Below, piece by piece: positions 1 to 64,000 of a stretch of 64,000 bases of DNA (its first letter is position 1; each line of letters begins with the position of its first letter). The notes beneath the pieces were generated by a model that worked only from the letters and a program-made list of their open reading frames with translations, was not told the DNA's origin and ran no database searches. Source of the DNA: Marivirga tractuosa DSM 4126 (GTDB lineage Bacteria; Bacteroidota; Bacteroidia; Cytophagales; Cyclobacteriaceae); NCBI RefSeq assembly GCF_000183425.1, contig NC_014759.1, positions 2,573,001-2,637,000 of the forward strand. Direction: 5' to 3'. The translations under genes and the position numbers were made by a program.

Positions 1-997
1 CGGGTATGAAATTGATGATTTTAGCTACGAACCAAAAAGGTAATCCAGCCAAAACTCCAGTGGCTTTAAAAAACAGTTTAAAAACAGATGGTTTTTCAGC
101 GATATAATCCTCTGTCAGATTATTTTTCTTTACTGATTCAAAATATGAGTTAGTATTCTCCTGCAATACAACTGATTTTTGCTCATCATCCTGCAGCTGG
201 TCTGCGATTTTATTTACTAATTCATTTTCTGCATGAACAATAGATCTATTATTCTCGGCCCATTTTAGAGCATAAGGCTTAAGCAGCGTCCGAACTTTTT
301 CCATGAATTCATATTCTGAATGCCACTTGATATCTATCATTTCAGCTGAAATATCTATTCCTATTTTAGCGGTAAATTGCTTTTGAGCTTTGGTCGGATT
401 TTCCTGATATACTTCTTGGAAATCCTTTACTCGAAAAGCCTCACCAAAATGAATATGTAAATCATACCATCTCTTGGGATGATTTGTATAATGCAAACCA
501 AAAGGAGCCACATTCAGGCCTAATTCGAAATTATTCTCTTCTTCTGCTTGAAAAGCAATTCTTGCTGGCCCTTTCTGCATTGACCTCAAAAATCTCTTAA
601 TGGCGTGATTTCCTTCGGGAAAAATTAATAAGGTTTTCCCTTGGTTGAATAAGTCAAAACACTTTTTAAATATTTCATTGTTTTGAGCCACACTTCCCAT
701 ATTGTCTTTCTTTCTGTATATCGGGATCAAGTGAATAATGTCCAATGCAATAGAAGCCCATTTTGATTTGAAAATATCAGCTCTAACCAGAATATTGGGA
801 TTGATATTTTTTGCAACTTTAACTAGAGCCAGACCATCCATAAAAGTGTTTTGATGATTGCTGACAAATAAAGTGGGTTTGCGATCTTTTATTTTATCAT
901 AACCTGTCACTATGATATTTCGATAACTAAAGGACATACTTGCATTTAAGAAAATGCGAAGAATGGCATATATTGAGGACTTTATTATATTGTACAT
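1..997 (-). CDS. Lysophospholipid acyltransferase family protein (PlsC-like), 3' end outside window
   Basis: Reading the minus strand from the ATG at 997 gives an open frame running off the window start, so at least 332 residues are present and the C-terminus is missing. The family transfers acyl chains to glycerol phosphate or related lipids at the inner membrane. Two diagnostic motifs are visible: NHQNTFMD (the NHx4D catalytic motif, around residue 55) and FPEGNHAIKR (the substrate-binding FPEG block, around residue 125). After the acyltransferase core come about 120 polar residues, then a hydrophobic stretch (GVLAGLPFWFVAKIINFIP) at the window edge, as in longer Bacteroidota homologues with C-terminal membrane helices. 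An internal ATG at 937 is a less likely start because the first residues (YNIIKSSIYAILRIF) resemble the family's N-terminal helix. The specific acceptor cannot be told. Confidence 0.85.
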   Translation of the reverse strand, partial: MYNIIKSSIYAILRIFLNASMSFSYRNIIVTGYDKIKDRKPTLFVSNHQNTFMDGLALVKVAKNINPNILVRADIFKSKWASIALDIIHLIPIYRKKDNMGSVAQNNEIFKKCFDLFNQGKTLLIFPEGNHAIKRFLRSMQKGPARIAFQAEEENNFELGLNVAPFGLHYTNHPKRWYDLHIHFGEAFRVKDFQEVYQENPTKAQKQFTAKIGIDISAEMIDIKWHSEYEFMEKVRTLLKPYALKWAENNRSIVHAENELVNKIADQLQDDEQKSVVLQENTNSYFESVKKNNLTEDYIAEKPSVFKLFFKATGVLAGLPFWFVAKIINFIP

Positions 998-1175
998 TAG
1001 GCAAAGTAAAACTTAAAGCCACAAATATAATGATTTTAGGCAGTGTTCAATATGAAAATTATGCGTCCGATTATGAACACTTTAAAAGATTGAAACCGCA
1101 TTTAAAGCTTACTGGAGCTATATTTGCTATTTGGCATTCATATTGAGTTAATTTTTTAAATAAGAAAATAAAAAA

Positions 1176-1379
1176 ATGGAAAAGAATTTAGAAAGAACAA
1201 GAGAAAGAGTTTTTGCCGGTGTTTGCGGAGGAATAGCAAAATATTTTGGCTGGGATGCAGGTAAAGTTCGTCTGCTTTATGTATTGATATCAATTCTTAG
1301 CGCAGCATTTCCTGGTATATTAGTTTATATAATACTGTGGTTTGTGATGCCAGAAGAGAAATTGAGTTGGAAAAGGTAA
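1176..1379 (+). CDS. PspC domain small membrane protein
   Basis: A 67-residue protein that is essentially one PspC domain: a basic N-terminus (ERTRERVFAGVCGGIAKYFGW) followed by one transmembrane segment (about residues 32-57) ending in the typical W-[FV]-x-x-P pattern (LWFVMPEE). PspC-domain proteins sit in the inner membrane and in enterobacteria belong to the phage-shock envelope stress response; no pspA or pspB is nearby, so the role here is not shown. The A-rich leader before the ATG is usual for Bacteroidota, which seldom use strong Shine-Dalgarno sites. The gene ends 6 bp from the convergent DUF4783 gene. Confidence 0.85.
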   Translation: MEKNLERTRERVFAGVCGGIAKYFGWDAGKVRLLYVLISILSAAFPGILVYIILWFVMPEEKLSWKR

Positions 1380-1385
1380 GCTGAG

Positions 1386-1790
1386 TTACTCCTTAGAAAA
1401 ATCTATTATATATATTTTTTCTTTGCCATTAATTTTTTTTGCTCTTATTAGAACAAGATAAGTGCCTTCGGAATGGACATAATTTCCTATTGCGTAGTTC
1501 AACCCTTCGGGCGAACTTCCTTGATGAGCATATTCAAAACTAATGGGTTCATGCTTTTTGAAAAACTCTTTTAGATATATTTCAGCATGTACATTGCTAT
1601 AATTTCCTGATTCTCCATTGATGTTCAGCTCAATATTATCATGGAAATGTTGAGATAATTCTTTTGAGCTCCCTGCTTTTAGTGCAGATCTAACATCAGC
1701 AAAAAGAGATTCACTTTGTGCATGACTATTACTCAAGCAGAAACCTGAAATAATAATTATTAAGAAATATTTAATAGCAAATTCCTTCAT
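1386..1790 (-). CDS. DUF4783 family secreted protein
   Basis: A 134-residue protein with a clear signal peptide (about residues 1-24, cleaved after SHA). The mature part (SLFADVRSALKAGSSKELS, then short strands around GNYSNVHAEIYLKEFF) matches DUF4783, a small Bacteroidota family with an NTF2/cystatin-like fold and unknown function. Homologues are exported and have no known enzyme activity. The gene is convergent with the pspC-like gene and stands apart from the next minus-strand gene by about 170 bp, so it is probably monocistronic. The family assignment comes from remembered sequence pattern; the function is unknown. Confidence 0.75.
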   Translation of the reverse strand: MKEFAIKYFLIIIISGFCLSNSHAQSESLFADVRSALKAGSSKELSQHFHDNIELNINGESGNYSNVHAEIYLKEFFKKHEPISFEYAHQGSSPEGLNYAIGNYVHSEGTYLVLIRAKKINGKEKIYIIDFSKE

Positions 1791-1964
1791 TAGGATTTTA
1801 ATTCAATTTAAATAGGTCAATAAGCTAAAATTATGCCATACATTGCATATAGTACTTTTATTTCTCTTTATTCAATAGATAATTATAATATTTACACAAA
1901 ATAGCATAATGGAATTGAGTATGCAAAAAGCATTCATTTATTTTACCTATAAACCGGATTAAAT

Positions 1965-2567
1965 TTATTTACTTCTAATATCTAGCATTTTACCAATTAA
2001 TATTCCTTTGTTTTCCTTAAAAGAAACCTCTTCATCACTAACTTTTTTCACACCTTCGATAGTGAAAAATGCTTTTGGATTATATTCATGAATTTTAGGA
2101 ATCAGTTCTTTTAAAGTGTTTCTTTTCACTACAGTAAAAATAATATTTACTTTTCCATCATTTCCAGTAGCATCAATGTTTGAATACCTATGGTTCTTTC
2201 TTTCAAGATAATCAATTAAATCATTGGCAGGTAATGCAGTAATGACTCTTACCACTACTCTTCCGATTGCCATTTTCTCTTCTAAGATGATACCTACATA
2301 GGTTCCAAAGGCATAGCCTAATGCGTAAGAGATATAACTCACCGGATTATCAATATGCTGAAAAATCTGACCTATAGCCAACAACCATATCAAAGACTCG
2401 AAAAAACCTAAGAGAGGAGCCAGTCCTTTTTTACCTTGCATTACCAATATTACTCTTATGGTTCCTATGGAAACATCCGCAACCCTTGCCAAAAAGATCA
2501 ATAATGGTAGAATTACAAACGCAAATATATTATTGGTGAACCCCAATTCTTGAAAAAACTCTTGCAT
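1965..2567 (-). CDS. DUF2179/DUF5698 membrane protein (UPF0316-like)
   Basis: A 200-residue inner-membrane protein. Three hydrophobic segments lie at about residues 13-32, 50-70 and 75-95 (IFAFVILPLLIFLARVADVS is the family's characteristic first helix with the ARxxDVS pattern). A soluble DUF2179 domain of about 90 residues follows (VVVRVITALPANDLIDYLER to the C-terminus), which in related proteins folds as a small ferredoxin-like domain. The length matches the UPF0316 family. The function is unknown; related YitT proteins are suspected transporters. No partner gene is adjacent. Confidence 0.8.
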   Translation of the reverse strand: MQEFFQELGFTNNIFAFVILPLLIFLARVADVSIGTIRVILVMQGKKGLAPLLGFFESLIWLLAIGQIFQHIDNPVSYISYALGYAFGTYVGIILEEKMAIGRVVVRVITALPANDLIDYLERKNHRYSNIDATGNDGKVNIIFTVVKRNTLKELIPKIHEYNPKAFFTIEGVKKVSDEEVSFKENKGILIGKMLDIRSK

Positions 2568-3003
2568 AAATATCTATTTTGGAGAGAAACCTAAATATCT
2601 GAAAATTATTCCAGTTGGAAAAATGGATTGATTTCCATTGAGATATTACTAAATAGGTATCTACTGTATGGCTTAAATGTTTGTAGTAAGCTTTGACAAT
2701 TTTTTATCGGAATGTTGCGCTGTCATTTCATTTCTCAGCTAGACGATTCCAAGCATACTAATTTCCTTCTCAGTTTCAATGACTTTAAAGATACGAGCTG
2801 GTAAGCTCATTCCACTACTCACTTAGCCACTAGCGAAATTCACTACTTTTACAATATGAGCCGGAATCTAAATCTATAAACGTTAAGAAGAGCCAGCTCC
2901 GTATAAACTAGCCATCCTGCTATTAATCTGGATATAAATCAAAAGAGGCTATCAAAATTGAATTTGACAGCCTCTTCTTAAAGACAATTAAAACGAATAT
3001 AAA
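2568..3003. other. Intergenic stretch, no gene seen
   Basis: These 436 bp contain no credible reading frame on either strand. The only structure I can support is the gldJ terminator hairpin at 2943-2976. The rest is AT-rich sequence with no visible repeat, RNA gene or recognisable promoter. Confidence 0.6.
2943..2976 (-). terminator. Intrinsic terminator of gldJ
   Basis: The arms AAGAGGCTATCAAA and TTTGACAGCCTCTT form a 14-bp stem with a single G-T type mismatch around a short AT loop. On the minus strand the hairpin lies 28 bp past the gldJ stop codon and is followed by TTTTGATTT, the layout of a rho-independent terminator. Confidence 0.8.
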
Positions 3004-4209
3004 TTATTTATTTCCACCAGCCCTAATCATGGCACAACGGAAACCGATGGTAGCAGTAGATGAATCTTGTTCGATGAATCTTCTTGTTCCCGGAGACAAC
3101 CAATAAGCAACATCTGCCCAAGATCCTCCTTTGTAAACTCTGATATTGTCATTGATCAAAGAATTAATCGAATTGGGATCTCTAGCACCATTATCATAAT
3201 TGTTTTGAGGATCTAAAGTTCCATCTCTTCTAACTGGGTTCAAATCTTCGAAATCTTGGAATGACAATGGACGATATAAATCCCAAACCCATTCATTCAC
3301 ATTTCCAGCCATGTTGTATAGGCCATAATCATTTGGAGGGAAATTATAAATGTAGTCAGTAATAAAAGCACCATCGTTTAATTTTCCTGCAATACCACCA
3401 TAGTCACCACGACCTCTTTTAAAATTAGCAAGGAAGTATCCCATTTCTTTTCCGTACGGGTTTCTTAAAGAATGTCCATCCCAAGGATAAATTCTTTTAT
3501 AAAGCTGCACTTCATCAACCCACTGTGTACCAATTAAAGCAGTTGCAGCATATTCCCACTCCGCCTCAGTTGGCAAACGATAATCAGGCAAAACGACTCC
3601 TGTTTCTAAAGGTATTCTACCTCCTGATTCGGCAGGAACTTCAATTCCAGCTTCTTCAGCTAATTTATAATTCACCATTATAGATCTCCACTTGGCATAT
3701 TCATTAGCCTGCTCCCAATTCACCCCTACAACAGGATGGTATCGGAAACCTGGATATCTCAAATAATGATCTACGTAAGGATCGTTATAAGCTAGTTTTC
3801 TCGCCCACACAGTAGTGTCAGGGTGAACAGACTCATAATAATCTCGAGAAGAATCTAATTTAACGTAATGCAAGAACTCAAGCCAGTGGATGTTGGCTAC
3901 CTCCGTTTCGTCCATGTAAAAGGAAGAAACTGTTACCGTTCTTTCAATATTATCTCTAGTATGAAGAATATCTTCTTCAAATGAACCTAGTACGGTTCTA
4001 CCCCCTTCAATGTAAACTAAGTTAGGTCCATCAGGTTGTCCGCGAAACTCAGCCACCTGAAAGCCTTCCTCGCTATTATATTCTAAACCTGTTGTCGTAC
4101 TCAATACTCCCGGCCCTTTGGCTGTTGGGTTGCCACTACCGCATGCAAACAATAAACCTATTGCTAATGCAAGCATGGCATTTTGGATTTTAAACACAAA
4201 CTTTTTCAT
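3004..4209 (-). CDS. gldJ: Gliding motility / T9SS lipoprotein GldJ
   Basis: A 401-residue lipoprotein with a formylglycine-generating-enzyme-like (SUMF1/FGE) fold. The signal peptide ends in the lipobox LFAC, so Cys22 would be lipidated. Blocks match GldJ rather than GldK: TGLEYNSEEGFQV near the N-terminus, SSFYMDETEVAN around residue 98, LANFKRGRGDYGGIAGK, and NDYGLYNMAGNVNEWVWDLY followed by LNPVRRDG. GldJ is an outer-membrane-associated lipoprotein needed for gliding and stability of the GldK/L/M/N type IX secretion motor in Flavobacterium johnsoniae; it is not expected to be an active FGE. Its presence fits the two T9SS cargo proteins in this window. The gene has its own terminator downstream and no operon partner. 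Confidence 0.88.
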   Translation of the reverse strand: MKKFVFKIQNAMLALAIGLLFACGSGNPTAKGPGVLSTTTGLEYNSEEGFQVAEFRGQPDGPNLVYIEGGRTVLGSFEEDILHTRDNIERTVTVSSFYMDETEVANIHWLEFLHYVKLDSSRDYYESVHPDTTVWARKLAYNDPYVDHYLRYPGFRYHPVVGVNWEQANEYAKWRSIMVNYKLAEEAGIEVPAESGGRIPLETGVVLPDYRLPTEAEWEYAATALIGTQWVDEVQLYKRIYPWDGHSLRNPYGKEMGYFLANFKRGRGDYGGIAGKLNDGAFITDYIYNFPPNDYGLYNMAGNVNEWVWDLYRPLSFQDFEDLNPVRRDGTLDPQNNYDNGARDPNSINSLINDNIRVYKGGSWADVAYWLSPGTRRFIEQDSSTATIGFRCAMIRAGGNK

Positions 4210-4414
4210 ATCCTGTTATTGTATTCGTTTAATATACACTGTTTAATCACTTATATATCAATGCAATATATAAATTATTGGTAAATATAAGCTTACCAAA
4301 CACTAAATTCAACTATTAAAATGAAATTTTAAAGTATTTTAGTACAAATTCGACCAATATGTAATAATTTTAAATCAGTTACAGTAAAACGTCTGTCGGA
4401 TTTGCTTTATTGTT

Positions 4415-5437
4415 TCACTCTTCAGCCCAAACTTTAGTGCCTTCAGTACAATTTGTACAAATATCGATCTCAGTTCTCGATTTTAAAAGTTTATTTCTAA
4501 AATCTTCGTATAGCTTGCCTTCCCATATTGATTTAAAACTCGCTTGGTTTAAGTTTCCCAATTGATGACTGGCATCTTTGTCGAAACAACAAGGCACCAC
4601 CCTACCGTCCCAAGTTACTACACAACTATGCCACATTTTCCAACATTGGTTTAATAGCTTATTTTTGATGGCATATATTCCATTCTCCAATTTTCTATAC
4701 CTGCTATATTTGGGATTATTGGGTATTAATGGAGAACCATTTTTGTAATCATAGATTTGCGCTGTTTTTAACTTCACCTCATCCACGCCCAGTTCATCAG
4801 CTAATTTATAGATTTGAGGAATATCTTGCTCGTTAGGCTTTACCACCAAAAACTGAAAAATAATATGGGGCGTACCGGATTTCAACTCTTTCTTCCATTT
4901 GACCACATTTCTTGTGCCTTCCAATACTTTTTCAAGCTTCCCTCCGATTCTATAGGATTCATAAGTCTCTTGGGTTGCTCCATCAATAGATATGATTAAC
5001 CGATCCAAACCACTTTCAACCGTCTTTTTAGCTATCTCATCATCTAAAAAATGGGCATTGGTTGAAGTAGCGGTATAAATATTGTGTTTGGAGGCGATTT
5101 TTACTAAATCCAGAAAATTTTTATTGACATAGGGCTCTCCTTGAAAATAGAACAGCATATAAATTAAGTGTTCCTTGAGCTGCACTAACATATTTTCAAA
5201 GGTTTCGGCTTTCAACATCCCAACTGGGCGAGAAAAAGACCGGAGCCCACTGGGACATTCTGGACAGCTTAAATTGCAGGAAGTAGTCGGCTCAATGGCA
5301 ATAGAAATGGGCTTTCCTTTTAATTTGGAATAGCCAGCATTTTTGGATTGATGATAGCTCCACCATAACAAAAAGCTATTCAGGGCTTTTTTAAATGTTA
5401 TCTTTTTCAGTAGATTAAGGCTATCTTTATAATGCAT
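4415..5437 (-). CDS. Radical SAM protein with SPASM domain
   Basis: A 340-residue cytosolic iron-sulfur enzyme. The radical SAM cluster motif CNLSCPEC (CxxxCxxC) lies near residue 54, followed by YFQGEPYVNKNF (the GGEP-like SAM-binding motif) and SIDGATQETYESYR, the usual beta-strand pattern of this branch. The C-terminal SPASM region holds extra cysteines (CWKMWHSCVVTWDGRVVPCC, then ICTNC) that would bind auxiliary clusters. Such proteins modify peptides or small molecules; no precursor peptide or partner enzyme is nearby, so the substrate cannot be named. It is divergent from the DUF4230 gene with 44 bp between them, which must hold both promoters. Confidence 0.85.
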   Translation of the reverse strand: MHYKDSLNLLKKITFKKALNSFLLWWSYHQSKNAGYSKLKGKPISIAIEPTTSCNLSCPECPSGLRSFSRPVGMLKAETFENMLVQLKEHLIYMLFYFQGEPYVNKNFLDLVKIASKHNIYTATSTNAHFLDDEIAKKTVESGLDRLIISIDGATQETYESYRIGGKLEKVLEGTRNVVKWKKELKSGTPHIIFQFLVVKPNEQDIPQIYKLADELGVDEVKLKTAQIYDYKNGSPLIPNNPKYSRYRKLENGIYAIKNKLLNQCWKMWHSCVVTWDGRVVPCCFDKDASHQLGNLNQASFKSIWEGKLYEDFRNKLLKSRTEIDICTNCTEGTKVWAEE

Positions 5438-5481
5438 AAATATTTTATTGCTTAACGCAAAAACGAACTTAATAAATCCTC

Positions 5482-6129
5482 ATGAACTTTAAAGCAATCA
5501 TTCGATTAATTCCATGGATTATTGTGCTTGTTCTTCTAGTTTTTCTTTGGCTTAGAAGATTAGGGAACTACACAACACCAGAGCGCACCGAATTTGAGAG
5601 CACTTTAGTATTGCAAGAAATTGAAAAGTTGGGCAAATTGGAACTAGTAAAATATAATTATAAGGAAGTAGTGGAGATGGAAAACGTAGCCAAACGATAC
5701 TTAGATTTGGGCTACTTTTATATTCCAGGTGGACAAGATCAAAAGGCTATACTAATTGCGCAAGGGGAAGCAGTTGCATGCATTGATTTGCAAAAGATCA
5801 AAAAAGAAGATATTGAATTAAGGCAAGATACTTTGTACGTAAATCTACCTCAACCTGAAATCTGTTATTATAAGGTCAATTTAGAAAACAGTAAGTTTTA
5901 TGACCTAAAAACCAGCAAGGACCAGAAGAAAGCTGGCGAATTCGTGGATGAGGTTTATGCTAAAGCTGAAGCCCAAATAAGGGAAGCAGCTGTGCAATCA
6001 GGAATATTGGCAGACGCCAAAACAATGAGCAATAGTGTACTGAAACCTTTTCTAGAAAACATTACTGGGGTAACCGTAATACTTAATTTTTCTGAGCAAC
6101 CAAATCCTATTCAGTTTGAAGTGGATTGA
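5482..6129 (+). CDS. DUF4230 domain protein, membrane-anchored
   Basis: A 215-residue protein with one N-terminal transmembrane segment (IIRLIPWIIVLVLLVFLWLR, residues 5-24) followed by an exported domain. The pattern with VLQEIEKLGKLELVKYNYKEVVE and AIACIDLQKI-like strands (here EAVACIDLQKIKKEDIEL) is typical of DUF4230, a family common in Bacteroidota and Firmicutes with unknown function. The last residues (GVTVILNFSE) form the usual closing strand. The gene is followed by a strong bidirectional hairpin and converges on the AIM24 gene. Confidence 0.8.
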   Translation: MNFKAIIRLIPWIIVLVLLVFLWLRRLGNYTTPERTEFESTLVLQEIEKLGKLELVKYNYKEVVEMENVAKRYLDLGYFYIPGGQDQKAILIAQGEAVACIDLQKIKKEDIELRQDTLYVNLPQPEICYYKVNLENSKFYDLKTSKDQKKAGEFVDEVYAKAEAQIREAAVQSGILADAKTMSNSVLKPFLENITGVTVILNFSEQPNPIQFEVD

Positions 6130-6134
6130 ATTGG

Positions 6135-6168
6135 ATTGTAGATGCAGTGTATATCCTGCATCTACAAT
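6135..6168. terminator. Bidirectional hairpin terminator between convergent genes
   Basis: A perfect 13-bp stem (ATTGTAGATGCAG paired with CTGCATCTACAAT) around an 8-base loop sits in the 45-bp gap between the convergent DUF4230 and AIM24 genes. There is little T-tract, but the position and stability argue for a shared terminator. Confidence 0.65.
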
Positions 6169-6174
6169 GTAAAT

Positions 6175-6951
6175 CTACCTCTCCAAAAATTCCCCTAGCA
6201 ATGAACCCCCTTCTTTTCTGGAATTTTTACTGTAGGGTGCAATTGCCTGAATTAATTTTCTAATTGGCATCGATTGCAACCATACTTTTCCAGTACCTCG
6301 TAATGTAGCTAAGAATATTCCTTCTCCACCAAATAGCATAGATTTGATTCCTCCACTTGTTTGAATATCAAAGTCTAAAGAAGATTCATAAGCCACTACA
6401 CAGCCTGTATCCACCTTTAGTGTTTCATTATTTAACTGCTTCTCAATAACTGTCCCTCCCGCATGTACAAAAGCTCTTCCATTTCCTTGGAGTTTTTGCA
6501 TAATAAAGCCTTCTCCACCTAATAGACCAGAACCAATTTTCTTATTTAAAGTGATAGAAACTTTAGTACCCATAGCAGCGCATAAAAAGCCATCTTTTTG
6601 TACAATTACTTCATTATTGTAGTGGTCTTTCAAATCCAATGCAATTACAGTTCCTGGGTATGGACCCGAAAAAGCTACATGTGCTTTCCCTTGTCCTTGG
6701 TGTGTGAAATGCGTCATAAACAATGACTCCCCAGTGAAAATCCTGCTTCCAGCAGACATTAATTTCCCCAGAAAGCCTTCATTGGGATTAGAGCCATCAC
6801 CCATTTTCGTTTCGAATAAAATCGAATCATCCATGTAAACCATAGCGCCTGCTTCTGCTATTACGGTTTCTTGAGGATCTAGCTCAATTTCTACTAATTG
6901 AACTCCATCTCCTAAAATCTTATAATCTACTTCATGTGATTGTGCATGCAT
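6175..6951 (-). CDS. AIM24 / TIGR00266 family protein
   Basis: A 258-residue protein of the AIM24 family, a beta-rich fold related to the TRAP-like double-stranded beta-helix. Recognisable blocks are VEIELDPQETVIAEAGAMVYMDD, the glycine-rich SAGSRIFTGESLFMTHFTHQG, and GSGLLGGEGFIMQKLQGNGRAFVHAGGTVIEK, which is very conserved in this family. The length is normal. No signal peptide is present, so it is probably cytosolic. Bacterial members have no firmly established role; the yeast homologue is mitochondrial. It converges on DUF4230 and is not linked to other genes. Confidence 0.85.
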   Translation of the reverse strand: MHAQSHEVDYKILGDGVQLVEIELDPQETVIAEAGAMVYMDDSILFETKMGDGSNPNEGFLGKLMSAGSRIFTGESLFMTHFTHQGQGKAHVAFSGPYPGTVIALDLKDHYNNEVIVQKDGFLCAAMGTKVSITLNKKIGSGLLGGEGFIMQKLQGNGRAFVHAGGTVIEKQLNNETLKVDTGCVVAYESSLDFDIQTSGGIKSMLFGGEGIFLATLRGTGKVWLQSMPIRKLIQAIAPYSKNSRKEGGSLLGEFLER

Positions 6952-7381
6952 AATTTTTAAAGTTTATCAGGCTAAAATACTAAAATAGTAACTATTCAGC
7001 TACATTTATAATATAATCACTTACCATTTCTTGTACAACTACGATTTTTTAAGGTGCTTTCGTCTTAAAGTTTCATTGAGATCTAATGGGCTACTCTACG
7101 CGTAAGATCGGTTGAAAACACTCACCCCCCCTGCGAGTCCTAAATAAGTATAGATTCAAACGATATTATGAAGGACTGTAAACATACTAGACTTTTTAAC
7201 CTGAGTTCGACATTAATTTGGAAATTCAGATTTTTAAGTGGACCCTAACTCAAGGGCATTAAGAGTGCTACAGCTATAAGCTTGCTTGTTGGAAGAAAAA
7301 GTCCAGATTTCAGGAAGTTAAAACTGATCTCTAAAATCTAGACTGATTAATGTTTGACAAATTAGCAATTCGCAATTTCAT
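6952..7381. other. Intergenic stretch, no gene seen
   Basis: About 430 bp between the AIM24 gene and the 3' end of the giant surface-protein gene. I find no convincing reading frame and no strong terminator hairpin for the long operon that ends at 7382. A C-run (CACCCCCCCTGCG near 7125) is the only compositional oddity. Confidence 0.5.
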
Positions 7382-10300
7382 TTAATTGGTGACTGCAAAT
7401 TTCATCATTTTACGCTCTCCATTTTGGTTGGTGAGGATTAGATTATACATTCCTGTTTTTAAAGAAGATGTTTTCATTTCATAATAGCGCTGGCTTTGCA
7501 ACAGGCTAAATTCTATGATAGTTTTTCCAGTTACATCAATCACTTTAGCTTTAACCTCCTCTTGAAGTGGGCTATCTAATTGAATCTTCAAAAAGTCATG
7601 TGCCGGATTTGGATATAGTTCTATATTTAAGGCCCCTAATTCTTTATTCAATGCAGTAACATTTGATAAAGAAAGCAATGGCAAATCCCCTAAGTAAGCT
7701 GACTGAATTACTGCTTTTGTGTTAATATTTTGCAAAAATGCCACTACCGCCAAAGGATTTTCATCCGCACTGCTACTCGCTTTGAAGGTAACCGTTTGCT
7801 GTCCACTAGTACCGGAAACCTTTGCACCACCATTTCCTGGTAATAATTTGCGTAAAACATTATGGTAGGTAATGCCTTCTTCAGTGCCTTGCTCACCTCC
7901 AATAATTTCTTTTTGAAGAACTGCGATGAATAAATTCACATTTTCTCCTACTGGTTCGACAGAATTGAATTTAGCCACTATTTCTAGCTCACTCTCATTA
8001 ATTTTAGATGCCTCCACATCTATACTTGAGATACTACTAAATAATCGAGCTCGGCTTAACTCATTTATTCCAAAATCACTATCTCCATCTTCACCGGCAA
8101 ATGAAAAATCATTTATTGCTCCATCAATTGCAAATTGATCCTCGAAAGAATAAGCCTCATAATAGTAAATTCTTGACAGCATCGAAGAGGATGCTTGCTT
8201 ATAGAGCGGATCGTTTTCATTAATTCTGTAGTTGATCCAAGCAAAATTACCTACGTCATTAAATACAGAATTGATAGTTTCCATTTCCTGAGGATCAGCA
8301 CTACTTTCAAAATCACCAAAATATTCAACCAATACATTTCTATTTAGGCTTTCAATCTTAAAATTATCAAAAGCAGCTCCATCCCTGTTCCCAAATTCAC
8401 TTTCACTTAAAGTAGATTTAAATTGGAATCTGAATATTAAATTTTCGCTTCCGTCTAAAGCTTCCAATGAGTGCTTAGCATTAACAGGGACAATGCTTTC
8501 AGCATCATTCTCTTCAGACCATCCCACAAATAAGCCATTATTATTAATCCCATCAAGGTTGATGGTTCCAGGTTGAGATTCAATTCGGTCATCATTATAC
8601 CATTGCAATCCTGAAGAAACATCTCCCAAGAGACGCCATTCCTTCTCAGGATCTTCAATCACTTTTCCATCAGTAGAATATTCTAAAATCAGGCCGTCAT
8701 CCCCTTCCGCCATATTCTGCCAAAGATCAAAACTCACCACAGGGCGATCAATATTACTGATATCCATAGAAGGGGAATAAACATAAGAAACTACTCCGGA
8801 TTCGTAAGAGCCTTCAGCATTAGTGATCCATAGGTGTTCGTTAGATTCAATGTTGGATTCTCCAGATGGTATAGCAAAATCCCACAGCCTTTTTTCAGTA
8901 TTAGCTGTATTCCTTTTAAAGCCATTACTTACCCAGCCCTCCGATGATGTATCAAAATTAAAAACATAGCGATCTGCTACCGTTTCCTCGGGTAGAATAA
9001 CTATCTCTTTACTTACTTCAGCTGAACAACTCTTTAGGCTAGAAACATTGAAATTAACTCTGTATCGTCCTGCACCATAGCTATTGAAATCTACTGCTAT
9101 GGTAGAATCATTAACTTTAGTAAAAGCATCCGCCCCAACTAATTGCTCTACCTCACCACTAATATTAGTAATTGTCCATTCAGTAGAAGCTAATGCAGCT
9201 TGATTAGGTTTGCCTGTAAAAATAATAGGCTCTTGCCCAAAAGTAGATTTGTTCCAGTCAAAATCAGGATTGTCAATTTTTCTAAAGGTAACTTCAGTAG
9301 CATTACTAACACACGGCACTTCTTCCTCTCCTTCACTATCAACATTTCTTCGGATAACATTGAAAGTTATTTCATCTACTGTAGTGAAGAAATCTGGGGT
9401 TGGCGAATAGCTTCTACCTTGATGAATTGGCTCGGCATTAAAATCAGTTCCCGTAAACCACAATAATTCCTCATTAGCTTTATCCCCATCATAATTTTCT
9501 ACTATGGCTGTATCCATTACACCATCCACAAAACATAAATCTGTTGAATTAACAACGGGTTTAGAGGGCTGTCTCCATACTAGAAAATTATATTCTCTTG
9601 AGTTCTCACAAGAATTACCATCTTGGTAAGTATAGTTTATAAAAATCCTAATGGAGTCTTCACCATTATCAACAAGATAAGCTAACAATGGTGCCGGGTC
9701 AAATTCAAAACCATCTAAACTGTCACCAATGACAAGGCTATCAGGCAATCCTTCATTAATCAACTGAAAGGAATAGTTATTTCCGGTAATACCAATTGGT
9801 TCAAACTCAATTTTTTCATCATAGGTACATATACCGGCTTCAATATCATCTATTTCTAATACTGGTAAAGGATTTACAATTACGATTTGCTCTCCCACAT
9901 TGTCAGCATTATTTGAAGCATCATTTGGATCTTCAATAGAATAGGTAATGGAAATTACACTTGGATTTTCAGAGTTAGGATTACTTTCATAAGCAGTTTC
10001 TGGGTCAAAAATCGCTCTTAAAACAGAGATTGTATCATTTCCTACCACGACATCTGTATAGCCAATTTCCGTAATACCTGGTCCATTTATGGCACTTACT
10101 ATAAACCCATCAGGAACAATAGCATTATCAACGCTTATGGTGTCGGCTGCATCCAATTGACAGTATTCTTCCGCCAAGGCAGGGAAAATTCTTTCGGCAT
10201 CAAACACATTAAATGCTATTGTATCGGTAGCAGAACAACCAAATTCGTTTGTAAAAGTAAAAAATACTTCATGCACATCTTCCTCGTCCGTGATATCAGT

Positions 10301-13300
10301 AACACCTAATTGACTGCTATCCAAGAAATAATCACCATTGCTGTTTTGAATAACTCCTTTACCAGAAAACTGTCCGTTTTCACTTGTGGCATCTACCAAA
10401 TTCCCAGCTGTGCCACCTTCCCCTTCTAGTGGAATTAATGCTGTAGTATTTGAAATGGTAGTGGTGGAATTATACTTAATATTGGCTATTGGCAATGGTT
10501 TTAAAGCAATAAAGAAGGTATCTGGTTTACTTATACAGCCCGTATTAGGGTTTAATTCTTGAACTACTAAAGTATCGGTGGTTTCTGTTGTCACCTCTCT
10601 AAAATTAACAAATACAAGATTGCTATTGGTAGCACCGTCAAACTGATTTAAACCATTAGTAAAACTCCATTGGAATGTATTTCCAGGAGAAGTTGCATTC
10701 ATTCTAAAACGTACTTCTTGTTCTCCAGCACAAATAATTTCAGGACCAGAGGATTTAGTTGGGTCAGGTATATCATTTATTCTAATATTGACTTCCCTTG
10801 GAGCTGGAATAGCTCCACATCCAACCCCTGAAACCAAAACTGGCAAAACTTCCAAAGTTGATCGTCCTTCAAGCATTTCTTGCGGACTGGCTTTATAAAT
10901 TGGGTTAAGTACATTAGAAGTTAATGAATAAGCGACTTGGTCTTCATCGTCTTTAAAACCCCATGTGCCATCGTGTCCTGCTTCTTCATTAAAATCATCT
11001 ACTCTTGTCCACTCCACAGATAGGTCATCGGATGCACTTCCGCCAGAAACTGTACTGGATAAACTTGCAATTGCAATTTGATTTCCATTTTCATCTTCAT
11101 CCAAACAAATTGCCACGTTTCGATCAGAATTAACGGAAATGCTTTCTACAAATCGAACGGTTACAAAATCACTAGTTCCCACACAAGGGTTTAGTCCTCC
11201 AGGGTCATCCGAGGTTAATTCTAGCACAATTTCACCTCTTACTCCATCAGCAAAGCTTGCATAATATTTTACTGTATCGGGTCTGTCCGTTTGAACTGAT
11301 TTAAGTGTGAAGTCTGGTGAAAAACCACCACCGTTTGAACTTGGCCCTTCATCAATACTCCAAGTACCCTGCTGCACAGTACCTGTTATTTCCGGACTGT
11401 TAGTGACTAAACTTAGATCTGAAAAATCAATAACACTTGTATTTGCACCGCACAGTTCAATAACTCCAAATTCTTCATCTTGAGATTGAAAGCCACCTGC
11501 ATCCACTCTAGAACGGATATATTTTACGACCTCAACATCAGATCCCAAATCAGGCGCACTACAAGTATTGAGATCATCATCTTCATCCGTCAAAGACACA
11601 ATTCTAACATTATTTTCTGCAGAATCTGGTGGTACGATAGAAAACGTCTGTCCCTCTTCATAACCCGTAATAGTAATAGGATCATTGGTATTAACTTGAT
11701 AAACCAAAGTATAAACTCCAGAACCACCTACTATATCAACCGAAAATTCAACGTCAATTACATTACCTAGGTCATCAATATCACATATTGCATCATCAGT
11801 TGGTTCTACCAGGGCTAATTGCGCACTGCTAGGCCCTACCTTAATAGGATCAACAGAAGTAGTGCTTGCATTTTCTGTATTTCCCGCTTGACCCGTTTGT
11901 TTGTCTAATGTAATAGTACCCGGTACCGTACCAGCCGGCACTGTAAATTCAATTGTTTCATCGTCTACCACGATAAAAGTGGAGATGGTAAAAGGAGAAG
12001 CACCATTAATATTGGTGCGAATTCTACTAACCCCTGTGAAGTACTCGCCTTGAATAGTGAATGTTTCTCCGACACAAGCACCAATAGAAAAGTTATCGAT
12101 TCTGGCAGGGCCAAAAGTGGTAAATGACCAAATATTATCTGCTGTGAATCCAGCAAATTCATTTCCTGCACGATCTACCAAAGCACCCGCATCGAATTGG
12201 ATATAATACTCGGTAGAGTCTTCCAAAATATTTCCAAAGGAACTAAATTCTAAAATAGAGCTGGTATTATTTGTAAAAGCAGTACCAGCATCCAATACAG
12301 CCAATACATCTAATGTTTGCTTATCAATTATTGATATGTTATTTGTTCCTTGTCCTGAAACAGGCTCGTTTAATTCAATTGTAAATGTCAATGAATGAGA
12401 AACATTGAATTCGCCATTGAAAGGAGTGAATGGATCATTGGCTAATTCAGGGTCTTGTGTATCAATAGTGATGTCGGTATTCCCACTTAAGGAGTTTGCA
12501 CTTCCAACGGCTGGCAATCCTAAACTTGCATTAATTCCTGCCAAATCCTCAATTGTACCACCATTTAGGTCTATGCTATTTACAGTAGCATATTCTAAAT
12601 CTGTAACATCCAGAATTGCGCCTCCATCAGAGGCCTCAACAGTATAATTAAAGGTAAGAATGGTAGAATTGGAACCACTCACATATTCAGCATTGGAACC
12701 AGTATTTAAAGTGAGCAATGGAATTCCGCTAACCTTCACTGTTTCGTCAAACTCTATTGTTATACCGATTTGATCTCCTGTTGTAAAGAATCCTTGATCG
12801 GTAGTTGCTGTCACATTCACAATATCCGCAGGATCGGAATCCACTTGAATATCAGCATTGTCTTGAAGGCGGTTTGGATCAGCAGGCAAAACAATATCAG
12901 CTTCATTACTGACTAAATCCCGAATATTACCACCATTCATATCGAATGCATTTACATCCAAATCAAGCGTGTTTTCACCAGAACTAACGCCTCCAACGGT
13001 GTAAACAAAGTTCACTTCATTTCCATTTGTAACACTTTGGAAAGAAGCTTGCCCACTTGAATTTAAATCCAATAAAGGATTTCCACCGACCGTTACATCT
13101 TCATCGAAAACCAACTGAATATTAATATTGTCACCAGGACTGTACAAACCGTTGGCACTAGCAGAAACGATTTCAAGTATTCTTGGTCTTTGAGTATCTA
13201 TGGTGAAAGTTCCAGATGTGTTGGTAATGGCAGTATTGCCAACTAAATCTGTCGCTCCAGAAACCTCTATGGTTACATTTTGAATTTCTTCTTCTGTAGG

Positions 13301-16300
13301 ATTATGTATAAAAGTAGCGATATATTCGGTTGCAGAATTCCAGCTTCCATTATCCAATATCAAATTGTTAGATCCTTGCACACTGAAATTTGGAGTTGTG
13401 TTTTGATCCATATCTTCATTATAGGTTGCAGTAAGGATCAGTTGATTATTATCACGAGTAATCACCGTTTTATCTAAACCGATTGTTAGGGTTGGTGAAG
13501 TAGTATCAATAATTAAATCAGAATTATCAAGCAAACGATTCGGGCTGGTCGGTAAAGTTAAAACGGAAGAGTTGTTCACCAAGTCCAGTATCTCAATCTG
13601 AGAATTTGATATCGCAGTCACATTCAAATCAGTAGCGTTTTCTCCTGAAGCAGTGGCTCCTATTGTATAAGTGAAATTTAGTTCGTTCCCGTTTGTGATA
13701 TTATCGAAAGTAGCCGTAGCCCCAGTATTTAAGGTTAAAGTAGGGGCAGTTCCTATTTGTTGAATAGCTTCATCAAATACAACTTTAATATTGATGTTAT
13801 CACCAGGGCCGTAGGTTCCGTTTGGAGTTGAAGCTGTAATTTCAGTAATCCTCGGGCTTTGAGTGTCAATATCAAAAGGATCTGAGTCAGCAGTAACCGC
13901 TGTATTACCAACTAAATCAGTTGCGCCACTAATTTCAATGATCACATTATCAAATTCTTCTTCAATTAATAAATCATGTTCAAAATCAGCTTCATAAGTC
14001 TGAGCATCTAACCAAATGCCGCCTTGAAAGCTAATGTTACTACTATTACTAAATGAGAAGTTATGAGTACTGCTTTGATCCATATCTTCATCATAATTGA
14101 TTTCTAAAGTAAAGGTCGAATTAGTTTGACTTACCGTAGATGGCGTTATGGTTGTACTACTAATTTCAGGTGCTCTAGTATCAATCTTGATTGGCTTGAG
14201 AGTTGATAATTCATCGGCTGGATCAGTAGGTAAAGTTAAAACTGCTTCATTATCTATCGTATTTGTAACGCTTGCTCCTTCTAGATTAAATGCATTTACG
14301 TTCAATAAAGCAACATTCTCCCCAGCTAATACTTCATAATTAAAAGTTAGGATGTTATTGGATACATTATCAAAAACAGCAGTTCCTCCTGAATTCAAGC
14401 TTAATTCTGGTGTCCCAGAAACAACCTTCATATCTTGATCAAAATAGACTTCAATGTAAATGATATCCCCCGCTTTATAAGTACCAGTTACATTAGAAGC
14501 TGTTATAGACTCCAATCTTGGTCGAGAAGTATTGATATTGAAAATATTGGATTCACTAGGATCCATTATATTTCCGGCCATATCTGTGGCTCCTGAAATA
14601 AGTAACTTATCAGATATCTCTTCTTCCACAGTCAAATCATGAGTAAGCGAGACGGTATAAATGTTAAATCCATTGCCCACTACTTCCTCTGTCCAAACAC
14701 CATCATTATTATTATCTAAATTATTGGAAGTGTTGGCCTCTACAGTTGGGTCAATGGTGTTATTCATAGATTTATCGAACTTGACAGACAATTCTATGGT
14801 GTTTTGAGGTCTATTCACCAAAGTTTTGTTCAGGCTTACATTTACAGTTTTAGGATTTTCAGTATCTATAGTAAATAGATCTAAAATAGTAGCATCATCG
14901 AGTTGATTTCCTGATATATCAGCAGCATTAGAAATCAAAACATCAATATTTTCAACCAACTCATCTTGATCGGATAAATCAAAAAAGAAAGTGTAAACAG
15001 TATTTCCAGCGGACCAGCCCCCAGTACCGTTTGGCCCTGCTAGGCTACCACCAGTAATAGGATGCTCATTTGGAAATGAAATTTCAGGATTGAAAAGAAT
15101 GCTATTATCCATTTCCTCATTAAAAGTAACTTGGATTTCAAGTGCATCTGTTCCTAAATGAGCACCAGATAAAACAGTTGGGGAAGCCGTTACCTGACTG
15201 ACTTCCGGTTTAGTGATATCCTCAAATGCATAAGTCTTGGAAAAGTTAGATGCATTTATGTTAGCTGAATTAGTGAAGGTAATATGGGCAATATCCAGCC
15301 CGACAGTTAAATCAGGTGTATCAAATTCATTAACTGTATTATCCACATCCACAATCAGGAAGTAATTTTTGGTTTCAGAACTTAGGTTTTCAGTTAAGCC
15401 TGTAAAAGTAATTGTGTTAGCACCATTATCGATCGTTGGTGAAGAGGCAATTACAGCATCTGTAATAGTTCCGTCATAGGTATTATCAGCTGAAGCGGCC
15501 AATCGAATATTATTCACCTTATTGCTTAAATCGAGATTGGTTGAGAATTCGATTGCTTGCATTTGGGTAGTCCCTAATGCATCAATTGCTAAGCCCAATA
15601 AAGCCTGATCAGTAGCTCCACTCTGAAGAGTACCGCTATTCAACCCATTCGTAAGTTCTGCTAAACCTAGTGTTGGATTTACTGTAACCTGAGTAGAAGA
15701 AACATCAAAGAGACTACTGCCATCTGTTACGGTTAATGTTCCATCACCACTGCCCTGGTAATTAAAATTTGCAGGAAACTCAAATTCTCCATTAGTAAAA
15801 CTTGGATTCAACGGCAAATTACTCATTGGAATATTATCTGCATTTGTAATGCTAAAGACGCCATAATCTAAGTCTAAATTTCCATTGGCATCCTTAGCCT
15901 CTACTATTGCCTGAGGTGTTACATTTTCGCCAGCATTTACTGCAGCAGGAGGGTCAGCTGTAAACTCAAATTCAGTAGCTTCTACAACAATTTCATTATT
16001 GCCGTTTCCTGACGAAATAGTTGGAGAAGTAGCGTCAAATTTCGTTGAATTAGCCTCCACCAAAACGTCCGCTGGAGCTAACTCAAACACTAAATTTTTA
16101 TTGTCAATTTCAGCAGCACTGATTACTTCATTTAATCTGACTTGAAGTTGAAATCTGAGAGAGGTACTTTCCTCTAAAAATCCAATTTCAGTATCATTAT
16201 CATTTTCATTGCTTGGAATATCAACTGTAATATTATCATTATTCACGGTTATGTTACTTGTCTGTGTTATGCTGCGCGTCACATTAACCAATCTAGCCTC

Positions 16301-18703
16301 AGCAATTACATCACTCCAGGCTATATTTAAACTACCGAAATAGTCGCCAGCTGCTCTTGAAAAAGTAAAAAACTCAAGTTTAGTATTCACCCCATCATTA
16401 CCACCTTCAACAGCATCAAAATCTAAAACAGTAATGAAATTTCCACCTGTATCATCATTGTCTACTGAGCTTATAGTTGAGGCTGCCCCATTAAAAGTCA
16501 GGGTGTTATTAGATGCTACACCATCTGTTGTTGCTGTGGCTGTTCCAGGAGAGGCAGGAGTTACATAGCAATAACCGTTTGAATTGTAGGCAAAAACAGC
16601 AAAATAATATTGCGTATTAATATTTAAGCCTGAAACAGACACGGAATTAGTCGTTCCATTATATACTGCATTATTCCCTCCTGATCGAACTTCAACAGCT
16701 TGAGAATAATCACTGTCAACACCTGTTTCGTAAGCTGTGCCTAGATCTGGTTCAAAATTAACCGGATTTCCTTGTCTCACTACCACCAAATACTTATCTG
16801 CACCAGTAACAGAGGTCCAGCTAACATCAATGGAAAGTGGATTTATATCTGCTGGATCAATAGTGTTAAAAGAAGACTGCGAGTCAGGGGGAGCACAATC
16901 AGTAGTGGATAAGACGGTTTTCTTATCAGTATTATAGCAAAAACCATTAGGATTGTACTCATAAATATCAAATGCATAGTCAGTGAGGGCAGCCAAATTT
17001 GTAATTGTAACACTGGTTCCACTACCTGAGTAAACCACAAAATTACCAGTTCCAGTCTGAGCCGTACCTCCTCCGTCTCCAAAACTGGAATTTACATCAT
17101 AATTAGTATTTAGAGACGGAAGTTGAACTGCTGATGATGCCAGCCTTGCGACCACTAATACGTCTACAGCTCCTGAACTTTTAGACCATTCCACATCAAG
17201 TTGACTGGAAGAAACATTGTTAGCTTGCTCTCCGCTAACTGTAGTAGTCGCAGGATCACAATTCGTCTGTTGCGTTATTATTTGCTTACTACCATAACAT
17301 TCCCCATTATCATTATATAAATAAACATCAAAGGTGTAATCTTCAAAATCACTTAGACTGGTCACATTTACGCCAGTTCCGGCACCATTGAAAACCACAT
17401 AATTTCCAGTGCTTCCAATTTCTTCTGAAGAGTAACTACTATTGGCATTATATATTTGACCGTCAACAATTGAGGCTGCCGTTTCACCAGTTAGACGTGC
17501 TGCTACTAAAACATTTAAGCTATCTGGGTCATCCCAAGTGAGTTGAATACTATTTGAAGTGACGGTTCCTAGTTGAAGATTACTTACAGTTTCTGTTGGC
17601 GTAATACATGAAGTTTGGAAAGAGCCTTCATTTGGAGCAGTCTTAGAAACGTAGTTTATGGTAGAAGGATCTGCTCCTTCTGCATAAGGAATTACATAGT
17701 AATAATAGGTTCTATCTGCCTGTAATCCTGTTAAGGTAGCCAGGCTATTGGTGACATTTTTTGTTCCCACAATTCCCGAGAAACTAAGATCATTAGGAGT
17801 AGTTCCATCTAATACATTGTCTATTTCTGTATCAATAGCATTCTGATCCTGGGTATAAATTACCAAATAACCAGTAGCACCTGTCACATTACCCCAATCA
17901 AGATCCACAGAATTAGCTGCAATATTAGTTTCAGTACCTAAAGTAGTAATACCAGCAGGTGCTTCGGATAAGGTCCAATAAGTGCCAGTAGGCGCTCCAC
18001 TTTTTAAATAGTGAATTGTTTCATCATCGTTGCCATTACTATTGTATATAGGAAGAATAAACGAATATTCAGTTGCAGGATCTAATCCTGAAGTACCTAT
18101 GACAGTTTTAGTATCATCTGGCTCAAACACGAAATTATCGCCTGGAATCTGCCCAGTCGGTCTACTTCCATTTGTTAAATTAGATAAATCTTCTGGAGAA
18201 TTTCCTTCTTTATAATATAAAACAAACCCACCATTAGTCGGAAATGTGTAACTATTGAATGTAAAGTATATACTATCAGTAAATCTGTTTTCTCCCAATT
18301 GGAAGTTACTTACTGGCGTTAAGGGTTGAGTTGCAAGTGTCCAAAAAGAGCTTTCTGCAGTTGATTGAGTTGAAGCAGGTGAAGTGGTAGTAGCCGTAAA
18401 CCTATAAAAGTATTGCTCGCCAGGAGTTAAGTTGATAAGACCTTCGCTTACATCACGGCTTGTATTTACAGCAGTTTCCGAGCCTGAAACAGTTGTATAT
18501 GGACCACCTGAAGTAGTCCCATATTCAAAAGAGTAATTCACATCGGCTGAAGCATCGGTATTAATAGTTGCATTCAGTGTAATAGACACATCCGCTGTAT
18601 CAGTAGGGTCAAGTAAACTTACACTACTCACCACTTGTGCGTAAAGTTTTTCAGCCCTGCAAACAGCTAAAACAATAAATAATATCAGTAAAAATTTCTT
18701 CAT
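7382..18703 (-). CDS. Giant T9SS-secreted surface protein with FN3, Ig-like, IPT and PKD-like modules
   Basis: About 3,773 residues. The frame also opens at a TTG at 18721, but the ATG at 18703 is preferred: AAAGGA lies upstream and the protein then begins MKKFLLILFIVLAVC, a clean signal peptide ending in YAQ. Six fibronectin-III-like repeats fill about residues 25-730. A linker follows, then an alternating array of two Ig-like modules at about 1170-2080 (one carrying YGPGDNINI, the other SGATDLVGNTA), a Big_5-like module, an IPT/TIG domain near 2195, many Ig/PKD-like modules, a jelly-roll-like domain at about 3245-3480, and an Omp28/thioredoxin-like region without cysteines. The C-terminus (ELYPNPAHDFLKIQL to KFAVTN) is a type A T9SS sorting domain, so the protein should be exported by T9SS and anchored at the surface. 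It is the last gene of the six-gene operon, 5-22 bp after the lipoprotein gene. Likely an adhesin or sensor; no catalytic domain is seen. Confidence 0.85.
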   Translation of the reverse strand: MKKFLLILFIVLAVCRAEKLYAQVVSSVSLLDPTDTADVSITLNATINTDASADVNYSFEYGTTSGGPYTTVSGSETAVNTSRDVSEGLINLTPGEQYFYRFTATTTSPASTQSTAESSFWTLATQPLTPVSNFQLGENRFTDSIYFTFNSYTFPTNGGFVLYYKEGNSPEDLSNLTNGSRPTGQIPGDNFVFEPDDTKTVIGTSGLDPATEYSFILPIYNSNGNDDETIHYLKSGAPTGTYWTLSEAPAGITTLGTETNIAANSVDLDWGNVTGATGYLVIYTQDQNAIDTEIDNVLDGTTPNDLSFSGIVGTKNVTNSLATLTGLQADRTYYYYVIPYAEGADPSTINYVSKTAPNEGSFQTSCITPTETVSNLQLGTVTSNSIQLTWDDPDSLNVLVAARLTGETAASIVDGQIYNANSSYSSEEIGSTGNYVVFNGAGTGVNVTSLSDFEDYTFDVYLYNDNGECYGSKQIITQQTNCDPATTTVSGEQANNVSSSQLDVEWSKSSGAVDVLVVARLASSAVQLPSLNTNYDVNSSFGDGGGTAQTGTGNFVVYSGSGTSVTITNLAALTDYAFDIYEYNPNGFCYNTDKKTVLSTTDCAPPDSQSSFNTIDPADINPLSIDVSWTSVTGADKYLVVVRQGNPVNFEPDLGTAYETGVDSDYSQAVEVRSGGNNAVYNGTTNSVSVSGLNINTQYYFAVFAYNSNGYCYVTPASPGTATATTDGVASNNTLTFNGAASTISSVDNDDTGGNFITVLDFDAVEGGNDGVNTKLEFFTFSRAAGDYFGSLNIAWSDVIAEARLVNVTRSITQTSNITVNNDNITVDIPSNENDNDTEIGFLEESTSLRFQLQVRLNEVISAAEIDNKNLVFELAPADVLVEANSTKFDATSPTISSGNGNNEIVVEATEFEFTADPPAAVNAGENVTPQAIVEAKDANGNLDLDYGVFSITNADNIPMSNLPLNPSFTNGEFEFPANFNYQGSGDGTLTVTDGSSLFDVSSTQVTVNPTLGLAELTNGLNSGTLQSGATDQALLGLAIDALGTTQMQAIEFSTNLDLSNKVNNIRLAASADNTYDGTITDAVIASSPTIDNGANTITFTGLTENLSSETKNYFLIVDVDNTVNEFDTPDLTVGLDIAHITFTNSANINASNFSKTYAFEDITKPEVSQVTASPTVLSGAHLGTDALEIQVTFNEEMDNSILFNPEISFPNEHPITGGSLAGPNGTGGWSAGNTVYTFFFDLSDQDELVENIDVLISNAADISGNQLDDATILDLFTIDTENPKTVNVSLNKTLVNRPQNTIELSVKFDKSMNNTIDPTVEANTSNNLDNNNDGVWTEEVVGNGFNIYTVSLTHDLTVEEEISDKLLISGATDMAGNIMDPSESNIFNINTSRPRLESITASNVTGTYKAGDIIYIEVYFDQDMKVVSGTPELSLNSGGTAVFDNVSNNILTFNYEVLAGENVALLNVNAFNLEGASVTNTIDNEAVLTLPTDPADELSTLKPIKIDTRAPEISSTTITPSTVSQTNSTFTLEINYDEDMDQSSTHNFSFSNSSNISFQGGIWLDAQTYEADFEHDLLIEEEFDNVIIEISGATDLVGNTAVTADSDPFDIDTQSPRITEITASTPNGTYGPGDNINIKVVFDEAIQQIGTAPTLTLNTGATATFDNITNGNELNFTYTIGATASGENATDLNVTAISNSQIEILDLVNNSSVLTLPTSPNRLLDNSDLIIDTTSPTLTIGLDKTVITRDNNQLILTATYNEDMDQNTTPNFSVQGSNNLILDNGSWNSATEYIATFIHNPTEEEIQNVTIEVSGATDLVGNTAITNTSGTFTIDTQRPRILEIVSASANGLYSPGDNINIQLVFDEDVTVGGNPLLDLNSSGQASFQSVTNGNEVNFVYTVGGVSSGENTLDLDVNAFDMNGGNIRDLVSNEADIVLPADPNRLQDNADIQVDSDPADIVNVTATTDQGFFTTGDQIGITIEFDETVKVSGIPLLTLNTGSNAEYVSGSNSTILTFNYTVEASDGGAILDVTDLEYATVNSIDLNGGTIEDLAGINASLGLPAVGSANSLSGNTDITIDTQDPELANDPFTPFNGEFNVSHSLTFTIELNEPVSGQGTNNISIIDKQTLDVLAVLDAGTAFTNNTSSILEFSSFGNILEDSTEYYIQFDAGALVDRAGNEFAGFTADNIWSFTTFGPARIDNFSIGACVGETFTIQGEYFTGVSRIRTNINGASPFTISTFIVVDDETIEFTVPAGTVPGTITLDKQTGQAGNTENASTTSVDPIKVGPSSAQLALVEPTDDAICDIDDLGNVIDVEFSVDIVGGSGVYTLVYQVNTNDPITITGYEEGQTFSIVPPDSAENNVRIVSLTDEDDDLNTCSAPDLGSDVEVVKYIRSRVDAGGFQSQDEEFGVIELCGANTSVIDFSDLSLVTNSPEITGTVQQGTWSIDEGPSSNGGGFSPDFTLKSVQTDRPDTVKYYASFADGVRGEIVLELTSDDPGGLNPCVGTSDFVTVRFVESISVNSDRNVAICLDEDENGNQIAIASLSSTVSGGSASDDLSVEWTRVDDFNEEAGHDGTWGFKDDEDQVAYSLTSNVLNPIYKASPQEMLEGRSTLEVLPVLVSGVGCGAIPAPREVNIRINDIPDPTKSSGPEIICAGEQEVRFRMNATSPGNTFQWSFTNGLNQFDGATNSNLVFVNFREVTTETTDTLVVQELNPNTGCISKPDTFFIALKPLPIANIKYNSTTTISNTTALIPLEGEGGTAGNLVDATSENGQFSGKGVIQNSNGDYFLDSSQLGVTDITDEEDVHEVFFTFTNEFGCSATDTIAFNVFDAERIFPALAEEYCQLDAADTISVDNAIVPDGFIVSAINGPGITEIGYTDVVVGNDTISVLRAIFDPETAYESNPNSENPSVISITYSIEDPNDASNNADNVGEQIVIVNPLPVLEIDDIEAGICTYDEKIEFEPIGITGNNYSFQLINEGLPDSLVIGDSLDGFEFDPAPLLAYLVDNGEDSIRIFINYTYQDGNSCENSREYNFLVWRQPSKPVVNSTDLCFVDGVMDTAIVENYDGDKANEELLWFTGTDFNAEPIHQGRSYSPTPDFFTTVDEITFNVIRRNVDSEGEEEVPCVSNATEVTFRKIDNPDFDWNKSTFGQEPIIFTGKPNQAALASTEWTITNISGEVEQLVGADAFTKVNDSTIAVDFNSYGAGRYRVNFNVSSLKSCSAEVSKEIVILPEETVADRYVFNFDTSSEGWVSNGFKRNTANTEKRLWDFAIPSGESNIESNEHLWITNAEGSYESGVVSYVYSPSMDISNIDRPVVSFDLWQNMAEGDDGLILEYSTDGKVIEDPEKEWRLLGDVSSGLQWYNDDRIESQPGTINLDGINNNGLFVGWSEENDAESIVPVNAKHSLEALDGSENLIFRFQFKSTLSESEFGNRDGAAFDNFKIESLNRNVLVEYFGDFESSADPQEMETINSVFNDVGNFAWINYRINENDPLYKQASSSMLSRIYYYEAYSFEDQFAIDGAINDFSFAGEDGDSDFGINELSRARLFSSISSIDVEASKINESELEIVAKFNSVEPVGENVNLFIAVLQKEIIGGEQGTEEGITYHNVLRKLLPGNGGAKVSGTSGQQTVTFKASSSADENPLAVVAFLQNINTKAVIQSAYLGDLPLLSLSNVTALNKELGALNIELYPNPAHDFLKIQLDSPLQEEVKAKVIDVTGKTIIEFSLLQSQRYYEMKTSSLKTGMYNLILTNQNGERKMMKFAVTN

Positions 18704-18725
18704 ATTAAAATTTCCTTTCAACCTT

Positions 18726-19904
18726 CTAATTCACCAATCTTCCGAACTTATCTGTTTTAATCAACAATAATGTGTTTTCTATCCCAATCTCCGTTGATCC
18801 AATAGAATAAATCTGATCATTGATCATTACCGCATCATGCAATTCCTCGTCTTCATCACTTCCAAAAGAATTTGAAAATGACTCTCCACCATTTGGCCCT
18901 CTTCTTGACAAATAAAAATCTAAATGACTTCCACCTTCTTGTCCAATAACTTCGGTAGAACCCGCCACTAAATATCCATTTTCAATTTTCTTAGCCCCAT
19001 TCAGTCGATTTTCACCCTTTTCTCCAAAAATGACGGGATCAGCAGCTGAGAATACTTCATAGAAAAACAACATTCTTTGTTCTTCCTTTTTATTATCAAG
19101 CTCCCCTAAGATTACTATTTTGCCCTCTTGAGTTTTAATTAATTTTTTGGACAAAATATTTTCACTATCATCAAAACTTAAAGCATCTATATCATCAATC
19201 TGTTGCATACTTCTATTAGGGCTTCTCACTAATTCAGAGTTTCCTGTATTATAAGCCCAAATCAGACCTCCAGTGGCATCTTCTAAAATAGGAGTAGAAG
19301 GTAGTGCTTTTGCCTTACTAGTAGTGTACGTTTGATCAATTGATAAATCAGATGCATTTAATTGACCATATAATGTATACCTTTCTGAATCATTCCATTC
19401 GGAGCCTCCAAAATATATTTTCGAAGAGGTTTCATCATAAGATATTCCGGTAAGGTCATAATTCTCCATATCCGAACTGTAAAATCCACTTTTTACAGAA
19501 TCGAGCTGTGCATTAAGCTCTAAAAAAAATAGGCTTTCATTATTATTCCCCACAGTTCCACCTAAAACAATCCTTTGATTTTCTATTACTATAACATCCT
19601 TTACGTTCCAAGCTTGATTCAATCCTTCGGGAAAATACTTATCACTACCATTAATCACAGTACCATTTAAATCTGTTCTCAGTATTCTAATTTTATTAGA
19701 TGAATTACCTCTAATCGTGCTATTTGACACAATCAGCAAACCTCCGTTAAATTCATTGACAGATAATGGCGCATCAGTACCTTTTCCCTGAATGATTTTT
19801 ATATAGGAATTTTGAGAAACGGGACTTAAGTCTTCTTCTGTATTGCAAGCACCAATTGCCAATATTACCAAGCATGAGAATATGGTATATATTAAGTATT
19901 TCAT
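18726..19904 (-). CDS. Lipoprotein, probable beta-propeller
   Basis: A 392-residue protein with a lipoprotein signal peptide (LVILAIGACNTEE, Cys20 as the lipidation site). The rest consists of repeated strand patterns with aromatic and glycine turns (KIIQGKGTDAPLSVNEFNGGLLI, then ENQRIVLGGTVGNNNESLFFLELN and KIENGYLVAGSTEVIG), like the six- or seven-bladed propellers of delta-60/kelch-like Bacteroidota lipoproteins. No catalytic residues are evident. The start overlaps the stop of the outer-membrane barrel gene by 4 bp, and the stop is next to the start of the giant surface-protein gene. The context suggests an outer-membrane partner of the barrel and the giant protein. Confidence 0.7.
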   Translation of the reverse strand: MKYLIYTIFSCLVILAIGACNTEEDLSPVSQNSYIKIIQGKGTDAPLSVNEFNGGLLIVSNSTIRGNSSNKIRILRTDLNGTVINGSDKYFPEGLNQAWNVKDVIVIENQRIVLGGTVGNNNESLFFLELNAQLDSVKSGFYSSDMENYDLTGISYDETSSKIYFGGSEWNDSERYTLYGQLNASDLSIDQTYTTSKAKALPSTPILEDATGGLIWAYNTGNSELVRSPNRSMQQIDDIDALSFDDSENILSKKLIKTQEGKIVILGELDNKKEEQRMLFFYEVFSAADPVIFGEKGENRLNGAKKIENGYLVAGSTEVIGQEGGSHLDFYLSRRGPNGGESFSNSFGSDEDEELHDAVMINDQIYSIGSTEIGIENTLLLIKTDKFGRLVN

Positions 19905-20938
19905 TTTATTAACTCAGGATTAAAACGTGGAAAACGAAAGCCTATTCTCAGTATCAAAGCATGTCCTTTTAATTGCCCGTCTGCATAACCAGCTTGGATT
20001 AAATCAGGAAGTGTTTCTAAACGCTCATCAGGATTTAACTCTCTGTTCTCTTCTAGAAATCTATATTGAAAAAGCGCTTCAACTGTCATGAAATTCCTTC
20101 CGATTATCTTAAAATTAGCCCGCAGCCCCAAAAGAGCGCTCAAGTTCATTTGGTTTCTATACTCAAGCATATCTTTATTATTAATTTCCTCATTAACCCC
20201 CGTTACGCTTAAACTTGAAGAAATTAAATAATGAAAAGAAGGGCCGCCAGTGGCTTCTAAAAGAAAGCGGTTGACCATTGGTATTTTATAATTTACTAAT
20301 AAGGGTACTTCTACCCACTGTTGAGTTTCACTAATTATTTGAATACCATCTGAATTCCCTTCTGTTCTTTGTATTTGCCTTTCTAGTACTGTTCTTCTAA
20401 AATTATAGTGAGTTTCAATATTAGCGGAAAAATCCTCATTGATTGGATACTGGAAGAACAATCCTCCTGAAAGACCAATTGGAGGATCATAACTACCTGG
20501 CTGAGCTGATCTGTAAACAAAATTAGGTGCAATGTCTAATATGTTATAAGCAGCAGCACCTTTAAGCCCAAAGAAAAACTTAGGTTTTGTATCATATCTT
20601 TCAGATAAAATAATAAGCTCTGTTGGATCTGATTCAAGGTTCACTTGATATTCAGGTTCTATTTTCAGTAATCTCAAATAAGAAGCTTCCGCTTTTTGCT
20701 CTTCTTCATCAAATAAATAGGAAAGCGTTACTAATCTTAAGGCTTCTACTTTTTCTTCTTTCGTAAAACCATTATCAATACATGTCAGTAAAAGCTTGGG
20801 TAACTCATTTAGTTTTCCTGCATCATAAAAATTTCTGGCTTCTCTCAGGTTTTGTACGCAAGAAGTTTGTGCTGAACCATAAAAAGGAACTAGAACTACC
20901 AAAGAGCTCAGAAACAATATAATTTTAATTAGCCGCAT
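19901..20938 (-). CDS. Outer-membrane beta-barrel protein with N-terminal periplasmic helical domain
   Basis: A 345-residue protein with a signal peptide (residues 1-23, ending YGSAQ). Residues 25-110 are helical and TPR-like (SCVQNLREARNFYDAGKLNELPKLLLTCIDNG, then a second helix pair with EEEQKAEASYLRLLKIEPEY), resembling periplasmic domains placed before barrels. From about residue 120 the pattern alternates polar and aromatic residues in amphipathic strands (FFFGLKGAAAYNILDIAPNF, GLSGGLFFQYPINEDFSANI) and ends in LILRIGFRFPRF, as in PorT/OmpA-like eight-stranded barrels. The gene start overlaps the STAND gene stop by 14 bp and its end overlaps the lipoprotein start by 4 bp, so the three are probably translationally coupled. 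Confidence 0.72.
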   Translation of the reverse strand: MRLIKIILFLSSLVVLVPFYGSAQTSCVQNLREARNFYDAGKLNELPKLLLTCIDNGFTKEEKVEALRLVTLSYLFDEEEQKAEASYLRLLKIEPEYQVNLESDPTELIILSERYDTKPKFFFGLKGAAAYNILDIAPNFVYRSAQPGSYDPPIGLSGGLFFQYPINEDFSANIETHYNFRRTVLERQIQRTEGNSDGIQIISETQQWVEVPLLVNYKIPMVNRFLLEATGGPSFHYLISSSLSVTGVNEEINNKDMLEYRNQMNLSALLGLRANFKIIGRNFMTVEALFQYRFLEENRELNPDERLETLPDLIQAGYADGQLKGHALILRIGFRFPRFNPELIK

Positions 20939-23900
20939 CGGATAGTTTTTCTAAATTTTCACATGTTTTTTCATAAGGTAGATCGCTACCCACATAAGTT
21001 GCCCATTCAGTTGTGCTCATATTTCGATCCAATTCGTCACACAGCTGATTGCCCATTAAGTCAATAGAATAAGGCCAAACATGAACCATCCCATCTTCAG
21101 ATACTGAAAATATCCACTCATTATTAGCACTAAAATCTGTAGACCAGACCCAGTCACTATGGTCAGATAATACAATCGGAGCTTGTGTGATTTCTGAGAG
21201 ATTCCATACCCTAACGGTCTTGTCTTTACCAGCTGATAACATGGCTGCGCCATTGCCGCTTATTTTTAGCTCATCTATTCCACCTATATGACCCGTTAGA
21301 GAATTAAAACTAGTGAAATTGTAGTCAGAGAATAATCTTACACCTCCATTCACATCTCCTATTGCTAAAAAGTTATATTTAGAGGTGATAGCTGTAATTG
21401 TTTTTCCATTTTGATACATTACGGTATCATTTTCACCAGTTTTATTAATGCGGTATAAATCACCATTATCAGCCGCTAACCATACATACGGCTTATTTTG
21501 ATCAACTGCAAAATCATTTATTTTAACCTTAGAGTTATATACATTTTGACTTTTTCCATTCTCCATGATTTTAATGGCCTTTCCACCTTCATCCAAAATC
21601 CATAACTTATCATCCGCAAAATGCATTTTAACAAAAGAGCCTTTTACTCCTTTAATTATTTCTGGATCTCTACCGTTTTCATTAAGGTCATATTTCTCTA
21701 TGATCGACTCTCCTGCTTCGTTAATGAACTGACCTGCCGCATAGATATGATTTTTATCTTGATCAAAAATCATTGATTTTACAACTCTTCTATTTCTTAT
21801 GGAAGCAATAGTATCAGCCACCCATTGATTTCCGGTCTTTTCCCATTTTAAAATACTTCCTTGGGAGCCAGCAGAGAAAAATTCATTATCACTGGTTCCT
21901 CCCAGCACTACTTTTGCTGATTTATTGTGACCATTAATTTTATTAGCTAATGGGTGATTAAATTCTTTGAGTGCATAATATAACCCATCGTATATTTCAG
22001 GATCATAATTATAGCTGCTATTGCGCTCATCAAATTCGTAGGCTTGTTGTGCCATCAATCCTTGTAATTGCGGATCATTTAATTGCGTTGATTTTACGGC
22101 CATAGCATTGGCAATGGCTAAATAACGCAATTGATCTGCTCTGGCTTTTTCTTGTTCAGCCCTTTCTTTTTCCTCTAGTGCCACTTTTTCCTGTTCGCGT
22201 GCCTTTTTTGCTGATTCGCTTGCTTCTCCTTCTGCTTTTTCCGCTGCAATTCTCTGTTTTTTGGCGATCTCTGCTTGCTCAGTTGCTCTTATCTCCTGAA
22301 TTCTAGCAATTTCTGCACTTTCTATTGCTCTCTCTCTTTGCTCATTTGCTTCTTTTTCCTTTTCCTCTGCCAATTTCCTTTGTTGCTCTGCTATTTCTGT
22401 TTGTTCCTTAGCACGTGCTTCTTCTTGTTTGGCTAAGTCTAAATTTTTCTCAGCTATAGTTTGTTGATAAAACGCATATACAAGAAATAAAATTGAAACT
22501 ACCGCAGCTGAAGCCATAATTAAAGCAGTAAGTCTGGCTGTTCTTAGCCTTCTTTTTTGTTGTAATTCCTTAGCTCTTTGTTCTATTTCATATTCCTCCT
22601 CAGAATGCTCCAAGAAAGAAATAGTTCTTTCATAAGCTGGATGATAGCGTTGCCCCCAAATCAAGGTTGGATTATGCTTTTCCTGCCAATTCATTGCCAA
22701 TTGCAAATCAGGTGGACGCCACAAACTGGTTTTGCCTTGCTGAAACATATCAGCAGCCTCGGCTAATCTCTTATACATTGCCACAGCATCTGCTTCATCG
22801 TTTACCCAGTTTTTCAGACGGTTCCAAATTCTCATTATACTTTCATGAGAAATATCAATAATTGATTGACTATGCAATGGAACACCATATTGAGGTGTTA
22901 ATAAAGATCTTCCCGGATCACGGAACTTCTCAATTACTTGGATAATCTTTTCCTCGGAAGTATTGGCAATTGCGGCAATTTCATGAAGCTGGGTTGGTCT
23001 TCTAATTCCATAGCTGCCTCCCCCTCTTTTTTCGGTTATTGCTTTAAAAAGAAACTCACAAATTCTTTGTTGCTCCTCATCAAGCTCTTCATAGGCTTCG
23101 TTGGCATGCATTGACAATGCCTCTGACATTGTACCAATAGCTTCATAATGCTTGATATCAAGTGGTTCCTCATCATAATCCCTAAAGTGGCTCCAATAAT
23201 CCCAAGTACGCATTAATGCATGTTGCAAAATAGGCAACTGGTCTGGGTTATCGCCTAAGTCATTTAACAATTGCTGTGTCAATCTTGGAGCTATTTCTGC
23301 ACTTCCTACCGCTACTGGTCCAGTAATAGCTCTTCTCTTTTGTTCCCGGGTCATTTGCGGGATCAAATATTGGCTGTCATTGATTTGCTTGGTCAATTCA
23401 GGAAATTGAGAACACTCCCCAATAAAATCCGACCGCATAGTAATAGCTATATAGATGGGCACATCTGCATGATTGATAGCTTCCATTAATAAGTTAATAA
23501 AAGCTAGCGTCTCATTTACTGACTGCAAATTGGAAGAATCTTTAAAGCGGAACAATTCTTCAAATTGATCGACCAGTATTAGATAATTTTTTTCTTTGTC
23601 CCCTTTAAATTGCATGATGGTTTCTACCAAACCAACCGAAGAACTCCTTAGGAGTGAAGAAATTATGGTTTTCTTGATTTGTTTATCTTCTTCGGACAAT
23701 TTTTCATCCACTAAATCTGTTTTAAGAAGGGCTTGAGCCAAATTGTCTATAGGTGCTGCTCCTGGTCTTGTTACAACCACTTCCCATTCTGTGGATCTTC
23801 CAGTCAAAAAACCACCATATAAAATTGGCAATACCCCACAATAGATAAATGAAGATTTACCACTTCCAGAAGGACCTATAACACCAACAAAGCGATGTTT

Positions 23901-24056
23901 TGAAAGCTTTAACAATACCTCATCACTTTGACCTTCCCTGCCAAAAAACAGGTGGCTTTCTTCAATTTTGAATGGGCGCAAGCCCGGGAAAGGATTGTTT
24001 TTCTTCCCGTATTTCGATTTCGGTTTTTCTAATATGGTAGTGTTTTGATCCTTCAT
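20925..24056 (-). CDS. nSTAND1 NTPase with one transmembrane segment, coiled coil and WD40 repeats
   Basis: A 1,043-residue signalling NTPase. The N-terminus PFPGLRPFKIEESHLFFGRE is the signature entry of nSTAND1 proteins. Walker A is GPSGSGKSS (about residues 60-68), Walker B LILVDQFEELFRF (about 160), and ITMRSDFIGEC is the sensor-like arginine block. A winged-helix region follows, then a basic stretch (KRRLRTAR) and a transmembrane segment (about 506-528). The positive-inside rule places the NTPase in the cytosol and the rest in the periplasm. A long Glu/Lys/Ala-rich coiled coil (530-655) leads to WD40-like repeats (about 705-1030, for example GHIGGIDELKISGNGAAMLSAGKDKTVRVW). STAND proteins are ligand-triggered oligomerising switches; the effector here could be the TIR-like protein encoded 1 bp upstream. 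The gene overlaps the barrel gene. Confidence 0.85.
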   Translation of the reverse strand: MKDQNTTILEKPKSKYGKKNNPFPGLRPFKIEESHLFFGREGQSDEVLLKLSKHRFVGVIGPSGSGKSSFIYCGVLPILYGGFLTGRSTEWEVVVTRPGAAPIDNLAQALLKTDLVDEKLSEEDKQIKKTIISSLLRSSSVGLVETIMQFKGDKEKNYLILVDQFEELFRFKDSSNLQSVNETLAFINLLMEAINHADVPIYIAITMRSDFIGECSQFPELTKQINDSQYLIPQMTREQKRRAITGPVAVGSAEIAPRLTQQLLNDLGDNPDQLPILQHALMRTWDYWSHFRDYDEEPLDIKHYEAIGTMSEALSMHANEAYEELDEEQQRICEFLFKAITEKRGGGSYGIRRPTQLHEIAAIANTSEEKIIQVIEKFRDPGRSLLTPQYGVPLHSQSIIDISHESIMRIWNRLKNWVNDEADAVAMYKRLAEAADMFQQGKTSLWRPPDLQLAMNWQEKHNPTLIWGQRYHPAYERTISFLEHSEEEYEIEQRAKELQQKRRLRTARLTALIMASAAVVSILFLVYAFYQQTIAEKNLDLAKQEEARAKEQTEIAEQQRKLAEEKEKEANEQRERAIESAEIARIQEIRATEQAEIAKKQRIAAEKAEGEASESAKKAREQEKVALEEKERAEQEKARADQLRYLAIANAMAVKSTQLNDPQLQGLMAQQAYEFDERNSSYNYDPEIYDGLYYALKEFNHPLANKINGHNKSAKVVLGGTSDNEFFSAGSQGSILKWEKTGNQWVADTIASIRNRRVVKSMIFDQDKNHIYAAGQFINEAGESIIEKYDLNENGRDPEIIKGVKGSFVKMHFADDKLWILDEGGKAIKIMENGKSQNVYNSKVKINDFAVDQNKPYVWLAADNGDLYRINKTGENDTVMYQNGKTITAITSKYNFLAIGDVNGGVRLFSDYNFTSFNSLTGHIGGIDELKISGNGAAMLSAGKDKTVRVWNLSEITQAPIVLSDHSDWVWSTDFSANNEWIFSVSEDGMVHVWPYSIDLMGNQLCDELDRNMSTTEWATYVGSDLPYEKTCENLEKLSDAAN

Positions 24057-24057
24057 T

Positions 24058-25518
24058 TTAGCTATCTCCTGCCATTTCTAGCTGCGTTTTATCAAATGCC
24101 GCTTTTATATCCTTTATAAATTTATTCAATTTTTTTGAATCTTCACTAATATCTACCTCAACTTCGTATTGGTTAACATACTCATTCTCAGAGCCCTTTG
24201 CCTTCTTAGATTTAAACATTTTGCCTAAAATGGGCTTTGATCTTCCAAAACCGGGCGCCTTCAACAAATCCAACAATTTCATGTAAACCCATTGATTATT
24301 AACATTTTCTTGGAATACTATAGCAGCATCCATCTGCTTCAAAGCATCGATATGCTTATTCCTCAATTCCATTAATCCTCCCTGACTTTCCAAAGTCAAT
24401 ATTTTAACTTGTTGGTCATCAATTTTAGAGATTAATCTTTCAGCTTCCTTTTGATCCGACTCATCATAAATTAAATATATGATAGGTAATTTTTGGTCTT
24501 CCTGGGGATAGGCGTTTCTTAACTTTTTATTTAATCCGCTATCTAAGAGTTCCTCCCATAAAGTGTTTTTGAAATCTTCAAGAGAGGTTTGCAATACCTC
24601 GGCTCCTAAAGAAGATTTATCATCTCTTTTTATATTATGAATGAATGATTTTTGCTTTTCGCTGGCAAATTTCAATGAAGGGCTGATCCATATTAGGCGA
24701 TTAAAACTATTTGGCGACTCTTCATATTGATCTGCTGCTAAGCCATTTTGAATATCCATAACAGATGAGTCTGAACCATGCGGTATGGAACCATATGAAG
24801 CGCCAACCATATGAATGGAAAACTGGCACTTTTTCAAATCCTCTTTAATGGATTTTTTCATTTCTGTGAAATTATGTGGTAATAATCCCTTAGGATAAAC
24901 CTCATATCCATGACGGCTTAATTCCCGTTTGATTATATTCCTTGCGCCTGCCAAATCTTGACCAGTGTCCGCCAAGTATACCGACCTTCTATTATGAATT
25001 AAATCTCCATTATTATTCTCATTGCCCATTTTCAATACGGTTTCATAAATATCAAAGCATAAATCCACCATCTTCATCCAATAGCCCTTTTCAGCCTCTT
25101 TGCTGAAAAAGTCTGAAAGTTCCTTTTCGTGATTTTCATAATCCAAATAGAAAATGTAAGCTCTTAATGGACGAAGTTTTTCAGGAATGTCAACAAAGTC
25201 TAAAGGGGATTTAAACACCGGAAATACTCTGTCGTGTATCTTTTCACTACTTTTGTTAAGGAACAAGGCTTCTAGTCTATCTAAACTTACTCCAGATAAA
25301 ATAAAATCTGGTGAGAGAATAGGAATATATATTCCATCCTTCGGTGAAGAGTTTTCAAAAGAATCAGACATCAAATGAATTTGAAATTGCCTGTTCATGG
25401 TCTGCTTGAGCATCATACTGAGGAATTTCTCAAAAAAGCTTACCCACCCCCTATTTTGCATGATAGGCTTATTATCATCTTCAGCGTATATAATATTTAT
25501 ATTCAGGTTTTCACTCAT
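24058..25518 (-). CDS. Putative TIR/DUF4062-like three-module signalling protein
   Basis: A 486-residue soluble protein without signal peptide or membrane segment. I see three Rossmann-like modules. The N-terminal one (about 6-135: INIIYAEDDNKP, then DGIYIPILSPDFILSGVS) resembles TIR domains. The middle one (about 178-265: RRSVYLADTGQDLAGARNII, CQFSIHMVGASYGSIPHGS) resembles DUF4062, which often precedes STAND NTPases. The C-terminal one (about 343-425: PIIYLIYDESDQKEAERLIS) is again TIR-like. I cannot point to a catalytic glutamate with confidence, so NADase activity is open. Its start overlaps the upstream MFS/HEAT gene stop by 4 bp (ATGA) and its stop lies 1 bp from the STAND start. It is most likely the effector or adaptor of the STAND protein. 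Confidence 0.6.
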   Translation of the reverse strand: MSENLNINIIYAEDDNKPIMQNRGWVSFFEKFLSMMLKQTMNRQFQIHLMSDSFENSSPKDGIYIPILSPDFILSGVSLDRLEALFLNKSSEKIHDRVFPVFKSPLDFVDIPEKLRPLRAYIFYLDYENHEKELSDFFSKEAEKGYWMKMVDLCFDIYETVLKMGNENNNGDLIHNRRSVYLADTGQDLAGARNIIKRELSRHGYEVYPKGLLPHNFTEMKKSIKEDLKKCQFSIHMVGASYGSIPHGSDSSVMDIQNGLAADQYEESPNSFNRLIWISPSLKFASEKQKSFIHNIKRDDKSSLGAEVLQTSLEDFKNTLWEELLDSGLNKKLRNAYPQEDQKLPIIYLIYDESDQKEAERLISKIDDQQVKILTLESQGGLMELRNKHIDALKQMDAAIVFQENVNNQWVYMKLLDLLKAPGFGRSKPILGKMFKSKKAKGSENEYVNQYEVEVDISEDSKKLNKFIKDIKAAFDKTQLEMAGDS

Positions 25519-28500
25519 ACTATTGATTGATAATGTTGGGTTATAGCAGTAAAAATTTGATTAGTAAACTCCTGACTTCTAGACATCAGCGTGTAGAAAT
25601 TATTAATATTCAATTGGAAAATAACGGAATCAGAGTCAGCTGTAATTTTAGTAGCTTTAAGGTGCTTCTCAGGTACAAATAATTCACCATAAACATCATT
25701 CTCTTCCAAGATAATATCTGCTTCAAACTCAGCTTCTAATTTGAATCTTCCTTCAGCTACAACATAGATTGCATTATTTTCAGCATCTGTTAAATCTATT
25801 GACTCTCCTTCAGTCATTCGAAGTATATGAGTATTATCAGCCAGATCACAGAGCTGTGCCCCGTTTATGTGAGAAAACACCTTAATTTTCTTCAAAAACA
25901 TTACTATTTCTACTAAAAGAAAATAGCCATCATTTAATCCATCTTCTAATTGATTGTGAGCAATGGTCTCAATTAAATCATCTTGATCTTCCTGTTTTAC
26001 CCTTTCAATTACGGCCTCAAATTTATTGGGTGACCTATGGTAAAGTAGCCAGGCAGCAACTTCTTGTAACAATCTATCATCATTAAATATATGGGCTATT
26101 ACAGCATAGTCGGGTTCATATTCATTCTGAAAAGCCAAATTGTATAATGCACAAGCCTTTATCCATCTGGATAACTGATTAAAATCTCGGTTTAATATAT
26201 TATTTAGAAGTCTTAACGGCTCAAAATGCTCTCTAGGAAAGAAATGATCTAATGCTTTAATTTTTTCACTTACAGAAATATCATCAATTAAGGGAAAGAG
26301 CTTAGATTTTAGTTCTGAATTAATAAACATATCAAGCAGCTCAATTCCATAAGCAATTCCCTCAGATGTTTCAGACAATATATTTTCCTTGACCAACGAA
26401 ACTGATTCTGTATCATATATCAAGGATAGAAATAAGAAAATCTGCTCATAATTATGACTGATTTCTTCTTTGAAGGCTTGACGAAGAACATAATACTGAT
26501 CTTCTTTTGGCAGTTCGGTTAAAGCCGCCATGTTCCAAACCGTTTTTCCAATTTCTTCTTCAATTAGAGTAATAATAATTTGTGCTTGATTCCCTTGTGC
26601 ATTGAAATCTTCATAGCCAAAGCCATTCAGCATTTCGTATACAATTCGTTTGTCAGGAAAGTCAATCTTCTTTAAAAGGAGCTTTTCAGCTTCATCTCCT
26701 CCTATTTTACCCATTATCCGAACTACTGCCATTTTTATTTTATCGGATTGTCCCGATTTATGAAAAGCTGACTCCAAATGATGAAGCACATCTCCTCTTG
26801 CAGCAACCAAAGCCGCTGCTGCAGCATGCCCGAATTTTTCTGAATCCAACATGTCAATCAATACATTCCAAGTTTCATGGCGCTTCAGAATCCTGGCGGT
26901 TTCTATAGCATCCATCCTAACTCTTAGATTTGCATCCTTTAAGAGATCTAGTAGTAAGAAAATATTTTTAGCATCGGCATGTTGCCTAAAAATTCTTGCT
27001 GTGTAGAGCCTTTTGTCAGCTTCCAATGATCTTGCCCAGGTACTTAATTGCTCAAATGTTACTGGGGTTACATCTCTCGATTGACTCTCTTTCAAGGCTT
27101 TTTCAGCCAACTTTCTTAATGTTAAGCCTGATCCTTCTGAAGAAGCTTGGTTCTTTTCACCAATGTATTCTTGCATCTTGGGTGAAATATCGCCTTTAAA
27201 ATTCTCTTTAAAAGATGAAAATTCCTCTGGCTCAAGCTTTTCCATTAGCTTTAAACTATAAAGCCTCTTATGTTCCTCCTTGCTATTGACCTGCTTCTGC
27301 AATAGTCTGCTGATAGAATTTTCATTTTCATCAACCTTATTCTTTTCTTTATTCCTTACTAATGTGCCTTGCAGCGTTGATCGATAGCCTTTATGTAGTT
27401 TTTGTGTCACTAAATACCATATTAGCAATAATGGAATAACTGCGATTGAAATTGTTAAGAGATTAAAGACCTCTACATTGTTTAGTAAAATAATGATAGC
27501 ACCGGCTATCATCCCTGCAAAAGCATTTACTAAGCCTTGAATTTTTACTTGAATATCAAACCTACTTTCCACATCAAGCGGAAGGAAATAGAGCTTGAAC
27601 GCAGGCTCATCCAAGGCATCTTTTAGAGAAGTAACAAAGAGTTTACTTACTGCAATAATCACAAAGAAGAAAATAAAAGTTGGGTCATCTGGAGTGAAAC
27701 CGAAGCCAGCGCCAATCAGACAGGCTGCACCAACCATAATGAGGATCAAGATAGGATTGATCAGTAAGGACACTTTCAACCCATAAAGAGCAATGATCTT
27801 ATCCGTTGCAAATGTTTGAAATAGAAAGCTGAAAATAATGATTGTACCATTGAAATAAGCTAAAAAGGTAGCTAAGTTGCTCTCATTAAACTGAGCGGAG
27901 GCAACACTGAAGAATGAGTAATCAATAAAGGTAATGGCCACAACACTCACTAAAACAAAGCCCACCATCAACAGCATATATTTGTCTGTGAGTACTTTTT
28001 TGTACGGAACAAATTTATTTCTACCTGCTTTAATTAAGAATTCTTTCGAACTATTCATTAGCCACAGGAAGGATAAAAACATTCCGCCAAGGCTAATAAC
28101 ACTCATGGTAATTAAATCTTTTTCAGCAAAATCAGGTCGGTTCAATAAATAGGGTATAATGATCAATAAAGCCAAAATCGATGCCGTCAATTGGCCAGTA
28201 TCAATTCCACCAATAATTCTTTTGGATTGACGTAAATCAAATAAGCGACCAAAAGCACCCCAGAATATCAGTAATATCAGGTATGTAAATGGAAGTACGA
28301 AGGTGAAAGTAATAAAATATAAAGGTGATACATCTGGAAGGTACGAATAAGCTATTTCCACTGCAATTAAGAGTAAAAATATGATAAGTAGGGTATATCC
28401 TGCTAATCGAACAAAACTGGTTTTTGATTGAAAATAATTGAAAAGATAAGTTGCCACTACTCCAATTGCACCAGAAACCACAATGGCTAAAGGTAAATCG

Positions 28501-28655
28501 GTCTCTTCATTGAAGTTGTTCAAAAACAAGGACTCTGCACCTACCGAAAGACCAGACACAAAAAAGCCCATAAAGAATCCCATAAGGAGCAATAAAAATA
28601 CTCGCTTGGACTCCGGCTCTTCTGCATTTAAAATGTTGAGGACCAGCTTCTTCAA
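25515..28655 (-). CDS. MFS/NTT-like membrane protein fused to HEAT repeats and a cNMP-binding-like domain
   Basis: A 1,046-residue protein and the first gene of the long operon. Residues about 15-415 hold roughly 12 transmembrane segments (LLLLMGFFMGFFVSGLSVGA, TYLILLIFWGAFGRLFDLRQSKRI, LLLIWYLV) of the kind seen in nucleotide-transporter (Npt1/NTT)-related MFS proteins; the GxxGRLFDLRQSKRxxGxI block is characteristic of that branch. A cytosolic linker is followed by HEAT-like repeats (about 538-700, for example DANLRVRMDAIETARILKRHE) and further helical repeats to about 900. The last 110 residues (DLADNTHILRMTEGESIDL, YVVAEGRFKLEAEFEAD) have the jelly-roll pattern of cyclic-nucleotide-binding domains but lack an obvious phosphate-binding cassette. 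It may transport or sense rather than act as an ADP/ATP antiporter. It shares a 4-bp overlap with the TIR-like gene. Confidence 0.75.
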   Translation of the reverse strand: MKKLVLNILNAEEPESKRVFLLLLMGFFMGFFVSGLSVGAESLFLNNFNEETDLPLAIVVSGAIGVVATYLFNYFQSKTSFVRLAGYTLLIIFLLLIAVEIAYSYLPDVSPLYFITFTFVLPFTYLILLIFWGAFGRLFDLRQSKRIIGGIDTGQLTASILALLIIIPYLLNRPDFAEKDLITMSVISLGGMFLSFLWLMNSSKEFLIKAGRNKFVPYKKVLTDKYMLLMVGFVLVSVVAITFIDYSFFSVASAQFNESNLATFLAYFNGTIIIFSFLFQTFATDKIIALYGLKVSLLINPILILIMVGAACLIGAGFGFTPDDPTFIFFFVIIAVSKLFVTSLKDALDEPAFKLYFLPLDVESRFDIQVKIQGLVNAFAGMIAGAIIILLNNVEVFNLLTISIAVIPLLLIWYLVTQKLHKGYRSTLQGTLVRNKEKNKVDENENSISRLLQKQVNSKEEHKRLYSLKLMEKLEPEEFSSFKENFKGDISPKMQEYIGEKNQASSEGSGLTLRKLAEKALKESQSRDVTPVTFEQLSTWARSLEADKRLYTARIFRQHADAKNIFLLLDLLKDANLRVRMDAIETARILKRHETWNVLIDMLDSEKFGHAAAAALVAARGDVLHHLESAFHKSGQSDKIKMAVVRIMGKIGGDEAEKLLLKKIDFPDKRIVYEMLNGFGYEDFNAQGNQAQIIITLIEEEIGKTVWNMAALTELPKEDQYYVLRQAFKEEISHNYEQIFLFLSLIYDTESVSLVKENILSETSEGIAYGIELLDMFINSELKSKLFPLIDDISVSEKIKALDHFFPREHFEPLRLLNNILNRDFNQLSRWIKACALYNLAFQNEYEPDYAVIAHIFNDDRLLQEVAAWLLYHRSPNKFEAVIERVKQEDQDDLIETIAHNQLEDGLNDGYFLLVEIVMFLKKIKVFSHINGAQLCDLADNTHILRMTEGESIDLTDAENNAIYVVAEGRFKLEAEFEADIILEENDVYGELFVPEKHLKATKITADSDSVIFQLNINNFYTLMSRSQEFTNQIFTAITQHYQSIV

Positions 28656-28694
28656 TTAGACTTAGTTTTCTTAGTTAGTGAATCGAAATTAAAA

Positions 28695-28726
28695 CAAATA
28701 TTCGTATTGTAATATTTTATCTACAA
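28695..28726 (-). promoter_or_regulatory. Candidate promoter of the six-gene STAND operon
   Basis: On the minus strand AATATTTG (7 of 8 matches to the Bacteroidota -7 box TAnnTTTG) lies 40 bp upstream of the MFS/HEAT start codon. A TTG, the -33 element, is 21 bp further up, which is the expected spacing. No other equally good site is seen in the 256-bp gap. Found by eye only. Confidence 0.4.
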
Positions 28727-28911
28727 AAAAGTACTTTTAATTTCGATGAGCGGCAAATATGTGAGGATGGTTATTAATAAGTGTTACAACACATAAGTTC
28801 GTTTGGAAAATCTTCTGTAAGGTATGTCACCTCAATCAATAAAACCAGAAAGCAATTTGAAATACTGATAAAACCCTACATCATACTACTTGAATTTCAA
28901 GTTCTGAATAT

Positions 28912-29103
28912 CTAATCTTCCTCTTGAGATTTTTTCTTCCTAATATATCTATTTAAAACAAAGGCAGCAGTCCAGAAGGCAAGTGCCACGAAAGTATACT
29001 CCATTGCTTGTTCTCCTGCATAACGCAAACTATAGTAGAATACCATAATCATGATGACAACCAATATCCAATATACAATTCTTAAAATCTTTGTAAATTC
29101 CAT
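28912..29103 (-). CDS. Small two-helix membrane protein
   Basis: A 63-residue protein with two hydrophobic segments (IVYWILVVIMIMVFYYSL, about residues 9-26, and YTFVALAFWTAAFVLNRYI, about 36-54) and a charged KKKSQEED tail. Its ATG lies 5 bp after the stop of the serine hydrolase gene, so it is probably the second gene of a two-gene unit. I do not recognise a family. The hydrophobic pattern and tight spacing make it more than a chance frame. Confidence 0.55.
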   Translation of the reverse strand: MEFTKILRIVYWILVVIMIMVFYYSLRYAGEQAMEYTFVALAFWTAAFVLNRYIRKKKSQEED

Positions 29104-29108
29104 TTCCT

Positions 29109-30239
29109 CTACTTTAATAATTCATAAGCTGCTTCTACATAGGTAAAAACATCATTTGGATGTTCATCTGTGTAAAGTTTACTTCTACTTTTTCCTAATC
29201 TTACTACCACAGCATTTTTATCTTTCAAAACAAAGATGTATTGTCCTAAAATGCCTCTTGCATAAGGAATTTGCTTGCCCTTATAATTCAAAATCCACCA
29301 CTGATAACCATAATGAGGAATAAGTTCTCCTGATCTGATCAATCGAGCAGGCATAGTGGCCATTTCAATATATTCAGCTGGAACTACTTGCTCCCCATTC
29401 CACTTTCCTTTGTTCAAAACTAACTGACCAATTCTGGCAAAGTCTCTGGCCGTGCTATTAAAACAACAAAATGCTTTTTCCATTCCTCCTGCTCTGTCCA
29501 AGCTCCAAAGCGCATCTTGCTCAGCCCCTATTTTTCTCCATAAGCGGTTGGTAGCATAGTCGCTTATAGATTGACCAGTAGCTGATTCTAGCACTTCCGC
29601 TAAAATTTGTGTATTGATACTCTTATAAGCAAATTCTTGAGAAGGTTCACCTGAAACCTCCAATTCAGCCACTAAACTTTTTAAGTCATTTCCATAATAG
29701 GCATCCGTTGTTTTAGAAAAAGGACTCATATAAGCTTCGTTCCAATCAATGCCTGAACTCATGGTCAGCAAATTCTTTATCATGATCTTCGACTTTTCAC
29801 CTTCTTGAAAAGATTCTAAAAAATCGGAAACAGGCTGAAATACGCTTTCGATTTTACCCTCTTCAATTGCAATTCCTATTAATAAACTTACTATGCTTTT
29901 GGCAGCAGAAAACGAATTGGAAATTTCAGTTTCATCATAGCCTAAATAATATTTTTCATAAAATAGAGCTGTATCTTTCACAACCAAAAATGCAGTAGTT
30001 TCATAAGACTCAAGCTCTTCTTGATAGGTCTGCCCCATTTCATATTGATTGTATTGAGGGGATTTTTCCCAGGCTTCAGGATTGCTGGCTGCTATAGTTC
30101 TATTCTCAAAAATTTCATAATCATCAATATTAGCAGTTAAATGAAGAAATGCCTTTTGTGCATAATTGGGTAAGAAGAAATAAATTATTCCTAACAATAT
30201 AACTACCAAAATACTGTAGCCGCCAATCTTTTTCAACAT
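29109..30239 (-). CDS. Serine hydrolase, class C beta-lactamase / penicillin-binding-protein-like
   Basis: A 376-residue exported enzyme. An N-terminal hydrophobic segment (YSILVVILLGIIYFFLP, residues 8-24) anchors or secretes it. The catalytic SxxK motif is SAAK in NSFSAAKSIVSLLIG (about residue 110), where Ser would be acylated and Lys act as general base. The second motif position is YKS within FAYKSINTQILAEVLE, typical of the AmpC/EstB-like branch. Later blocks (FARIGQLVLNKGKWNGEQVVP, YGYQWWIL) are also standard. Members act as esterases, peptidases or beta-lactamase relatives; the substrate is unknown. It is followed by a small membrane protein gene. Confidence 0.85.
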   Translation of the reverse strand: MLKKIGGYSILVVILLGIIYFFLPNYAQKAFLHLTANIDDYEIFENRTIAASNPEAWEKSPQYNQYEMGQTYQEELESYETTAFLVVKDTALFYEKYYLGYDETEISNSFSAAKSIVSLLIGIAIEEGKIESVFQPVSDFLESFQEGEKSKIMIKNLLTMSSGIDWNEAYMSPFSKTTDAYYGNDLKSLVAELEVSGEPSQEFAYKSINTQILAEVLESATGQSISDYATNRLWRKIGAEQDALWSLDRAGGMEKAFCCFNSTARDFARIGQLVLNKGKWNGEQVVPAEYIEMATMPARLIRSGELIPHYGYQWWILNYKGKQIPYARGILGQYIFVLKDKNAVVVRLGKSRSKLYTDEHPNDVFTYVEAAYELLK

Positions 30240-30340
30240 AATTTTATTGCTTTGTTTCTAGACTCGATGTAAAAATAAGGTTTCAAAAATCATTTATTGG
30301 CATTAATGTAAAATGAATTTAAAAATCAACATTTCTCTGC

Positions 30341-30348
30341 TACCTTCG
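30341..30348 (+). promoter_or_regulatory. Candidate -7 box of the lemA promoter
   Basis: TACCTTCG matches TAnnTTTG at seven of eight positions and lies 46 bp before the lemA ATG. No clear TTG sits at the -33 distance, so this is a weak call. Confidence 0.3.
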
Positions 30349-30394
30349 TAATCAATATGCTAATGATTTAAATAAAAAACCTAATCTAACTAAT

Positions 30395-30991
30395 ATGAAA
30401 AAAGGACTTTTAATTACCATAGGCGTAATAGTCGTTATTGTTTTTATACTTTATCGACTTTTTGCAGGTTCCTACAACAATATGGTGAATAAGGAAGAAC
30501 AAGTGACGGGCGCATGGGCGCAAGTTGAAAATGTGTACCAAAGAAGAGCGGATTTAATTCCCAATTTGGTGAATACAGTGAAAGGATATGCTGATTTTGA
30601 GCAAGAAACTTTGCAAGGTGTAATTGAAGCACGATCTAAAGCAACAGGCGTAAACGTTAATGCTGATGATTTGAGTCCTGAAAAATTGGAACAATTTCAG
30701 CAAGCACAGCAAGGATTAAGTTCAGCTTTATCCCGACTGATGGTGGTAGTAGAAAGATATCCTGACCTGAAGGCAAATCAGAATTTCATTAAGCTTCAAG
30801 ATCAACTGGAAGGAACTGAAAATAGAATTGCAGTAGAAAGAAGAAGGTTCAATGAAGTGACTCAGGAATACAATACCTACATTAGAAAGTTTCCACAAAC
30901 GATGCTAGCGGGAATGTATGGCTTTGAAAAGAAAGGATATTTTGAAGCAGACGAAGGAGCTGATGAAGTGCCTGAAGTGACTTTTGACTAA
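30395..30991 (+). CDS. lemA: LemA family protein
   Basis: A 198-residue protein with one N-terminal membrane helix (LLITIGVIVVIVFILYRLF, residues 5-23) followed by the LemA helical bundle. Signature blocks are VTGAWAQVENVYQRRADLIPNLVNTVKGYADFE and the closing FPQTMLAGMYGFEKKGYFEADEGA. LemA proteins are membrane-anchored, with the coiled domain in the periplasm; their function is not established. LemA is often next to TPM-domain genes. Here the TPM gene lies 2.2 kb downstream with an opposite-strand ATPase and a SlyD-like gene in between. Confidence 0.92.
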   Translation: MKKGLLITIGVIVVIVFILYRLFAGSYNNMVNKEEQVTGAWAQVENVYQRRADLIPNLVNTVKGYADFEQETLQGVIEARSKATGVNVNADDLSPEKLEQFQQAQQGLSSALSRLMVVVERYPDLKANQNFIKLQDQLEGTENRIAVERRRFNEVTQEYNTYIRKFPQTMLAGMYGFEKKGYFEADEGADEVPEVTFD

Positions 30992-31067
30992 AAACAATTT
31001 AACTTATAAAAAAAAGGCATATCGTCTCTCATTCTAGAAGGTGTTTTCTATTAATCCACCTACCCCC

Positions 31068-31091
31068 CTTGAAGGTGTTCTCACCTTCAAG
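31068..31091. terminator. Perfect hairpin downstream of lemA
   Basis: CTTGAAGGTG and CACCTTCAAG form a perfect 10-bp stem with a 4-base loop (TTCT), 77 bp after the lemA stop. It lies within a larger imperfect inverted repeat (GTCTCTCATTCTAGAAGGTG near 31025 against CACCTTCAAGATTCTGAGAG ending at 31101). No T-tract follows, so it could be a terminator or part of a small repeat element. Confidence 0.4.
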
Positions 31092-31185
31092 ATTCTGAGA
31101 GACTCAAGAGGCGTTCATTGCAAATTTTTGGGTGAAAACACACAAAAGTAGAAGAGTTTTAGCTTAACAGGATTTTGAATACATT

Positions 31186-31212
31186 AGGCTTCTGGGAGAT
31201 TTTCAGAAGCCT
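31186..31212. terminator. Hairpin terminator between lemA and the convergent ATPase gene
   Basis: AGGCTTCTG and CAGAAGCCT form a perfect 9-bp stem directly next to the stop codon of the minus-strand ATPase gene. On the plus strand it is followed by TTATTTGTTTTT, so it works best as a terminator for lemA-side transcription. Confidence 0.6.
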
Positions 31213-32541
31213 TTATTTGTTTTTCCGCTGCATATCTTCTAATGATAAGCCGGTATATTCAATTTTATACTCTTTAAAATCTTTCAATAATTTCTCTGAT
31301 TTACTTTCAAGCTTTTTTAAATCAATTTTCTTTTTATTAAGCTTCACCTCAGCTAAAATCATCTTTTTTTCTAGCTCATTTATGGCGATTAAATCAATTT
31401 CATTTAGATTCCCTTTTTCCCAGTAGTTACCTACCATTGAAAAATTGCCAGACTCCTCAAACTGCTGCCTAAAATACCGTTCCAGCATATGACCGCTGAA
31501 AGTATTAAAATCACGATTTACTATTTCTTTTACATAATCATAATTTCCTATTTCAATTGCACTTCTGTTTTTATAAATAAAACGAAACCAAAAATTTAGA
31601 AAATTATCTTTTATCTGATATTTGATTTTACGACTGTTTGGCTTTGCAAAAATCGGTTTTACTTTTTCAATAATCTGATATTCATTTTCTAGTCTATCTA
31701 AAAAACCTCCTATTGATCCTCCCAGTATAGACTCAATTTCAGTTCGGGATGTTTTGGAAGAAGCTATCAGGGTCAAAATCGAAAAATGAGTATGATAATC
31801 TTTTCCTAATTCATCTGTCAAAACATTTTTACCTTCATCTAGAAATAGAGAATTCTCTCTAAATATCTCATTTAAGATAGATTCTAAATCAAAAGCTTCT
31901 GCCATAATTAAGTTTTCAACATATTTAGCAACACCTCCAGTAAAAATATAGAATGGAAAAATATTTTGATACGATGCATTCTTCACTTGATCTTGCAGGA
32001 TTTCCTGAAGCACATTAATCTTAAAAGGTTTTATGTTCATCCGAGCGGTAGCTCTTGAAAAAAGCGGTTCTTTTGAGTTTTCAAAAATGCGCTTCATTAA
32101 GGAATAGATAGAGCCACACAAAATTAAATTAATCTGACTTCCCTCTTTATTACTATCCCAAATATTTTGCATTTCACTCATGATTGAAGGATTTATAGAT
32201 AGAAATTCTTGAAATTCATCAATTGCTAGCGTAAATGGAATTTCTTTAGAAATATCCATCAACCATGAAAAGAGCTGACTGAATTGGGTAATTTCACCAT
32301 GAGGTTGTTTTTTTAGTTGAAATTGAATAAGTTCTAAAAATTCAGCACATAGAAGTTGCTCGGACTTTTTGGCAACAAAAAGATATACAGCAGTGGAATC
32401 TTGATCTATGCTTTTTTTAATCAAACTGGTTTTACCGATCCTTCTCCTTCCCACCATTACAGTCATCTGAGCATTAGTTAGTGACCGCTTTTTAATAAGT
32501 GCTAAGTTCTCTAGTTCTGATTCTCTATTGTAAAATCTCAT
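31213..32541 (-). CDS. DUF234/ATPase_2-type AAA ATPase with nuclease-like C-terminus
   Basis: The frame opens at 32607, but the family start is the ATG at 32541 (MRFYNRESELENL), giving 442 residues; the 22 extra residues are unlike the family. Walker A is GRRRIGKTSLIKK (about residue 30), Walker B TLAIDEFQEFL (about 105), and LILCGSIYSLMK is the usual sensor block. The C-terminal third carries the DUF234 pattern (FLNFWFRFIYKN, then EIDLIAINELEKKMILAEVKLNKK), which resembles a PD-(D/E)xK nuclease core: E, D, then E-x-K. Such ATPases are mobile-element-like genes in archaea and bacteria with unclear function. It lies alone on the minus strand between lemA and a SlyD-like gene. Confidence 0.82.
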   Translation of the reverse strand: MRFYNRESELENLALIKKRSLTNAQMTVMVGRRRIGKTSLIKKSIDQDSTAVYLFVAKKSEQLLCAEFLELIQFQLKKQPHGEITQFSQLFSWLMDISKEIPFTLAIDEFQEFLSINPSIMSEMQNIWDSNKEGSQINLILCGSIYSLMKRIFENSKEPLFSRATARMNIKPFKINVLQEILQDQVKNASYQNIFPFYIFTGGVAKYVENLIMAEAFDLESILNEIFRENSLFLDEGKNVLTDELGKDYHTHFSILTLIASSKTSRTEIESILGGSIGGFLDRLENEYQIIEKVKPIFAKPNSRKIKYQIKDNFLNFWFRFIYKNRSAIEIGNYDYVKEIVNRDFNTFSGHMLERYFRQQFEESGNFSMVGNYWEKGNLNEIDLIAINELEKKMILAEVKLNKKKIDLKKLESKSEKLLKDFKEYKIEYTGLSLEDMQRKNK

Positions 32542-32637
32542 GATTAATTTATTGTAATGCAAATTACGGTAATTTATATTACAATAAAAACAGTTAATTC
32601 TAATCAAACATCCGCACTTCTAACAAGTTGATATAAT

Positions 32638-33144
32638 ATGGAAATTCAAGAAAACACAGTGGTCACTTTATCCTATCATGTGCGAAAAAAAGATGAAGAA
32701 GGAGAATTGGTGGATTTCTCGGGACAATCCTATCCATTAAGGTTTTTATTCGGGACAGGCAAAATGCTCCCTTATTTTGAAGAGCAACTAAAAGGAAAAA
32801 CTCATAATGAAACCTTCGCATTTAGGCTTCCTGCTGATTTTGCTTACGGCAAAAAAGATGAAAGCCTCATAAAAACAATTCCTATTGAAGAATTTACTGA
32901 AAAGGAAGGCTATACGAAAGAGACTTTGGAAGTAGGTGCTTACATTCGATATGAAAACAGTGAAGAATCTCAAAGCGGAAAAATCATAGATAAAAACAAA
33001 AAGGAAGTTAAAGTTGATTTTAATCATCCTCTTGCTGGGCAAGATCTTTTTTTTAAAGGAAATATAATCTCTGTCAGAAAAGCTTCTTTTGAGGAGATTG
33101 AAAGGCAGCACCATATTGAACCAGATGGTATTCGCTTTCAATAA
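32638..33144 (+). CDS. FKBP-type peptidyl-prolyl isomerase, SlyD-like
   Basis: A 168-residue cytosolic protein without signal peptide. It begins with the FKBP strand VVTLSYHVRKKDEEGELVD, continues with FLFGTGKMLPYFEEQLKGKT and FAFRLPADFAYGKKDE, and has an inserted-flap region, all typical of SlyD-type isomerases that assist folding by cis-trans isomerisation of prolyl bonds. The His-rich metal-binding tail of E. coli SlyD is absent. The TPM-domain gene follows 66 bp downstream in the same direction and may be cotranscribed. Confidence 0.85.
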   Translation: MEIQENTVVTLSYHVRKKDEEGELVDFSGQSYPLRFLFGTGKMLPYFEEQLKGKTHNETFAFRLPADFAYGKKDESLIKTIPIEEFTEKEGYTKETLEVGAYIRYENSEESQSGKIIDKNKKEVKVDFNHPLAGQDLFFKGNIISVRKASFEEIERQHHIEPDGIRFQ

Positions 33145-33210
33145 TTGTCATAATCAATAACAATTGCATTTCCTTACCGTATTCCTCTCAAGATTTATTA
33201 TTTTTACATC

Positions 33211-33648
33211 ATGGCAAAAGACGCATTTACCGAAGAGGAAAAGAAACAAATTGTAAACGCAATTAAAGAAGCGGAAAAAAACACATCAGGTGAAATCCAG
33301 GTTCATTTGGAAAATCATTGCAAGGAAGATGTGATGGATCATGCAGCCCATATTTTCAAAACCTTGAAAATGCACAAGACTGAATTGCGTAATGGGGTTC
33401 TGTTCTATATGGCCATCAAAGATCACAAATTTGCCATTTTAGGTGATGCAGGTATCAACAATAAAGTGCCTGAGCACTTCTGGGACGACATTAAAGAACA
33501 TATGCTTTCCCATTTTAAAAATGGAGATTTAACTGCAGGATTGAGCGAAGGCATCAAAATGGCCGGAGAACAGCTGGCTTCCCATTTTCCATATCAGAAA
33601 GATGATGAGAATGAATTGCCTGATGAAATTTCATTCGGAAAGAATTGA
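33211..33648 (+). CDS. TPM domain protein
   Basis: A 145-residue protein consisting of a single TPM domain (AEKNTSGEIQVHLENHC, then LRNGVLFYMAIKDHKFAILGDAGIN and LSEGIKMAGEQLASHFP). There is no signal peptide or membrane helix, unlike the YgcG-type long form. TPM domains occur beside LemA in many Bacteroidota and are thought to act in envelope or photosystem maintenance, but no enzymatic role is settled. Here lemA is 2.2 kb upstream, separated by an opposite-strand ATPase gene. Confidence 0.85.
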   Translation: MAKDAFTEEEKKQIVNAIKEAEKNTSGEIQVHLENHCKEDVMDHAAHIFKTLKMHKTELRNGVLFYMAIKDHKFAILGDAGINNKVPEHFWDDIKEHMLSHFKNGDLTAGLSEGIKMAGEQLASHFPYQKDDENELPDEISFGKN

Positions 33649-33833
33649 TTAATAAACCTCGCTAAAAATGCTAAGATCTATTCCACAAAAAATTAACATC
33701 CAAATCTAGTTAATACTAAAAAATCTCAATAGTTTTTTGAAATCGCCCCAAAACCCATACTTTTGGATTTAAAATAAAGAAAGAAAGAACCAAAGAAATC
33801 CCCAGACATTAAACTTCAACCAAAACCATACCT

Positions 33834-33885
33834 GATAGCGCGAGCTTCCAGCACCAAAATGTTAGCGCGAGCTTCTAGCTCGTGC
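33834..33885. repeat. REP-like palindrome pair overlapping a start codon
   Basis: GATAGCGCGAGCTTCCAGC and then TTAGCGCGAGCTTCTAGC occur 30 bp apart in direct orientation. The second copy forms a hairpin, GCGCGAGCT-TCT-AGCTCGTGC (33865-33885), with one mismatch. The unit is a small GC-rich palindrome like REP sequences. The second copy starts inside the first codons of the toxin-like gene. Confidence 0.6.
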
Positions 33886-36800
33886 TCCAAGTACATTTCA
33901 AAGCTAACGCACCTTGTGTGCTCATTATCAATTGCCATCATCTTATTAATACCAGCAACGGTATATTCCCAAAACGCCTCCAACCCTGTCCAAGTCACTT
34001 CCAACCTGATGACTCCTTATAGCCTGTACCTCTCAGACTACAGCGATGCAAGCCAAAAGAAGTGGAACATCCAGTTGTTGTTGAAGGATTTCACCAAGAC
34101 CGATTATCAAGCAAAACTTCGAATCACCATAGAAGGGGCAGGAATTAGACTCAGAACCAGGCAAGGCTTCAGTCCTGGTCCAATCAGATTGAACCCCGGA
34201 ATCCCCTACCAAGTGGATGCCACCGACCTGACCCAATACCTCAACATCCAAAATATGGAAGTCAGCGGCATTAATCGCAGCAAACTGGCCTCTACCCAGA
34301 AACTGCCAGAAGGCTTTTATCATTTTAAGATTGAGGTATTGGATTATAACAGAAACAATAGGGTCAGCAATATCGGTACTTCCATAGCGTGGCTGGTGCT
34401 CAACGATCCGCCATTGCTGAATCTTCCCTTTCAAGAAAAAATCCGCATACAAGACCCGCAGCAAGTACAGTTCCAATGGACGCCAAGACATACTTCCTCT
34501 CCCAACAGTGCCTTCGAAACCGAATATATCTTCAAGCTTTGGGAGATCTGGCCAGAAGGACGGGATGCCAACGAAGTGGCAAGGACAACCCGTCCACTGT
34601 TTGAAAGGAGAATCATGACTACCAGTTATTTTTATGGATTGAACGATGCCATGCTGATCCCGGGAAGGAGCTATGCCTGGCAGGTACAAGCTGTTAACCT
34701 TAACGGTAGGGATTTATTTAAAAACCAAGGCAAGAGCGAAGTGCGCTGGTTTAAATATGGGGATGAGTGCCTTCCTATTACCAATTTGGGGGCAGAGGCA
34801 CTGGGCACCGACCGGATCCGCATCACTTGGGAAGGTGGCTGGAACCACAATCGTTATGTAGCCCAAATCAGAGAGAAAGGAGAAGAAAAATGGATCAACT
34901 ATGGCACCAACATAGAAACCAAGGTGGTCTATGATCTACAAGCTAATACAGAATACCAGATTAGAGTATTGCCTAGTTGTGGTGCCCTAGAGGGAACGGC
35001 AGAAAACACCTTGACACTCTCCACTCCTGAACAGGATGTACAAGACTTAGATTGCGGAGCAGAATCTGATCTTCCTTTAATAGAGAACAGGGAGCCCATA
35101 GCACAACTAAACGCAGGTGACCAGATAACGGCAGCCGGCTTCACCGTCATCCTGACGGAAGTGATCAAAACAGGTGAAACCTATACAGGCATGGGGTTGA
35201 TCGAAGTCCCGCTTTTCAACTCCGCAAGAGTGGAAGCAGTCCTGAATGATATCAAGGTAAACACTGACAAGCAATTGATAGGTGGGAATGTGGAAAGCAC
35301 GCTCAATCCGAACGGTCCATTTATTTTAGATACGGATGAAGTGATTGAAGAACTCAGCGAAGAAGGAATAGGCGAACAGACAGAGAATGCGGATAGTAGT
35401 TTCGAGGAGCTACCCGACACCGATATCGATATAGAAGGAGAAATAGCGGATGTGGAATATGATGAAGAAGAGGGCACCATCACCGTGACCGATACGGAGG
35501 GCAATACCACTGAAATAGATCCAGAAACAGCAGATGAAAATGAAGATGGGGAAACTGTGCTAGAGGATGAAGAGGGGAATGTGTATGTGGTGGGTGATGA
35601 TGGGGAGGTGAGTGGGCCTTATAATGACAATCCATCAAATCCGGATGCTGTACCTGAGGATGTTACGATCGATTACCTTGTCCAATTTAGTGCAAGCCCA
35701 CAGCAGCAATATGGCTTTGATAGTAAACAGTATGAAACCTTAGCGGGAAATTATACCCAAACGACCCTCAATGGAGAGGCTTATTGGATGGCTTGGAAAT
35801 CAATTTCCAGTGGAAGTGCAGACCCTGTGCTGGCTGAGGCAAAAGGAACGGATGAATTTCCAGAGGAGGTGGTTTTTAAAAACTTATCGACTAACCTTGG
35901 GTTTGCACCGGCAGAGGAAGCAAATGAAAAAAGTGTAAGCGTGCAAACGAGCACAGATGATGAAGAAGTAACCGCTTTTGTATTGCAAGAAAGAACCAAT
36001 GCTGAAGGTGAAACCGAAGAAGAGCAAGTGACGGTAGGGAAGTTGAAGGTGAAGCAATACGATCTAATTAGCAATAAGGTAGTGATTGTTCCAGTGAATG
36101 ATGCACAAGTTCCAGTTGCTTCCAGTCTTCAACAAGAACTAAATCAAATTTATGGACAAGCAGTAGCTAGTTGGGATTTAAACATAGCTGAACCTTACGA
36201 AGTAGGCTCAGAAGTGTTGGAGAGCTTAAATGAAGGAGAGAGTGGATGGCTGGCGAGCTTCCCGCAAAATATGCGGCAGTTTAATCGCGACTATAAGCGC
36301 AGTGTAGAATTTGATAATGATGCCTATTACCTCTTTATAATAAATGAAGAGGTAGCCGATATAGCCGGCTTTATGCCCTTTAAAAGACAGTATGGTTATA
36401 TTTATTCCAGTAATACCAGCAATTTGAGTAAAACAATAGCTCATGAATTAGGACATGGTGCCTTTAGGTTATACCATACATTTAGTGATGAAGGCTACGT
36501 ATCAGCAAAGAATACCACAGACAACCTAATGGATTACAAAGAAGAGGGCACCGACCTCTACAAACACCAATGGGACTTGGTTCATGATCCGGAGGCTATG
36601 GTGAGTTGGTTTGAGGATGATGAGGAGAGTGCGCATATATCAGATAATTTAGATGATAAATTTATTACTTTATTTGATAAAGTATATTCAAATAATAACT
36701 CAAGTAATTTAAACTATTTTAACTCCATAGTTAGTGGAATTAATAATGGCGAAACAGCAAACATCCAAATAGAATTTAAAAAATCAGAAATAGAAGGATT

Positions 36801-38376
36801 AAATGAGGAAGATATAGGTTGGATTGAAAATTGGGAAATAAGAATGAGAAAAAGCCCAGATGTTTTAAAAGATATAATTGAGGCTATAAGAGAAACTGGA
36901 AATGGAAAGAGAATTTCTAATATAATAGCACAGAAAAATAAGGTTTATATTGTTAAGGCAATTTATAATGAAGTCGAATATAATGTCGCTATTTATGGAA
37001 ATGCTTCAGCTACATCCATGAACAATGTTTTCACAAAGGTCGTGGTAAACAAAATGTCAGATTTAGCATTAAGCGAGAACCGAAAACACTTGTATGTAGA
37101 TTCAAATGAAAGAAAAGATTATTGGATTATTGGACTACTAGAGGAAGGCAAAACTGAACCGTCTTTAATAATTCAAATATGTAGAAAGTATGATAATTTA
37201 GAAGCAGAAAAATGGCTACGTTTTCTAAATATACTATTCCCACAACTAGATAATAGTGATTCATTTGACTGGATGGATGATATAGATCTTTCTTCCTCAC
37301 CAATATCAGATGATGTTTTATCTGGTATAGAAGAAAATTTAAATAAAATTAATGATAGAAGAAATAAAAGTATATATGGAATCAATACATTGAAAGAGTA
37401 CGGTGATGGAGATGTTTATTTTGGAACTGATTTGGGTTCCCCTACATTTTCTGGAACCGATTTTGAGAAAATTGTAAAAAAAGAGATTTTTAATGAATTG
37501 AATAACGAAGGTTCCTATAGTGCAATAAATACATATGATAATGAGCATTTTACCTGGGGAAAAGGTTTCGCAGTAACTGGAGACTTAATGAAAGTTATAA
37601 AAAACTTAATAGAGAATGAGTACATCGATTATGATCAAATTTTTGCTAATGTTGGAATTAAAATAGTTGATGGAAAGTTTTGGGTATTAAATAAGGAAGG
37701 TGCCTGGTTAAAAGATTCACCTCCTAACTACCAAGCTGCAGATTATATTGCCCGTGATAATCGATTGTTAAGCTTCTTTATTGAATTAGCGGAGAAGTCA
37801 GATTATTCTCAAGATATAATTAATGCGCAATATGAAGCAGTAAATGATGGCGGAGCTGGTGATTATCCAGATTATATTTTAAATGAAGATAAGTCAGACT
37901 ACTCAGATAATTGGAATCATGAATCCGTGACTGTGATTTCACATTTATCTCATTGGGCAGGGTACAGATGGCACGAAGGGCAGGATAGATATAAAGATAC
38001 CAAAGGTGACCTGGATAAGATACTTTATAAGTATTTATATAATACATTGAAAAATTATTCTGTTATGAGAAGTGGTTCCATCATTCAAACAAATATTTAT
38101 AGATGGAACAATAATTATAATGTTTTAAGAAACTTAGATCATTGGGGAAATCCTAAATCATGTGGAATTAATAAAATAAATGAAACATGGACTTCTCATG
38201 AAATTGATTTAAAATTTGAGGAAGATGTAGATAATATACTAAGAGCCAAAAAGAGTAATGAGAATAAATTCATTAAAAATTCTGAAATTGTAATAATAGA
38301 AGCAGATTCAAAATTTTTAATAATCACTGAAGACGCAAACAGTATTTTATATGAAGATTTTGAAGCAAAAGACTAA
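33859..38376 (+). CDS. Polymorphic-toxin-like secreted protein with FN3 region, HELGH metallopeptidase motif and variable C-terminal tip
   Basis: 1,505 residues. The ATG at 33859 gives an N-terminus coded by a REP palindrome (LARASSSC), followed by a signal-peptide core (LSIAIILLIPATVYSQ, residues 23-38). Residues 40-300 form beta-rich modules common in Bacteroidota surface proteins, and an FN3 domain lies at about 303-395. An Asp/Glu-rich linker spans about 490-590. HELGHGAFRLYH (His862, His866, His873) with NLMDY after it is a zinc-metallopeptidase signature. From about residue 928 base composition becomes clearly more AT-rich and the sequence changes character; YDNEHFTWGKGF (about 1223) recalls peptidoglycan-hydrolase folds. 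The stop overlaps the next, exported gene by 26 bp. The layout (trunk, protease, variable tip, overlapping immunity gene) fits a contact-dependent or secreted toxin; the tip's activity is inferred. Confidence 0.72.
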   Translation: MLARASSSCSKYISKLTHLVCSLSIAIILLIPATVYSQNASNPVQVTSNLMTPYSLYLSDYSDASQKKWNIQLLLKDFTKTDYQAKLRITIEGAGIRLRTRQGFSPGPIRLNPGIPYQVDATDLTQYLNIQNMEVSGINRSKLASTQKLPEGFYHFKIEVLDYNRNNRVSNIGTSIAWLVLNDPPLLNLPFQEKIRIQDPQQVQFQWTPRHTSSPNSAFETEYIFKLWEIWPEGRDANEVARTTRPLFERRIMTTSYFYGLNDAMLIPGRSYAWQVQAVNLNGRDLFKNQGKSEVRWFKYGDECLPITNLGAEALGTDRIRITWEGGWNHNRYVAQIREKGEEKWINYGTNIETKVVYDLQANTEYQIRVLPSCGALEGTAENTLTLSTPEQDVQDLDCGAESDLPLIENREPIAQLNAGDQITAAGFTVILTEVIKTGETYTGMGLIEVPLFNSARVEAVLNDIKVNTDKQLIGGNVESTLNPNGPFILDTDEVIEELSEEGIGEQTENADSSFEELPDTDIDIEGEIADVEYDEEEGTITVTDTEGNTTEIDPETADENEDGETVLEDEEGNVYVVGDDGEVSGPYNDNPSNPDAVPEDVTIDYLVQFSASPQQQYGFDSKQYETLAGNYTQTTLNGEAYWMAWKSISSGSADPVLAEAKGTDEFPEEVVFKNLSTNLGFAPAEEANEKSVSVQTSTDDEEVTAFVLQERTNAEGETEEEQVTVGKLKVKQYDLISNKVVIVPVNDAQVPVASSLQQELNQIYGQAVASWDLNIAEPYEVGSEVLESLNEGESGWLASFPQNMRQFNRDYKRSVEFDNDAYYLFIINEEVADIAGFMPFKRQYGYIYSSNTSNLSKTIAHELGHGAFRLYHTFSDEGYVSAKNTTDNLMDYKEEGTDLYKHQWDLVHDPEAMVSWFEDDEESAHISDNLDDKFITLFDKVYSNNNSSNLNYFNSIVSGINNGETANIQIEFKKSEIEGLNEEDIGWIENWEIRMRKSPDVLKDIIEAIRETGNGKRISNIIAQKNKVYIVKAIYNEVEYNVAIYGNASATSMNNVFTKVVVNKMSDLALSENRKHLYVDSNERKDYWIIGLLEEGKTEPSLIIQICRKYDNLEAEKWLRFLNILFPQLDNSDSFDWMDDIDLSSSPISDDVLSGIEENLNKINDRRNKSIYGINTLKEYGDGDVYFGTDLGSPTFSGTDFEKIVKKEIFNELNNEGSYSAINTYDNEHFTWGKGFAVTGDLMKVIKNLIENEYIDYDQIFANVGIKIVDGKFWVLNKEGAWLKDSPPNYQAADYIARDNRLLSFFIELAEKSDYSQDIINAQYEAVNDGGAGDYPDYILNEDKSDYSDNWNHESVTVISHLSHWAGYRWHEGQDRYKDTKGDLDKILYKYLYNTLKNYSVMRSGSIIQTNIYRWNNNYNVLRNLDHWGNPKSCGINKINETWTSHEIDLKFEEDVDNILRAKKSNENKFIKNSEIVIIEADSKFLIITEDANSILYEDFEAKD

Positions 38377-39049
38377 TATCATTTATTTATTTTTCCTAAT
38401 CTCAACTCAAGGATTTGCACAGGAAACAAATAATGAAATCGATTTGAAGAAAGTTCGTGAAACCATTCTAGAATCAGGAAATTACATGTTCCCTAAATCA
38501 TTTATTGAAAATCTTGAGTTAGATAAATATAAAACTTTCTATTTTGATGATAACTGTTTAGTACATATACCATATAAAAATAGAGAAGCTAAAAGCTGGG
38601 AAAAATTGTCTTTAATATGTTTATTTAAAAAATCGGGTACTACTTGGCAATTTCACTCTATTTTTCCATACTATTACGATTTAAAAAAAATTAAAGAAAG
38701 CTCACATTTGTTTATGTCTACTAATTTATTCTGCGAACCCGATGGGTCTTGTAATAAATTTGTAGTGGTAAGTTTATTTAAAGATAACACATTGTCAGAT
38801 TTAATTAAGGAGCGAGGATTCAATAATGAGCTGTATTTACAACGTTTACAGGTATTCAATCATATTTCACAGGTTAAAACTTACCAAGGAGATACAATAT
38901 GTAACTTACCTAGCCTTTCTGCATTAGATTTTTATAATTCAAGTTTAAAATCATATACAGTTGAACGAAAGATTATGATATTAGAAAAAGTTACCCAAGA
39001 TTCTCTCACAATTAAGAAATTTTTAGATGAGGAATTTATAAAAGAGTAA
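38351..39049 (+). CDS. Putative exported immunity protein
   Basis: A 232-residue protein with a signal peptide (TNIIYLFFLISTQGFAQ, ending at about residue 24). The mature part is a mixed alpha/beta protein with three cysteines (DDNCLVHIPY, FCEPDGSCNKF) and no family I recognise. The ATG lies within the last codons of the toxin-like gene (26-bp overlap), the arrangement expected for an immunity gene translated with its toxin. A periplasmic location would suit a toxin acting on peptidoglycan. It shares the AT-rich composition of the toxin tip. The assignment rests on context only. Confidence 0.55.
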   Translation: MKILKQKTNIIYLFFLISTQGFAQETNNEIDLKKVRETILESGNYMFPKSFIENLELDKYKTFYFDDNCLVHIPYKNREAKSWEKLSLICLFKKSGTTWQFHSIFPYYYDLKKIKESSHLFMSTNLFCEPDGSCNKFVVVSLFKDNTLSDLIKERGFNNELYLQRLQVFNHISQVKTYQGDTICNLPSLSALDFYNSSLKSYTVERKIMILEKVTQDSLTIKKFLDEEFIKE

Positions 39050-39312
39050 GTGAAGAGTGGAATAAGAGATATCCCAATGATAAAAAAGAATTTCATGGTA
39101 AAGACATTGATGAACTAGAAAATAATGTTGAAATAGCAATGAAAGCTTCCTTGATTATGTAGGAAATGGATGATATGAATGATCTAGCCGATGAAGGAAC
39201 TGACTTTTCTACAATTAAATTAGTTACTAAAAAAGTAAATGGAGGATATAATGGTTTACCAACGAGGAAAAAATATCCGGACAAAGCAAATGAAGTATTT
39301 GATAACGATTAG
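39049..39312 (+). pseudogene. Remnant of a GH19 lysozyme/chitinase-like toxin tip
   Basis: In one continuous frame the sequence reads SEEWNKRYPNDKKEFHGKDI, then VEIAMKASLIM, a TAG stop at 39160, and on to EMDDMNDLADEGTDF and VTKKVNGGYNGLPTRKKY before a final TAG. The block LNxLAD ... ITxxVNGGxNGLxxR is the C-terminal signature of GH19 endolysins. The TAG stands where GH19 proteins carry an aromatic residue, so a TGG to TAG change is plausible. There is no start codon or N-terminal part: the piece begins at the stop of the preceding immunity gene. Its end overlaps the next exported gene by 23 bp, just as the intact toxin overlaps its immunity gene. It is a displaced, orphaned toxin C-terminus. 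Confidence 0.72.
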
Positions 39313-39808
39313 AAATATAAAGAAATTAACTTTGTGTGTTTTTCTTTTAATTACTTATCATGTAAGTTATTCTCAAAATAGTTTGGATAAAGCACAAGGG
39401 TTTTGGGAAGAGGAAACTGAAGGATTTGAATCATATATAGTTATTGAGAACCATTACCTGTATTCGATAACTATTTTTGAGGGGGTAATGGACATTTCAA
39501 AGGAGCTGTTTGGATTCTATGATGATTCTGAAGCTAGTAGAATTAATCCTAAAAACCTTTCTGATAGTGGAAAGTACGCTGTTTTTTTGATCTATAGAAG
39601 TTCAATCAAAAACTATAATGACAGTATTAAGAGAGGATATTATAACTTTTATGAATATGATCTAAATGATGATTACTTTATTTATTATGCAAATGTGCCG
39701 GTAGTATTGAAAAAAATTGAGACTTTACCTAAGAATATTCAAAAGGACTTTGAAACTAAAAAATCTGAACTTGAAGATCAATTTACTTTTTTTGAAGGTA
39801 AGAATTAA
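39290..39808 (+). CDS. Putative exported immunity protein of the GH19-like remnant
   Basis: 172 residues from the ATG at 39290. The frame opens earlier at 39239, but those codons overlap the toxin remnant and the ATG at 39290 gives a good signal peptide (MKYLITIRNIKKLTLCVFLL, ending around SYSQ). The mature part has no family I recognise (FWEEETEGFESYIVIENHYL, then SRINPKNLSDSGKYAVFLIY). The 23-bp overlap with the upstream GH19-like remnant mirrors the toxin/immunity overlap 0.9 kb upstream, so an immunity role against a muralytic toxin is inferred. Nothing in the frame is broken, so it may still protect against related toxins. Confidence 0.5.
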   Translation: MKYLITIRNIKKLTLCVFLLITYHVSYSQNSLDKAQGFWEEETEGFESYIVIENHYLYSITIFEGVMDISKELFGFYDDSEASRINPKNLSDSGKYAVFLIYRSSIKNYNDSIKRGYYNFYEYDLNDDYFIYYANVPVVLKKIETLPKNIQKDFETKKSELEDQFTFFEGKN

Positions 39809-39884
39809 GATGATCCCACTTTCGTTTTCGTCTGAAAGGTGGATGCTTAGTGCAAACTTTGGCAATACTTTCAATATCTCTTAA

Positions 39885-40082
39885 TATTTAAACATAAAAG
39901 TAGCAGAAGTAATAGTTGATAAGTCTGTTATTCATTCTTCTCCAAATAAACGTACTAAAATGTAAATGGCGTCAGGAGATGTGCCTACTATATTAAAAGA
40001 TAAAGGTGATTGGCTTAAAATAGAATATTTGGGATCTCGATTAGTTACAGGATGGATACAAAAATCAGATGTAGATTTTTAA
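39885..40082 (+). pseudogene. Broken SH3b-domain fragment
   Basis: One frame reads KVAEVIVDKSVIHSSPNKRTKM, a TAA stop at 39963, then MASGDVPTILKDKGDWLKIEYLG and TGWIQKSDVDF before the terminal TAA. The pattern (short strand, SxPN, DxxTILKDKGDWLKIEY, GWI) is a bacterial SH3 domain, which binds cell-wall peptides or regulates wall hydrolases. No start or upstream part is present, and an in-frame stop splits it. It lies directly after the immunity-like genes and is probably another relic of the toxin locus. Confidence 0.6.
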
Positions 40083-40124
40083 AAAGTTTATTATTTAGGA
40101 AAAAATCATAATTTTAACCCCCCC

Positions 40125-41042
40125 ATGAAAACCCTCCTAACCATAACCCTACAATTTATCTCGATTATAGTTTTAGCACAATCCCCAGTTGCTCCACTCA
40201 ACCAATATTTCCAGGAAGCCAAAAATGGTAGCTATGCCACAGCACCTCAAAGCCTGTTTGATCAGGAAAATAATTTTGATGTGTTGCTTTCGGAACTGGT
40301 AAAATATCAATCCGATAGCACAGCTCGGATTCGTGCGAAGGCCTATCGTTTAGGCAGTAGATTTGCTCAGGTTTCTGATGATGAAGCAGTAAAACAAAAA
40401 GCAATTGATCAGCAAATAAATGCATTAAATGATAAGGATAGAGGAATAGCAGGAAATGCTATCTCGGCTATGACCAATTTCAATAATACCATCTTCACAG
40501 AAGACCAAAAGACTCGAATTCTAAGCCAGCTAGATGCTGAAACACCTCACTTTAATGATTTTGTAAAGCTCATAGGCTTTTTACAAATCAAATCTGCAAT
40601 CCCAAAACTTGAGAGTTTTTTAACTGTAAAGAAGAACGCAGTAACAAGATGGAATATCAGATTAGCTTTAGCCCGAATGGGAGATGAAAATGCTATCGAC
40701 TACATCAGCAAACGATTACAAAAAGCGCCCATAAATGATGCTTTGGCCTATGATATTGTACCCGGTCTGGTCTATACCCGACAGCCGACAATATTTGAAT
40801 TTTTAGAAACCCAAATTCAATCTAATGAAGCCAATTGCAGTGTGCCCAACCCAAATAGCAATCAAAAAATCACATGCGCCTATCGAATTATGGAAGCTTT
40901 GCCACATGCTATAGAAGATTTCCCTATTCCCACGGATGAATTTGGAGAGTTAATGGTAAGCGATTACGAAAAAGCCCTTCAAGACTTAAGAAGATGGTTT
41001 AATGAAAATGAATCCTATGACTTTAATAACAAGGTGTACTAG
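40125..41042 (+). CDS. Exported HEAT-repeat-like protein
   Basis: A 305-residue protein with a signal peptide (LLTITLQFISIIVLAQ, residues 3-18). The rest is almost all helical: paired helices such as RIRAKAYRLGSRFAQVSDDEAV, GIAGNAISAMTNFNN and VTRWNIRLALARMGDENAIDYI have the spacing of HEAT/Armadillo repeats, a protein-binding scaffold in the periplasm. Two cysteines near residues 245-256 could pair. No enzyme motif is seen. It follows the toxin relics with about 40 bp between, in higher-GC sequence than they have, and may mark the old edge of that locus. Confidence 0.6.
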   Translation: MKTLLTITLQFISIIVLAQSPVAPLNQYFQEAKNGSYATAPQSLFDQENNFDVLLSELVKYQSDSTARIRAKAYRLGSRFAQVSDDEAVKQKAIDQQINALNDKDRGIAGNAISAMTNFNNTIFTEDQKTRILSQLDAETPHFNDFVKLIGFLQIKSAIPKLESFLTVKKNAVTRWNIRLALARMGDENAIDYISKRLQKAPINDALAYDIVPGLVYTRQPTIFEFLETQIQSNEANCSVPNPNSNQKITCAYRIMEALPHAIEDFPIPTDEFGELMVSDYEKALQDLRRWFNENESYDFNNKVY

Positions 41043-41213
41043 TTGAACATAGATTAAATGCATAATTCAATATCAGCGATTAGCAAGGGTGCAACTTCTA
41101 GCTTCCAACTCCCCTCTTCAAACATATCAACCACGAAACCTGCTATCTCGTCAACTTGCCAAGCTAATCCATCGAAATCACTAAAAATCCTTTTTATAAA
41201 GTCTATGAAAGCT

Positions 41214-41221
41214 TAATTTTG
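41214..41221 (+). promoter_or_regulatory. Candidate promoter -7 box of the UpxY gene
   Basis: TAATTTTG is an exact match to TAnnTTTG and lies 10 bp upstream of the ATG at 41231. The frame's first ATG, at 41219, would sit inside this box, which argues for the start at 41231 or 41240. The -33 TTG is not obvious. Confidence 0.4.
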
Positions 41222-41230
41222 TATATTATA

Positions 41231-41764
41231 ATGAATAATATGGAGTATTGGTTTGCCATTTACACGAAATCCAGAACGGAGAAGAAGGTTGCAGATAGGC
41301 TTGCCGATCAGCATATAGAAGTCTATTGCCCTACTCAAACGGTGATGAGGCAATGGTCCGACAGAAAAAAGAAAGTAAAAGTAGCCGTTTTCCCGTCCTA
41401 TGTATTTGTAAAGTTTCAAGATGACAATGAGCGCTTACGGATATTGCAAACTCCCGGAGTGGTGAATTTCGTACGTCATTTGGGTGCTGATGCAAAAATT
41501 CGTCCAAAGGAAATTGAAGCCATACAAAATTTGTTAGGGGAATATGAAGAAGTGAGTGTAGAGCCTTTTCAAGTTGGTGATAAAGTGCAAATACAGCACG
41601 GAGGTATGAAAGGACAGGAAGGTAAAGTAATTTTAGAGCAGAAAGACAGAGTAATTGTATATATTGAAAGTTTAGGCTTAAGCTTAAAAGCAGAAGTAAG
41701 TAAAGCTAAGGTTAAAAAAGTAGGAAAAGAGGAAGACAATAAAGGTGGGAAGTACCATTTTTAA
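41231..41764 (+). CDS. UpxY-type NusG paralogue, transcription antiterminator of a polysaccharide operon
   Basis: About 177 residues from the ATG at 41231 (an ATG at 41240 is also possible; the one at 41219 falls in the promoter). The N-terminal NGN domain begins MEYWFAIYTKSRTEKKVADR and includes VAVFPSYVFVKF and TPGVVNFVRHLG; the C-terminal KOW domain carries FQVGDKVQIQHGGMKGQEGKV. UpxY proteins of Bacteroides bind RNA polymerase and prevent early termination in the long 5' regions of their own capsule operons. Its place at the head of the glycosyltransferase cluster fits that role, though a toxin-antitoxin pair and repeats lie between it and the first export gene. No UpxZ partner is seen. 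Confidence 0.85.
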   Translation: MNNMEYWFAIYTKSRTEKKVADRLADQHIEVYCPTQTVMRQWSDRKKKVKVAVFPSYVFVKFQDDNERLRILQTPGVVNFVRHLGADAKIRPKEIEAIQNLLGEYEEVSVEPFQVGDKVQIQHGGMKGQEGKVILEQKDRVIVYIESLGLSLKAEVSKAKVKKVGKEEDNKGGKYHF

Positions 41765-41780
41765 TGGAGTTACTGCAATA

Positions 41781-41800
41781 GCGCAGGCGTCCGCTTGTGC
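41781..41800. repeat. REP-like palindrome, copy 1
   Basis: GCGCAGGCGTCCGCTTGTGC is an imperfect palindrome (arms GCGCAGGCG and CGCTTGTGC) and shares CAATAGCGCA-GCGTCCGCTTGTG-TTGT with the copy at 42190. Confidence 0.6.
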
Positions 41801-41880
41801 TTGTTTGCAGATACTGAAAAGCTGGTATTGTCGAGAAAGCTGGTCCAAGCGGATGCTTGAACCATTGAGAGGATTGTTTT

Positions 41881-41917
41881 AGCATATTAGTCTGACGGTT
41901 GTAACCGTTTGACTGCT
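41881..41917. repeat. Cruciform-forming inverted repeat
   Basis: ACGGTT-GT-AACCGT is flanked by pairing AGTC/GACT and TAGC/GCTA segments, giving a long interrupted stem. There is only a short A-run afterwards, so it is not a classic terminator. Confidence 0.4.
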
Positions 41918-42189
41918 AAAAAGAGAATAGTGATAAATTTTCTTTCTACTACTTAATTAAATTCTGTGCCCATCCCCCTTTGGGAGATTATAGGGGGCTA
42001 GCTAAGTTCCAAAAATGGGACTGAAAGGGCGGAGCCGTAGGTAATTAGTAATTAATAATTACATAATTAAAATAGCCAGAAGTGAAAATTCTGAAACAAA
42101 GGATTTAAGTATTAATTTCAATACTATAGTTCAAATCGGACGCTTGAAACATTTGCCAGATAGAATCAAACTGAAATAGCACAACAATA

Positions 42190-42209
42190 GCGCAAGCGTC
42201 CGCTTGTGT
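42190..42209. repeat. REP-like palindrome, copy 2
   Basis: GCGCAAGCGTCCGCTTGTGT forms a 9-bp stem (GCGCAAGCG with CGCTTGTGT, two mismatched or wobble positions) and differs from copy 1 at only two positions. Confidence 0.6.
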
Positions 42210-42263
42210 TTGTGCATATTCCGAAGCCGAACCTCCATGACCTAAACATTGTTAAATTAAATT

Positions 42264-42461
42264 ATGACAATAAAAGAAAAACTAATACAGAAGATTAATG
42301 CGCTGGAAAAGCAAGAAAATTTGCTGAATGAAACATATAACTATCTTTCTTATCTTGAATCACAAGAAGAAGATGATGTTTTCAGAAAAGCTTACGAGAA
42401 TAGTCTAAAGAAAGTTTGGGATAATACAGAAGATGACATCTACAATCAATTTGTTAAATAG
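42264..42461 (+). CDS. Small helical protein, possibly an orphan antitoxin
   Basis: 65 residues, charged and predicted helical (MTIKEKLIQKINALEKQENL, ending VWDNTEDDIYNQFVK). The shape, a helical N-terminus and an acidic tail ending in D-x-x-Y, resembles small antitoxins that precede RelE-type toxins in Bacteroidota, but no RelE gene follows; 37 bp downstream is an MNT nucleotidyltransferase instead. I do not recognise a defined family. It may belong to the same transcription unit as the MNT/HEPN pair. Confidence 0.5.
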   Translation: MTIKEKLIQKINALEKQENLLNETYNYLSYLESQEEDDVFRKAYENSLKKVWDNTEDDIYNQFVK

Positions 42462-42498
42462 ATAAATACTAGGACAAGTCAATTAATTCTATATAAAA

Positions 42499-42786
42499 AT
42501 GACTTCTGAACAATTGTATTCAAAGCTTACTTCCTTAAAAACTGAGTTAAAAGAAAAATATTCAGTTGAGCAATTAGCCATTTTTGGTTCTTATGCTAAG
42601 GGTATGCAAAAACCAGAATCGGATATTGATATATTAGTTTCATTTAAAAAACCAATTGGATGGTCATTTTTTGATTTACAAGATTATTTGGAAAGTCAAC
42701 TTGGAAAAAAAGTAGATTTAGTTACCCCCAATGCTTTAAAAGAATTGATAAAACAAAATATTCTTGATGAAGCCCATTACCTATGA
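42499..42786 (+). CDS. MNT-type nucleotidyltransferase antitoxin (MntA-like)
   Basis: A 95-residue minimal nucleotidyltransferase. The active-site motif GSYAKGMQKPESDIDILV (GSx10DxD) is intact at about residues 32-49, with Asp residues expected to bind magnesium. In HEPN/MNT modules this protein AMPylates and silences the HEPN RNase toxin. The stop overlaps the following DUF86/HepT gene by 4 bp (ATGA), the usual arrangement. The toxin partner is frameshifted, so the antitoxin may now be without a job. Confidence 0.88.
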   Translation: MTSEQLYSKLTSLKTELKEKYSVEQLAIFGSYAKGMQKPESDIDILVSFKKPIGWSFFDLQDYLESQLGKKVDLVTPNALKELIKQNILDEAHYL

Positions 42787-43129
42787 AAAATAGACCAATG
42801 CTACTTTACCTTTTGGATATGCAAACTGCTATCCAACGAATATTAGATTATACTAAGGATTTGGACTATGATGGTTTCGCTAATAACTTCAAGGTCGTGG
42901 ATGCAGTTATCAGAAATTTTGAAATTCTAGGTGAAGCGGCTAAAAATATTTCACCACAAATTAGAGAGGAGTATCCAACTGTTCCATGGAAAAAATGTAT
43001 GCGCTGAGAAACATGGTAATACACGAGTATTTTGGGATTGACCATTATCTAATTTGGGATATAATCAAAAATTATCTTCCTGAAAATCTTGAAGATTTAA
43101 ATGAGGCAATTGAAGAAATAAAAGACTAA
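42783..43129 (+). pseudogene. HEPN-domain toxin (DUF86/HepT-like), frameshifted
   Basis: The first frame gives MKNRPMLLYLLDMQTAIQRI to EEYPTVPWKKCMR and stops at 43007. The protein continues in another frame from 42995 as MYALRNMVIHEYFGIDHYLI to the stop at 43127-43129. The joined sequence PWKK-MYALRNMVIHEYF is exactly the HepT pattern, with the RNase motif RxxxxH (RNMVIH) in the second half. Six adenines at 42990-42995 stand where seven would keep the frame, so one base is missing in a homopolymer. The repaired protein would have 115 residues, normal for DUF86. It could be a disabled toxin, a phase-variable gene, or a sequencing error. Confidence 0.85.
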
Positions 43130-43195
43130 CCAGCCTATATAAACTGCTGTGAACTTTATTTTTTTAATATTGAGTAATCTTTGTGCCTTTGCGAC

Positions 43196-43248
43196 TCCCG
43201 ACTAAAGTACGGGACAGGTTTTGTGGTTAGCCCAAAGCCTTAGGCTTT
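43196..43248. repeat. Two small palindromes before the Wzt gene
   Basis: TCCCG-ACTAAAGTA-CGGGA (43196-43214) and the perfect AAAGCCTTAGGCTTT (43234-43248) lie just upstream of the ABC transporter gene. They could end transcription from the HEPN pair or affect the ABC gene leader. Confidence 0.4.
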
Positions 43249-43264
43249 ACATTAAAAACATAAT

Positions 43265-44482
43265 ATGACAGACACCGCCATCAGCGTACAAGGCTTAGGC
43301 AAGCAATACATCATCGGCCATAAAAAAGAAGGAGACTTCCGGCATGCCATTGGCAATAAACTAAGAAATATTTTCAAACCCGATGCCAGCGAAAAAGAAG
43401 TCTTTTGGGCACTAAAAGATATCGACTTTGAAATTAAGAAGGGTGAAGCAGTAGGCATTATTGGCAGAAACGGAGCAGGAAAAAGTACACTCTTAAAAAT
43501 ACTCAGTCGCATTACCGATCCTAGTACAGGCCGCTTTGAAATTAACGGGCGAGTTTCTTCTCTACTTGAAGTCGGCACTGGTTTTCACCCAGAACTTTCA
43601 GGTAGAGAGAACATCTACCTCAACGGCACCATCTTGGGTATGAAGCGAGCCGAAATCAGGCAAAAATTTGACGAGATAGTGGACTTTAGCGGTGTAGAAA
43701 AGTTTTTGGATACCCCTGTAAAGCACTACAGCTCCGGCATGAAAGTACGTCTAGCTTTTTCAGTTGCTGCCCACTTGGAACCCGAAATTCTCATTGTAGA
43801 TGAAGTACTGGCAGTAGGGGATGCCGAATTTCAAAAGAAGTGCTTGGGTAAAATGGATCAAGTAACCAAAACCGATGGAAGAACAATTGTTTTTGTAAGT
43901 CATAATATGGGTGCAGTACAGAATTTATGTAGTAGGGGGGTATATTTAAAAGATGGCTTAATGGAGTTTAAGGGTGGAATAGAAGCCACTTTGGAAAATT
44001 ATATGTTTTCAGTAAATAACCAAATTAAATCTAGCGAGTGGATTAATGATAAAGAATCAGATTCAGTAATTCACCTTAAGAGATGCAAAATTAAATTGAT
44101 AGGAAAACAGCCAAATTTAATTTTAGAAATTAATACAGAGATAGCTTCAAATAAAAAACATAATAAATTATTTGTAGCATATGATATCACATCGGCAAGT
44201 GGCACACCCATATTTCAATCAATACCTATTCAAACACCGTTTATTGAATATAATTTATCATTGCAAATTGTAACTTCAAAAATTGAATTACCTAAACTAA
44301 TTCCGGGGTTATATTCTGTTTCTGTTTGGTTTGGGGAGCACTTTTCAAGAGGAGTACTTTGGGAAAAAGAAATAGTAAATTTTGAAATAGAGAATTCCCC
44401 AGAATTAAATAGAACCTACCCACATAACCATAAGAATGGATTTTTAATAGAAAAATCAGATGTCACAATCACTCAGAAATAA
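43265..44482 (+). CDS. Wzt-type ABC transporter ATPase for polysaccharide export
   Basis: 405 residues. The ATPase half has Walker A GRNGAGKST (about residue 73), signature YSSGMKVRLAF, Walker B ILIVDEVLAVGD and switch His in VFVSHNMG. The insert GTGFHPELSGRENIYLNG is diagnostic of O-antigen/teichoic-acid exporters (Wzt/TagH). From about residue 250 a Wzt-like C-terminal domain follows (LILEINTEIASNKKHNKLFV, KIELPKLIPGLYSVSVWFGE), which in O9a-type systems binds the modified glycan end. The membrane partner Wzm is not in the window. The ATPase half is richer in GC than the tip and the genes after it. Its 3' end overlaps the TylF-like gene by 23 bp. Confidence 0.88.
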   Translation: MTDTAISVQGLGKQYIIGHKKEGDFRHAIGNKLRNIFKPDASEKEVFWALKDIDFEIKKGEAVGIIGRNGAGKSTLLKILSRITDPSTGRFEINGRVSSLLEVGTGFHPELSGRENIYLNGTILGMKRAEIRQKFDEIVDFSGVEKFLDTPVKHYSSGMKVRLAFSVAAHLEPEILIVDEVLAVGDAEFQKKCLGKMDQVTKTDGRTIVFVSHNMGAVQNLCSRGVYLKDGLMEFKGGIEATLENYMFSVNNQIKSSEWINDKESDSVIHLKRCKIKLIGKQPNLILEINTEIASNKKHNKLFVAYDITSASGTPIFQSIPIQTPFIEYNLSLQIVTSKIELPKLIPGLYSVSVWFGEHFSRGVLWEKEIVNFEIENSPELNRTYPHNHKNGFLIEKSDVTITQK

Positions 44483-45167
44483 GATTAATTCATTATTGCT
44501 AATAATTAATATTCAATTAATTAGAGTTAAGCCTATAGAAAAAATTGCTGATAAATTATTTAATAAATATCGTCAATATACTATGGTTCCTCTAATTACT
44601 TTTAAGGATAATTTGACCTTGATAGAGGATCATGTTCATAAAAAAGATGGTATAGTTGTGGAATGTGGCGTATGGAGAGGTGGAATGGCTGCTGCCATAG
44701 GTGAAATTTTACCAAATAAGAAATTCTTTTTATTTGACAGTTTTGAAGGCTTGCCAGAAGTACAAGAGATTGATGGAAAAGCAGCAAATGAATGGCAAAG
44801 CAATAAGGAAAGTATCAGGTATAGAGATAATTGCAAAGCAGAGATGTATGAAGCAGAAACAGCAATGAAAAAGGCAAGGGCTAATTTTCAATTAGTAAAA
44901 GGATGGTTTAATCAAACGCTTCCTGATTTTAAATTTGATGATAAAATAGACTTGTTACGTTTAGATGGTGATTGGTATGATTCAACAATGGATTGTTTTG
45001 TAAATTTATATCCTAAGGTTAAAAAAGGAGGGCTTATAATAATAGATGATTATTTTGCATGGGATGGATGTTCCAGAGCTACCCATGATTATTTAAGTCA
45101 AATTAAATCAGAATCTAGGATTCAAATGAGTAAAAACGGAGTTTGTTATATTATTAAAAAGGATTAG
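44460..45167 (+). CDS. TylF/MycF-type O-methyltransferase
   Basis: 235 residues. The SAM-binding region is VVECGVWRGGMAAAIGEIL (about residues 64-82), followed by FFLFDSFEGLPE, which is highly typical of the TylF (macrocin O-methyltransferase) family. DLLRLDGDWYDSTMDC and IIIDDYFAWDGC supply the metal and catalytic carboxylates. In polysaccharide clusters such enzymes methylate sugar hydroxyls. The gene overlaps the Wzt gene by 23 bp, and the Wzt C-terminal domain could read a methylated chain end, as known for O8/O9a antigens; here that link is inferred. Confidence 0.85.
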   Translation: MSQSLRNKINSLLLIINIQLIRVKPIEKIADKLFNKYRQYTMVPLITFKDNLTLIEDHVHKKDGIVVECGVWRGGMAAAIGEILPNKKFFLFDSFEGLPEVQEIDGKAANEWQSNKESIRYRDNCKAEMYEAETAMKKARANFQLVKGWFNQTLPDFKFDDKIDLLRLDGDWYDSTMDCFVNLYPKVKKGGLIIIDDYFAWDGCSRATHDYLSQIKSESRIQMSKNGVCYIIKKD

Positions 45168-45168
45168 A

Positions 45169-45957
45169 ATGAATCAAATTGAGGTAAAGCATTTTTATGA
45201 TTCATTTAAAAATAAACTAATAAATGACTTTTTAGCCCCAAATATTAGAATTGAAAATGCAATCAAATTAGCTATAAAAAATATTCCAAAAAGTTCTAAA
45301 TCTGTTTTAGATTTGGGGTTTGGTTTAGGGTGGAGTTCCTATGAAATAGCTAAGCATTTTCCAGAAGCCCAAATCAATGGTTTTGATATCAGCGAAGAGT
45401 TAACCAGAACAGCTAAGGACTTATTTAAAGTTTCTAACTTAAGTTATAAGTCTATGGATTTAACACAATTCTTTCCTAAAGGAAGTTTTGACGCTATTGT
45501 TTTACTTGATGTTTTTGAACATATTCCTGTTTCTGCTAGAGAGACTTTTTATGTGAATATTCAAAATTCATTAAGTGAACAAGGAAGAGTTATTCTAACT
45601 TGCCCTACTATTTTTCACCAGAATTATCTGAGAAAAAATAATCCAGCGGGGCTGCAACCAGTAGATGAAAATGTTGATTTAAATGTTATTTTGGATTTTG
45701 CCTCTAAAACAGAAACGAACTTAGCTCATTTCGAATATTTAAATATTTGGAACAGTCGAGATTATTTTTTTGCTATAATTGAACGTCCTTATAAATATCA
45801 TACTAGTCATATAAATCAATATGAAAAAAAGATTAATTTACTAGATTTTTATTCTAAATATTCACTTCTGAAAGTAAGTAATTTATCAAATAGCATGCTC
45901 CCTGAGCTCAGCTTGAAACAAAAATTAAAACTTCGATTAAAATCCACTGCGAATTGA
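45169..45957 (+). CDS. Class I SAM-dependent methyltransferase
   Basis: 262 residues. Motif I is VLDLGFGLGWSSYEIAKHFP (about residues 45-64), then INGFDISEELTRTAKDLF (motif II acidic residue) and FDAIVLLDVFEHIPVSARET (motif IV), the pattern of Methyltransf_11/23 enzymes. The last 80 residues are a less conserved substrate-binding cap. It begins 1 bp after the TylF-like gene and its stop overlaps the TTG start of the next glycosyltransferase. The acceptor is unknown; a sugar or lipid carrier is likely from context. Confidence 0.8.
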   Translation: MNQIEVKHFYDSFKNKLINDFLAPNIRIENAIKLAIKNIPKSSKSVLDLGFGLGWSSYEIAKHFPEAQINGFDISEELTRTAKDLFKVSNLSYKSMDLTQFFPKGSFDAIVLLDVFEHIPVSARETFYVNIQNSLSEQGRVILTCPTIFHQNYLRKNNPAGLQPVDENVDLNVILDFASKTETNLAHFEYLNIWNSRDYFFAIIERPYKYHTSHINQYEKKINLLDFYSKYSLLKVSNLSNSMLPELSLKQKLKLRLKSTAN

Positions 45958-47030
45958 AAAGACTCTGCATTATAACACCATCATTAGGTAAATATTCAGA
46001 AACATTCATTCAAAATCAAATAGATTATTTGCCATTCGAAAAGTTTGTTGTTACTACTGGAACAGGTGAGTTTGCAGATAAAAATGGCATACCTCTAGCT
46101 AGTCCCAGTTTTTATGCAAAGACTAAGAGAATATTAAATAGAAAAATAAAAAAAGAGGATTATAGGATTCAACAAATTAAGCTACTGGAGAAGTTTTTTC
46201 AGCAAAATATAATTGACCATGTTTTATTTCAGTATGGCACTACTGCTGAAAAAGCTTATTTGGCTTGTGTTAATTTATCCATACCATTTACAGTTCATTT
46301 TCACGGTTATGATGCATACTCTCTTAAATATGGAAAAAGCTATTATAAGTATATCTTGGAATATTGCTCAAATGTAATTGTAGTATCTCAACACATGAAG
46401 AACCAACTTATTTATTTAGGTTGTCAAGCAGATAAAATATCACTTATCCCGTATGGGAGCAATTTCGAGATTGATCATAATTTAGTTGAATATAAAACTA
46501 TAAAGAGAAAGTTTTTAGCTGTTGGAAGGTTTGTTGAGAAAAAAGCTCCATATATAACTATTTTGGCGTTTGCTGAAGCGTTAAAAATAAATAAAGAAAT
46601 AACCTTAGATATGGTTGGCGAAGGTGATTTACTCCCTGTTTGCAAAGACATTGTGATTGGATTAGGGTTGGAAAACAATATAAAGTTTCATGGGGCTTGT
46701 AGTCACGATATGGTTAAAAGGATGATGCATGAAACCGATGTTTTTATTCAACATTCCAAGAGAGCTGAAAATGGTGATTGTGAAGGATTGCCAAATTCAA
46801 TTATTGAAGCTTTAATGTTAAAAAAGCCAGTTATTTCAACATTTCATTCTGGCATACCTGAAATTGTAAAAGATAGTGTGAATGGATTTTTAAAGAATGA
46901 AGGAGACTTAATAGGGACCAAAGATAAAATATTAGAAGCAATTGAATATGATTTTGAATTTCCTGAAATGGAATATTTAAAATTAGAGAATAGCATTAAG
47001 AGATTGACATCAGTTTTAAATGGGCAGTAA
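45954..47030 (+). CDS. GT4-family glycosyltransferase
   Basis: 358 residues, GT-B fold. The start is TTG at 45954, overlapping the previous stop (TTGA); no ATG fits and the first residues KRLCIITPSLGKYSETFIQN are the normal GT4 N-terminus. The donor-binding half has VGRFVEKKAPYITILAFAEA, FHGACSHDMVKRMMHETDVF and EGLPNSIIEALMLKKPVIST, the EX7E-type motif of retaining GT4 enzymes such as colanic acid transferases. It probably adds one sugar to a lipid-linked repeat unit in the cytosol. The overlap with the following GT2 gene is 11 bp. Confidence 0.85.
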   Translation: MKRLCIITPSLGKYSETFIQNQIDYLPFEKFVVTTGTGEFADKNGIPLASPSFYAKTKRILNRKIKKEDYRIQQIKLLEKFFQQNIIDHVLFQYGTTAEKAYLACVNLSIPFTVHFHGYDAYSLKYGKSYYKYILEYCSNVIVVSQHMKNQLIYLGCQADKISLIPYGSNFEIDHNLVEYKTIKRKFLAVGRFVEKKAPYITILAFAEALKINKEITLDMVGEGDLLPVCKDIVIGLGLENNIKFHGACSHDMVKRMMHETDVFIQHSKRAENGDCEGLPNSIIEALMLKKPVISTFHSGIPEIVKDSVNGFLKNEGDLIGTKDKILEAIEYDFEFPEMEYLKLENSIKRLTSVLNGQ

Positions 47031-47964
47031 AATAGAACCGGTATTATCCATAATAATGCCAGCTTATAATGCAGAAAAGTATATTTCAGAAGCAATTGAA
47101 TCAATTATAAATCAAACTTATACAAATTGGGAGCTATTAATATGTGATGATAATTCTACAGATAAAACTTATGAAATTGCAAAAAGTTTTATGGATGAAA
47201 GGATAAAACTATTTAAAAATCCTGTAAATAAAAAAAAACCGAAAACGACTAATTGGTTATTTACTAAATCTAAAGGAGAAATCATCACAATACATGATGC
47301 CGATGATATTTCGCATCCACTAAGATTTGAGAAACAAATAAACCAAATTTTAAAATCACCAAATTATTTCTGTGGCTGCGATATGCAGTACATCAAAGAA
47401 AATGGCAAATTATTAAATAGAGGCATAAAAAAAATAAATATTTTAAATAGAAATTATCCAAGAGTTGGAGATGCAACTTTAGTTTTTTATAAATCTGCAA
47501 TTGATAATGGTGTTATTTATAGAGATTTTTTTTCAAATAATATGGATTACGATTTTGGATTAAGATTATTAAAAAATTATAGTTATAAAAATGTAAATGA
47601 GTATTTGTATTACTACAGGAATGTCCCATTTTCTATAAGTAAGAATCATTTAAAAAAAGATATTTTTATAAATCCAGAACTTGTTAGGTATTTTCATGAT
47701 CAAAGAACAGTCAATAATATTGATTCATTAGATTTAAATAATTTTGAGGATATTGAAAACAAAACAAAAAATATTCTAATAGAACTTCAGTCTGACAAAT
47801 CAGCCTTGGAACGTAAGGCTGTAGGGTTTTTATTAAATCTTAAGATGAATAAAACAGCCCTTCGAATTTGGATGGTAGGCTGGAGAAAAGACTACTTGAA
47901 CATTGATATTTATAAGAATTTATTGTGGCTCATTAGGAACACATTTCTAAGGAAATATGATTGA
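47020..47964 (+). CDS. GT2-family glycosyltransferase (paralogue 1)
   Basis: 314 residues, GT-A fold. The N-terminus LSIIMPAYNAEKYISEAIES and NWELLICDDNSTDKT bind the nucleotide sugar, and ITIHDADDISHPLRFEKQ carries the D-x-D metal motif. The C-terminal 100 residues are helical with no membrane span. It has exactly the same length as the gene at 49654 and shares the unusual block KKPKTTNWLF and the later YYRNVP(F/D)SIS, so the two are duplicates. It overlaps neighbours on both sides by 11 and 8 bp. Confidence 0.85.
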   Translation: MGSKIEPVLSIIMPAYNAEKYISEAIESIINQTYTNWELLICDDNSTDKTYEIAKSFMDERIKLFKNPVNKKKPKTTNWLFTKSKGEIITIHDADDISHPLRFEKQINQILKSPNYFCGCDMQYIKENGKLLNRGIKKINILNRNYPRVGDATLVFYKSAIDNGVIYRDFFSNNMDYDFGLRLLKNYSYKNVNEYLYYYRNVPFSISKNHLKKDIFINPELVRYFHDQRTVNNIDSLDLNNFEDIENKTKNILIELQSDKSALERKAVGFLLNLKMNKTALRIWMVGWRKDYLNIDIYKNLLWLIRNTFLRKYD

Positions 47965-48883
47965 AAAATTGTCAATTATAATGCCAGTTTATAATGCTGA
48001 AAGATATTTGGAGCAAGCAATCCAGTCACTTATCAATCAAACTTTTCAAAATTGGAAATTACATGTTTGTGATGATGCGAGCCATGACAATAGTTGGGAG
48101 CTAATAAAAAGATTTGAAAAACTTGATTCTCGAATTCAAATTTATCGAAATGAAGCGAATAAAGGGAAAGTAAAAACAGTAAATGATTTACTCAAATATT
48201 GTAACAGTAAATATTTAACGGTTCATGATGCTGATGATTGGTCAGAGCCAGATCGATTTGAATATCAAGTTTCTTTTTTAGAGGGTAATCATGATTTTTA
48301 TCTTTGTGGGACTTCATTTTATGAGCATAATAGAAGAAATAAAGAAATTATTCACCAACCCACGAATTATTCTTTAATAAAAGAAAAGTTGCCAAAAACA
48401 AGTCAATTTCACGGACCAACAATTGTTTTCAAACAAGAAATAATAAATGAGATTGGGGGTTTTTATAGATACTTTAAATGGGGAGAAGATATTGATTTTT
48501 GTGCCAGAGTTGTTGAAAAATATAAGGCGACAAATATTGACCGTCCTTTATATAATTATAGAGTTCATGCAAATTCACTCACTAACAATATAAATCAATT
48601 ATCACTTGAAAGATTTATTGGTCCAAAGATCCGAATATTCTTAGCAAATCAAAGAATAACAGAAGGTTCTGATTTTTTAATGCGAGGAGAAGATTATTTA
48701 TTAGAAAAATATGTAGACAAACTTCTTAGTAACGTAAATTATGGACAAGTCTATAGGGAATTTAGTAATTATCTTTATCATAAGGGTTTCAAAAGAAAAG
48801 CAATCTTAGCAGCTCTAAAGAGTATAATTAATACTCCTTCTTTCTCAAATTTTAAAAATCTATTAGTATTATCCATTAAATGA
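47957..48883 (+). CDS. GT2-family glycosyltransferase
   Basis: 308 residues, GT-A fold: LSIIMPVYNAERYLEQAIQS, CDDASHDNSWELIKRFE, and the metal-binding VHDADDWSEPDRFEYQ. WGEDIDFCARVVEKYKATN is the acidic block often holding the catalytic base. It overlaps the genes before and after by 8 and 4 bp. The sugar cannot be predicted. Confidence 0.85.
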   Translation: MIEKLSIIMPVYNAERYLEQAIQSLINQTFQNWKLHVCDDASHDNSWELIKRFEKLDSRIQIYRNEANKGKVKTVNDLLKYCNSKYLTVHDADDWSEPDRFEYQVSFLEGNHDFYLCGTSFYEHNRRNKEIIHQPTNYSLIKEKLPKTSQFHGPTIVFKQEIINEIGGFYRYFKWGEDIDFCARVVEKYKATNIDRPLYNYRVHANSLTNNINQLSLERFIGPKIRIFLANQRITEGSDFLMRGEDYLLEKYVDKLLSNVNYGQVYREFSNYLYHKGFKRKAILAALKSIINTPSFSNFKNLLVLSIK

Positions 48884-49653
48884 ATTTAGAAGATAATATT
48901 TTATGGTTTAAATCATTAAGAAAATTCAACTACTTAAATGTATTGAAATTTGCTAAAATATATTTCAACCCAATTATTATAGTAGGGTGTGGTCGGTCTG
49001 GCACTTCCCTTTTATTATCCATAATATCTTCCCATTCAAATGTATTTGGTTTTAATAAAGAAACCGAAGTGTTAATGCATGAAATAAAATATGGCAAATT
49101 ATTAACTTTAATAAATAATTTTAGAAAATTATTACCATACACAGGCAAAATTCCTATTAAAAAATCAGCAATGTACTGGTGTGAGAAATCTCCAAGGAAC
49201 ATCAGGTTTATAAAAAGTATATTACAAACTTATCCTAATGTTAAAATAATTCATATTGTAAGGGATGGTAGAGCAGTAATTACATCTAAACATCCTCTCA
49301 CTAAAAATTACTGGTTGAGCAAAGAGAGATGGATATATGATGTTAATAAAGGATTGAAATATAAAAACGATCCAAATATTATGACCATCAAATATGAAGA
49401 TTTAATAAATCAAACAAAGAACGCAAGCATTCAACTTTGTGAATTTTTAAATATACCATTTGATGAAAAGATGTTGAATTATGATCAACATTCTGATGTG
49501 AAAAATATGCATTCTTTTCATGGTGGAGCAGTAAATAAAATTTATAAAGATGCACTATTGAAGTGGAAGAATCCCGAACACGAAAAGTTAATAGCTGAAG
49601 CCTATAGTGATAAAAGTTTTTTGGACTTACTTAAGAAATTAAATTATATCTAA
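48880..49653 (+). CDS. Sulfotransferase family protein (first of two)
   Basis: 257 residues. The PAPS-binding P-loop is IIVGCGRSGTSLLLSIISSH (5'-phosphosulfate loop, about residues 32-51), and IIHIVRDGRAVITSKHPLT is the 3'-phosphate-binding block with the conserved Arg and Ser. Sulfotransferases move sulfate from PAPS to sugar hydroxyls. Placed between glycosyltransferases with a 4-bp overlap, it probably sulfates the cluster's glycan or its precursor. No PAPS-synthesis genes are in the window. Confidence 0.85.
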   Translation: MNLEDNILWFKSLRKFNYLNVLKFAKIYFNPIIIVGCGRSGTSLLLSIISSHSNVFGFNKETEVLMHEIKYGKLLTLINNFRKLLPYTGKIPIKKSAMYWCEKSPRNIRFIKSILQTYPNVKIIHIVRDGRAVITSKHPLTKNYWLSKERWIYDVNKGLKYKNDPNIMTIKYEDLINQTKNASIQLCEFLNIPFDEKMLNYDQHSDVKNMHSFHGGAVNKIYKDALLKWKNPEHEKLIAEAYSDKSFLDLLKKLNYI

Positions 49654-50598
49654 ATGTTAATCAGTGTTTTAATGCCGGCCTATAATACTGAAAAATATTT
49701 AGCCGAAGCTATAAATTCTATTTTAGATCAAACGCACCAAAATTGGGAATTACTAATATGTGATGATGCATCCACAGATAAAACATATCATATTGCTAAT
49801 TCATTTGAAGACAGTAGAATCACGGTGTTTAAAAATGAAGTTAATTTAAAAAAACCTAAGACAACTAATTGGTTGTTTAAGCAATCTAAAGGTCAAATTA
49901 TAACAATACATGATGCGGATGATTTAAGTAGCTGTGATAGATTTGAGAAAATCATAGATAAATTTAAGAAAGACAAAAGTATTTATGCTTGTGGGCATGA
50001 AATTCAAAGAATATCAGAAAAAGGAAAACATCTAAATTTATATAGAAGAAAATCTGTTCAATTTGAGGAAATACAGGAATTAATGGCTCATGATAATACG
50101 GATGGAGATCCTTCCCTCTTCATAAAAAGAGAGGTTATTGAAAATTTAGGTGAGATTTACAGACCGTATTTTCAAAATAATATGGATTACGATTTGGCAC
50201 TAAGGATTATAGAAAATTACAAAACTACTAATATTACAGAAGTATTATCCTACTACAGAAATGTGCCGGATTCTATATCAAAAGAGGTAAAAAGTTACAA
50301 AAAATTAATTACCCAAGATATAACCAAATTTCTAGCTAGTGAAAGGAAAGAAATTGGTTTAGATGCGTTACAAAGGCAGGATTGGAGTCTAATAAAAGCA
50401 AAAGAAGAGGAGTTTTCCAAACCATATGTAAAGGATAAAACTCTTCATTTAAGGAAAATGGCATCTTTTTTCATGTATGTTAAGATGAATAGAACCGCTA
50501 TAGATTATATGCTAATTGCAATTAGAAAAGAGCCATTTAAATTTGAAAACTGGAGAACAATTCAATATTGCCTGAGAAAATCAATATTTAAAATATGA
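49654..50598 (+). CDS. GT2-family glycosyltransferase (paralogue 2)
   Basis: 314 residues, GT-A fold: ISVLMPAYNTEKYLAEAINS, NWELLICDDASTDKTYHIA, and ITIHDADDLSSCDRFEKI as the metal site. It is the same length as the enzyme at 47020 and similar throughout (KKPKTTNWLFKQSKGQIITI; YFQNNMDYDLALRIIENY), evidence of duplication with a sulfotransferase and another GT2 now in between. It starts directly after the sulfotransferase stop and overlaps the GT4 gene by 4 bp. Confidence 0.85.
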   Translation: MLISVLMPAYNTEKYLAEAINSILDQTHQNWELLICDDASTDKTYHIANSFEDSRITVFKNEVNLKKPKTTNWLFKQSKGQIITIHDADDLSSCDRFEKIIDKFKKDKSIYACGHEIQRISEKGKHLNLYRRKSVQFEEIQELMAHDNTDGDPSLFIKREVIENLGEIYRPYFQNNMDYDLALRIIENYKTTNITEVLSYYRNVPDSISKEVKSYKKLITQDITKFLASERKEIGLDALQRQDWSLIKAKEEEFSKPYVKDKTLHLRKMASFFMYVKMNRTAIDYMLIAIRKEPFKFENWRTIQYCLRKSIFKI

Positions 50599-51689
50599 AA
50601 ATTCTTCATATAACTAATTGGTATCCTAACCAATTTAATAAATATGAAGCTAAATGGATAAAAGAACATATTGATGCATTATCTGTAAAAACTGAAAATA
50701 GAGTTATTCATTTTGAATTATTTAAACATGAAAGGTTTAGAGTTATAAAAAATAAAACTAAATACTTATCACAATATCTAATTCAAATACCTTTTGAAAA
50801 GTGGTTTATTTATGAAGTTATTCACTTTTCTTTTTTGGTTTATATTCTTTTAATTAAGAGGAAAAGTAAAGAATTTGATGTTATAAATTTTCACATTGCC
50901 TATCCTATGCTTACTTATTGGCATTGGATTAAGCGCTTTATAAAAAAGCCAATCGTCATTACAGAACATTGGAGTGCTTATCATTATAATTTTGGGGTGA
51001 ATAAAAATCTCCCAAGAATAAAAAAGATATTTAGTCAAAAATTACCAGTAATTACAGTTTCAAAAGCTTTAGCAAATGATATCAAACAATTTGCAAATTC
51101 GGATTTTCCCTCATTTTTGATACCTAATGTTGTTGACGAAAATATATTCTATCCTGGAAACAATACAAAAGAAAATTTCTATTTTATGGTGAGTCAATGG
51201 AAATCACCTAAAACTCCACTACTTGCCATGAAAGCATTTATTAACTCTTCATATGTAAATGATCACCAATTAATAATTGGTGGATATGGTTCATTATGGA
51301 ATGAAATGAAACAATATGTGAGCTCAAATAATCTTGAAAGTAAAATAAAATTTGTAGAAAAGCTGAACTCTAGTCAAATCGCAAATTATATGAGAAAATG
51401 TAAAGCATTTCTTCATCCAACTGATTATGAAACTTTTTCTGTAGTATGTGCTGAGGCCATTGCTTGTGGTGCATTTGTAGTTGCTCCAAATTCAGGGGGT
51501 ATTCCAGAAGTTATCAAGAGTAATGGTTTTTTATTATCGAAAAATACATTAGATGCATGGGAAAAGGCTTTTGAACTAGCGTCATTTAAATTTAACAGTA
51601 TTTCTGTTAATCAATTTTCAGCAAAGACCATAGGAGACAAGTATTCAAAAGTTTTAGAATCTCTAGTTAGGAATAAAATTAATGATTAA
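50595..51689 (+). CDS. GT4-family glycosyltransferase
   Basis: 364 residues, GT-B fold. The N-terminal half begins MKILHITNWYPNQFNKYEAK, typical for GT4, and the acceptor region includes ITEHWSAYHYNFG. The donor half has FYFMVSQWKSPKTPLLAMKA, KFVEKLNSSQIANYMRKCKA and ETFSVVCAEAIACGAFVVAP (EX7E motif). Overlaps are 4 bp upstream and 8 bp downstream. A retaining transferase of unknown sugar specificity, acting in the cytosol. Confidence 0.85.
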   Translation: MKILHITNWYPNQFNKYEAKWIKEHIDALSVKTENRVIHFELFKHERFRVIKNKTKYLSQYLIQIPFEKWFIYEVIHFSFLVYILLIKRKSKEFDVINFHIAYPMLTYWHWIKRFIKKPIVITEHWSAYHYNFGVNKNLPRIKKIFSQKLPVITVSKALANDIKQFANSDFPSFLIPNVVDENIFYPGNNTKENFYFMVSQWKSPKTPLLAMKAFINSSYVNDHQLIIGGYGSLWNEMKQYVSSNNLESKIKFVEKLNSSQIANYMRKCKAFLHPTDYETFSVVCAEAIACGAFVVAPNSGGIPEVIKSNGFLLSKNTLDAWEKAFELASFKFNSISVNQFSAKTIGDKYSKVLESLVRNKIND

Positions 51690-52806
51690 AGGGCTGTTGA
51701 TTGAGTTTTTAGTTTATCTTATTGATAAAAAATTCACTTTAAAATCCATTAACAAGTATTTATATGATTGGGATTATAGTTTTAAAGAAACTATATATTA
51801 TAATAGTTCCTACACTAAAGATTATAATTCAGAAAATCATAATTTCGACTTTTCATTCTTAAATAAGGTTTTTAAATTAAATCATTGGGTTCTGTTTTTA
51901 CCCAAAGCAACAGTTTTTAATGAGACAGGAGTGATTGTTATAAATGGGAAAGTTCTATGTGATACAATCTATAATTCAAAAGGATATATAAAAAAATCAG
52001 GGCTTATTAAGCCTTACTTCAAATCAATCATAATTAAACCTAAAATACTTTCTGGTATTTATTTTCATCTTTCGGGATTATTTAATTACAATTTCTTTCA
52101 TTTTTTAATAGAAGTCTTGCCTAAGATACTTGACTACATGATTTTGAGAAAAAAGAAACCTGAAATAAAATTGCTAATAAACAATAGAAATCCTTTTATA
52201 GAACAATACTTAAGCTTAATTGGAATACAGGATAGCGAAATTAAATATTTCCAAAATAACGTGATGGTTCAAAACTTATATTATTCTAATAATAAGTTTG
52301 TGTATGAGAAATTATTGGATGGCTATTGGAATAAACATATTTACTCAAAATACTATTTGAGAAAGATGGCTGAAAAGTTTCTATTATCTAATAACCCCAA
52401 TTTAAATATTAGCAAAATAATTTACTTATCAAGAGCAGATTCAAATCGTGTTTTAATAAACGAGAGTGAATTCATGGAACATTTTAATCATTTTAAAATT
52501 AAAAAACTTGTACTAAGTAGGATGTGCATTTCCGATCAAATATTTTATTTTAAAAACGCATCTTTAGTTATTGCAATCCATGGTGCTTCATTGTCTAATT
52601 TAATTTATTCAAGTAATTGCAAAGTTATAGAGCTCTTTCCAAAAGGAAGAAATTCAAGTACCTTATATCAATTAAGGCAGATTAGTCAGATTGGAGAAAA
52701 TAATTCCCACCACTTAGTTGAAATAAGTAATGTTGATAAAAATCAAAATATTTTAATCAATCAAGACGAGATACTTAAAGTAGAGAAGTTAATGTATGGC
52801 TATTAA
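51682..52806 (+). CDS. GT61-family (DUF563) glycosyltransferase
   Basis: 374 residues. The second half carries the GT61 signature: IIYLSRADSNRVLINESEFM, then IKKLVLSRMCISDQIFYFKN and LVIAIHGASLSNLIYSSNCK with ELFPKG after it. GT61 enzymes are inverting transferases that include plant xylosyl- and arabinosyltransferases and bacterial capsule enzymes. The first half (LPKATVFNETGVIVINGKVL) is the usual lead-in. It overlaps the second sulfotransferase gene by 11 bp. Confidence 0.8.
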   Translation: MIKGLLIEFLVYLIDKKFTLKSINKYLYDWDYSFKETIYYNSSYTKDYNSENHNFDFSFLNKVFKLNHWVLFLPKATVFNETGVIVINGKVLCDTIYNSKGYIKKSGLIKPYFKSIIIKPKILSGIYFHLSGLFNYNFFHFLIEVLPKILDYMILRKKKPEIKLLINNRNPFIEQYLSLIGIQDSEIKYFQNNVMVQNLYYSNNKFVYEKLLDGYWNKHIYSKYYLRKMAEKFLLSNNPNLNISKIIYLSRADSNRVLINESEFMEHFNHFKIKKLVLSRMCISDQIFYFKNASLVIAIHGASLSNLIYSSNCKVIELFPKGRNSSTLYQLRQISQIGENNSHHLVEISNVDKNQNILINQDEILKVEKLMYGY

Positions 52807-53578
52807 ATTTATATTTTGTATCAACTCTGGTAGATCCGGATCTAATTATTTATCTCACCTATTTAACGAGTCCTACAATTGCAATTCCTTTCATGAACCA
52901 AAGCCAGTAATGAATGGAGATTTCATTTATAAATATTTAAATGGTGGGAATTATGATTTTAATGCAGCTTTAAATATTAAATTTGAAACCATTATAAAAA
53001 GTAAAACAAAGGCTAAATATTTCGAAGCTAACCATACTTTTATAAAAGGATTTGGGTGGTTTACAAATAAATTTTTAACTCCTGAAGAAGTTGCAATAAT
53101 AATATTGAAAAGAAATCCAAAGGAGGTAGCATTAAGTTTTATTAAAAACAATGTTTCACCTTATAATGTTGTTGGAAGAAATTGGATAATTCTTCCTACC
53201 TGTAAAAATCCAATAATATCTCCAAAAAAATTTGTAAGGCATTCGTTTTTAGTCTTTCACATTCACAAATTTATTTATTATTGTATTTATTGGGCTCATA
53301 AATTCTTTAAAATTCAAATAAAAAAGCCAAGTATTTTAAGGAATACCGAGTTAAAGTTTCTTAGATGGTACGTGGTTGAATTAAATGCAAGAGCAATTAA
53401 ATTTCAGACAGACTTCCCAGAGTATAAGTATATTCATTTAGATTATAGTGAACTGAACAGTAGAAAGAAGATACTCGATATTGCCAAAACTTTGGGTTTA
53501 AATATAAATCAAAATTTCATAGATTTTATTGGTAATAGAAAAAATGCAACTGGTGATAGGAATAATGATCTATCATGA
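52796..53578 (+). CDS. Sulfotransferase-like protein (second of two)
   Basis: 260 residues. FIFCINSGRSGSNYLSHLFN at the N-terminus is a PAPS-binding P-loop, and VAIIILKRNPKEVALSFIKN matches the 3'-phosphate-binding block. YIHLDYSELNSRKKILDIAK near the C-terminus resembles the closing region of sulfotransferases. It is clearly different from the first sulfotransferase, so two separate sulfation steps are possible. It overlaps neighbours by 11 and 4 bp. Confidence 0.75.
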   Translation: MAIKFIFCINSGRSGSNYLSHLFNESYNCNSFHEPKPVMNGDFIYKYLNGGNYDFNAALNIKFETIIKSKTKAKYFEANHTFIKGFGWFTNKFLTPEEVAIIILKRNPKEVALSFIKNNVSPYNVVGRNWIILPTCKNPIISPKKFVRHSFLVFHIHKFIYYCIYWAHKFFKIQIKKPSILRNTELKFLRWYVVELNARAIKFQTDFPEYKYIHLDYSELNSRKKILDIAKTLGLNINQNFIDFIGNRKNATGDRNNDLS

Positions 53579-54657
53579 ACTTAAGTAATAAAAATATTCT
53601 ATTAATCTCCCCTGAATCATGGGATCATATTTTTGTTTCTAAACATCACTATGCTACGCATTTGGCAAAAAGCAATAATAAAGTTTATTTTTTAAATCCC
53701 CCTAAAGAGATAAGTTCTATATCGGTGAATAAAACTACTTATGAAAATCTATTCACCATTGATTATAAAGGATTTATCAAGGGGTTAAGGTTTTTACCAA
53801 GGATAATTCGAAAATACTTTATCGGACAAAAATTCAAAAAATTGGAGAAGGCTGCTAATGTTAAATTTGATTTGGTTTGGTCTTTTGACAATTCTGTTTT
53901 TTACGATTTTGACTCTTTACCGAAAGAAATTTATTCTATCTCTCATATAGTAGATTTGAATCAGGATTTTAACACTAAAATTGCAGCAAAATCAGCTGAT
54001 TTATGTATTGGGGTGAAAAAAGAAATTGTGGATAGGTTGAAATGCTTTAATAAAAATACAATATTAATTCCTCATGGGGTCCAAGAATTTACACAAAGTT
54101 CAGAAAAAGTAATCCTACCAGGTAAAAATAGAATCAAAGCACTCTATATGGGTAATTTAGCAATGAAGCATATTGATTGGGAGTTATTGAATATGGTAGT
54201 AAATAAGAATGTCAATGTTGATTTCATATTAGTGGGTGATGGAATAGATCAAAACGAAAATAAATTTAATATTACTGAACAAAACAACATTTACTTAATA
54301 GGAAGAATTTTCTCTACTGAAATTGGCTTATATTTAAATAGCGCTGATATACTTTTGAGTTTATATGATGGATCTTATTCATCAAACTACGCTACACCAC
54401 ATAAAATAATGGAATATTTAGCTTCTGGAAAAATTATTTCTTCGACATGGATGGCGGAGTATGACCTGCTATATGAAAATGGTTTAATATTAATGTCTAA
54501 AACACAAAAAGAGTTTTTGGAAAATTTCAAAAAATTAATTGAGAATTTGGATGAGTTTAACAGCAAAGAAGATCAAGATAAAAGAAAAGTAATTGCTGAA
54601 TCTAACTCTTATTTCAAGCAATTGGAAAGGATTAGCGAAAGCATAAAATCTATATGA
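53575..54657 (+). CDS. GT4-like glycosyltransferase
   Basis: 360 residues with GT-B layout: NILLISPESWDHIFVSKHHY and ATHLAKSNNKVYFLNPP in the acceptor half, LCIGVKKEIVDRLKCFNKNT and LIPHGVQEF at the hinge, then KALYMGNLAMKHIDWELLNM and YATPHKIMEYLASGKIISST in the donor half. The EX7E motif is weak (HKIMEYLASGKII), as in the branch that includes UDP-galactopyranose-type and teichuronic acid transferases. It starts with an ATGA overlap and is followed by a TTG-started GT2 gene after 1 bp. Confidence 0.75.
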   Translation: MNLSNKNILLISPESWDHIFVSKHHYATHLAKSNNKVYFLNPPKEISSISVNKTTYENLFTIDYKGFIKGLRFLPRIIRKYFIGQKFKKLEKAANVKFDLVWSFDNSVFYDFDSLPKEIYSISHIVDLNQDFNTKIAAKSADLCIGVKKEIVDRLKCFNKNTILIPHGVQEFTQSSEKVILPGKNRIKALYMGNLAMKHIDWELLNMVVNKNVNVDFILVGDGIDQNENKFNITEQNNIYLIGRIFSTEIGLYLNSADILLSLYDGSYSSNYATPHKIMEYLASGKIISSTWMAEYDLLYENGLILMSKTQKEFLENFKKLIENLDEFNSKEDQDKRKVIAESNSYFKQLERISESIKSI

Positions 54658-54658
54658 T

Positions 54659-55462
54659 TTGAGGAATCTAGTTTCGATAATTATGCCTGTATATAATGCA
54701 GAAAATTATTTAGAAAATTCGATTAAATCTGTTTTAGATCAATCATATAGAAATTGGGAACTAATCATAATTAATGATGGCAGTACTGACAAATCAAAAT
54801 TAATTGTATCTAGTTTTCAAGATTCTAGAATCCGATACTTTGAACAGCCTAACAATGGAGTTAGCTCTGCAAGAAATCTTGGTTTAGCTAATATGAGAGG
54901 AGATTATTTTTGCTTTCTTGATGCAGATGATGCGTTTCCAGTTCATAGTTTAAGATCTAGATATAATCTTCTTAGAAGACATCCCTTATTAATGTTTGTT
55001 GATGGAGAAGTAAAAAAATTTGACCAAAGTATGAGGCAAATTATACAAACTTGGAACCCAAACTTAAAAGGTAATCCTTTTACAGATTTAGTGCGGCTTG
55101 AAGGGAATAGTTTTTTAGGACTTACTTGGATGATTAGGAGGAAACATGAAATAAATTATAGATTTCATGAAAATATTACTCATTCTGAGGATTTATTATT
55201 CCTGATGGAATTAACGAAAAGTGGGGGAAATTATGCTTATACTAATGAAACAATATTGTATTATAGAAATACTCCTGATTCAGCGATGAAGAATTTAAAG
55301 GGATTAGAGGCTGGATACCGATATATTGAAAATCAAATAAAACATTGGCTAGAAGTAAATGATACGGATTTAAGAATTTATCAAACACGTTATAAAAGAG
55401 CTATGGCTCTGTCTTACCTCCGTAAGAAATATTTTAAAGATGCTTTTAAAGTTTGGCTATAA
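54659..55462 (+). CDS. GT2-family glycosyltransferase
   Basis: 267 residues from a TTG start at 54659, 1 bp after the previous stop; the next in-frame ATG would remove the first strand of the fold. VSIIMPVYNAENYLENSIKS and NWELIIINDGSTDKSKLIVS bind nucleotide sugar; FCFLDADDAFPVHSLRSRYN has the metal site; NITHSEDLLFLMELTKSGGN carries the catalytic-base ED motif. It is shorter than the other GT2 enzymes here and belongs to the more typical capsule GT2 branch. Confidence 0.82.
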   Translation: MRNLVSIIMPVYNAENYLENSIKSVLDQSYRNWELIIINDGSTDKSKLIVSSFQDSRIRYFEQPNNGVSSARNLGLANMRGDYFCFLDADDAFPVHSLRSRYNLLRRHPLLMFVDGEVKKFDQSMRQIIQTWNPNLKGNPFTDLVRLEGNSFLGLTWMIRRKHEINYRFHENITHSEDLLFLMELTKSGGNYAYTNETILYYRNTPDSAMKNLKGLEAGYRYIENQIKHWLEVNDTDLRIYQTRYKRAMALSYLRKKYFKDAFKVWL

Positions 55463-55492
55463 ATTATTATATCTAAATTCAAGAAATTTAAT

Positions 55493-56659
55493 TTGACTTA
55501 TAAAATACTTTTTTTAGGCTACTGGAATTTGGATGATGGTTTAACCCATTCAACTATTTTTCCTCATTTAAAAATTCTTAAAAAAATCCAAAGTGTGGAA
55601 TATTTACATTTTTGTAACACACAAAGAGAGGAAATTACGGAAGAAAATCTTAAAAAAATTTCAAATTTAGATATTGACTACAGTCCTTTATATTCTAAAA
55701 ATCTATCTTTTAATCATCTGAATAAAATCTACGACTTTATTCATTTCCCTAAATTAATTCAGCGGTTATGCGTTAAACATAAAATTAATTTGATCATTAG
55801 CCGAGGTGCACCAGCTGGCTCGTTAGCTTTTTTGGCAACCAAAAAAAATAAAATTCCTTTTGTAGTGGAATCTTTTGAGCCACATGCTGATTATATGAAA
55901 GCTGCTGGACAATGGAAAAGTTATGGTTTAAAATATTTATTTCAAAAGCATTGGGAAGCACAGCAAAAAAAATATGCCAAAGCTGTAATCACGGTAGCAG
56001 AGAATTATCGAAATTGTTTAATAGAGGAAGGAGTTAATAAAGGTAAAATTTTTGTAGCCCCCTGTGCGGTTGACCAAAATATTTTTTATAAAGATATAGG
56101 ATTAAGGAAAAAAATTAGATTAGAATTAAATATTCCTGATAATGCAGTGGTAGGGGTATATGCTGGAAAGTTTGGCGGCTTATATTTAGAAGAGAAAGCT
56201 TTTCAAATTTTCAGCAAAGCTTTTGAGGAAATTAAAGACTTTCATTTATTGCTTTTGACTAATACAGATTCAAATTGGCTGAATGAAATGATATCTCAAT
56301 ATAATTTACCTTCCAACCGAATATATATAAAATTCGTCTCTTATAATGAGGTAAACAATTATTTGAATGCTGCTGATTTTGCTTTTGCACTATATAAAAT
56401 TAATATAGTTAGTCAGTATTTAAGCCCCGTAAAAATTGGAGAATATTGGGCTTGTGGTTTAGCAGCTTATATAACTCAAAATTTGGGAGATGAAATGCAT
56501 TGGATAGAAGAGAAAAAATTAGGAGTTATCTTAGATGGAAATGAGCAAAATATATTTAATAATTTAATGGATTTTTCCTCTCAGGAAATAATAAGAAATG
56601 GAATTGAAATCAGAAGTATAGAAAAAGTAAGTCAAGTATATAAACAAATATTAAATTGA
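55493..56659 (+). CDS. GT4-family glycosyltransferase
   Basis: 388 residues from a TTG at 55493; the first residues TYKILFLGYWNLDDGLTHST form the expected first strand and no ATG lies nearby. The acceptor half includes FVVESFEPHADYMKAAGQWK, and the donor half VVGVYAGKFGGLYLEEKAFQ and IKFVSYNEVNNYLNAADFAF, with VKIGEYWACGLAAYITQNLG near the E-rich motif. Its TGA overlaps the TTG start of the large T9SS protein by 4 bp, so both are probably translated together. Confidence 0.8.
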   Translation: MTYKILFLGYWNLDDGLTHSTIFPHLKILKKIQSVEYLHFCNTQREEITEENLKKISNLDIDYSPLYSKNLSFNHLNKIYDFIHFPKLIQRLCVKHKINLIISRGAPAGSLAFLATKKNKIPFVVESFEPHADYMKAAGQWKSYGLKYLFQKHWEAQQKKYAKAVITVAENYRNCLIEEGVNKGKIFVAPCAVDQNIFYKDIGLRKKIRLELNIPDNAVVGVYAGKFGGLYLEEKAFQIFSKAFEEIKDFHLLLLTNTDSNWLNEMISQYNLPSNRIYIKFVSYNEVNNYLNAADFAFALYKINIVSQYLSPVKIGEYWACGLAAYITQNLGDEMHWIEEKKLGVILDGNEQNIFNNLMDFSSQEIIRNGIEIRSIEKVSQVYKQILN

Positions 56660-59600
56660 TTAAAGGAATATACATATTGATTTTATGCACTCTAATACCT
56701 TATCAATTATTTGCTCAGGTCTCTGCGGATTTTAATTTACCATCTGAGGTTTGCTTAGAGCAACAATTTCAATTAGAGAATACCTCAGTTAATGCTGATA
56801 ACTATGAATGGGATTTTTGTTTTGAGGACTTTTCTACTTTAACCCCTAGTTTTGATTCTTTTTCCAGTTCGGGACTGTCATTGCCATTTGAGGCACGAAT
56901 CATTCAAAGTGATACAAGTTCTTTCGTTTTCATCCCTAACCGTAATGGCAATACAATTAGAAGGTACCATGTATCAAATGATTTTAACACTATATATTCA
57001 GAAAATAATGTTGAAAACATTAATTCTTATTTTCAAGAACCTATTTCAATAGATATAAAACATATTAACAACAAATGGATAGGTTTTGCTTCTGATTTTT
57101 CTTTAGATAAAGTGTTTATATTGGATTTTGGGAACAACCTAAATGCTGCACCCAGCATTGAAGAATTGCAATTGAATACCATTGCATTAGATGGTGCGAC
57201 CAGGATCCACATTGAAGACGGAAATGACTCTACATTTTTGTTTTTAAGTAATTTCGGAACCGCTAAGCTGTCAAAAATTGTATTAGAAAACTCAGACTTA
57301 CTAACAACAGTTGTTGAAAATGAATATACAATACCAGGAGCTGGTGGCCTTTCCTCATTTGATATTATAAAATACAATCCCAATAACTGGCTGATGTTGC
57401 TTGGTCAATCAAGTGGGAACACTCTAATTAAATTAAAATTTAATTCTTCACTAAATTCAGATCCTGTAATTGAAAATTTAGCAAATACAGGAGATGCTTA
57501 TACTAAACCTACTGGGCCACAAATTTTTAGGGAAGGGGATAATTTTTATGCCTTACTAATAAACAGAGGTGGACAGTTTTTCAGATTGGATTTTGGCAAT
57601 GATATAGAGTCTGTTCCTGCGGTTACTAATTATGGTATTGCCACAGGGTCCAATGCCAGTTGGTCATTTGATCTAATAAAAAATGATAGTTCAAGGTTTA
57701 TTGGGTTCTTTACAAAATTTAATTCAAATCTAGCAATTAAAGTTAGTTTTGATGATCCTTGTAGTGCTAGTCCAGTTTATTCTAGTGAAGTAGAACCTAT
57801 TGTTAAATACAATTCTTCAGGCACAAAAAACATTAATTTAAATGCGTTTAACTCTAATGGAGAAGTTAATACAATTTCAAAATCATTAAATGTTACAGTT
57901 GACAAAGCACCTATCGGTCAAATTATATTAGACTCTGTCTATTGCATAGCTGATAATATTAGTTTTTCCTTCGATACCCAAGACGATATAAAAATCTATG
58001 ACTGGGATTTTGGGGACGGCAATACAAATACTACTATTTCCCCCACGCATCAATATGCAACAGAGGGGGAATATATTATAAGTTTGGAAGTAGAAAGCGC
58101 GGCAGGGTGTCCCAATATTTTTTATGATACCTTGACTATTTTGCCTGAGCCCCAGCCGGAATTCTCCACGACAGATACAGAATACTGCACTTTTGAATCC
58201 ATTGCCTTTAACAATACCACTCCTTTTGATTTTGGTGAGAATGTAGATTGGTCATGGGATTTTAATGGAGAGGGGGGCAGTACGGAAGAAAATCCTGACT
58301 TTATTTTTGAAAGTGCTGGCACTAAAACCATCACCTTGGAAGCTAATGTATTGGGCTGCTTGCAGACTTTTCAATCCACCTTGGAGATAATAGAGGGCCC
58401 GGAAGTAGATTTTTCTTATGACAGTAATTGCTTGGGAGAGGCGATTCAATTTACAAATCTAAGCACGGGGGCGAATATAACGGGTTACCAGTGGGATTTT
58501 GGAAATGGAGAAAGCAGCACCTCCGAAAATCCACAAATGACTTATAATAATGGGGGCATTTACTCAGTAGCTTTAACTGTCACTAATGCCAGTGGCTGTG
58601 AAAATATCACAACCCAAAACATTCAAGTTTTTGAGCAAGTAGTCGATAGCATCATGGCTACCGAAGCAATAGAAAACCTTCCATTTAATTTGGGTATTGA
58701 CTGGAGAAATGATTTTGATAGCACTCAAACCCTTAGTTACGAATGGAAAATTGATGGAGAAACTCAAGTAGCGGATACCGCTACCTATACTTTACCTCAA
58801 GGAATATACTCAGTGAATTTAGAGATTACAGCAGAAAGTAATTGCCTTTTTACAACACAAAGCTTTGTTGAAGTTAAAGTCTCAGAAAGCCCGACTCCAG
58901 ATTTTAACTTACCTTCTGAAGTTTGTTTACAGGAACAATTTGAAATAGAAAACACCTCGATAAATGCAGATGCATTTGAATGGGTCTTTTGTGTAAATGA
59001 TTATGATAGCCTAAATCCCAATTTTAATTTAGTATTGGATAATAAATTGTCTCAGGCTTATGAATCTCGAATATTTTCTAGTTCTGAAAGTGAATCATAT
59101 GTTTTTATTCCAAATAGAGGCAGTGGAGAAATAAGGAGATTAAAATCTTCTGATGATTTTGAAAGTATTGATTCGGATAACCTACTAAGTTCAAAATATT
59201 CTAATCAAAACGGGCCTGTTTCAATCGACCTTATCAAGCTTAATGATAGTTGGCAGGGGTTTGTAATTGATTTCTTTAATGAAGAATTATTCTATGTGAA
59301 TTTTGGTAGTTCGCTGGATAATGAGCCTAGCTTTTCAAAGGTTCCCATAACAGGCGCTCCATTGAATGGCCCTTTTAGAGTTGAATTAGTTGAAAATGAT
59401 TCTGAACATTACTTAGTCATTTCTAATTATACTAGTCAGATATTGAAGGTTATTAAATTTCAAAATTCAGTCCTCACTGAAATTGAATCAGAACAAGATA
59501 TCTTTATTCCTGATGTCACTAATTTGACTAGTTTTGATATAATGAATGTAGAAGGAAATAAATTTATACTTTTACTCGGTGCCCAACAAAATAATTTAGT

Positions 59601-62478
59601 CAAACTTGAGTTTCCAGATGGACTGAATTCAAATCCCTCTATTTCAAAAATTAACCCCAATAACTTAACGCTTCAAAGGTCAACAGGGGTATATATGTTT
59701 GAAGTTGCTGGTAATTATTATTCTTATATTCAAAGTAGAGATGGAGATTTTTATTTGTTAAACTTTGGCAATAGTTATTTAAATGTGCCAATAGGAAGAA
59801 ATTTCGGAAGTATTGATGATTCTAATATAACTTGGAGTATAGACTTTTATAGAACAAATTCTATCCGTTTGGTTGGATTAATTCCAAAATTTTCAAACAA
59901 CAATCTTTATAGGGTTTCTTTTGAAGATGAATGTTCATCAAGTTTACCCAAATCTGAAGATGTGAATCCCGTTACATCCTACTCCCAACCCGGCACCTAC
60001 CCCATCACCCTAACCGCCTACCATCCCAACGGAAATTCCGCTTCCATCACCAAAGAAATCACCGTAACAGAAAACCAAGCTCCAGAGATAGTATTTGCTA
60101 CAGGAGAGGATTTATGTGTGGGTGCACCTATTCAGTTTTCAAGCGAAAGCAATAAAGAAATAAGTTCCTATAGCTGGGATTTTGGGGATGGCAATACTTC
60201 CACCGAAGCCAATCCCGACCACCTTTTTAGCAGTGCTGGGGAGTATTTAGTTGAGCTATCCGTAACCGATACGGCAGGCTGCAATAATCTTTTTCAAGAT
60301 AGCATAAGCGTTTATGCTGAGCCGCAGCCCGATTTTCAGGCAAGTGCACAAGGCACTATCTGCTCTCAAAAGCCAGTTGTTTTTGAAAATACAACCTCTT
60401 TACCTACTACCGCCTCTTTCCAATGGGATTTTGGAGATGGCAGTACTTCAACAGAAGAAAACCCCGAACATATTTATGCAGAAGAGGGCGAATACATCAT
60501 TAATTTTCAAATTGAAATGGCGGGCTGCCTGGTAGAGAAAACCGATACCATTTCGGTAAACCCTGGTCCTTTGGTGGATTTTAATTATAATGATGATTGC
60601 TTTGGTCAGGTGGTTAATTTTGAAAATAGCAGCACAGGCGAGTTCCTGCAAAGTTTCCAATGGAATTTTGGGGATGGCTCGCAGTCCACCCAAACAAGCC
60701 CCAACCATAGTTACGATTCCGCTGGCAGCTACAATGTAAAGCTCAGTGCTTTCACCAGCAATGGTTGTGATTATACCTTCGAAAAGCAAGTAGTCGTTCA
60801 TCCGGTAGCCACCGTAGCTTTTCAATCGGAAGTAGCTTGTGCTAATCAGGCCGTGCAATTCAATGAGCAGGTTACTTTACAGCAATCCAATGTCACCGAT
60901 TACCTCTGGGATTTTGGCGTTGCAGGAACCACTTCTGATGTATCCACTTCAGCCAATCCGCAATTTGCTTTTCCAGCTGCGGGTAATTATCAAGTACGTT
61001 TACAAGTCACCACAGCAGATGGCTGTACCACATCGGGCACGCAAACGGTAGCCGTGCAAGCCCTTCCGCAGCCAGCCTTCACTTATGAAGACAATTGCCT
61101 CAGCAATGCCATTTTGTTTAGCCCTCAAAATACAGATAACATTATTGCCCATTTCTGGGAACTACAAGATGAGACCGGAGCTGTAGTCTTTACGGCTCAG
61201 TCTGAAAATTTCTCTTACGCATTTGAAAATCCCGGCACTTATCAATTGCGCTACCGACAGCAGAATGAAAACCTATGCAGCAATTCCATAACGGAAAGCA
61301 TTGAAATATTGCCACTACCAACCCCTGATTTTCAAGTAGGGAGCATTTGTGCAAACGCGGCCATTACTTTTGAAAATTTAACGGATTTAAAAGGGAATAT
61401 TTTGAAAAATTATAACTGGAGCATTAACGGGGACGTGATTTCCACCGATTTCCGGCCGCAGTACAGCTTTCAGAATAGCGGAGACTTTCTCCTCGGTCTT
61501 CAGGTAGAAACCCAAAATGGTTGTATCCAAAGCATCGAAAAAACCATTACCGTTTCCCCATCACCAGAAGCCTTTTTCGAACTCGAACAAACCCTAGCCG
61601 CCTATCCCTACACCCTCAGCCTCAATGCCGAGGAGTATCAAGTATCAAGTATCAAGTATCAAGACGAACAAGCTACAAAAATGGCTAACCGCACTGTCCC
61701 AGTTTCCCCTTTGGGGACTAAGGGGCTTTCAACTTCCCCTTTGGGGATTGAGGGGCTTTGGACCCTAAATGGCGATACCATCTCCACGACTCCAGCACTC
61801 AACCACACCATCACCCAAACCGGCACCTACCTACTAGGCTTAATCCTAACCAATGAGGCAGGCTGTACAGATTCGCATTTTGAGCAAATCAGAATACGAG
61901 AGCCAAATTTGGATATTGCGCTAAGTAATTTAAGCATTACGCAAGATGACGATTTCACAAGTTTTGTATTAAATATCAGCAACAAAGGAACCTTGGTGCC
62001 AGAAAGACTGGACCTAGAGATTGATTTAGGCAGCTATTCGGTTACTGAAACCATAGAAGAGCCCTTATTGACAGAGAGAAATCGAAATGTGGCCTTGAGC
62101 ATAAAGCTGACGGAAGAACAAATCAGAGGCTTAGCCAAAATTTGTATTCGAGCAATTCCGCAGTCTGCGGCATCGGATGAACGCAACGAAAGCAACAATA
62201 GAGTATGCACCAATATAGAAAGCGGATTAAATATCATGGAAATTTATCCAAATCCGGTAGTCACCAACTTTACCCTTCCCATGATCCTTCCTGAAAATGC
62301 CAATGTCACGCTAAGCTTAGAGCAAAGCAATGGACAAAACGTTAAAGTCTATTCCTATGATTTGGAAGCTGGCTATAACGAAATCCAACTAGACAGAGAA
62401 AACCTCAAGCCTGGCATCTACTTCCTCCGTATCCGCTACCAAGGCGAAGAAAAAGCCAAAAAGATTATTTTTCAGTAG
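56656..62478 (+). CDS. PKD-rich T9SS-secreted surface protein coupled to the glycan cluster
   Basis: 1,940 residues from a TTG at 56656 inside the previous stop (TTGA). A signal peptide follows (IKGIYILILCTLIPYQLFAQ). Two homologous modules of about 390 residues (about 24-410 and 748-1135) both begin DFNLPSEVCL and hold repeated propeller-like strands with FIPNR and (N/D)FGN(N/S)L. Each is followed by PKD domains with YxWDFGDGN(T/S)(S/N)T. A CARDB-like domain (LDIALSNLSITQDDDFTSFV) precedes the type A T9SS sorting domain (MEIYPNPVVTNFTL to KKIIFQ). The protein should be exported by T9SS and anchored on the surface. A repeat element is embedded in frame at 61634-61759. Coding sequence is AT-rich up to about 59950 and then much richer in GC. 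A structural or adhesive role is likely; no enzyme motif is seen. Confidence 0.85.
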   Translation: MIKGIYILILCTLIPYQLFAQVSADFNLPSEVCLEQQFQLENTSVNADNYEWDFCFEDFSTLTPSFDSFSSSGLSLPFEARIIQSDTSSFVFIPNRNGNTIRRYHVSNDFNTIYSENNVENINSYFQEPISIDIKHINNKWIGFASDFSLDKVFILDFGNNLNAAPSIEELQLNTIALDGATRIHIEDGNDSTFLFLSNFGTAKLSKIVLENSDLLTTVVENEYTIPGAGGLSSFDIIKYNPNNWLMLLGQSSGNTLIKLKFNSSLNSDPVIENLANTGDAYTKPTGPQIFREGDNFYALLINRGGQFFRLDFGNDIESVPAVTNYGIATGSNASWSFDLIKNDSSRFIGFFTKFNSNLAIKVSFDDPCSASPVYSSEVEPIVKYNSSGTKNINLNAFNSNGEVNTISKSLNVTVDKAPIGQIILDSVYCIADNISFSFDTQDDIKIYDWDFGDGNTNTTISPTHQYATEGEYIISLEVESAAGCPNIFYDTLTILPEPQPEFSTTDTEYCTFESIAFNNTTPFDFGENVDWSWDFNGEGGSTEENPDFIFESAGTKTITLEANVLGCLQTFQSTLEIIEGPEVDFSYDSNCLGEAIQFTNLSTGANITGYQWDFGNGESSTSENPQMTYNNGGIYSVALTVTNASGCENITTQNIQVFEQVVDSIMATEAIENLPFNLGIDWRNDFDSTQTLSYEWKIDGETQVADTATYTLPQGIYSVNLEITAESNCLFTTQSFVEVKVSESPTPDFNLPSEVCLQEQFEIENTSINADAFEWVFCVNDYDSLNPNFNLVLDNKLSQAYESRIFSSSESESYVFIPNRGSGEIRRLKSSDDFESIDSDNLLSSKYSNQNGPVSIDLIKLNDSWQGFVIDFFNEELFYVNFGSSLDNEPSFSKVPITGAPLNGPFRVELVENDSEHYLVISNYTSQILKVIKFQNSVLTEIESEQDIFIPDVTNLTSFDIMNVEGNKFILLLGAQQNNLVKLEFPDGLNSNPSISKINPNNLTLQRSTGVYMFEVAGNYYSYIQSRDGDFYLLNFGNSYLNVPIGRNFGSIDDSNITWSIDFYRTNSIRLVGLIPKFSNNNLYRVSFEDECSSSLPKSEDVNPVTSYSQPGTYPITLTAYHPNGNSASITKEITVTENQAPEIVFATGEDLCVGAPIQFSSESNKEISSYSWDFGDGNTSTEANPDHLFSSAGEYLVELSVTDTAGCNNLFQDSISVYAEPQPDFQASAQGTICSQKPVVFENTTSLPTTASFQWDFGDGSTSTEENPEHIYAEEGEYIINFQIEMAGCLVEKTDTISVNPGPLVDFNYNDDCFGQVVNFENSSTGEFLQSFQWNFGDGSQSTQTSPNHSYDSAGSYNVKLSAFTSNGCDYTFEKQVVVHPVATVAFQSEVACANQAVQFNEQVTLQQSNVTDYLWDFGVAGTTSDVSTSANPQFAFPAAGNYQVRLQVTTADGCTTSGTQTVAVQALPQPAFTYEDNCLSNAILFSPQNTDNIIAHFWELQDETGAVVFTAQSENFSYAFENPGTYQLRYRQQNENLCSNSITESIEILPLPTPDFQVGSICANAAITFENLTDLKGNILKNYNWSINGDVISTDFRPQYSFQNSGDFLLGLQVETQNGCIQSIEKTITVSPSPEAFFELEQTLAAYPYTLSLNAEEYQVSSIKYQDEQATKMANRTVPVSPLGTKGLSTSPLGIEGLWTLNGDTISTTPALNHTITQTGTYLLGLILTNEAGCTDSHFEQIRIREPNLDIALSNLSITQDDDFTSFVLNISNKGTLVPERLDLEIDLGSYSVTETIEEPLLTERNRNVALSIKLTEEQIRGLAKICIRAIPQSAASDERNESNNRVCTNIESGLNIMEIYPNPVVTNFTLPMILPENANVTLSLEQSNGQNVKVYSYDLEAGYNEIQLDRENLKPGIYFLRIRYQGEEKAKKIIFQ
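61634..61759. repeat. Tandem heptamers and CCCC/GGGG palindromes inserted in a coding region
   Basis: Four perfect copies of AGTATCA (61634-61661) are followed by two 26-bp units at 61704-61729 and 61734-61759, each with CCCCTTTGGGG and a trailing AGGGGCTTT. They add about 40 residues of low-complexity sequence to a PKD region without breaking the frame. Similar C/G palindromes occur between genes at 41.97, 62.5-62.7 and 63.35 kb. Confidence 0.75.
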
Positions 62479-62501
62479 TGTATTCAATACCGCTGCAGTC
62501 C

Positions 62502-62698
62502 TTCAAGCAACACCCCTATAATCCCCTCAAGGGGATATTCCTCACTGATTTTATTTAGCAGTAAACATTACCTTCCTCACTATTGTTCATTGATTTTCCA
62601 TTCTAAAAAATTTAGAAAAGCATTTAGCTTTCAAATTAGAATACAAAGGTAATTCCGAGCGACTCCCCCCTTGAGGGGGGCGAAGGGGGGTGTCTTTA
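62502..62698. repeat. Direct repeat, copy 1, flanking the DUF559 pseudogene
   Basis: About 197 bp beginning TTCAAG-AACACCCCTAT and ending CCTTGAGGGGGG-GAAGGGGGGTGT. The core (TTTAGAAAAGCATTTAGCTT, then AATACAAA-GTA-TTC) is nearly the same in copy 2. It contains a TCCCCTCAAGGGGA hairpin (about 62522-62535) that could stop transcription from the large T9SS gene. Confidence 0.7.
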
Positions 62699-63073
62699 AC
62701 CCAAAGACAGCTTTTCAATACAATCCTCAATTGACTTCAATATTGATTCAATTTGACGTTTAACATCTAAATCATCAAATCTTAAGAATCTAACGCCAAA
62801 TTTCTCCAGCCTTTTTTGCCTCTTTTGGTCATACTTAACAGTATCTTCATTATCATGCGAAGACCCATCTATCTCAATTGCCAACATTAATTAGTGACAA
62901 TAAAAATCTACAATATAATGATCTATTGGAACCTGTCTATGAAACTGAAAGCCTAGTTTTCTTCCTTTAATTTGCTCCCATAGCAATATTTCAGATAGGG
63001 TACTATTTTTCTTTAACTCTCTAGCTAATTCTTTAAGATAAGGTTTATAGGGGATGATTTTATTTTTGGTCAA
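62696..63073 (-). pseudogene. DUF559 endonuclease-like gene with one nonsense codon
   Basis: One frame on the minus strand reads MTKNKIIPYKPYLKELAREL to PIDHYIVDFYCH, a TAA at 62893-62891, and continues unbroken as LMLAIEIDGSSHDN to EDCIEKLSLG. In DUF559 (Vsr-like PD-(D/E)xK nuclease fold) proteins the consensus is VDFYC-x-x-x-LAIEIDGxxH, so a GAA to TAA change is the simplest explanation. Without it the protein would be 125 residues, the normal family length, with D, E-x-D and H core residues intact. A start at ATG 62887 would give only the second half. It is flanked on both sides by copies of a 200-bp repeat. Confidence 0.82.
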
Positions 63074-63180
63074 AACAGAATAAATTTTTAATTTTAATAC
63101 AAGTCTAATTAGATTATATCAGTACAATATCAAATTTAAAAAAAATAAATATTTCTGTGCGACTTTCTTCTCCTCTCAAT

Positions 63181-63381
63181 TTCAAGAAACACCCCTATGG
63201 TCCCCGCCAGCTGGCTGGACAATCTCATGGATTAAATATAGCAGTGAACAATAACTTTCATCATTATTAATCATAGATTTTCCCTTCTAATATAATTCAG
63301 AAAAGCATTTAGCTTTCGAATTAAAATACAAAAGTACTTCTGTGAGAATCCCCCCTTGAGGGGGGTGAAGGGGGTGTTCTT
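63181..63381. repeat. Direct repeat, copy 2, flanking the DUF559 pseudogene
   Basis: About 201 bp in the same orientation as copy 1: TTCAAGAAACACCCCTAT at one end, TCAGAAAAGCATTTAGCTTT in the middle and CCCCTTGAGGGGGGTGAAGG at the other end. The 300-bp gap between the DUF559 pseudogene and the aldehyde dehydrogenase gene consists mainly of this repeat. Confidence 0.7.
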
Positions 63382-63402
63382 AGTGAATAGAAGGGTATAG
63401 GC

Positions 63403-64000
63403 CTACTTCATCAAAAACCGAATCATCTTCATACTATTTTGATCGAAAGGCGGATATTTTTTCCTTAAATCAAACCAGGTGCCCGATTTCAAAATGGACT
63501 TTTCATTAGAAAACGCCAGAAAGCCTGCCCTTCCATGATAACTACCATTTCCACTATTGCCTACCCCACCAAAAGGCAATTCAGGATTTGCTAAATGAAC
63601 AATGGTATTGTTCACGGAACCACCGCCAAACCTGACCCTATCCAAGAAATAATTCTCTGTTTTTTTATTAGAAGTGAAAATATAAAAAGCCAGTGGATCA
63701 GGATTTTTTTGAATAAACTCCAATGCTTCCTCATTCGTTTTATAAGTAAAAACAGGTAAAATCGGCCCGAAAACCTCTTCCTGAAATAAGGAATCCTTCT
63801 CTGTAATTCCTTCAATAATAGTCGGTTCTATTTTCCTTTTTTCATCATCAAAAGCCCCTCCAAAAACAATTTTCCCTTCTTTCAAGTAAGTCTTTAATTT
63901 ATCATACCTTTTTTGATTGACGATTTGAGCTAAATCCTTACTTTCTGTTGGTGAGATGCCATAAAACTCCATAATAGTAGCCCGCAACTCATCTACGAAC
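63403..64000 (-). CDS. Aldehyde dehydrogenase family protein, C-terminal part
   Basis: The open frame enters from beyond the window end, so only the last 198 residues or so are visible; the catalytic cysteine is outside. Visible family blocks are FQEEVFGPILPVFTYKTNEE (the EVFGP motif, contacting NAD), DPLAFYIFTSNKK, GGGSVNNTIVHLANPELPFG and GVGNSGNGSYHGRAGFLAFS, the usual end of class 3 aldehyde dehydrogenases (ALDH3/CalB-like). These oxidise fatty or aromatic aldehydes with NAD(P). The hydrophobic end FDQNSMKMIRFLMK suggests loose membrane attachment, as in fatty aldehyde dehydrogenases. Confidence 0.9.
   Translation of the reverse strand, partial: FVDELRATIMEFYGISPTESKDLAQIVNQKRYDKLKTYLKEGKIVFGGAFDDEKRKIEPTIIEGITEKDSLFQEEVFGPILPVFTYKTNEEALEFIQKNPDPLAFYIFTSNKKTENYFLDRVRFGGGSVNNTIVHLANPELPFGGVGNSGNGSYHGRAGFLAFSNEKSILKSGTWFDLRKKYPPFDQNSMKMIRFLMK

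Follow-up and report, generated by a model that had tools for sequence, protein, structure and literature searches.

A run of six co-directional genes on the minus strand of the marine bacterium Marivirga tractuosa (7382-28655 by ORF calls, counted within the window, i.e. the whole stretch of 64,000 nucleotides that was analysed) raises the question of what a gene set reaching from the cytoplasm to the cell surface might do. Every envelope layer is represented among the gene products, as an earlier note on this DNA had pointed out:

25515-28655, minus strand: gene 1, NTT-HEAT-CNBD gene, 1046 aa
24058-25518, minus strand: gene 2, TIR/DUF4062-like gene, 486 aa
20925-24056, minus strand: gene 3, nSTAND1-WD40 NTPase gene, 1043 aa
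19901-20938, minus strand: gene 4, outer-membrane barrel gene, 345 aa
18726-19904, minus strand: gene 5, lipoprotein gene, 392 aa
7382-18721, minus strand: gene 6, giant T9SS protein gene, 3779 aa from TTG
28695-28726, for the minus-strand operon: putative promoter, read from sequence alone

The tight series of six genes is real by the ORF coordinates. In gene order the junctions are a 4-bp overlap, a 1-bp gap, a 14-bp overlap, a 4-bp overlap and a 4-bp gap. The first four are as originally described; the last, between the lipoprotein and the giant and first put at 5-22 bp, is 4 bp from the TTG or 22 bp from an in-frame ATG six codons later. The ATG start gives 3773 aa. Pfam domains were HEAT_2 in gene 1, DUF4062 in gene 2, nSTAND1 and WD40 in gene 3, OMP_b-brl_2 in gene 4, and fn3 and Por_Secre_tail in the giant. 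The lipoprotein had no Pfam family, and none of the six proteins had an NCBIfam match over the cut-off. Support is good for what the parts are and for the order in which they come, whereas the signalling role is what we infer: the reading that we somewhat favour is that the operon would encode a trans-envelope receptor that works in the manner of FecA/FecR surface signalling, with a STAND switch.

Conservation was evaluated on loci picked by nSTAND similarity alone, 119 of the 120 nSTAND sequences being distinct; two of the 120 loci had weak nSTAND frames and were left out of the counts. The scan of named genomes covered the best 80 loci, and the phylum sample was scored for at most four candidates per listed genome. 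An outer-membrane gene lies directly downstream of nSTAND in 103 of 110 loci, followed by the lipoprotein gene in 80 of the 86 small-barrel loci. On the other side, the TIR gene is directly upstream in 74 of 113 loci, and an NTT-profile gene is found within -3 to +4 genes of nSTAND in 36 of 43. In 97 loci the available DNA extends 3 kb or more upstream and 2.6 kb or more downstream, and 51 of these show the longer order NTT, (extra gene), TIR, nSTAND, outer-membrane protein, lipoprotein. This association in gene order is above chance. Some parts are dispensable in some lineages, and the outer-membrane partner is absent in 4 of the 110 loci (L130, L134, L141 and L148).

The same genome carries a seven-gene paralogue of the module, and relatives are found in several Bacteroidota orders. 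In ten genomes of the genus, its own included, the parts are mostly together in nSTAND clusters and not mostly apart, the outcome that would have refuted the reading of the earlier note. This holds for 18/18 outer-membrane-profile matches covering the N-terminal part, 18/18 TIR/DUF4062-like genes and 18/19 NTT-profile genes, 10 of the latter 18 being of the paralogue type that matches the HEAT-CNBD half only. No publications on this gene-set composition were found in a search that covered subscription papers and preprints thinly, which is weak evidence of novelty.

The NTPase was divided as follows:

22557-23996, minus strand: nSTAND1 NTPase domain, residues 21-500 (PF20703, 2.1e-97)
22470-22526, minus strand: transmembrane helix, residues 511-529 (hydrophobic segment)
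22080-22469, minus strand: coil of 17 consecutive Ala-heptads, residues 530-659 (heptad count)
20952-22019, minus strand: WD40 propeller and C-terminal tail (WD40, 4.1e-14)

The P-loop and Walker B (VDQFEE residues) of the nSTAND1 domain are intact, with G61, S63, G64, G66, K67, S68, S69 and D163, Q164, F165, E166, E167 invariant in 28 rows. A hydrophobic segment stands at the helix position in all 111 full-length homologues, five of which have one further, weaker segment elsewhere, and Lys and Arg are commoner before the helix than after it in 110 and equal in one. Cys1006 and Cys1032 of the propeller tail occur together in 67 of 82 sequences and are both missing in 15, never singly, the sequences being related and the events perhaps few. 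The nSTAND1 domain is predicted to be cytoplasmic, and the charge bias and the all-or-none cysteine pair predict a periplasmic location for the WD40 propeller.

The coil between them would be about 18 nm long if helical. Its run of 17 compares with at most 9 in 20,000 shuffles of the coil. Ala-heptad runs of at least 8 were found in 86 of 110 relatives, and runs of 2-5 in six nSTAND1-TM controls having no outer-membrane-profile gene in the fetched DNA (about 10 kb). As a marker of an outer-membrane partner the long coil has exceptions both ways: runs are below 8 in 24 of 112, most of these with a partner, and are long without one in L130 (14), L134 (17) and a Persicobacter protein (13). Its use here is therefore limited to the comparison with the six controls.

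The outer-membrane protein consists of two domains:

20585-20866, minus strand: periplasmic N-terminal domain, residues 25-118, perhaps TPR-like
19904-20569, minus strand: outer-membrane beta-barrel, residues 124-345 (PF13568, 3e-10)

PF13568 is matched by 30 of 38 barrel homologues. TPR-type Pfam matches were obtained for only 1-2 of 38 N-terminal domains, and an NCBIfam TssQ-like match on this domain (4e-4) was below the cut-off. Mean column identity is 0.50 in the N-terminal domain against 0.35 in the barrel, and within the genus the domain is confined to nSTAND clusters. It is also present on TonB-dependent receptors beside the same NTPase (hhalign 99.6%, 5.7e-25); in 9/9 of these receptors (Pfam run on one) the barrel is swapped for a Plug and TonB-dependent barrel while the N-terminal domain is kept. 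Cys27 and Cys53 in this domain are both present in 76 of 82 sequences, both missing in 6 and single in none, again among related sequences with perhaps few events. All-or-none cysteine pairs in the propeller tail as well as the N-terminal domain suggest an oxidising compartment for both. Distance co-variation did not single them out as a contact pair, with a partial r of 0.156 for N-terminal domain and propeller, 0.605 for propeller and barrel, and 0.527 for propeller and lipoprotein.

Divergence grows outward: dN to G006 is 0.033 for NTT, 0.065 for TIR, 0.076 for nSTAND, 0.153 for the giant, 0.184 for the outer-membrane protein and 0.200 for the lipoprotein. Surface parts generally evolve faster, and we count the trend for the receptor reading with that caveat.

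In the lipoprotein the lipobox Cys20 is the only invariant column (47/47 homologues), and the profile match to the CylK propeller (2e-35) marks the protein as beta-propeller-like. The giant was compared within a set of 31 large proteins, itself included. Four joined operons in which the giant is incomplete were left out, as were all giants truncated at the end of a contig or locus. The first 700 aa of the giant have matches in 9 of the 31, residues 1201-2600 in 8, and the last 700 aa in 25. The N-terminal and middle regions are thus variable, with N-termini that are unrelated among giants, and the C-terminal module constant; a self-comparison for internal repeats gave no rows.

7385-9232, minus strand: constant C-terminal module, about 600 residues (PKD-like, jelly-roll, Omp28-like, Ig-like, type A sorting domain)

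The alignment of this module has 23 rows and 22 invariant columns. Por_Secre_tail is found in 23/23 rows, and SprA is encoded in the genome (2384.9 bits). The two full-length copies in Marivirga tractuosa are the giants of the two modules.

An assembly or anchoring machine, in which the giant is exported, anchored or deployed (e.g. for adhesion or gliding) with the STAND NTPase and its rod as motor or positioning device, under regulation by the cytosolic proteins, is an unlikely explanation, with evidence on either side. After the NTPase gene come those for the barrel, the lipoprotein and the giant, in that order, and the full-length constant module is almost confined to the neighbourhood of nSTAND. 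Nineteen genomes have 23 near-full-length copies, of which 15 are at nSTAND loci (in one case by continuing past the contig end to its start), 7 are on contigs that have no nSTAND match and 1 is an orphan. An NTT and nSTAND pair also lies inside a contractile-injection locus, a surface machine, of Persicobacter psychrovividus. T9SS export, however, has to our knowledge no need of a dedicated STAND NTPase, and where a following gene is visible in TonB-receptor-type loci (nine cases), the genes listed include no giant in eight, the exception being L137 with a gene of 2466 aa. Furthermore, the SpoIIE gene of the seven-gene paralogue and the STAS, ATP-binding and SpoIIE genes that surround the module in Runella rosea point to signalling, and suggest SpoIIE as an output of the STAND switch. 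On the side of the machine, the species glides, as stated in the available text of PMC3111994.

The TIR/DUF4062-like protein matches DUF4062 at residues 180-253 (Pfam, 2.4e-6), and its N-terminal part resembles the TLR6 TIR (profile search, 5.2e-4). Domain 3 resembles domain 2 (hhalign 72%). Three equivalent TIR repeats were considered and dropped, as domain 1 matches neither of the others by hhalign; since it does have TLR TIR matches in the PDB search, three tandem TIR-like domains in this soluble protein are probable.

24748-24750, minus strand: codon 257 (Gln) at the DUF4062 catalytic Glu position (homologue alignment)

Gln occupies this position in the window protein and in 45 of 55 rows, Glu in 5 and other residues in 5, and Lys is found at the corresponding position of the third domain in 47/55. 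Canonical DUF4062 proteins of relatives have Glu there in 4/4. The protein is accordingly predicted to be catalytically dead, and TIR NADase immunity is disfavoured because the catalytic position is mostly Gln. In PADLOC only four matches were obtained (E 5.7e-4 to 3.5e-3). They fall on the nSTAND P-loop and on the CNBD-like C-terminus of the gene 1 product, none falls on the TIR protein, and no family is convincing. On these two results the defence-system reading was set aside, and the TIR defence effector of the earlier note falls with it. Anti-phage or abortive infection, with STAND sensing phage at the surface and TIR/DUF4062 destroying NAD, is thus very improbable, even though TIR-STAND pairs are known (one is on a Caballeronia plasmid), Glu is kept in those 5 homologues and DUF4062 is, in the accessible part of PMC13174449, an NADase family with an anti-phage member. 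The six window-type relatives fetched from the genus all retain one and the same gene upstream, and both module versions are present in 8 of 10 genomes (one in the other two), unlike patchy defence islands.

For the gene 1 product, a profile of 37 homologues matches the ADP,ATP carrier 9j3n over positions 110-425 (2.8e-23), alpha-repeat proteins over about 546-697 and CNBDs over about 931-1040. Pfam on the single sequence gave HEAT_2 (4.2e-8), cNMP_binding below the cut-off and no NTT domain. All three parts are in one chain here and not so in gene 1 of the paralogue (845 aa), where the profile matches the HEAT-CNBD half only and the membrane part, six hydrophobic segments in about 210 residues, was not recognised as NTT. 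The likeness to ATP/ADP carriers and the TonB-dependent receptors in place of the barrel would fit nutrient uptake or sensing, in which a nucleotide-like nutrient, caught by the surface protein together with the barrel (or TonB receptor), enters through the NTT carrier and the STAND protein regulates uptake. We consider this improbable: that paralogue lacks a recognised NTT membrane part, 7 of the 43 loci have no NTT-profile gene near nSTAND, and NTT-HEAT-cNBD fusions are functionally uncharacterised in what is available of PMC5381601, where Bacteroidetes NTTs are counted. Those fusions have the same three-part architecture as gene 1; the conserved envelope gene set around the window protein is not mentioned in that portion of the source.

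In the receptor reading, the giant would be exported by the type IX system and stay on the surface by means of its constant C-terminal module, with the propeller lipoprotein and the small outer-membrane barrel as neighbours. On the periplasmic side, the N-terminal domain of the barrel protein would meet the WD40 propeller, carried across the periplasm from one inner-membrane helix by the Ala-heptad rod of about 18 nm. Binding or pulling at the surface may then alter the propeller and free the NTPase to swap nucleotide and cluster. The cluster would recruit the TIR-like protein, which would serve as an adaptor and have no NADase role. Output would go to the NTT-HEAT-CNBD protein, joined in the seven-gene version by a SpoIIE-type phosphatase, probably as partner-switching control of transcription. 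The gene set, its order, the topology signals, the paired cysteines, the domain swap, the constant and variable giant and the loss of the Glu are present in the sequence; the contacts between the parts, direction, stimulus and output are what we infer. Of the original reading, the conduit is supported by topology, paired cysteines and domain swap, the TIR effector is not, and contact, phage or prey would be candidate stimuli for a signal that may run inward.

More generally, and as an evenly balanced proposal, these loci may form a class of trans-envelope receptors in Bacteroidota, having a cytoplasmic NLR-like STAND NTPase, a rod-borne WD40 sensor, interchangeable outer-membrane receptors (small barrel with giant T9SS ectodomain, or TonB-dependent receptor) and adaptors made of TIR repeats, most of them inactive. 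A fast-diverging giant together with docking parts that stay constant would then constitute a surface-recognition repertoire. If true, Bacteroidota read the surface through two membranes with a STAND switch, a docking domain has moved between unrelated barrels, and uncharacterised NTT-HEAT-cNBD proteins and inactive TIR repeats gain a context. Whether the state of a T9SS surface protein sets the nucleotide state of a cytosolic NTPase becomes a testable question.

Several known systems share features with this one. The DUF4062-NACHT-WD40 proteins TEP1, NWD1 and NWD2 and the DUF4062 defence system Swarozyc, as far as described in the available part of PMC13174449, have DUF4062/TIR-like, STAND NTPase and WD40 parts in the same order; here these are separate genes, with nSTAND1 instead of NACHT, a helix that would put the propeller outside the cytoplasm, and the catalytic Glu replaced. 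nSTAND1-TM proteins on plasmids of Cyanobacteria, an actinomycete, Caballeronia and Hymenobacter likewise have nSTAND1, a TM helix after it and WD40 where annotated, with a TIR-like gene upstream in Caballeronia and Hymenobacter, but their Ala-heptad runs reach only 2-5, and the roughly 10 kb fetched contained no outer-membrane-profile gene. Like T9SS type A surface proteins, the giant has a C-terminal sorting domain with a YPNP motif, and differs by the constant module of about 600 residues before it. STAND switches are known for cytosolic sensing in cell death and immunity (see also PMC13174449). In FecA/FecR/FecI, the outer-membrane receptor bears a signalling domain at its periplasmic N-terminus and passes the signal to a single-pass inner-membrane protein, of which the periplasmic part receives and the cytosolic part transmits. 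An outer-membrane receptor with an extra periplasmic N-terminal domain is present here too, while Pfam scans of the six window proteins and one TonB receptor gave no STN, FecR or ECF sigma domains. In contrast to the Fec system, the transmitter here would be a STAND NTPase whose WD40 propeller sits on a long coil, and the receptor is in most cases a small barrel, after which come a lipoprotein and a giant T9SS protein.

The six minus-strand open reading frames and the junctions described in an earlier note were present in the window, with small differences only. The choice of start gives the giant protein 3779 or 3773 residues (about 3,770 in the note) and sets the last gap at 4 or 22 bp (5-22 bp in the note). 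The excerpted genome report of M. tractuosa H-43T (DSM 4126) gives a 4,511,574-bp chromosome, a 4,916-bp plasmid and motility by gliding (PMC3111994); the genome of the window has 4,516,490 bases in all. The module and two other regions of the window are:

7382-28655, minus strand: NTT, TIR/DUF4062-like, nSTAND, outer-membrane protein, lipoprotein and giant genes
43265-62478: probable surface polysaccharide cluster; a long run of co-directional genes that includes an ABC ATPase and several glycosyltransferases and, after them, a T9SS protein of 1940 aa rich in PKD domains
3004-4209: protein of the FGE-sulfatase family, a fold found also in T9SS/gliding lipoproteins

Homologues of nSTAND at E <= 1e-190 were found in 20 of the family's 25 genomes (own genome counted) and in 7 of 14 from other families of the order, while any match at 1e-3 occurs in 36 of these 39. 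In an even draw of Bacteroidota, with at most four candidates scored per listed genome, 5 of 198 genomes had a match at 1e-140, four of them from the same family (own counted). The NTPase is therefore frequent in a single family, with scattered occurrences outside it.

Gene context was scored with profiles at 40 places and the best 80 named loci, the latter mostly from Cyclobacteriaceae and other Cytophagales, and also from Bacteroidales, Sediminibacterium and Mucilaginibacter. Loci were picked by nSTAND similarity and context was not used. A strong nSTAND frame was present in 118/120 loci and 119/120 sequences were distinct, four further pairs being close. All counts in this paragraph include the best 80 named loci. 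With at least 900 bp available downstream (110 loci), the gene directly after nSTAND carries the outer-membrane profile in 103 (93 small, 10 of TonB-receptor size); in two further loci such a gene follows a split nSTAND frame, and in four the profile found none next to nSTAND. In locus L146 a 917-aa protein is unscored by this profile and its N-terminus aligned with the receptors. The lipoprotein comes next in 80 of the 86 small-barrel loci with 2.6 kb available. The gene directly upstream of nSTAND is TIR-like in 74/113 loci and NTT in a further 21; an NTT gene lies at most three genes upstream in 44/60 and between -3 and +4 genes in 36/43, and a SpoIIE-profile gene is at most three genes upstream in 23/118. 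The order NTT, (one gene), TIR, nSTAND, outer-membrane protein, lipoprotein was seen in 51/97. At L060 (G016:C2) a frame of about 3000 aa lies beyond the lipoprotein on the opposite strand, the module being otherwise ordinary.

Within the genus, both the module and its seven-gene paralogue are found in 8 of 10 genomes (one of them in fragments) and the paralogue type alone in two. In the nSTAND clusters of these ten genomes we found TIR-like hits (18/18), outer-membrane-profile hits covering the N-terminal part (18/18) and NTT-profile genes (18/19, the exception being contig G007:C54). Barrel-only hits outside the clusters begin at profile position 107 or later.

The NTPase motifs of nSTAND are intact. 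A TM helix is present in 111/111 homologues, preceded by the positive side in 110. The coil of the window's protein has Ala at one position of 17 successive heptads (shuffles reach at most 9) and, if helical, would be about 18 nm long (119 residues x 1.5 A). Runs of at least 8 were found in 86/110 relatives, and runs of 2-5 in six nSTAND1-TM proteins from Caballeronia, Acaryochloris (two), Microchaete, Hymenobacter and Nonomuraea. The long coil is only loosely linked to an outer-membrane partner: runs below 8 occur in 24/112 coils, most of them having the partner, and runs of 13-17 are seen in three proteins that have no partner (L130, L134 and the one from Persicobacter). In L141 and L148, with runs of 5 and 3, the partner is absent.

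Cysteines were counted in the 82 loci with small barrel and lipoprotein. Cys 1006 and 1032 of the propeller tail occur together in 67 loci and are jointly missing from 15; for Cys 27 and 53 of the outer-membrane N-terminal domain the numbers are 76 and 6. Neither pair is ever represented by a single Cys, though the sequences are related and the events may thus be few. Three NTPase cysteines are found in 70, 78 and 65 loci. The simple reading of the pairs is disulfides, and from these an oxidising compartment.

Against the nearest genome, G006, dN is 0.033 for NTT, 0.065 for TIR, 0.076 for nSTAND, 0.153 for the giant, 0.184 for the outer-membrane protein and 0.200 for the lipoprotein; dN/dS ratios were not used, as every pair has a dS above 1 and many are saturated. 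Within nSTAND the NTPase part is 96.2% identical, the coil 55.7% and the WD40 part 86.5%; in the outer-membrane protein the figures are 88.3% for the N-terminal domain and 67.3% for the barrel. By distance co-variation, propeller, barrel and lipoprotein are tied more strongly (0.53-0.61) than propeller and N-terminal domain (0.16); this may reflect a shared rate, or the contact may be elsewhere than proposed.

The domain of about 95 residues after the outer-membrane protein's signal peptide also occurs on TonB-dependent receptors in the same place (9/9), and a profile comparison with a set of 11 receptors gave a match at 99.6% (5.7e-25); the one receptor scanned with Pfam has Plug and TonB barrel. 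The fifth gene encodes a propeller-like lipoprotein. A constant C-terminal module is found in 25 of 31 large complete downstream ORFs, the window's counted. It is missed in three NTT proteins (L133, L135, L146), the sorting-motif-less frame L067, the masked locus L143 and L141, whose large ORF on inspection looks like an outer-membrane receptor. The giant's first 700 residues match 9/31 and its middle stretch 8/31, itself counted, seven of each from the genus. Near-full-length copies of the C-terminal module number 23 in 19 genomes: 15 at nSTAND loci, provided for the G009 copy that its contig is circular, 7 on contigs that gave no nSTAND hit, and an orphan at G028:C1:8869903-8871768, in a 4114-residue frame with no nSTAND hit nearby. 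At G004:C1:3831031-3832959 a paralogue-type giant lies inside a 6775-residue open frame. Assembly of the giant surface protein by the module is the main rival to the trans-envelope receptor reading.

The first gene, previously called MFS/HEAT, is not a generic MFS; by profile it has NTT, HEAT and CNBD-like parts. NTT-HEAT-cNBD fusions are on record, in the excerpted source without assigned function (PMC5381601). Of the 18 in-cluster NTT-profile genes of the genus, 10 are of paralogue type, matching only from about position 450 onward. In the first protein of the M. tractuosa paralogue (845 aa), six hydrophobic segments fall within the first ~210 residues, and no NTT part was recognised.

The second gene is DUF4062/TIR-like. 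The excerpt of a preprint reports that DUF4062 proteins are TIR-like, act as NADases and have a catalytic Glu (PMC13174449). By alignment to four canonical DUF4062 proteins from relatives, this position is Gln in 45/55 homologues and Glu in 5/55. In the third domain a Trp is invariant (55/55), with Lys four residues further on in 47/55; in the first, the commonest residue at position 81, which we take from TIR motifs to be the corresponding place, is Glu (13/55). The protein is read as a putative adaptor. The same genome encodes elsewhere (G000:C2:305432-305680) a canonical DUF4062 protein in which the catalytic position is Glu.

TIR-like genes homologous to the window's directly precede an nSTAND1-TM protein on plasmids of Caballeronia sp. 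SBC2 (L186 2823-8037) and Hymenobacter tibetensis (L190 737-6651), and both the long coil and an outer-membrane-profile gene are missing in the fetched DNA; this is possibly an older pair. TIR-like and nSTAND genes also occur in two MAGs labelled outside Bacteroidota, Acidobacteriota (L137, with a receptor-size partner) and Desulfobacter (L154), by binning error or transfer. Plasmid pPP2 of Persicobacter psychrovividus (L182 12795-18994) carries NTT-profile and nSTAND genes that lack an adjacent barrel or giant gene and are flanked on either side by an arm of a contractile injection system locus (with sheath, baseplate and tape measure); they may be the trigger of that system.

The paralogue's extra gene encodes Reg_prop + SpoIIE. 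At that place L096, the sole Bacteroidales locus scanned, has a HAMP + SpoIIE protein, and L135 has a Reg_prop + Y_Y_Y + HisKA protein nearby. On a Runella rosea plasmid (L184 8522-26229) nSTAND, TonB receptor, NTT-profile and histidine kinase genes are framed by STAS and ATP-binding genes before nSTAND and ATP-binding and SpoIIE genes after NTT. From these genes we infer that the output may be partner switching; the window's own operon has no SpoIIE/STAS-type output gene. The module is not classed as a FecA/FecR system, since the defining parts are lacking in the proteins scanned; its arrangement would work in a way similar to FecA/FecR signalling.
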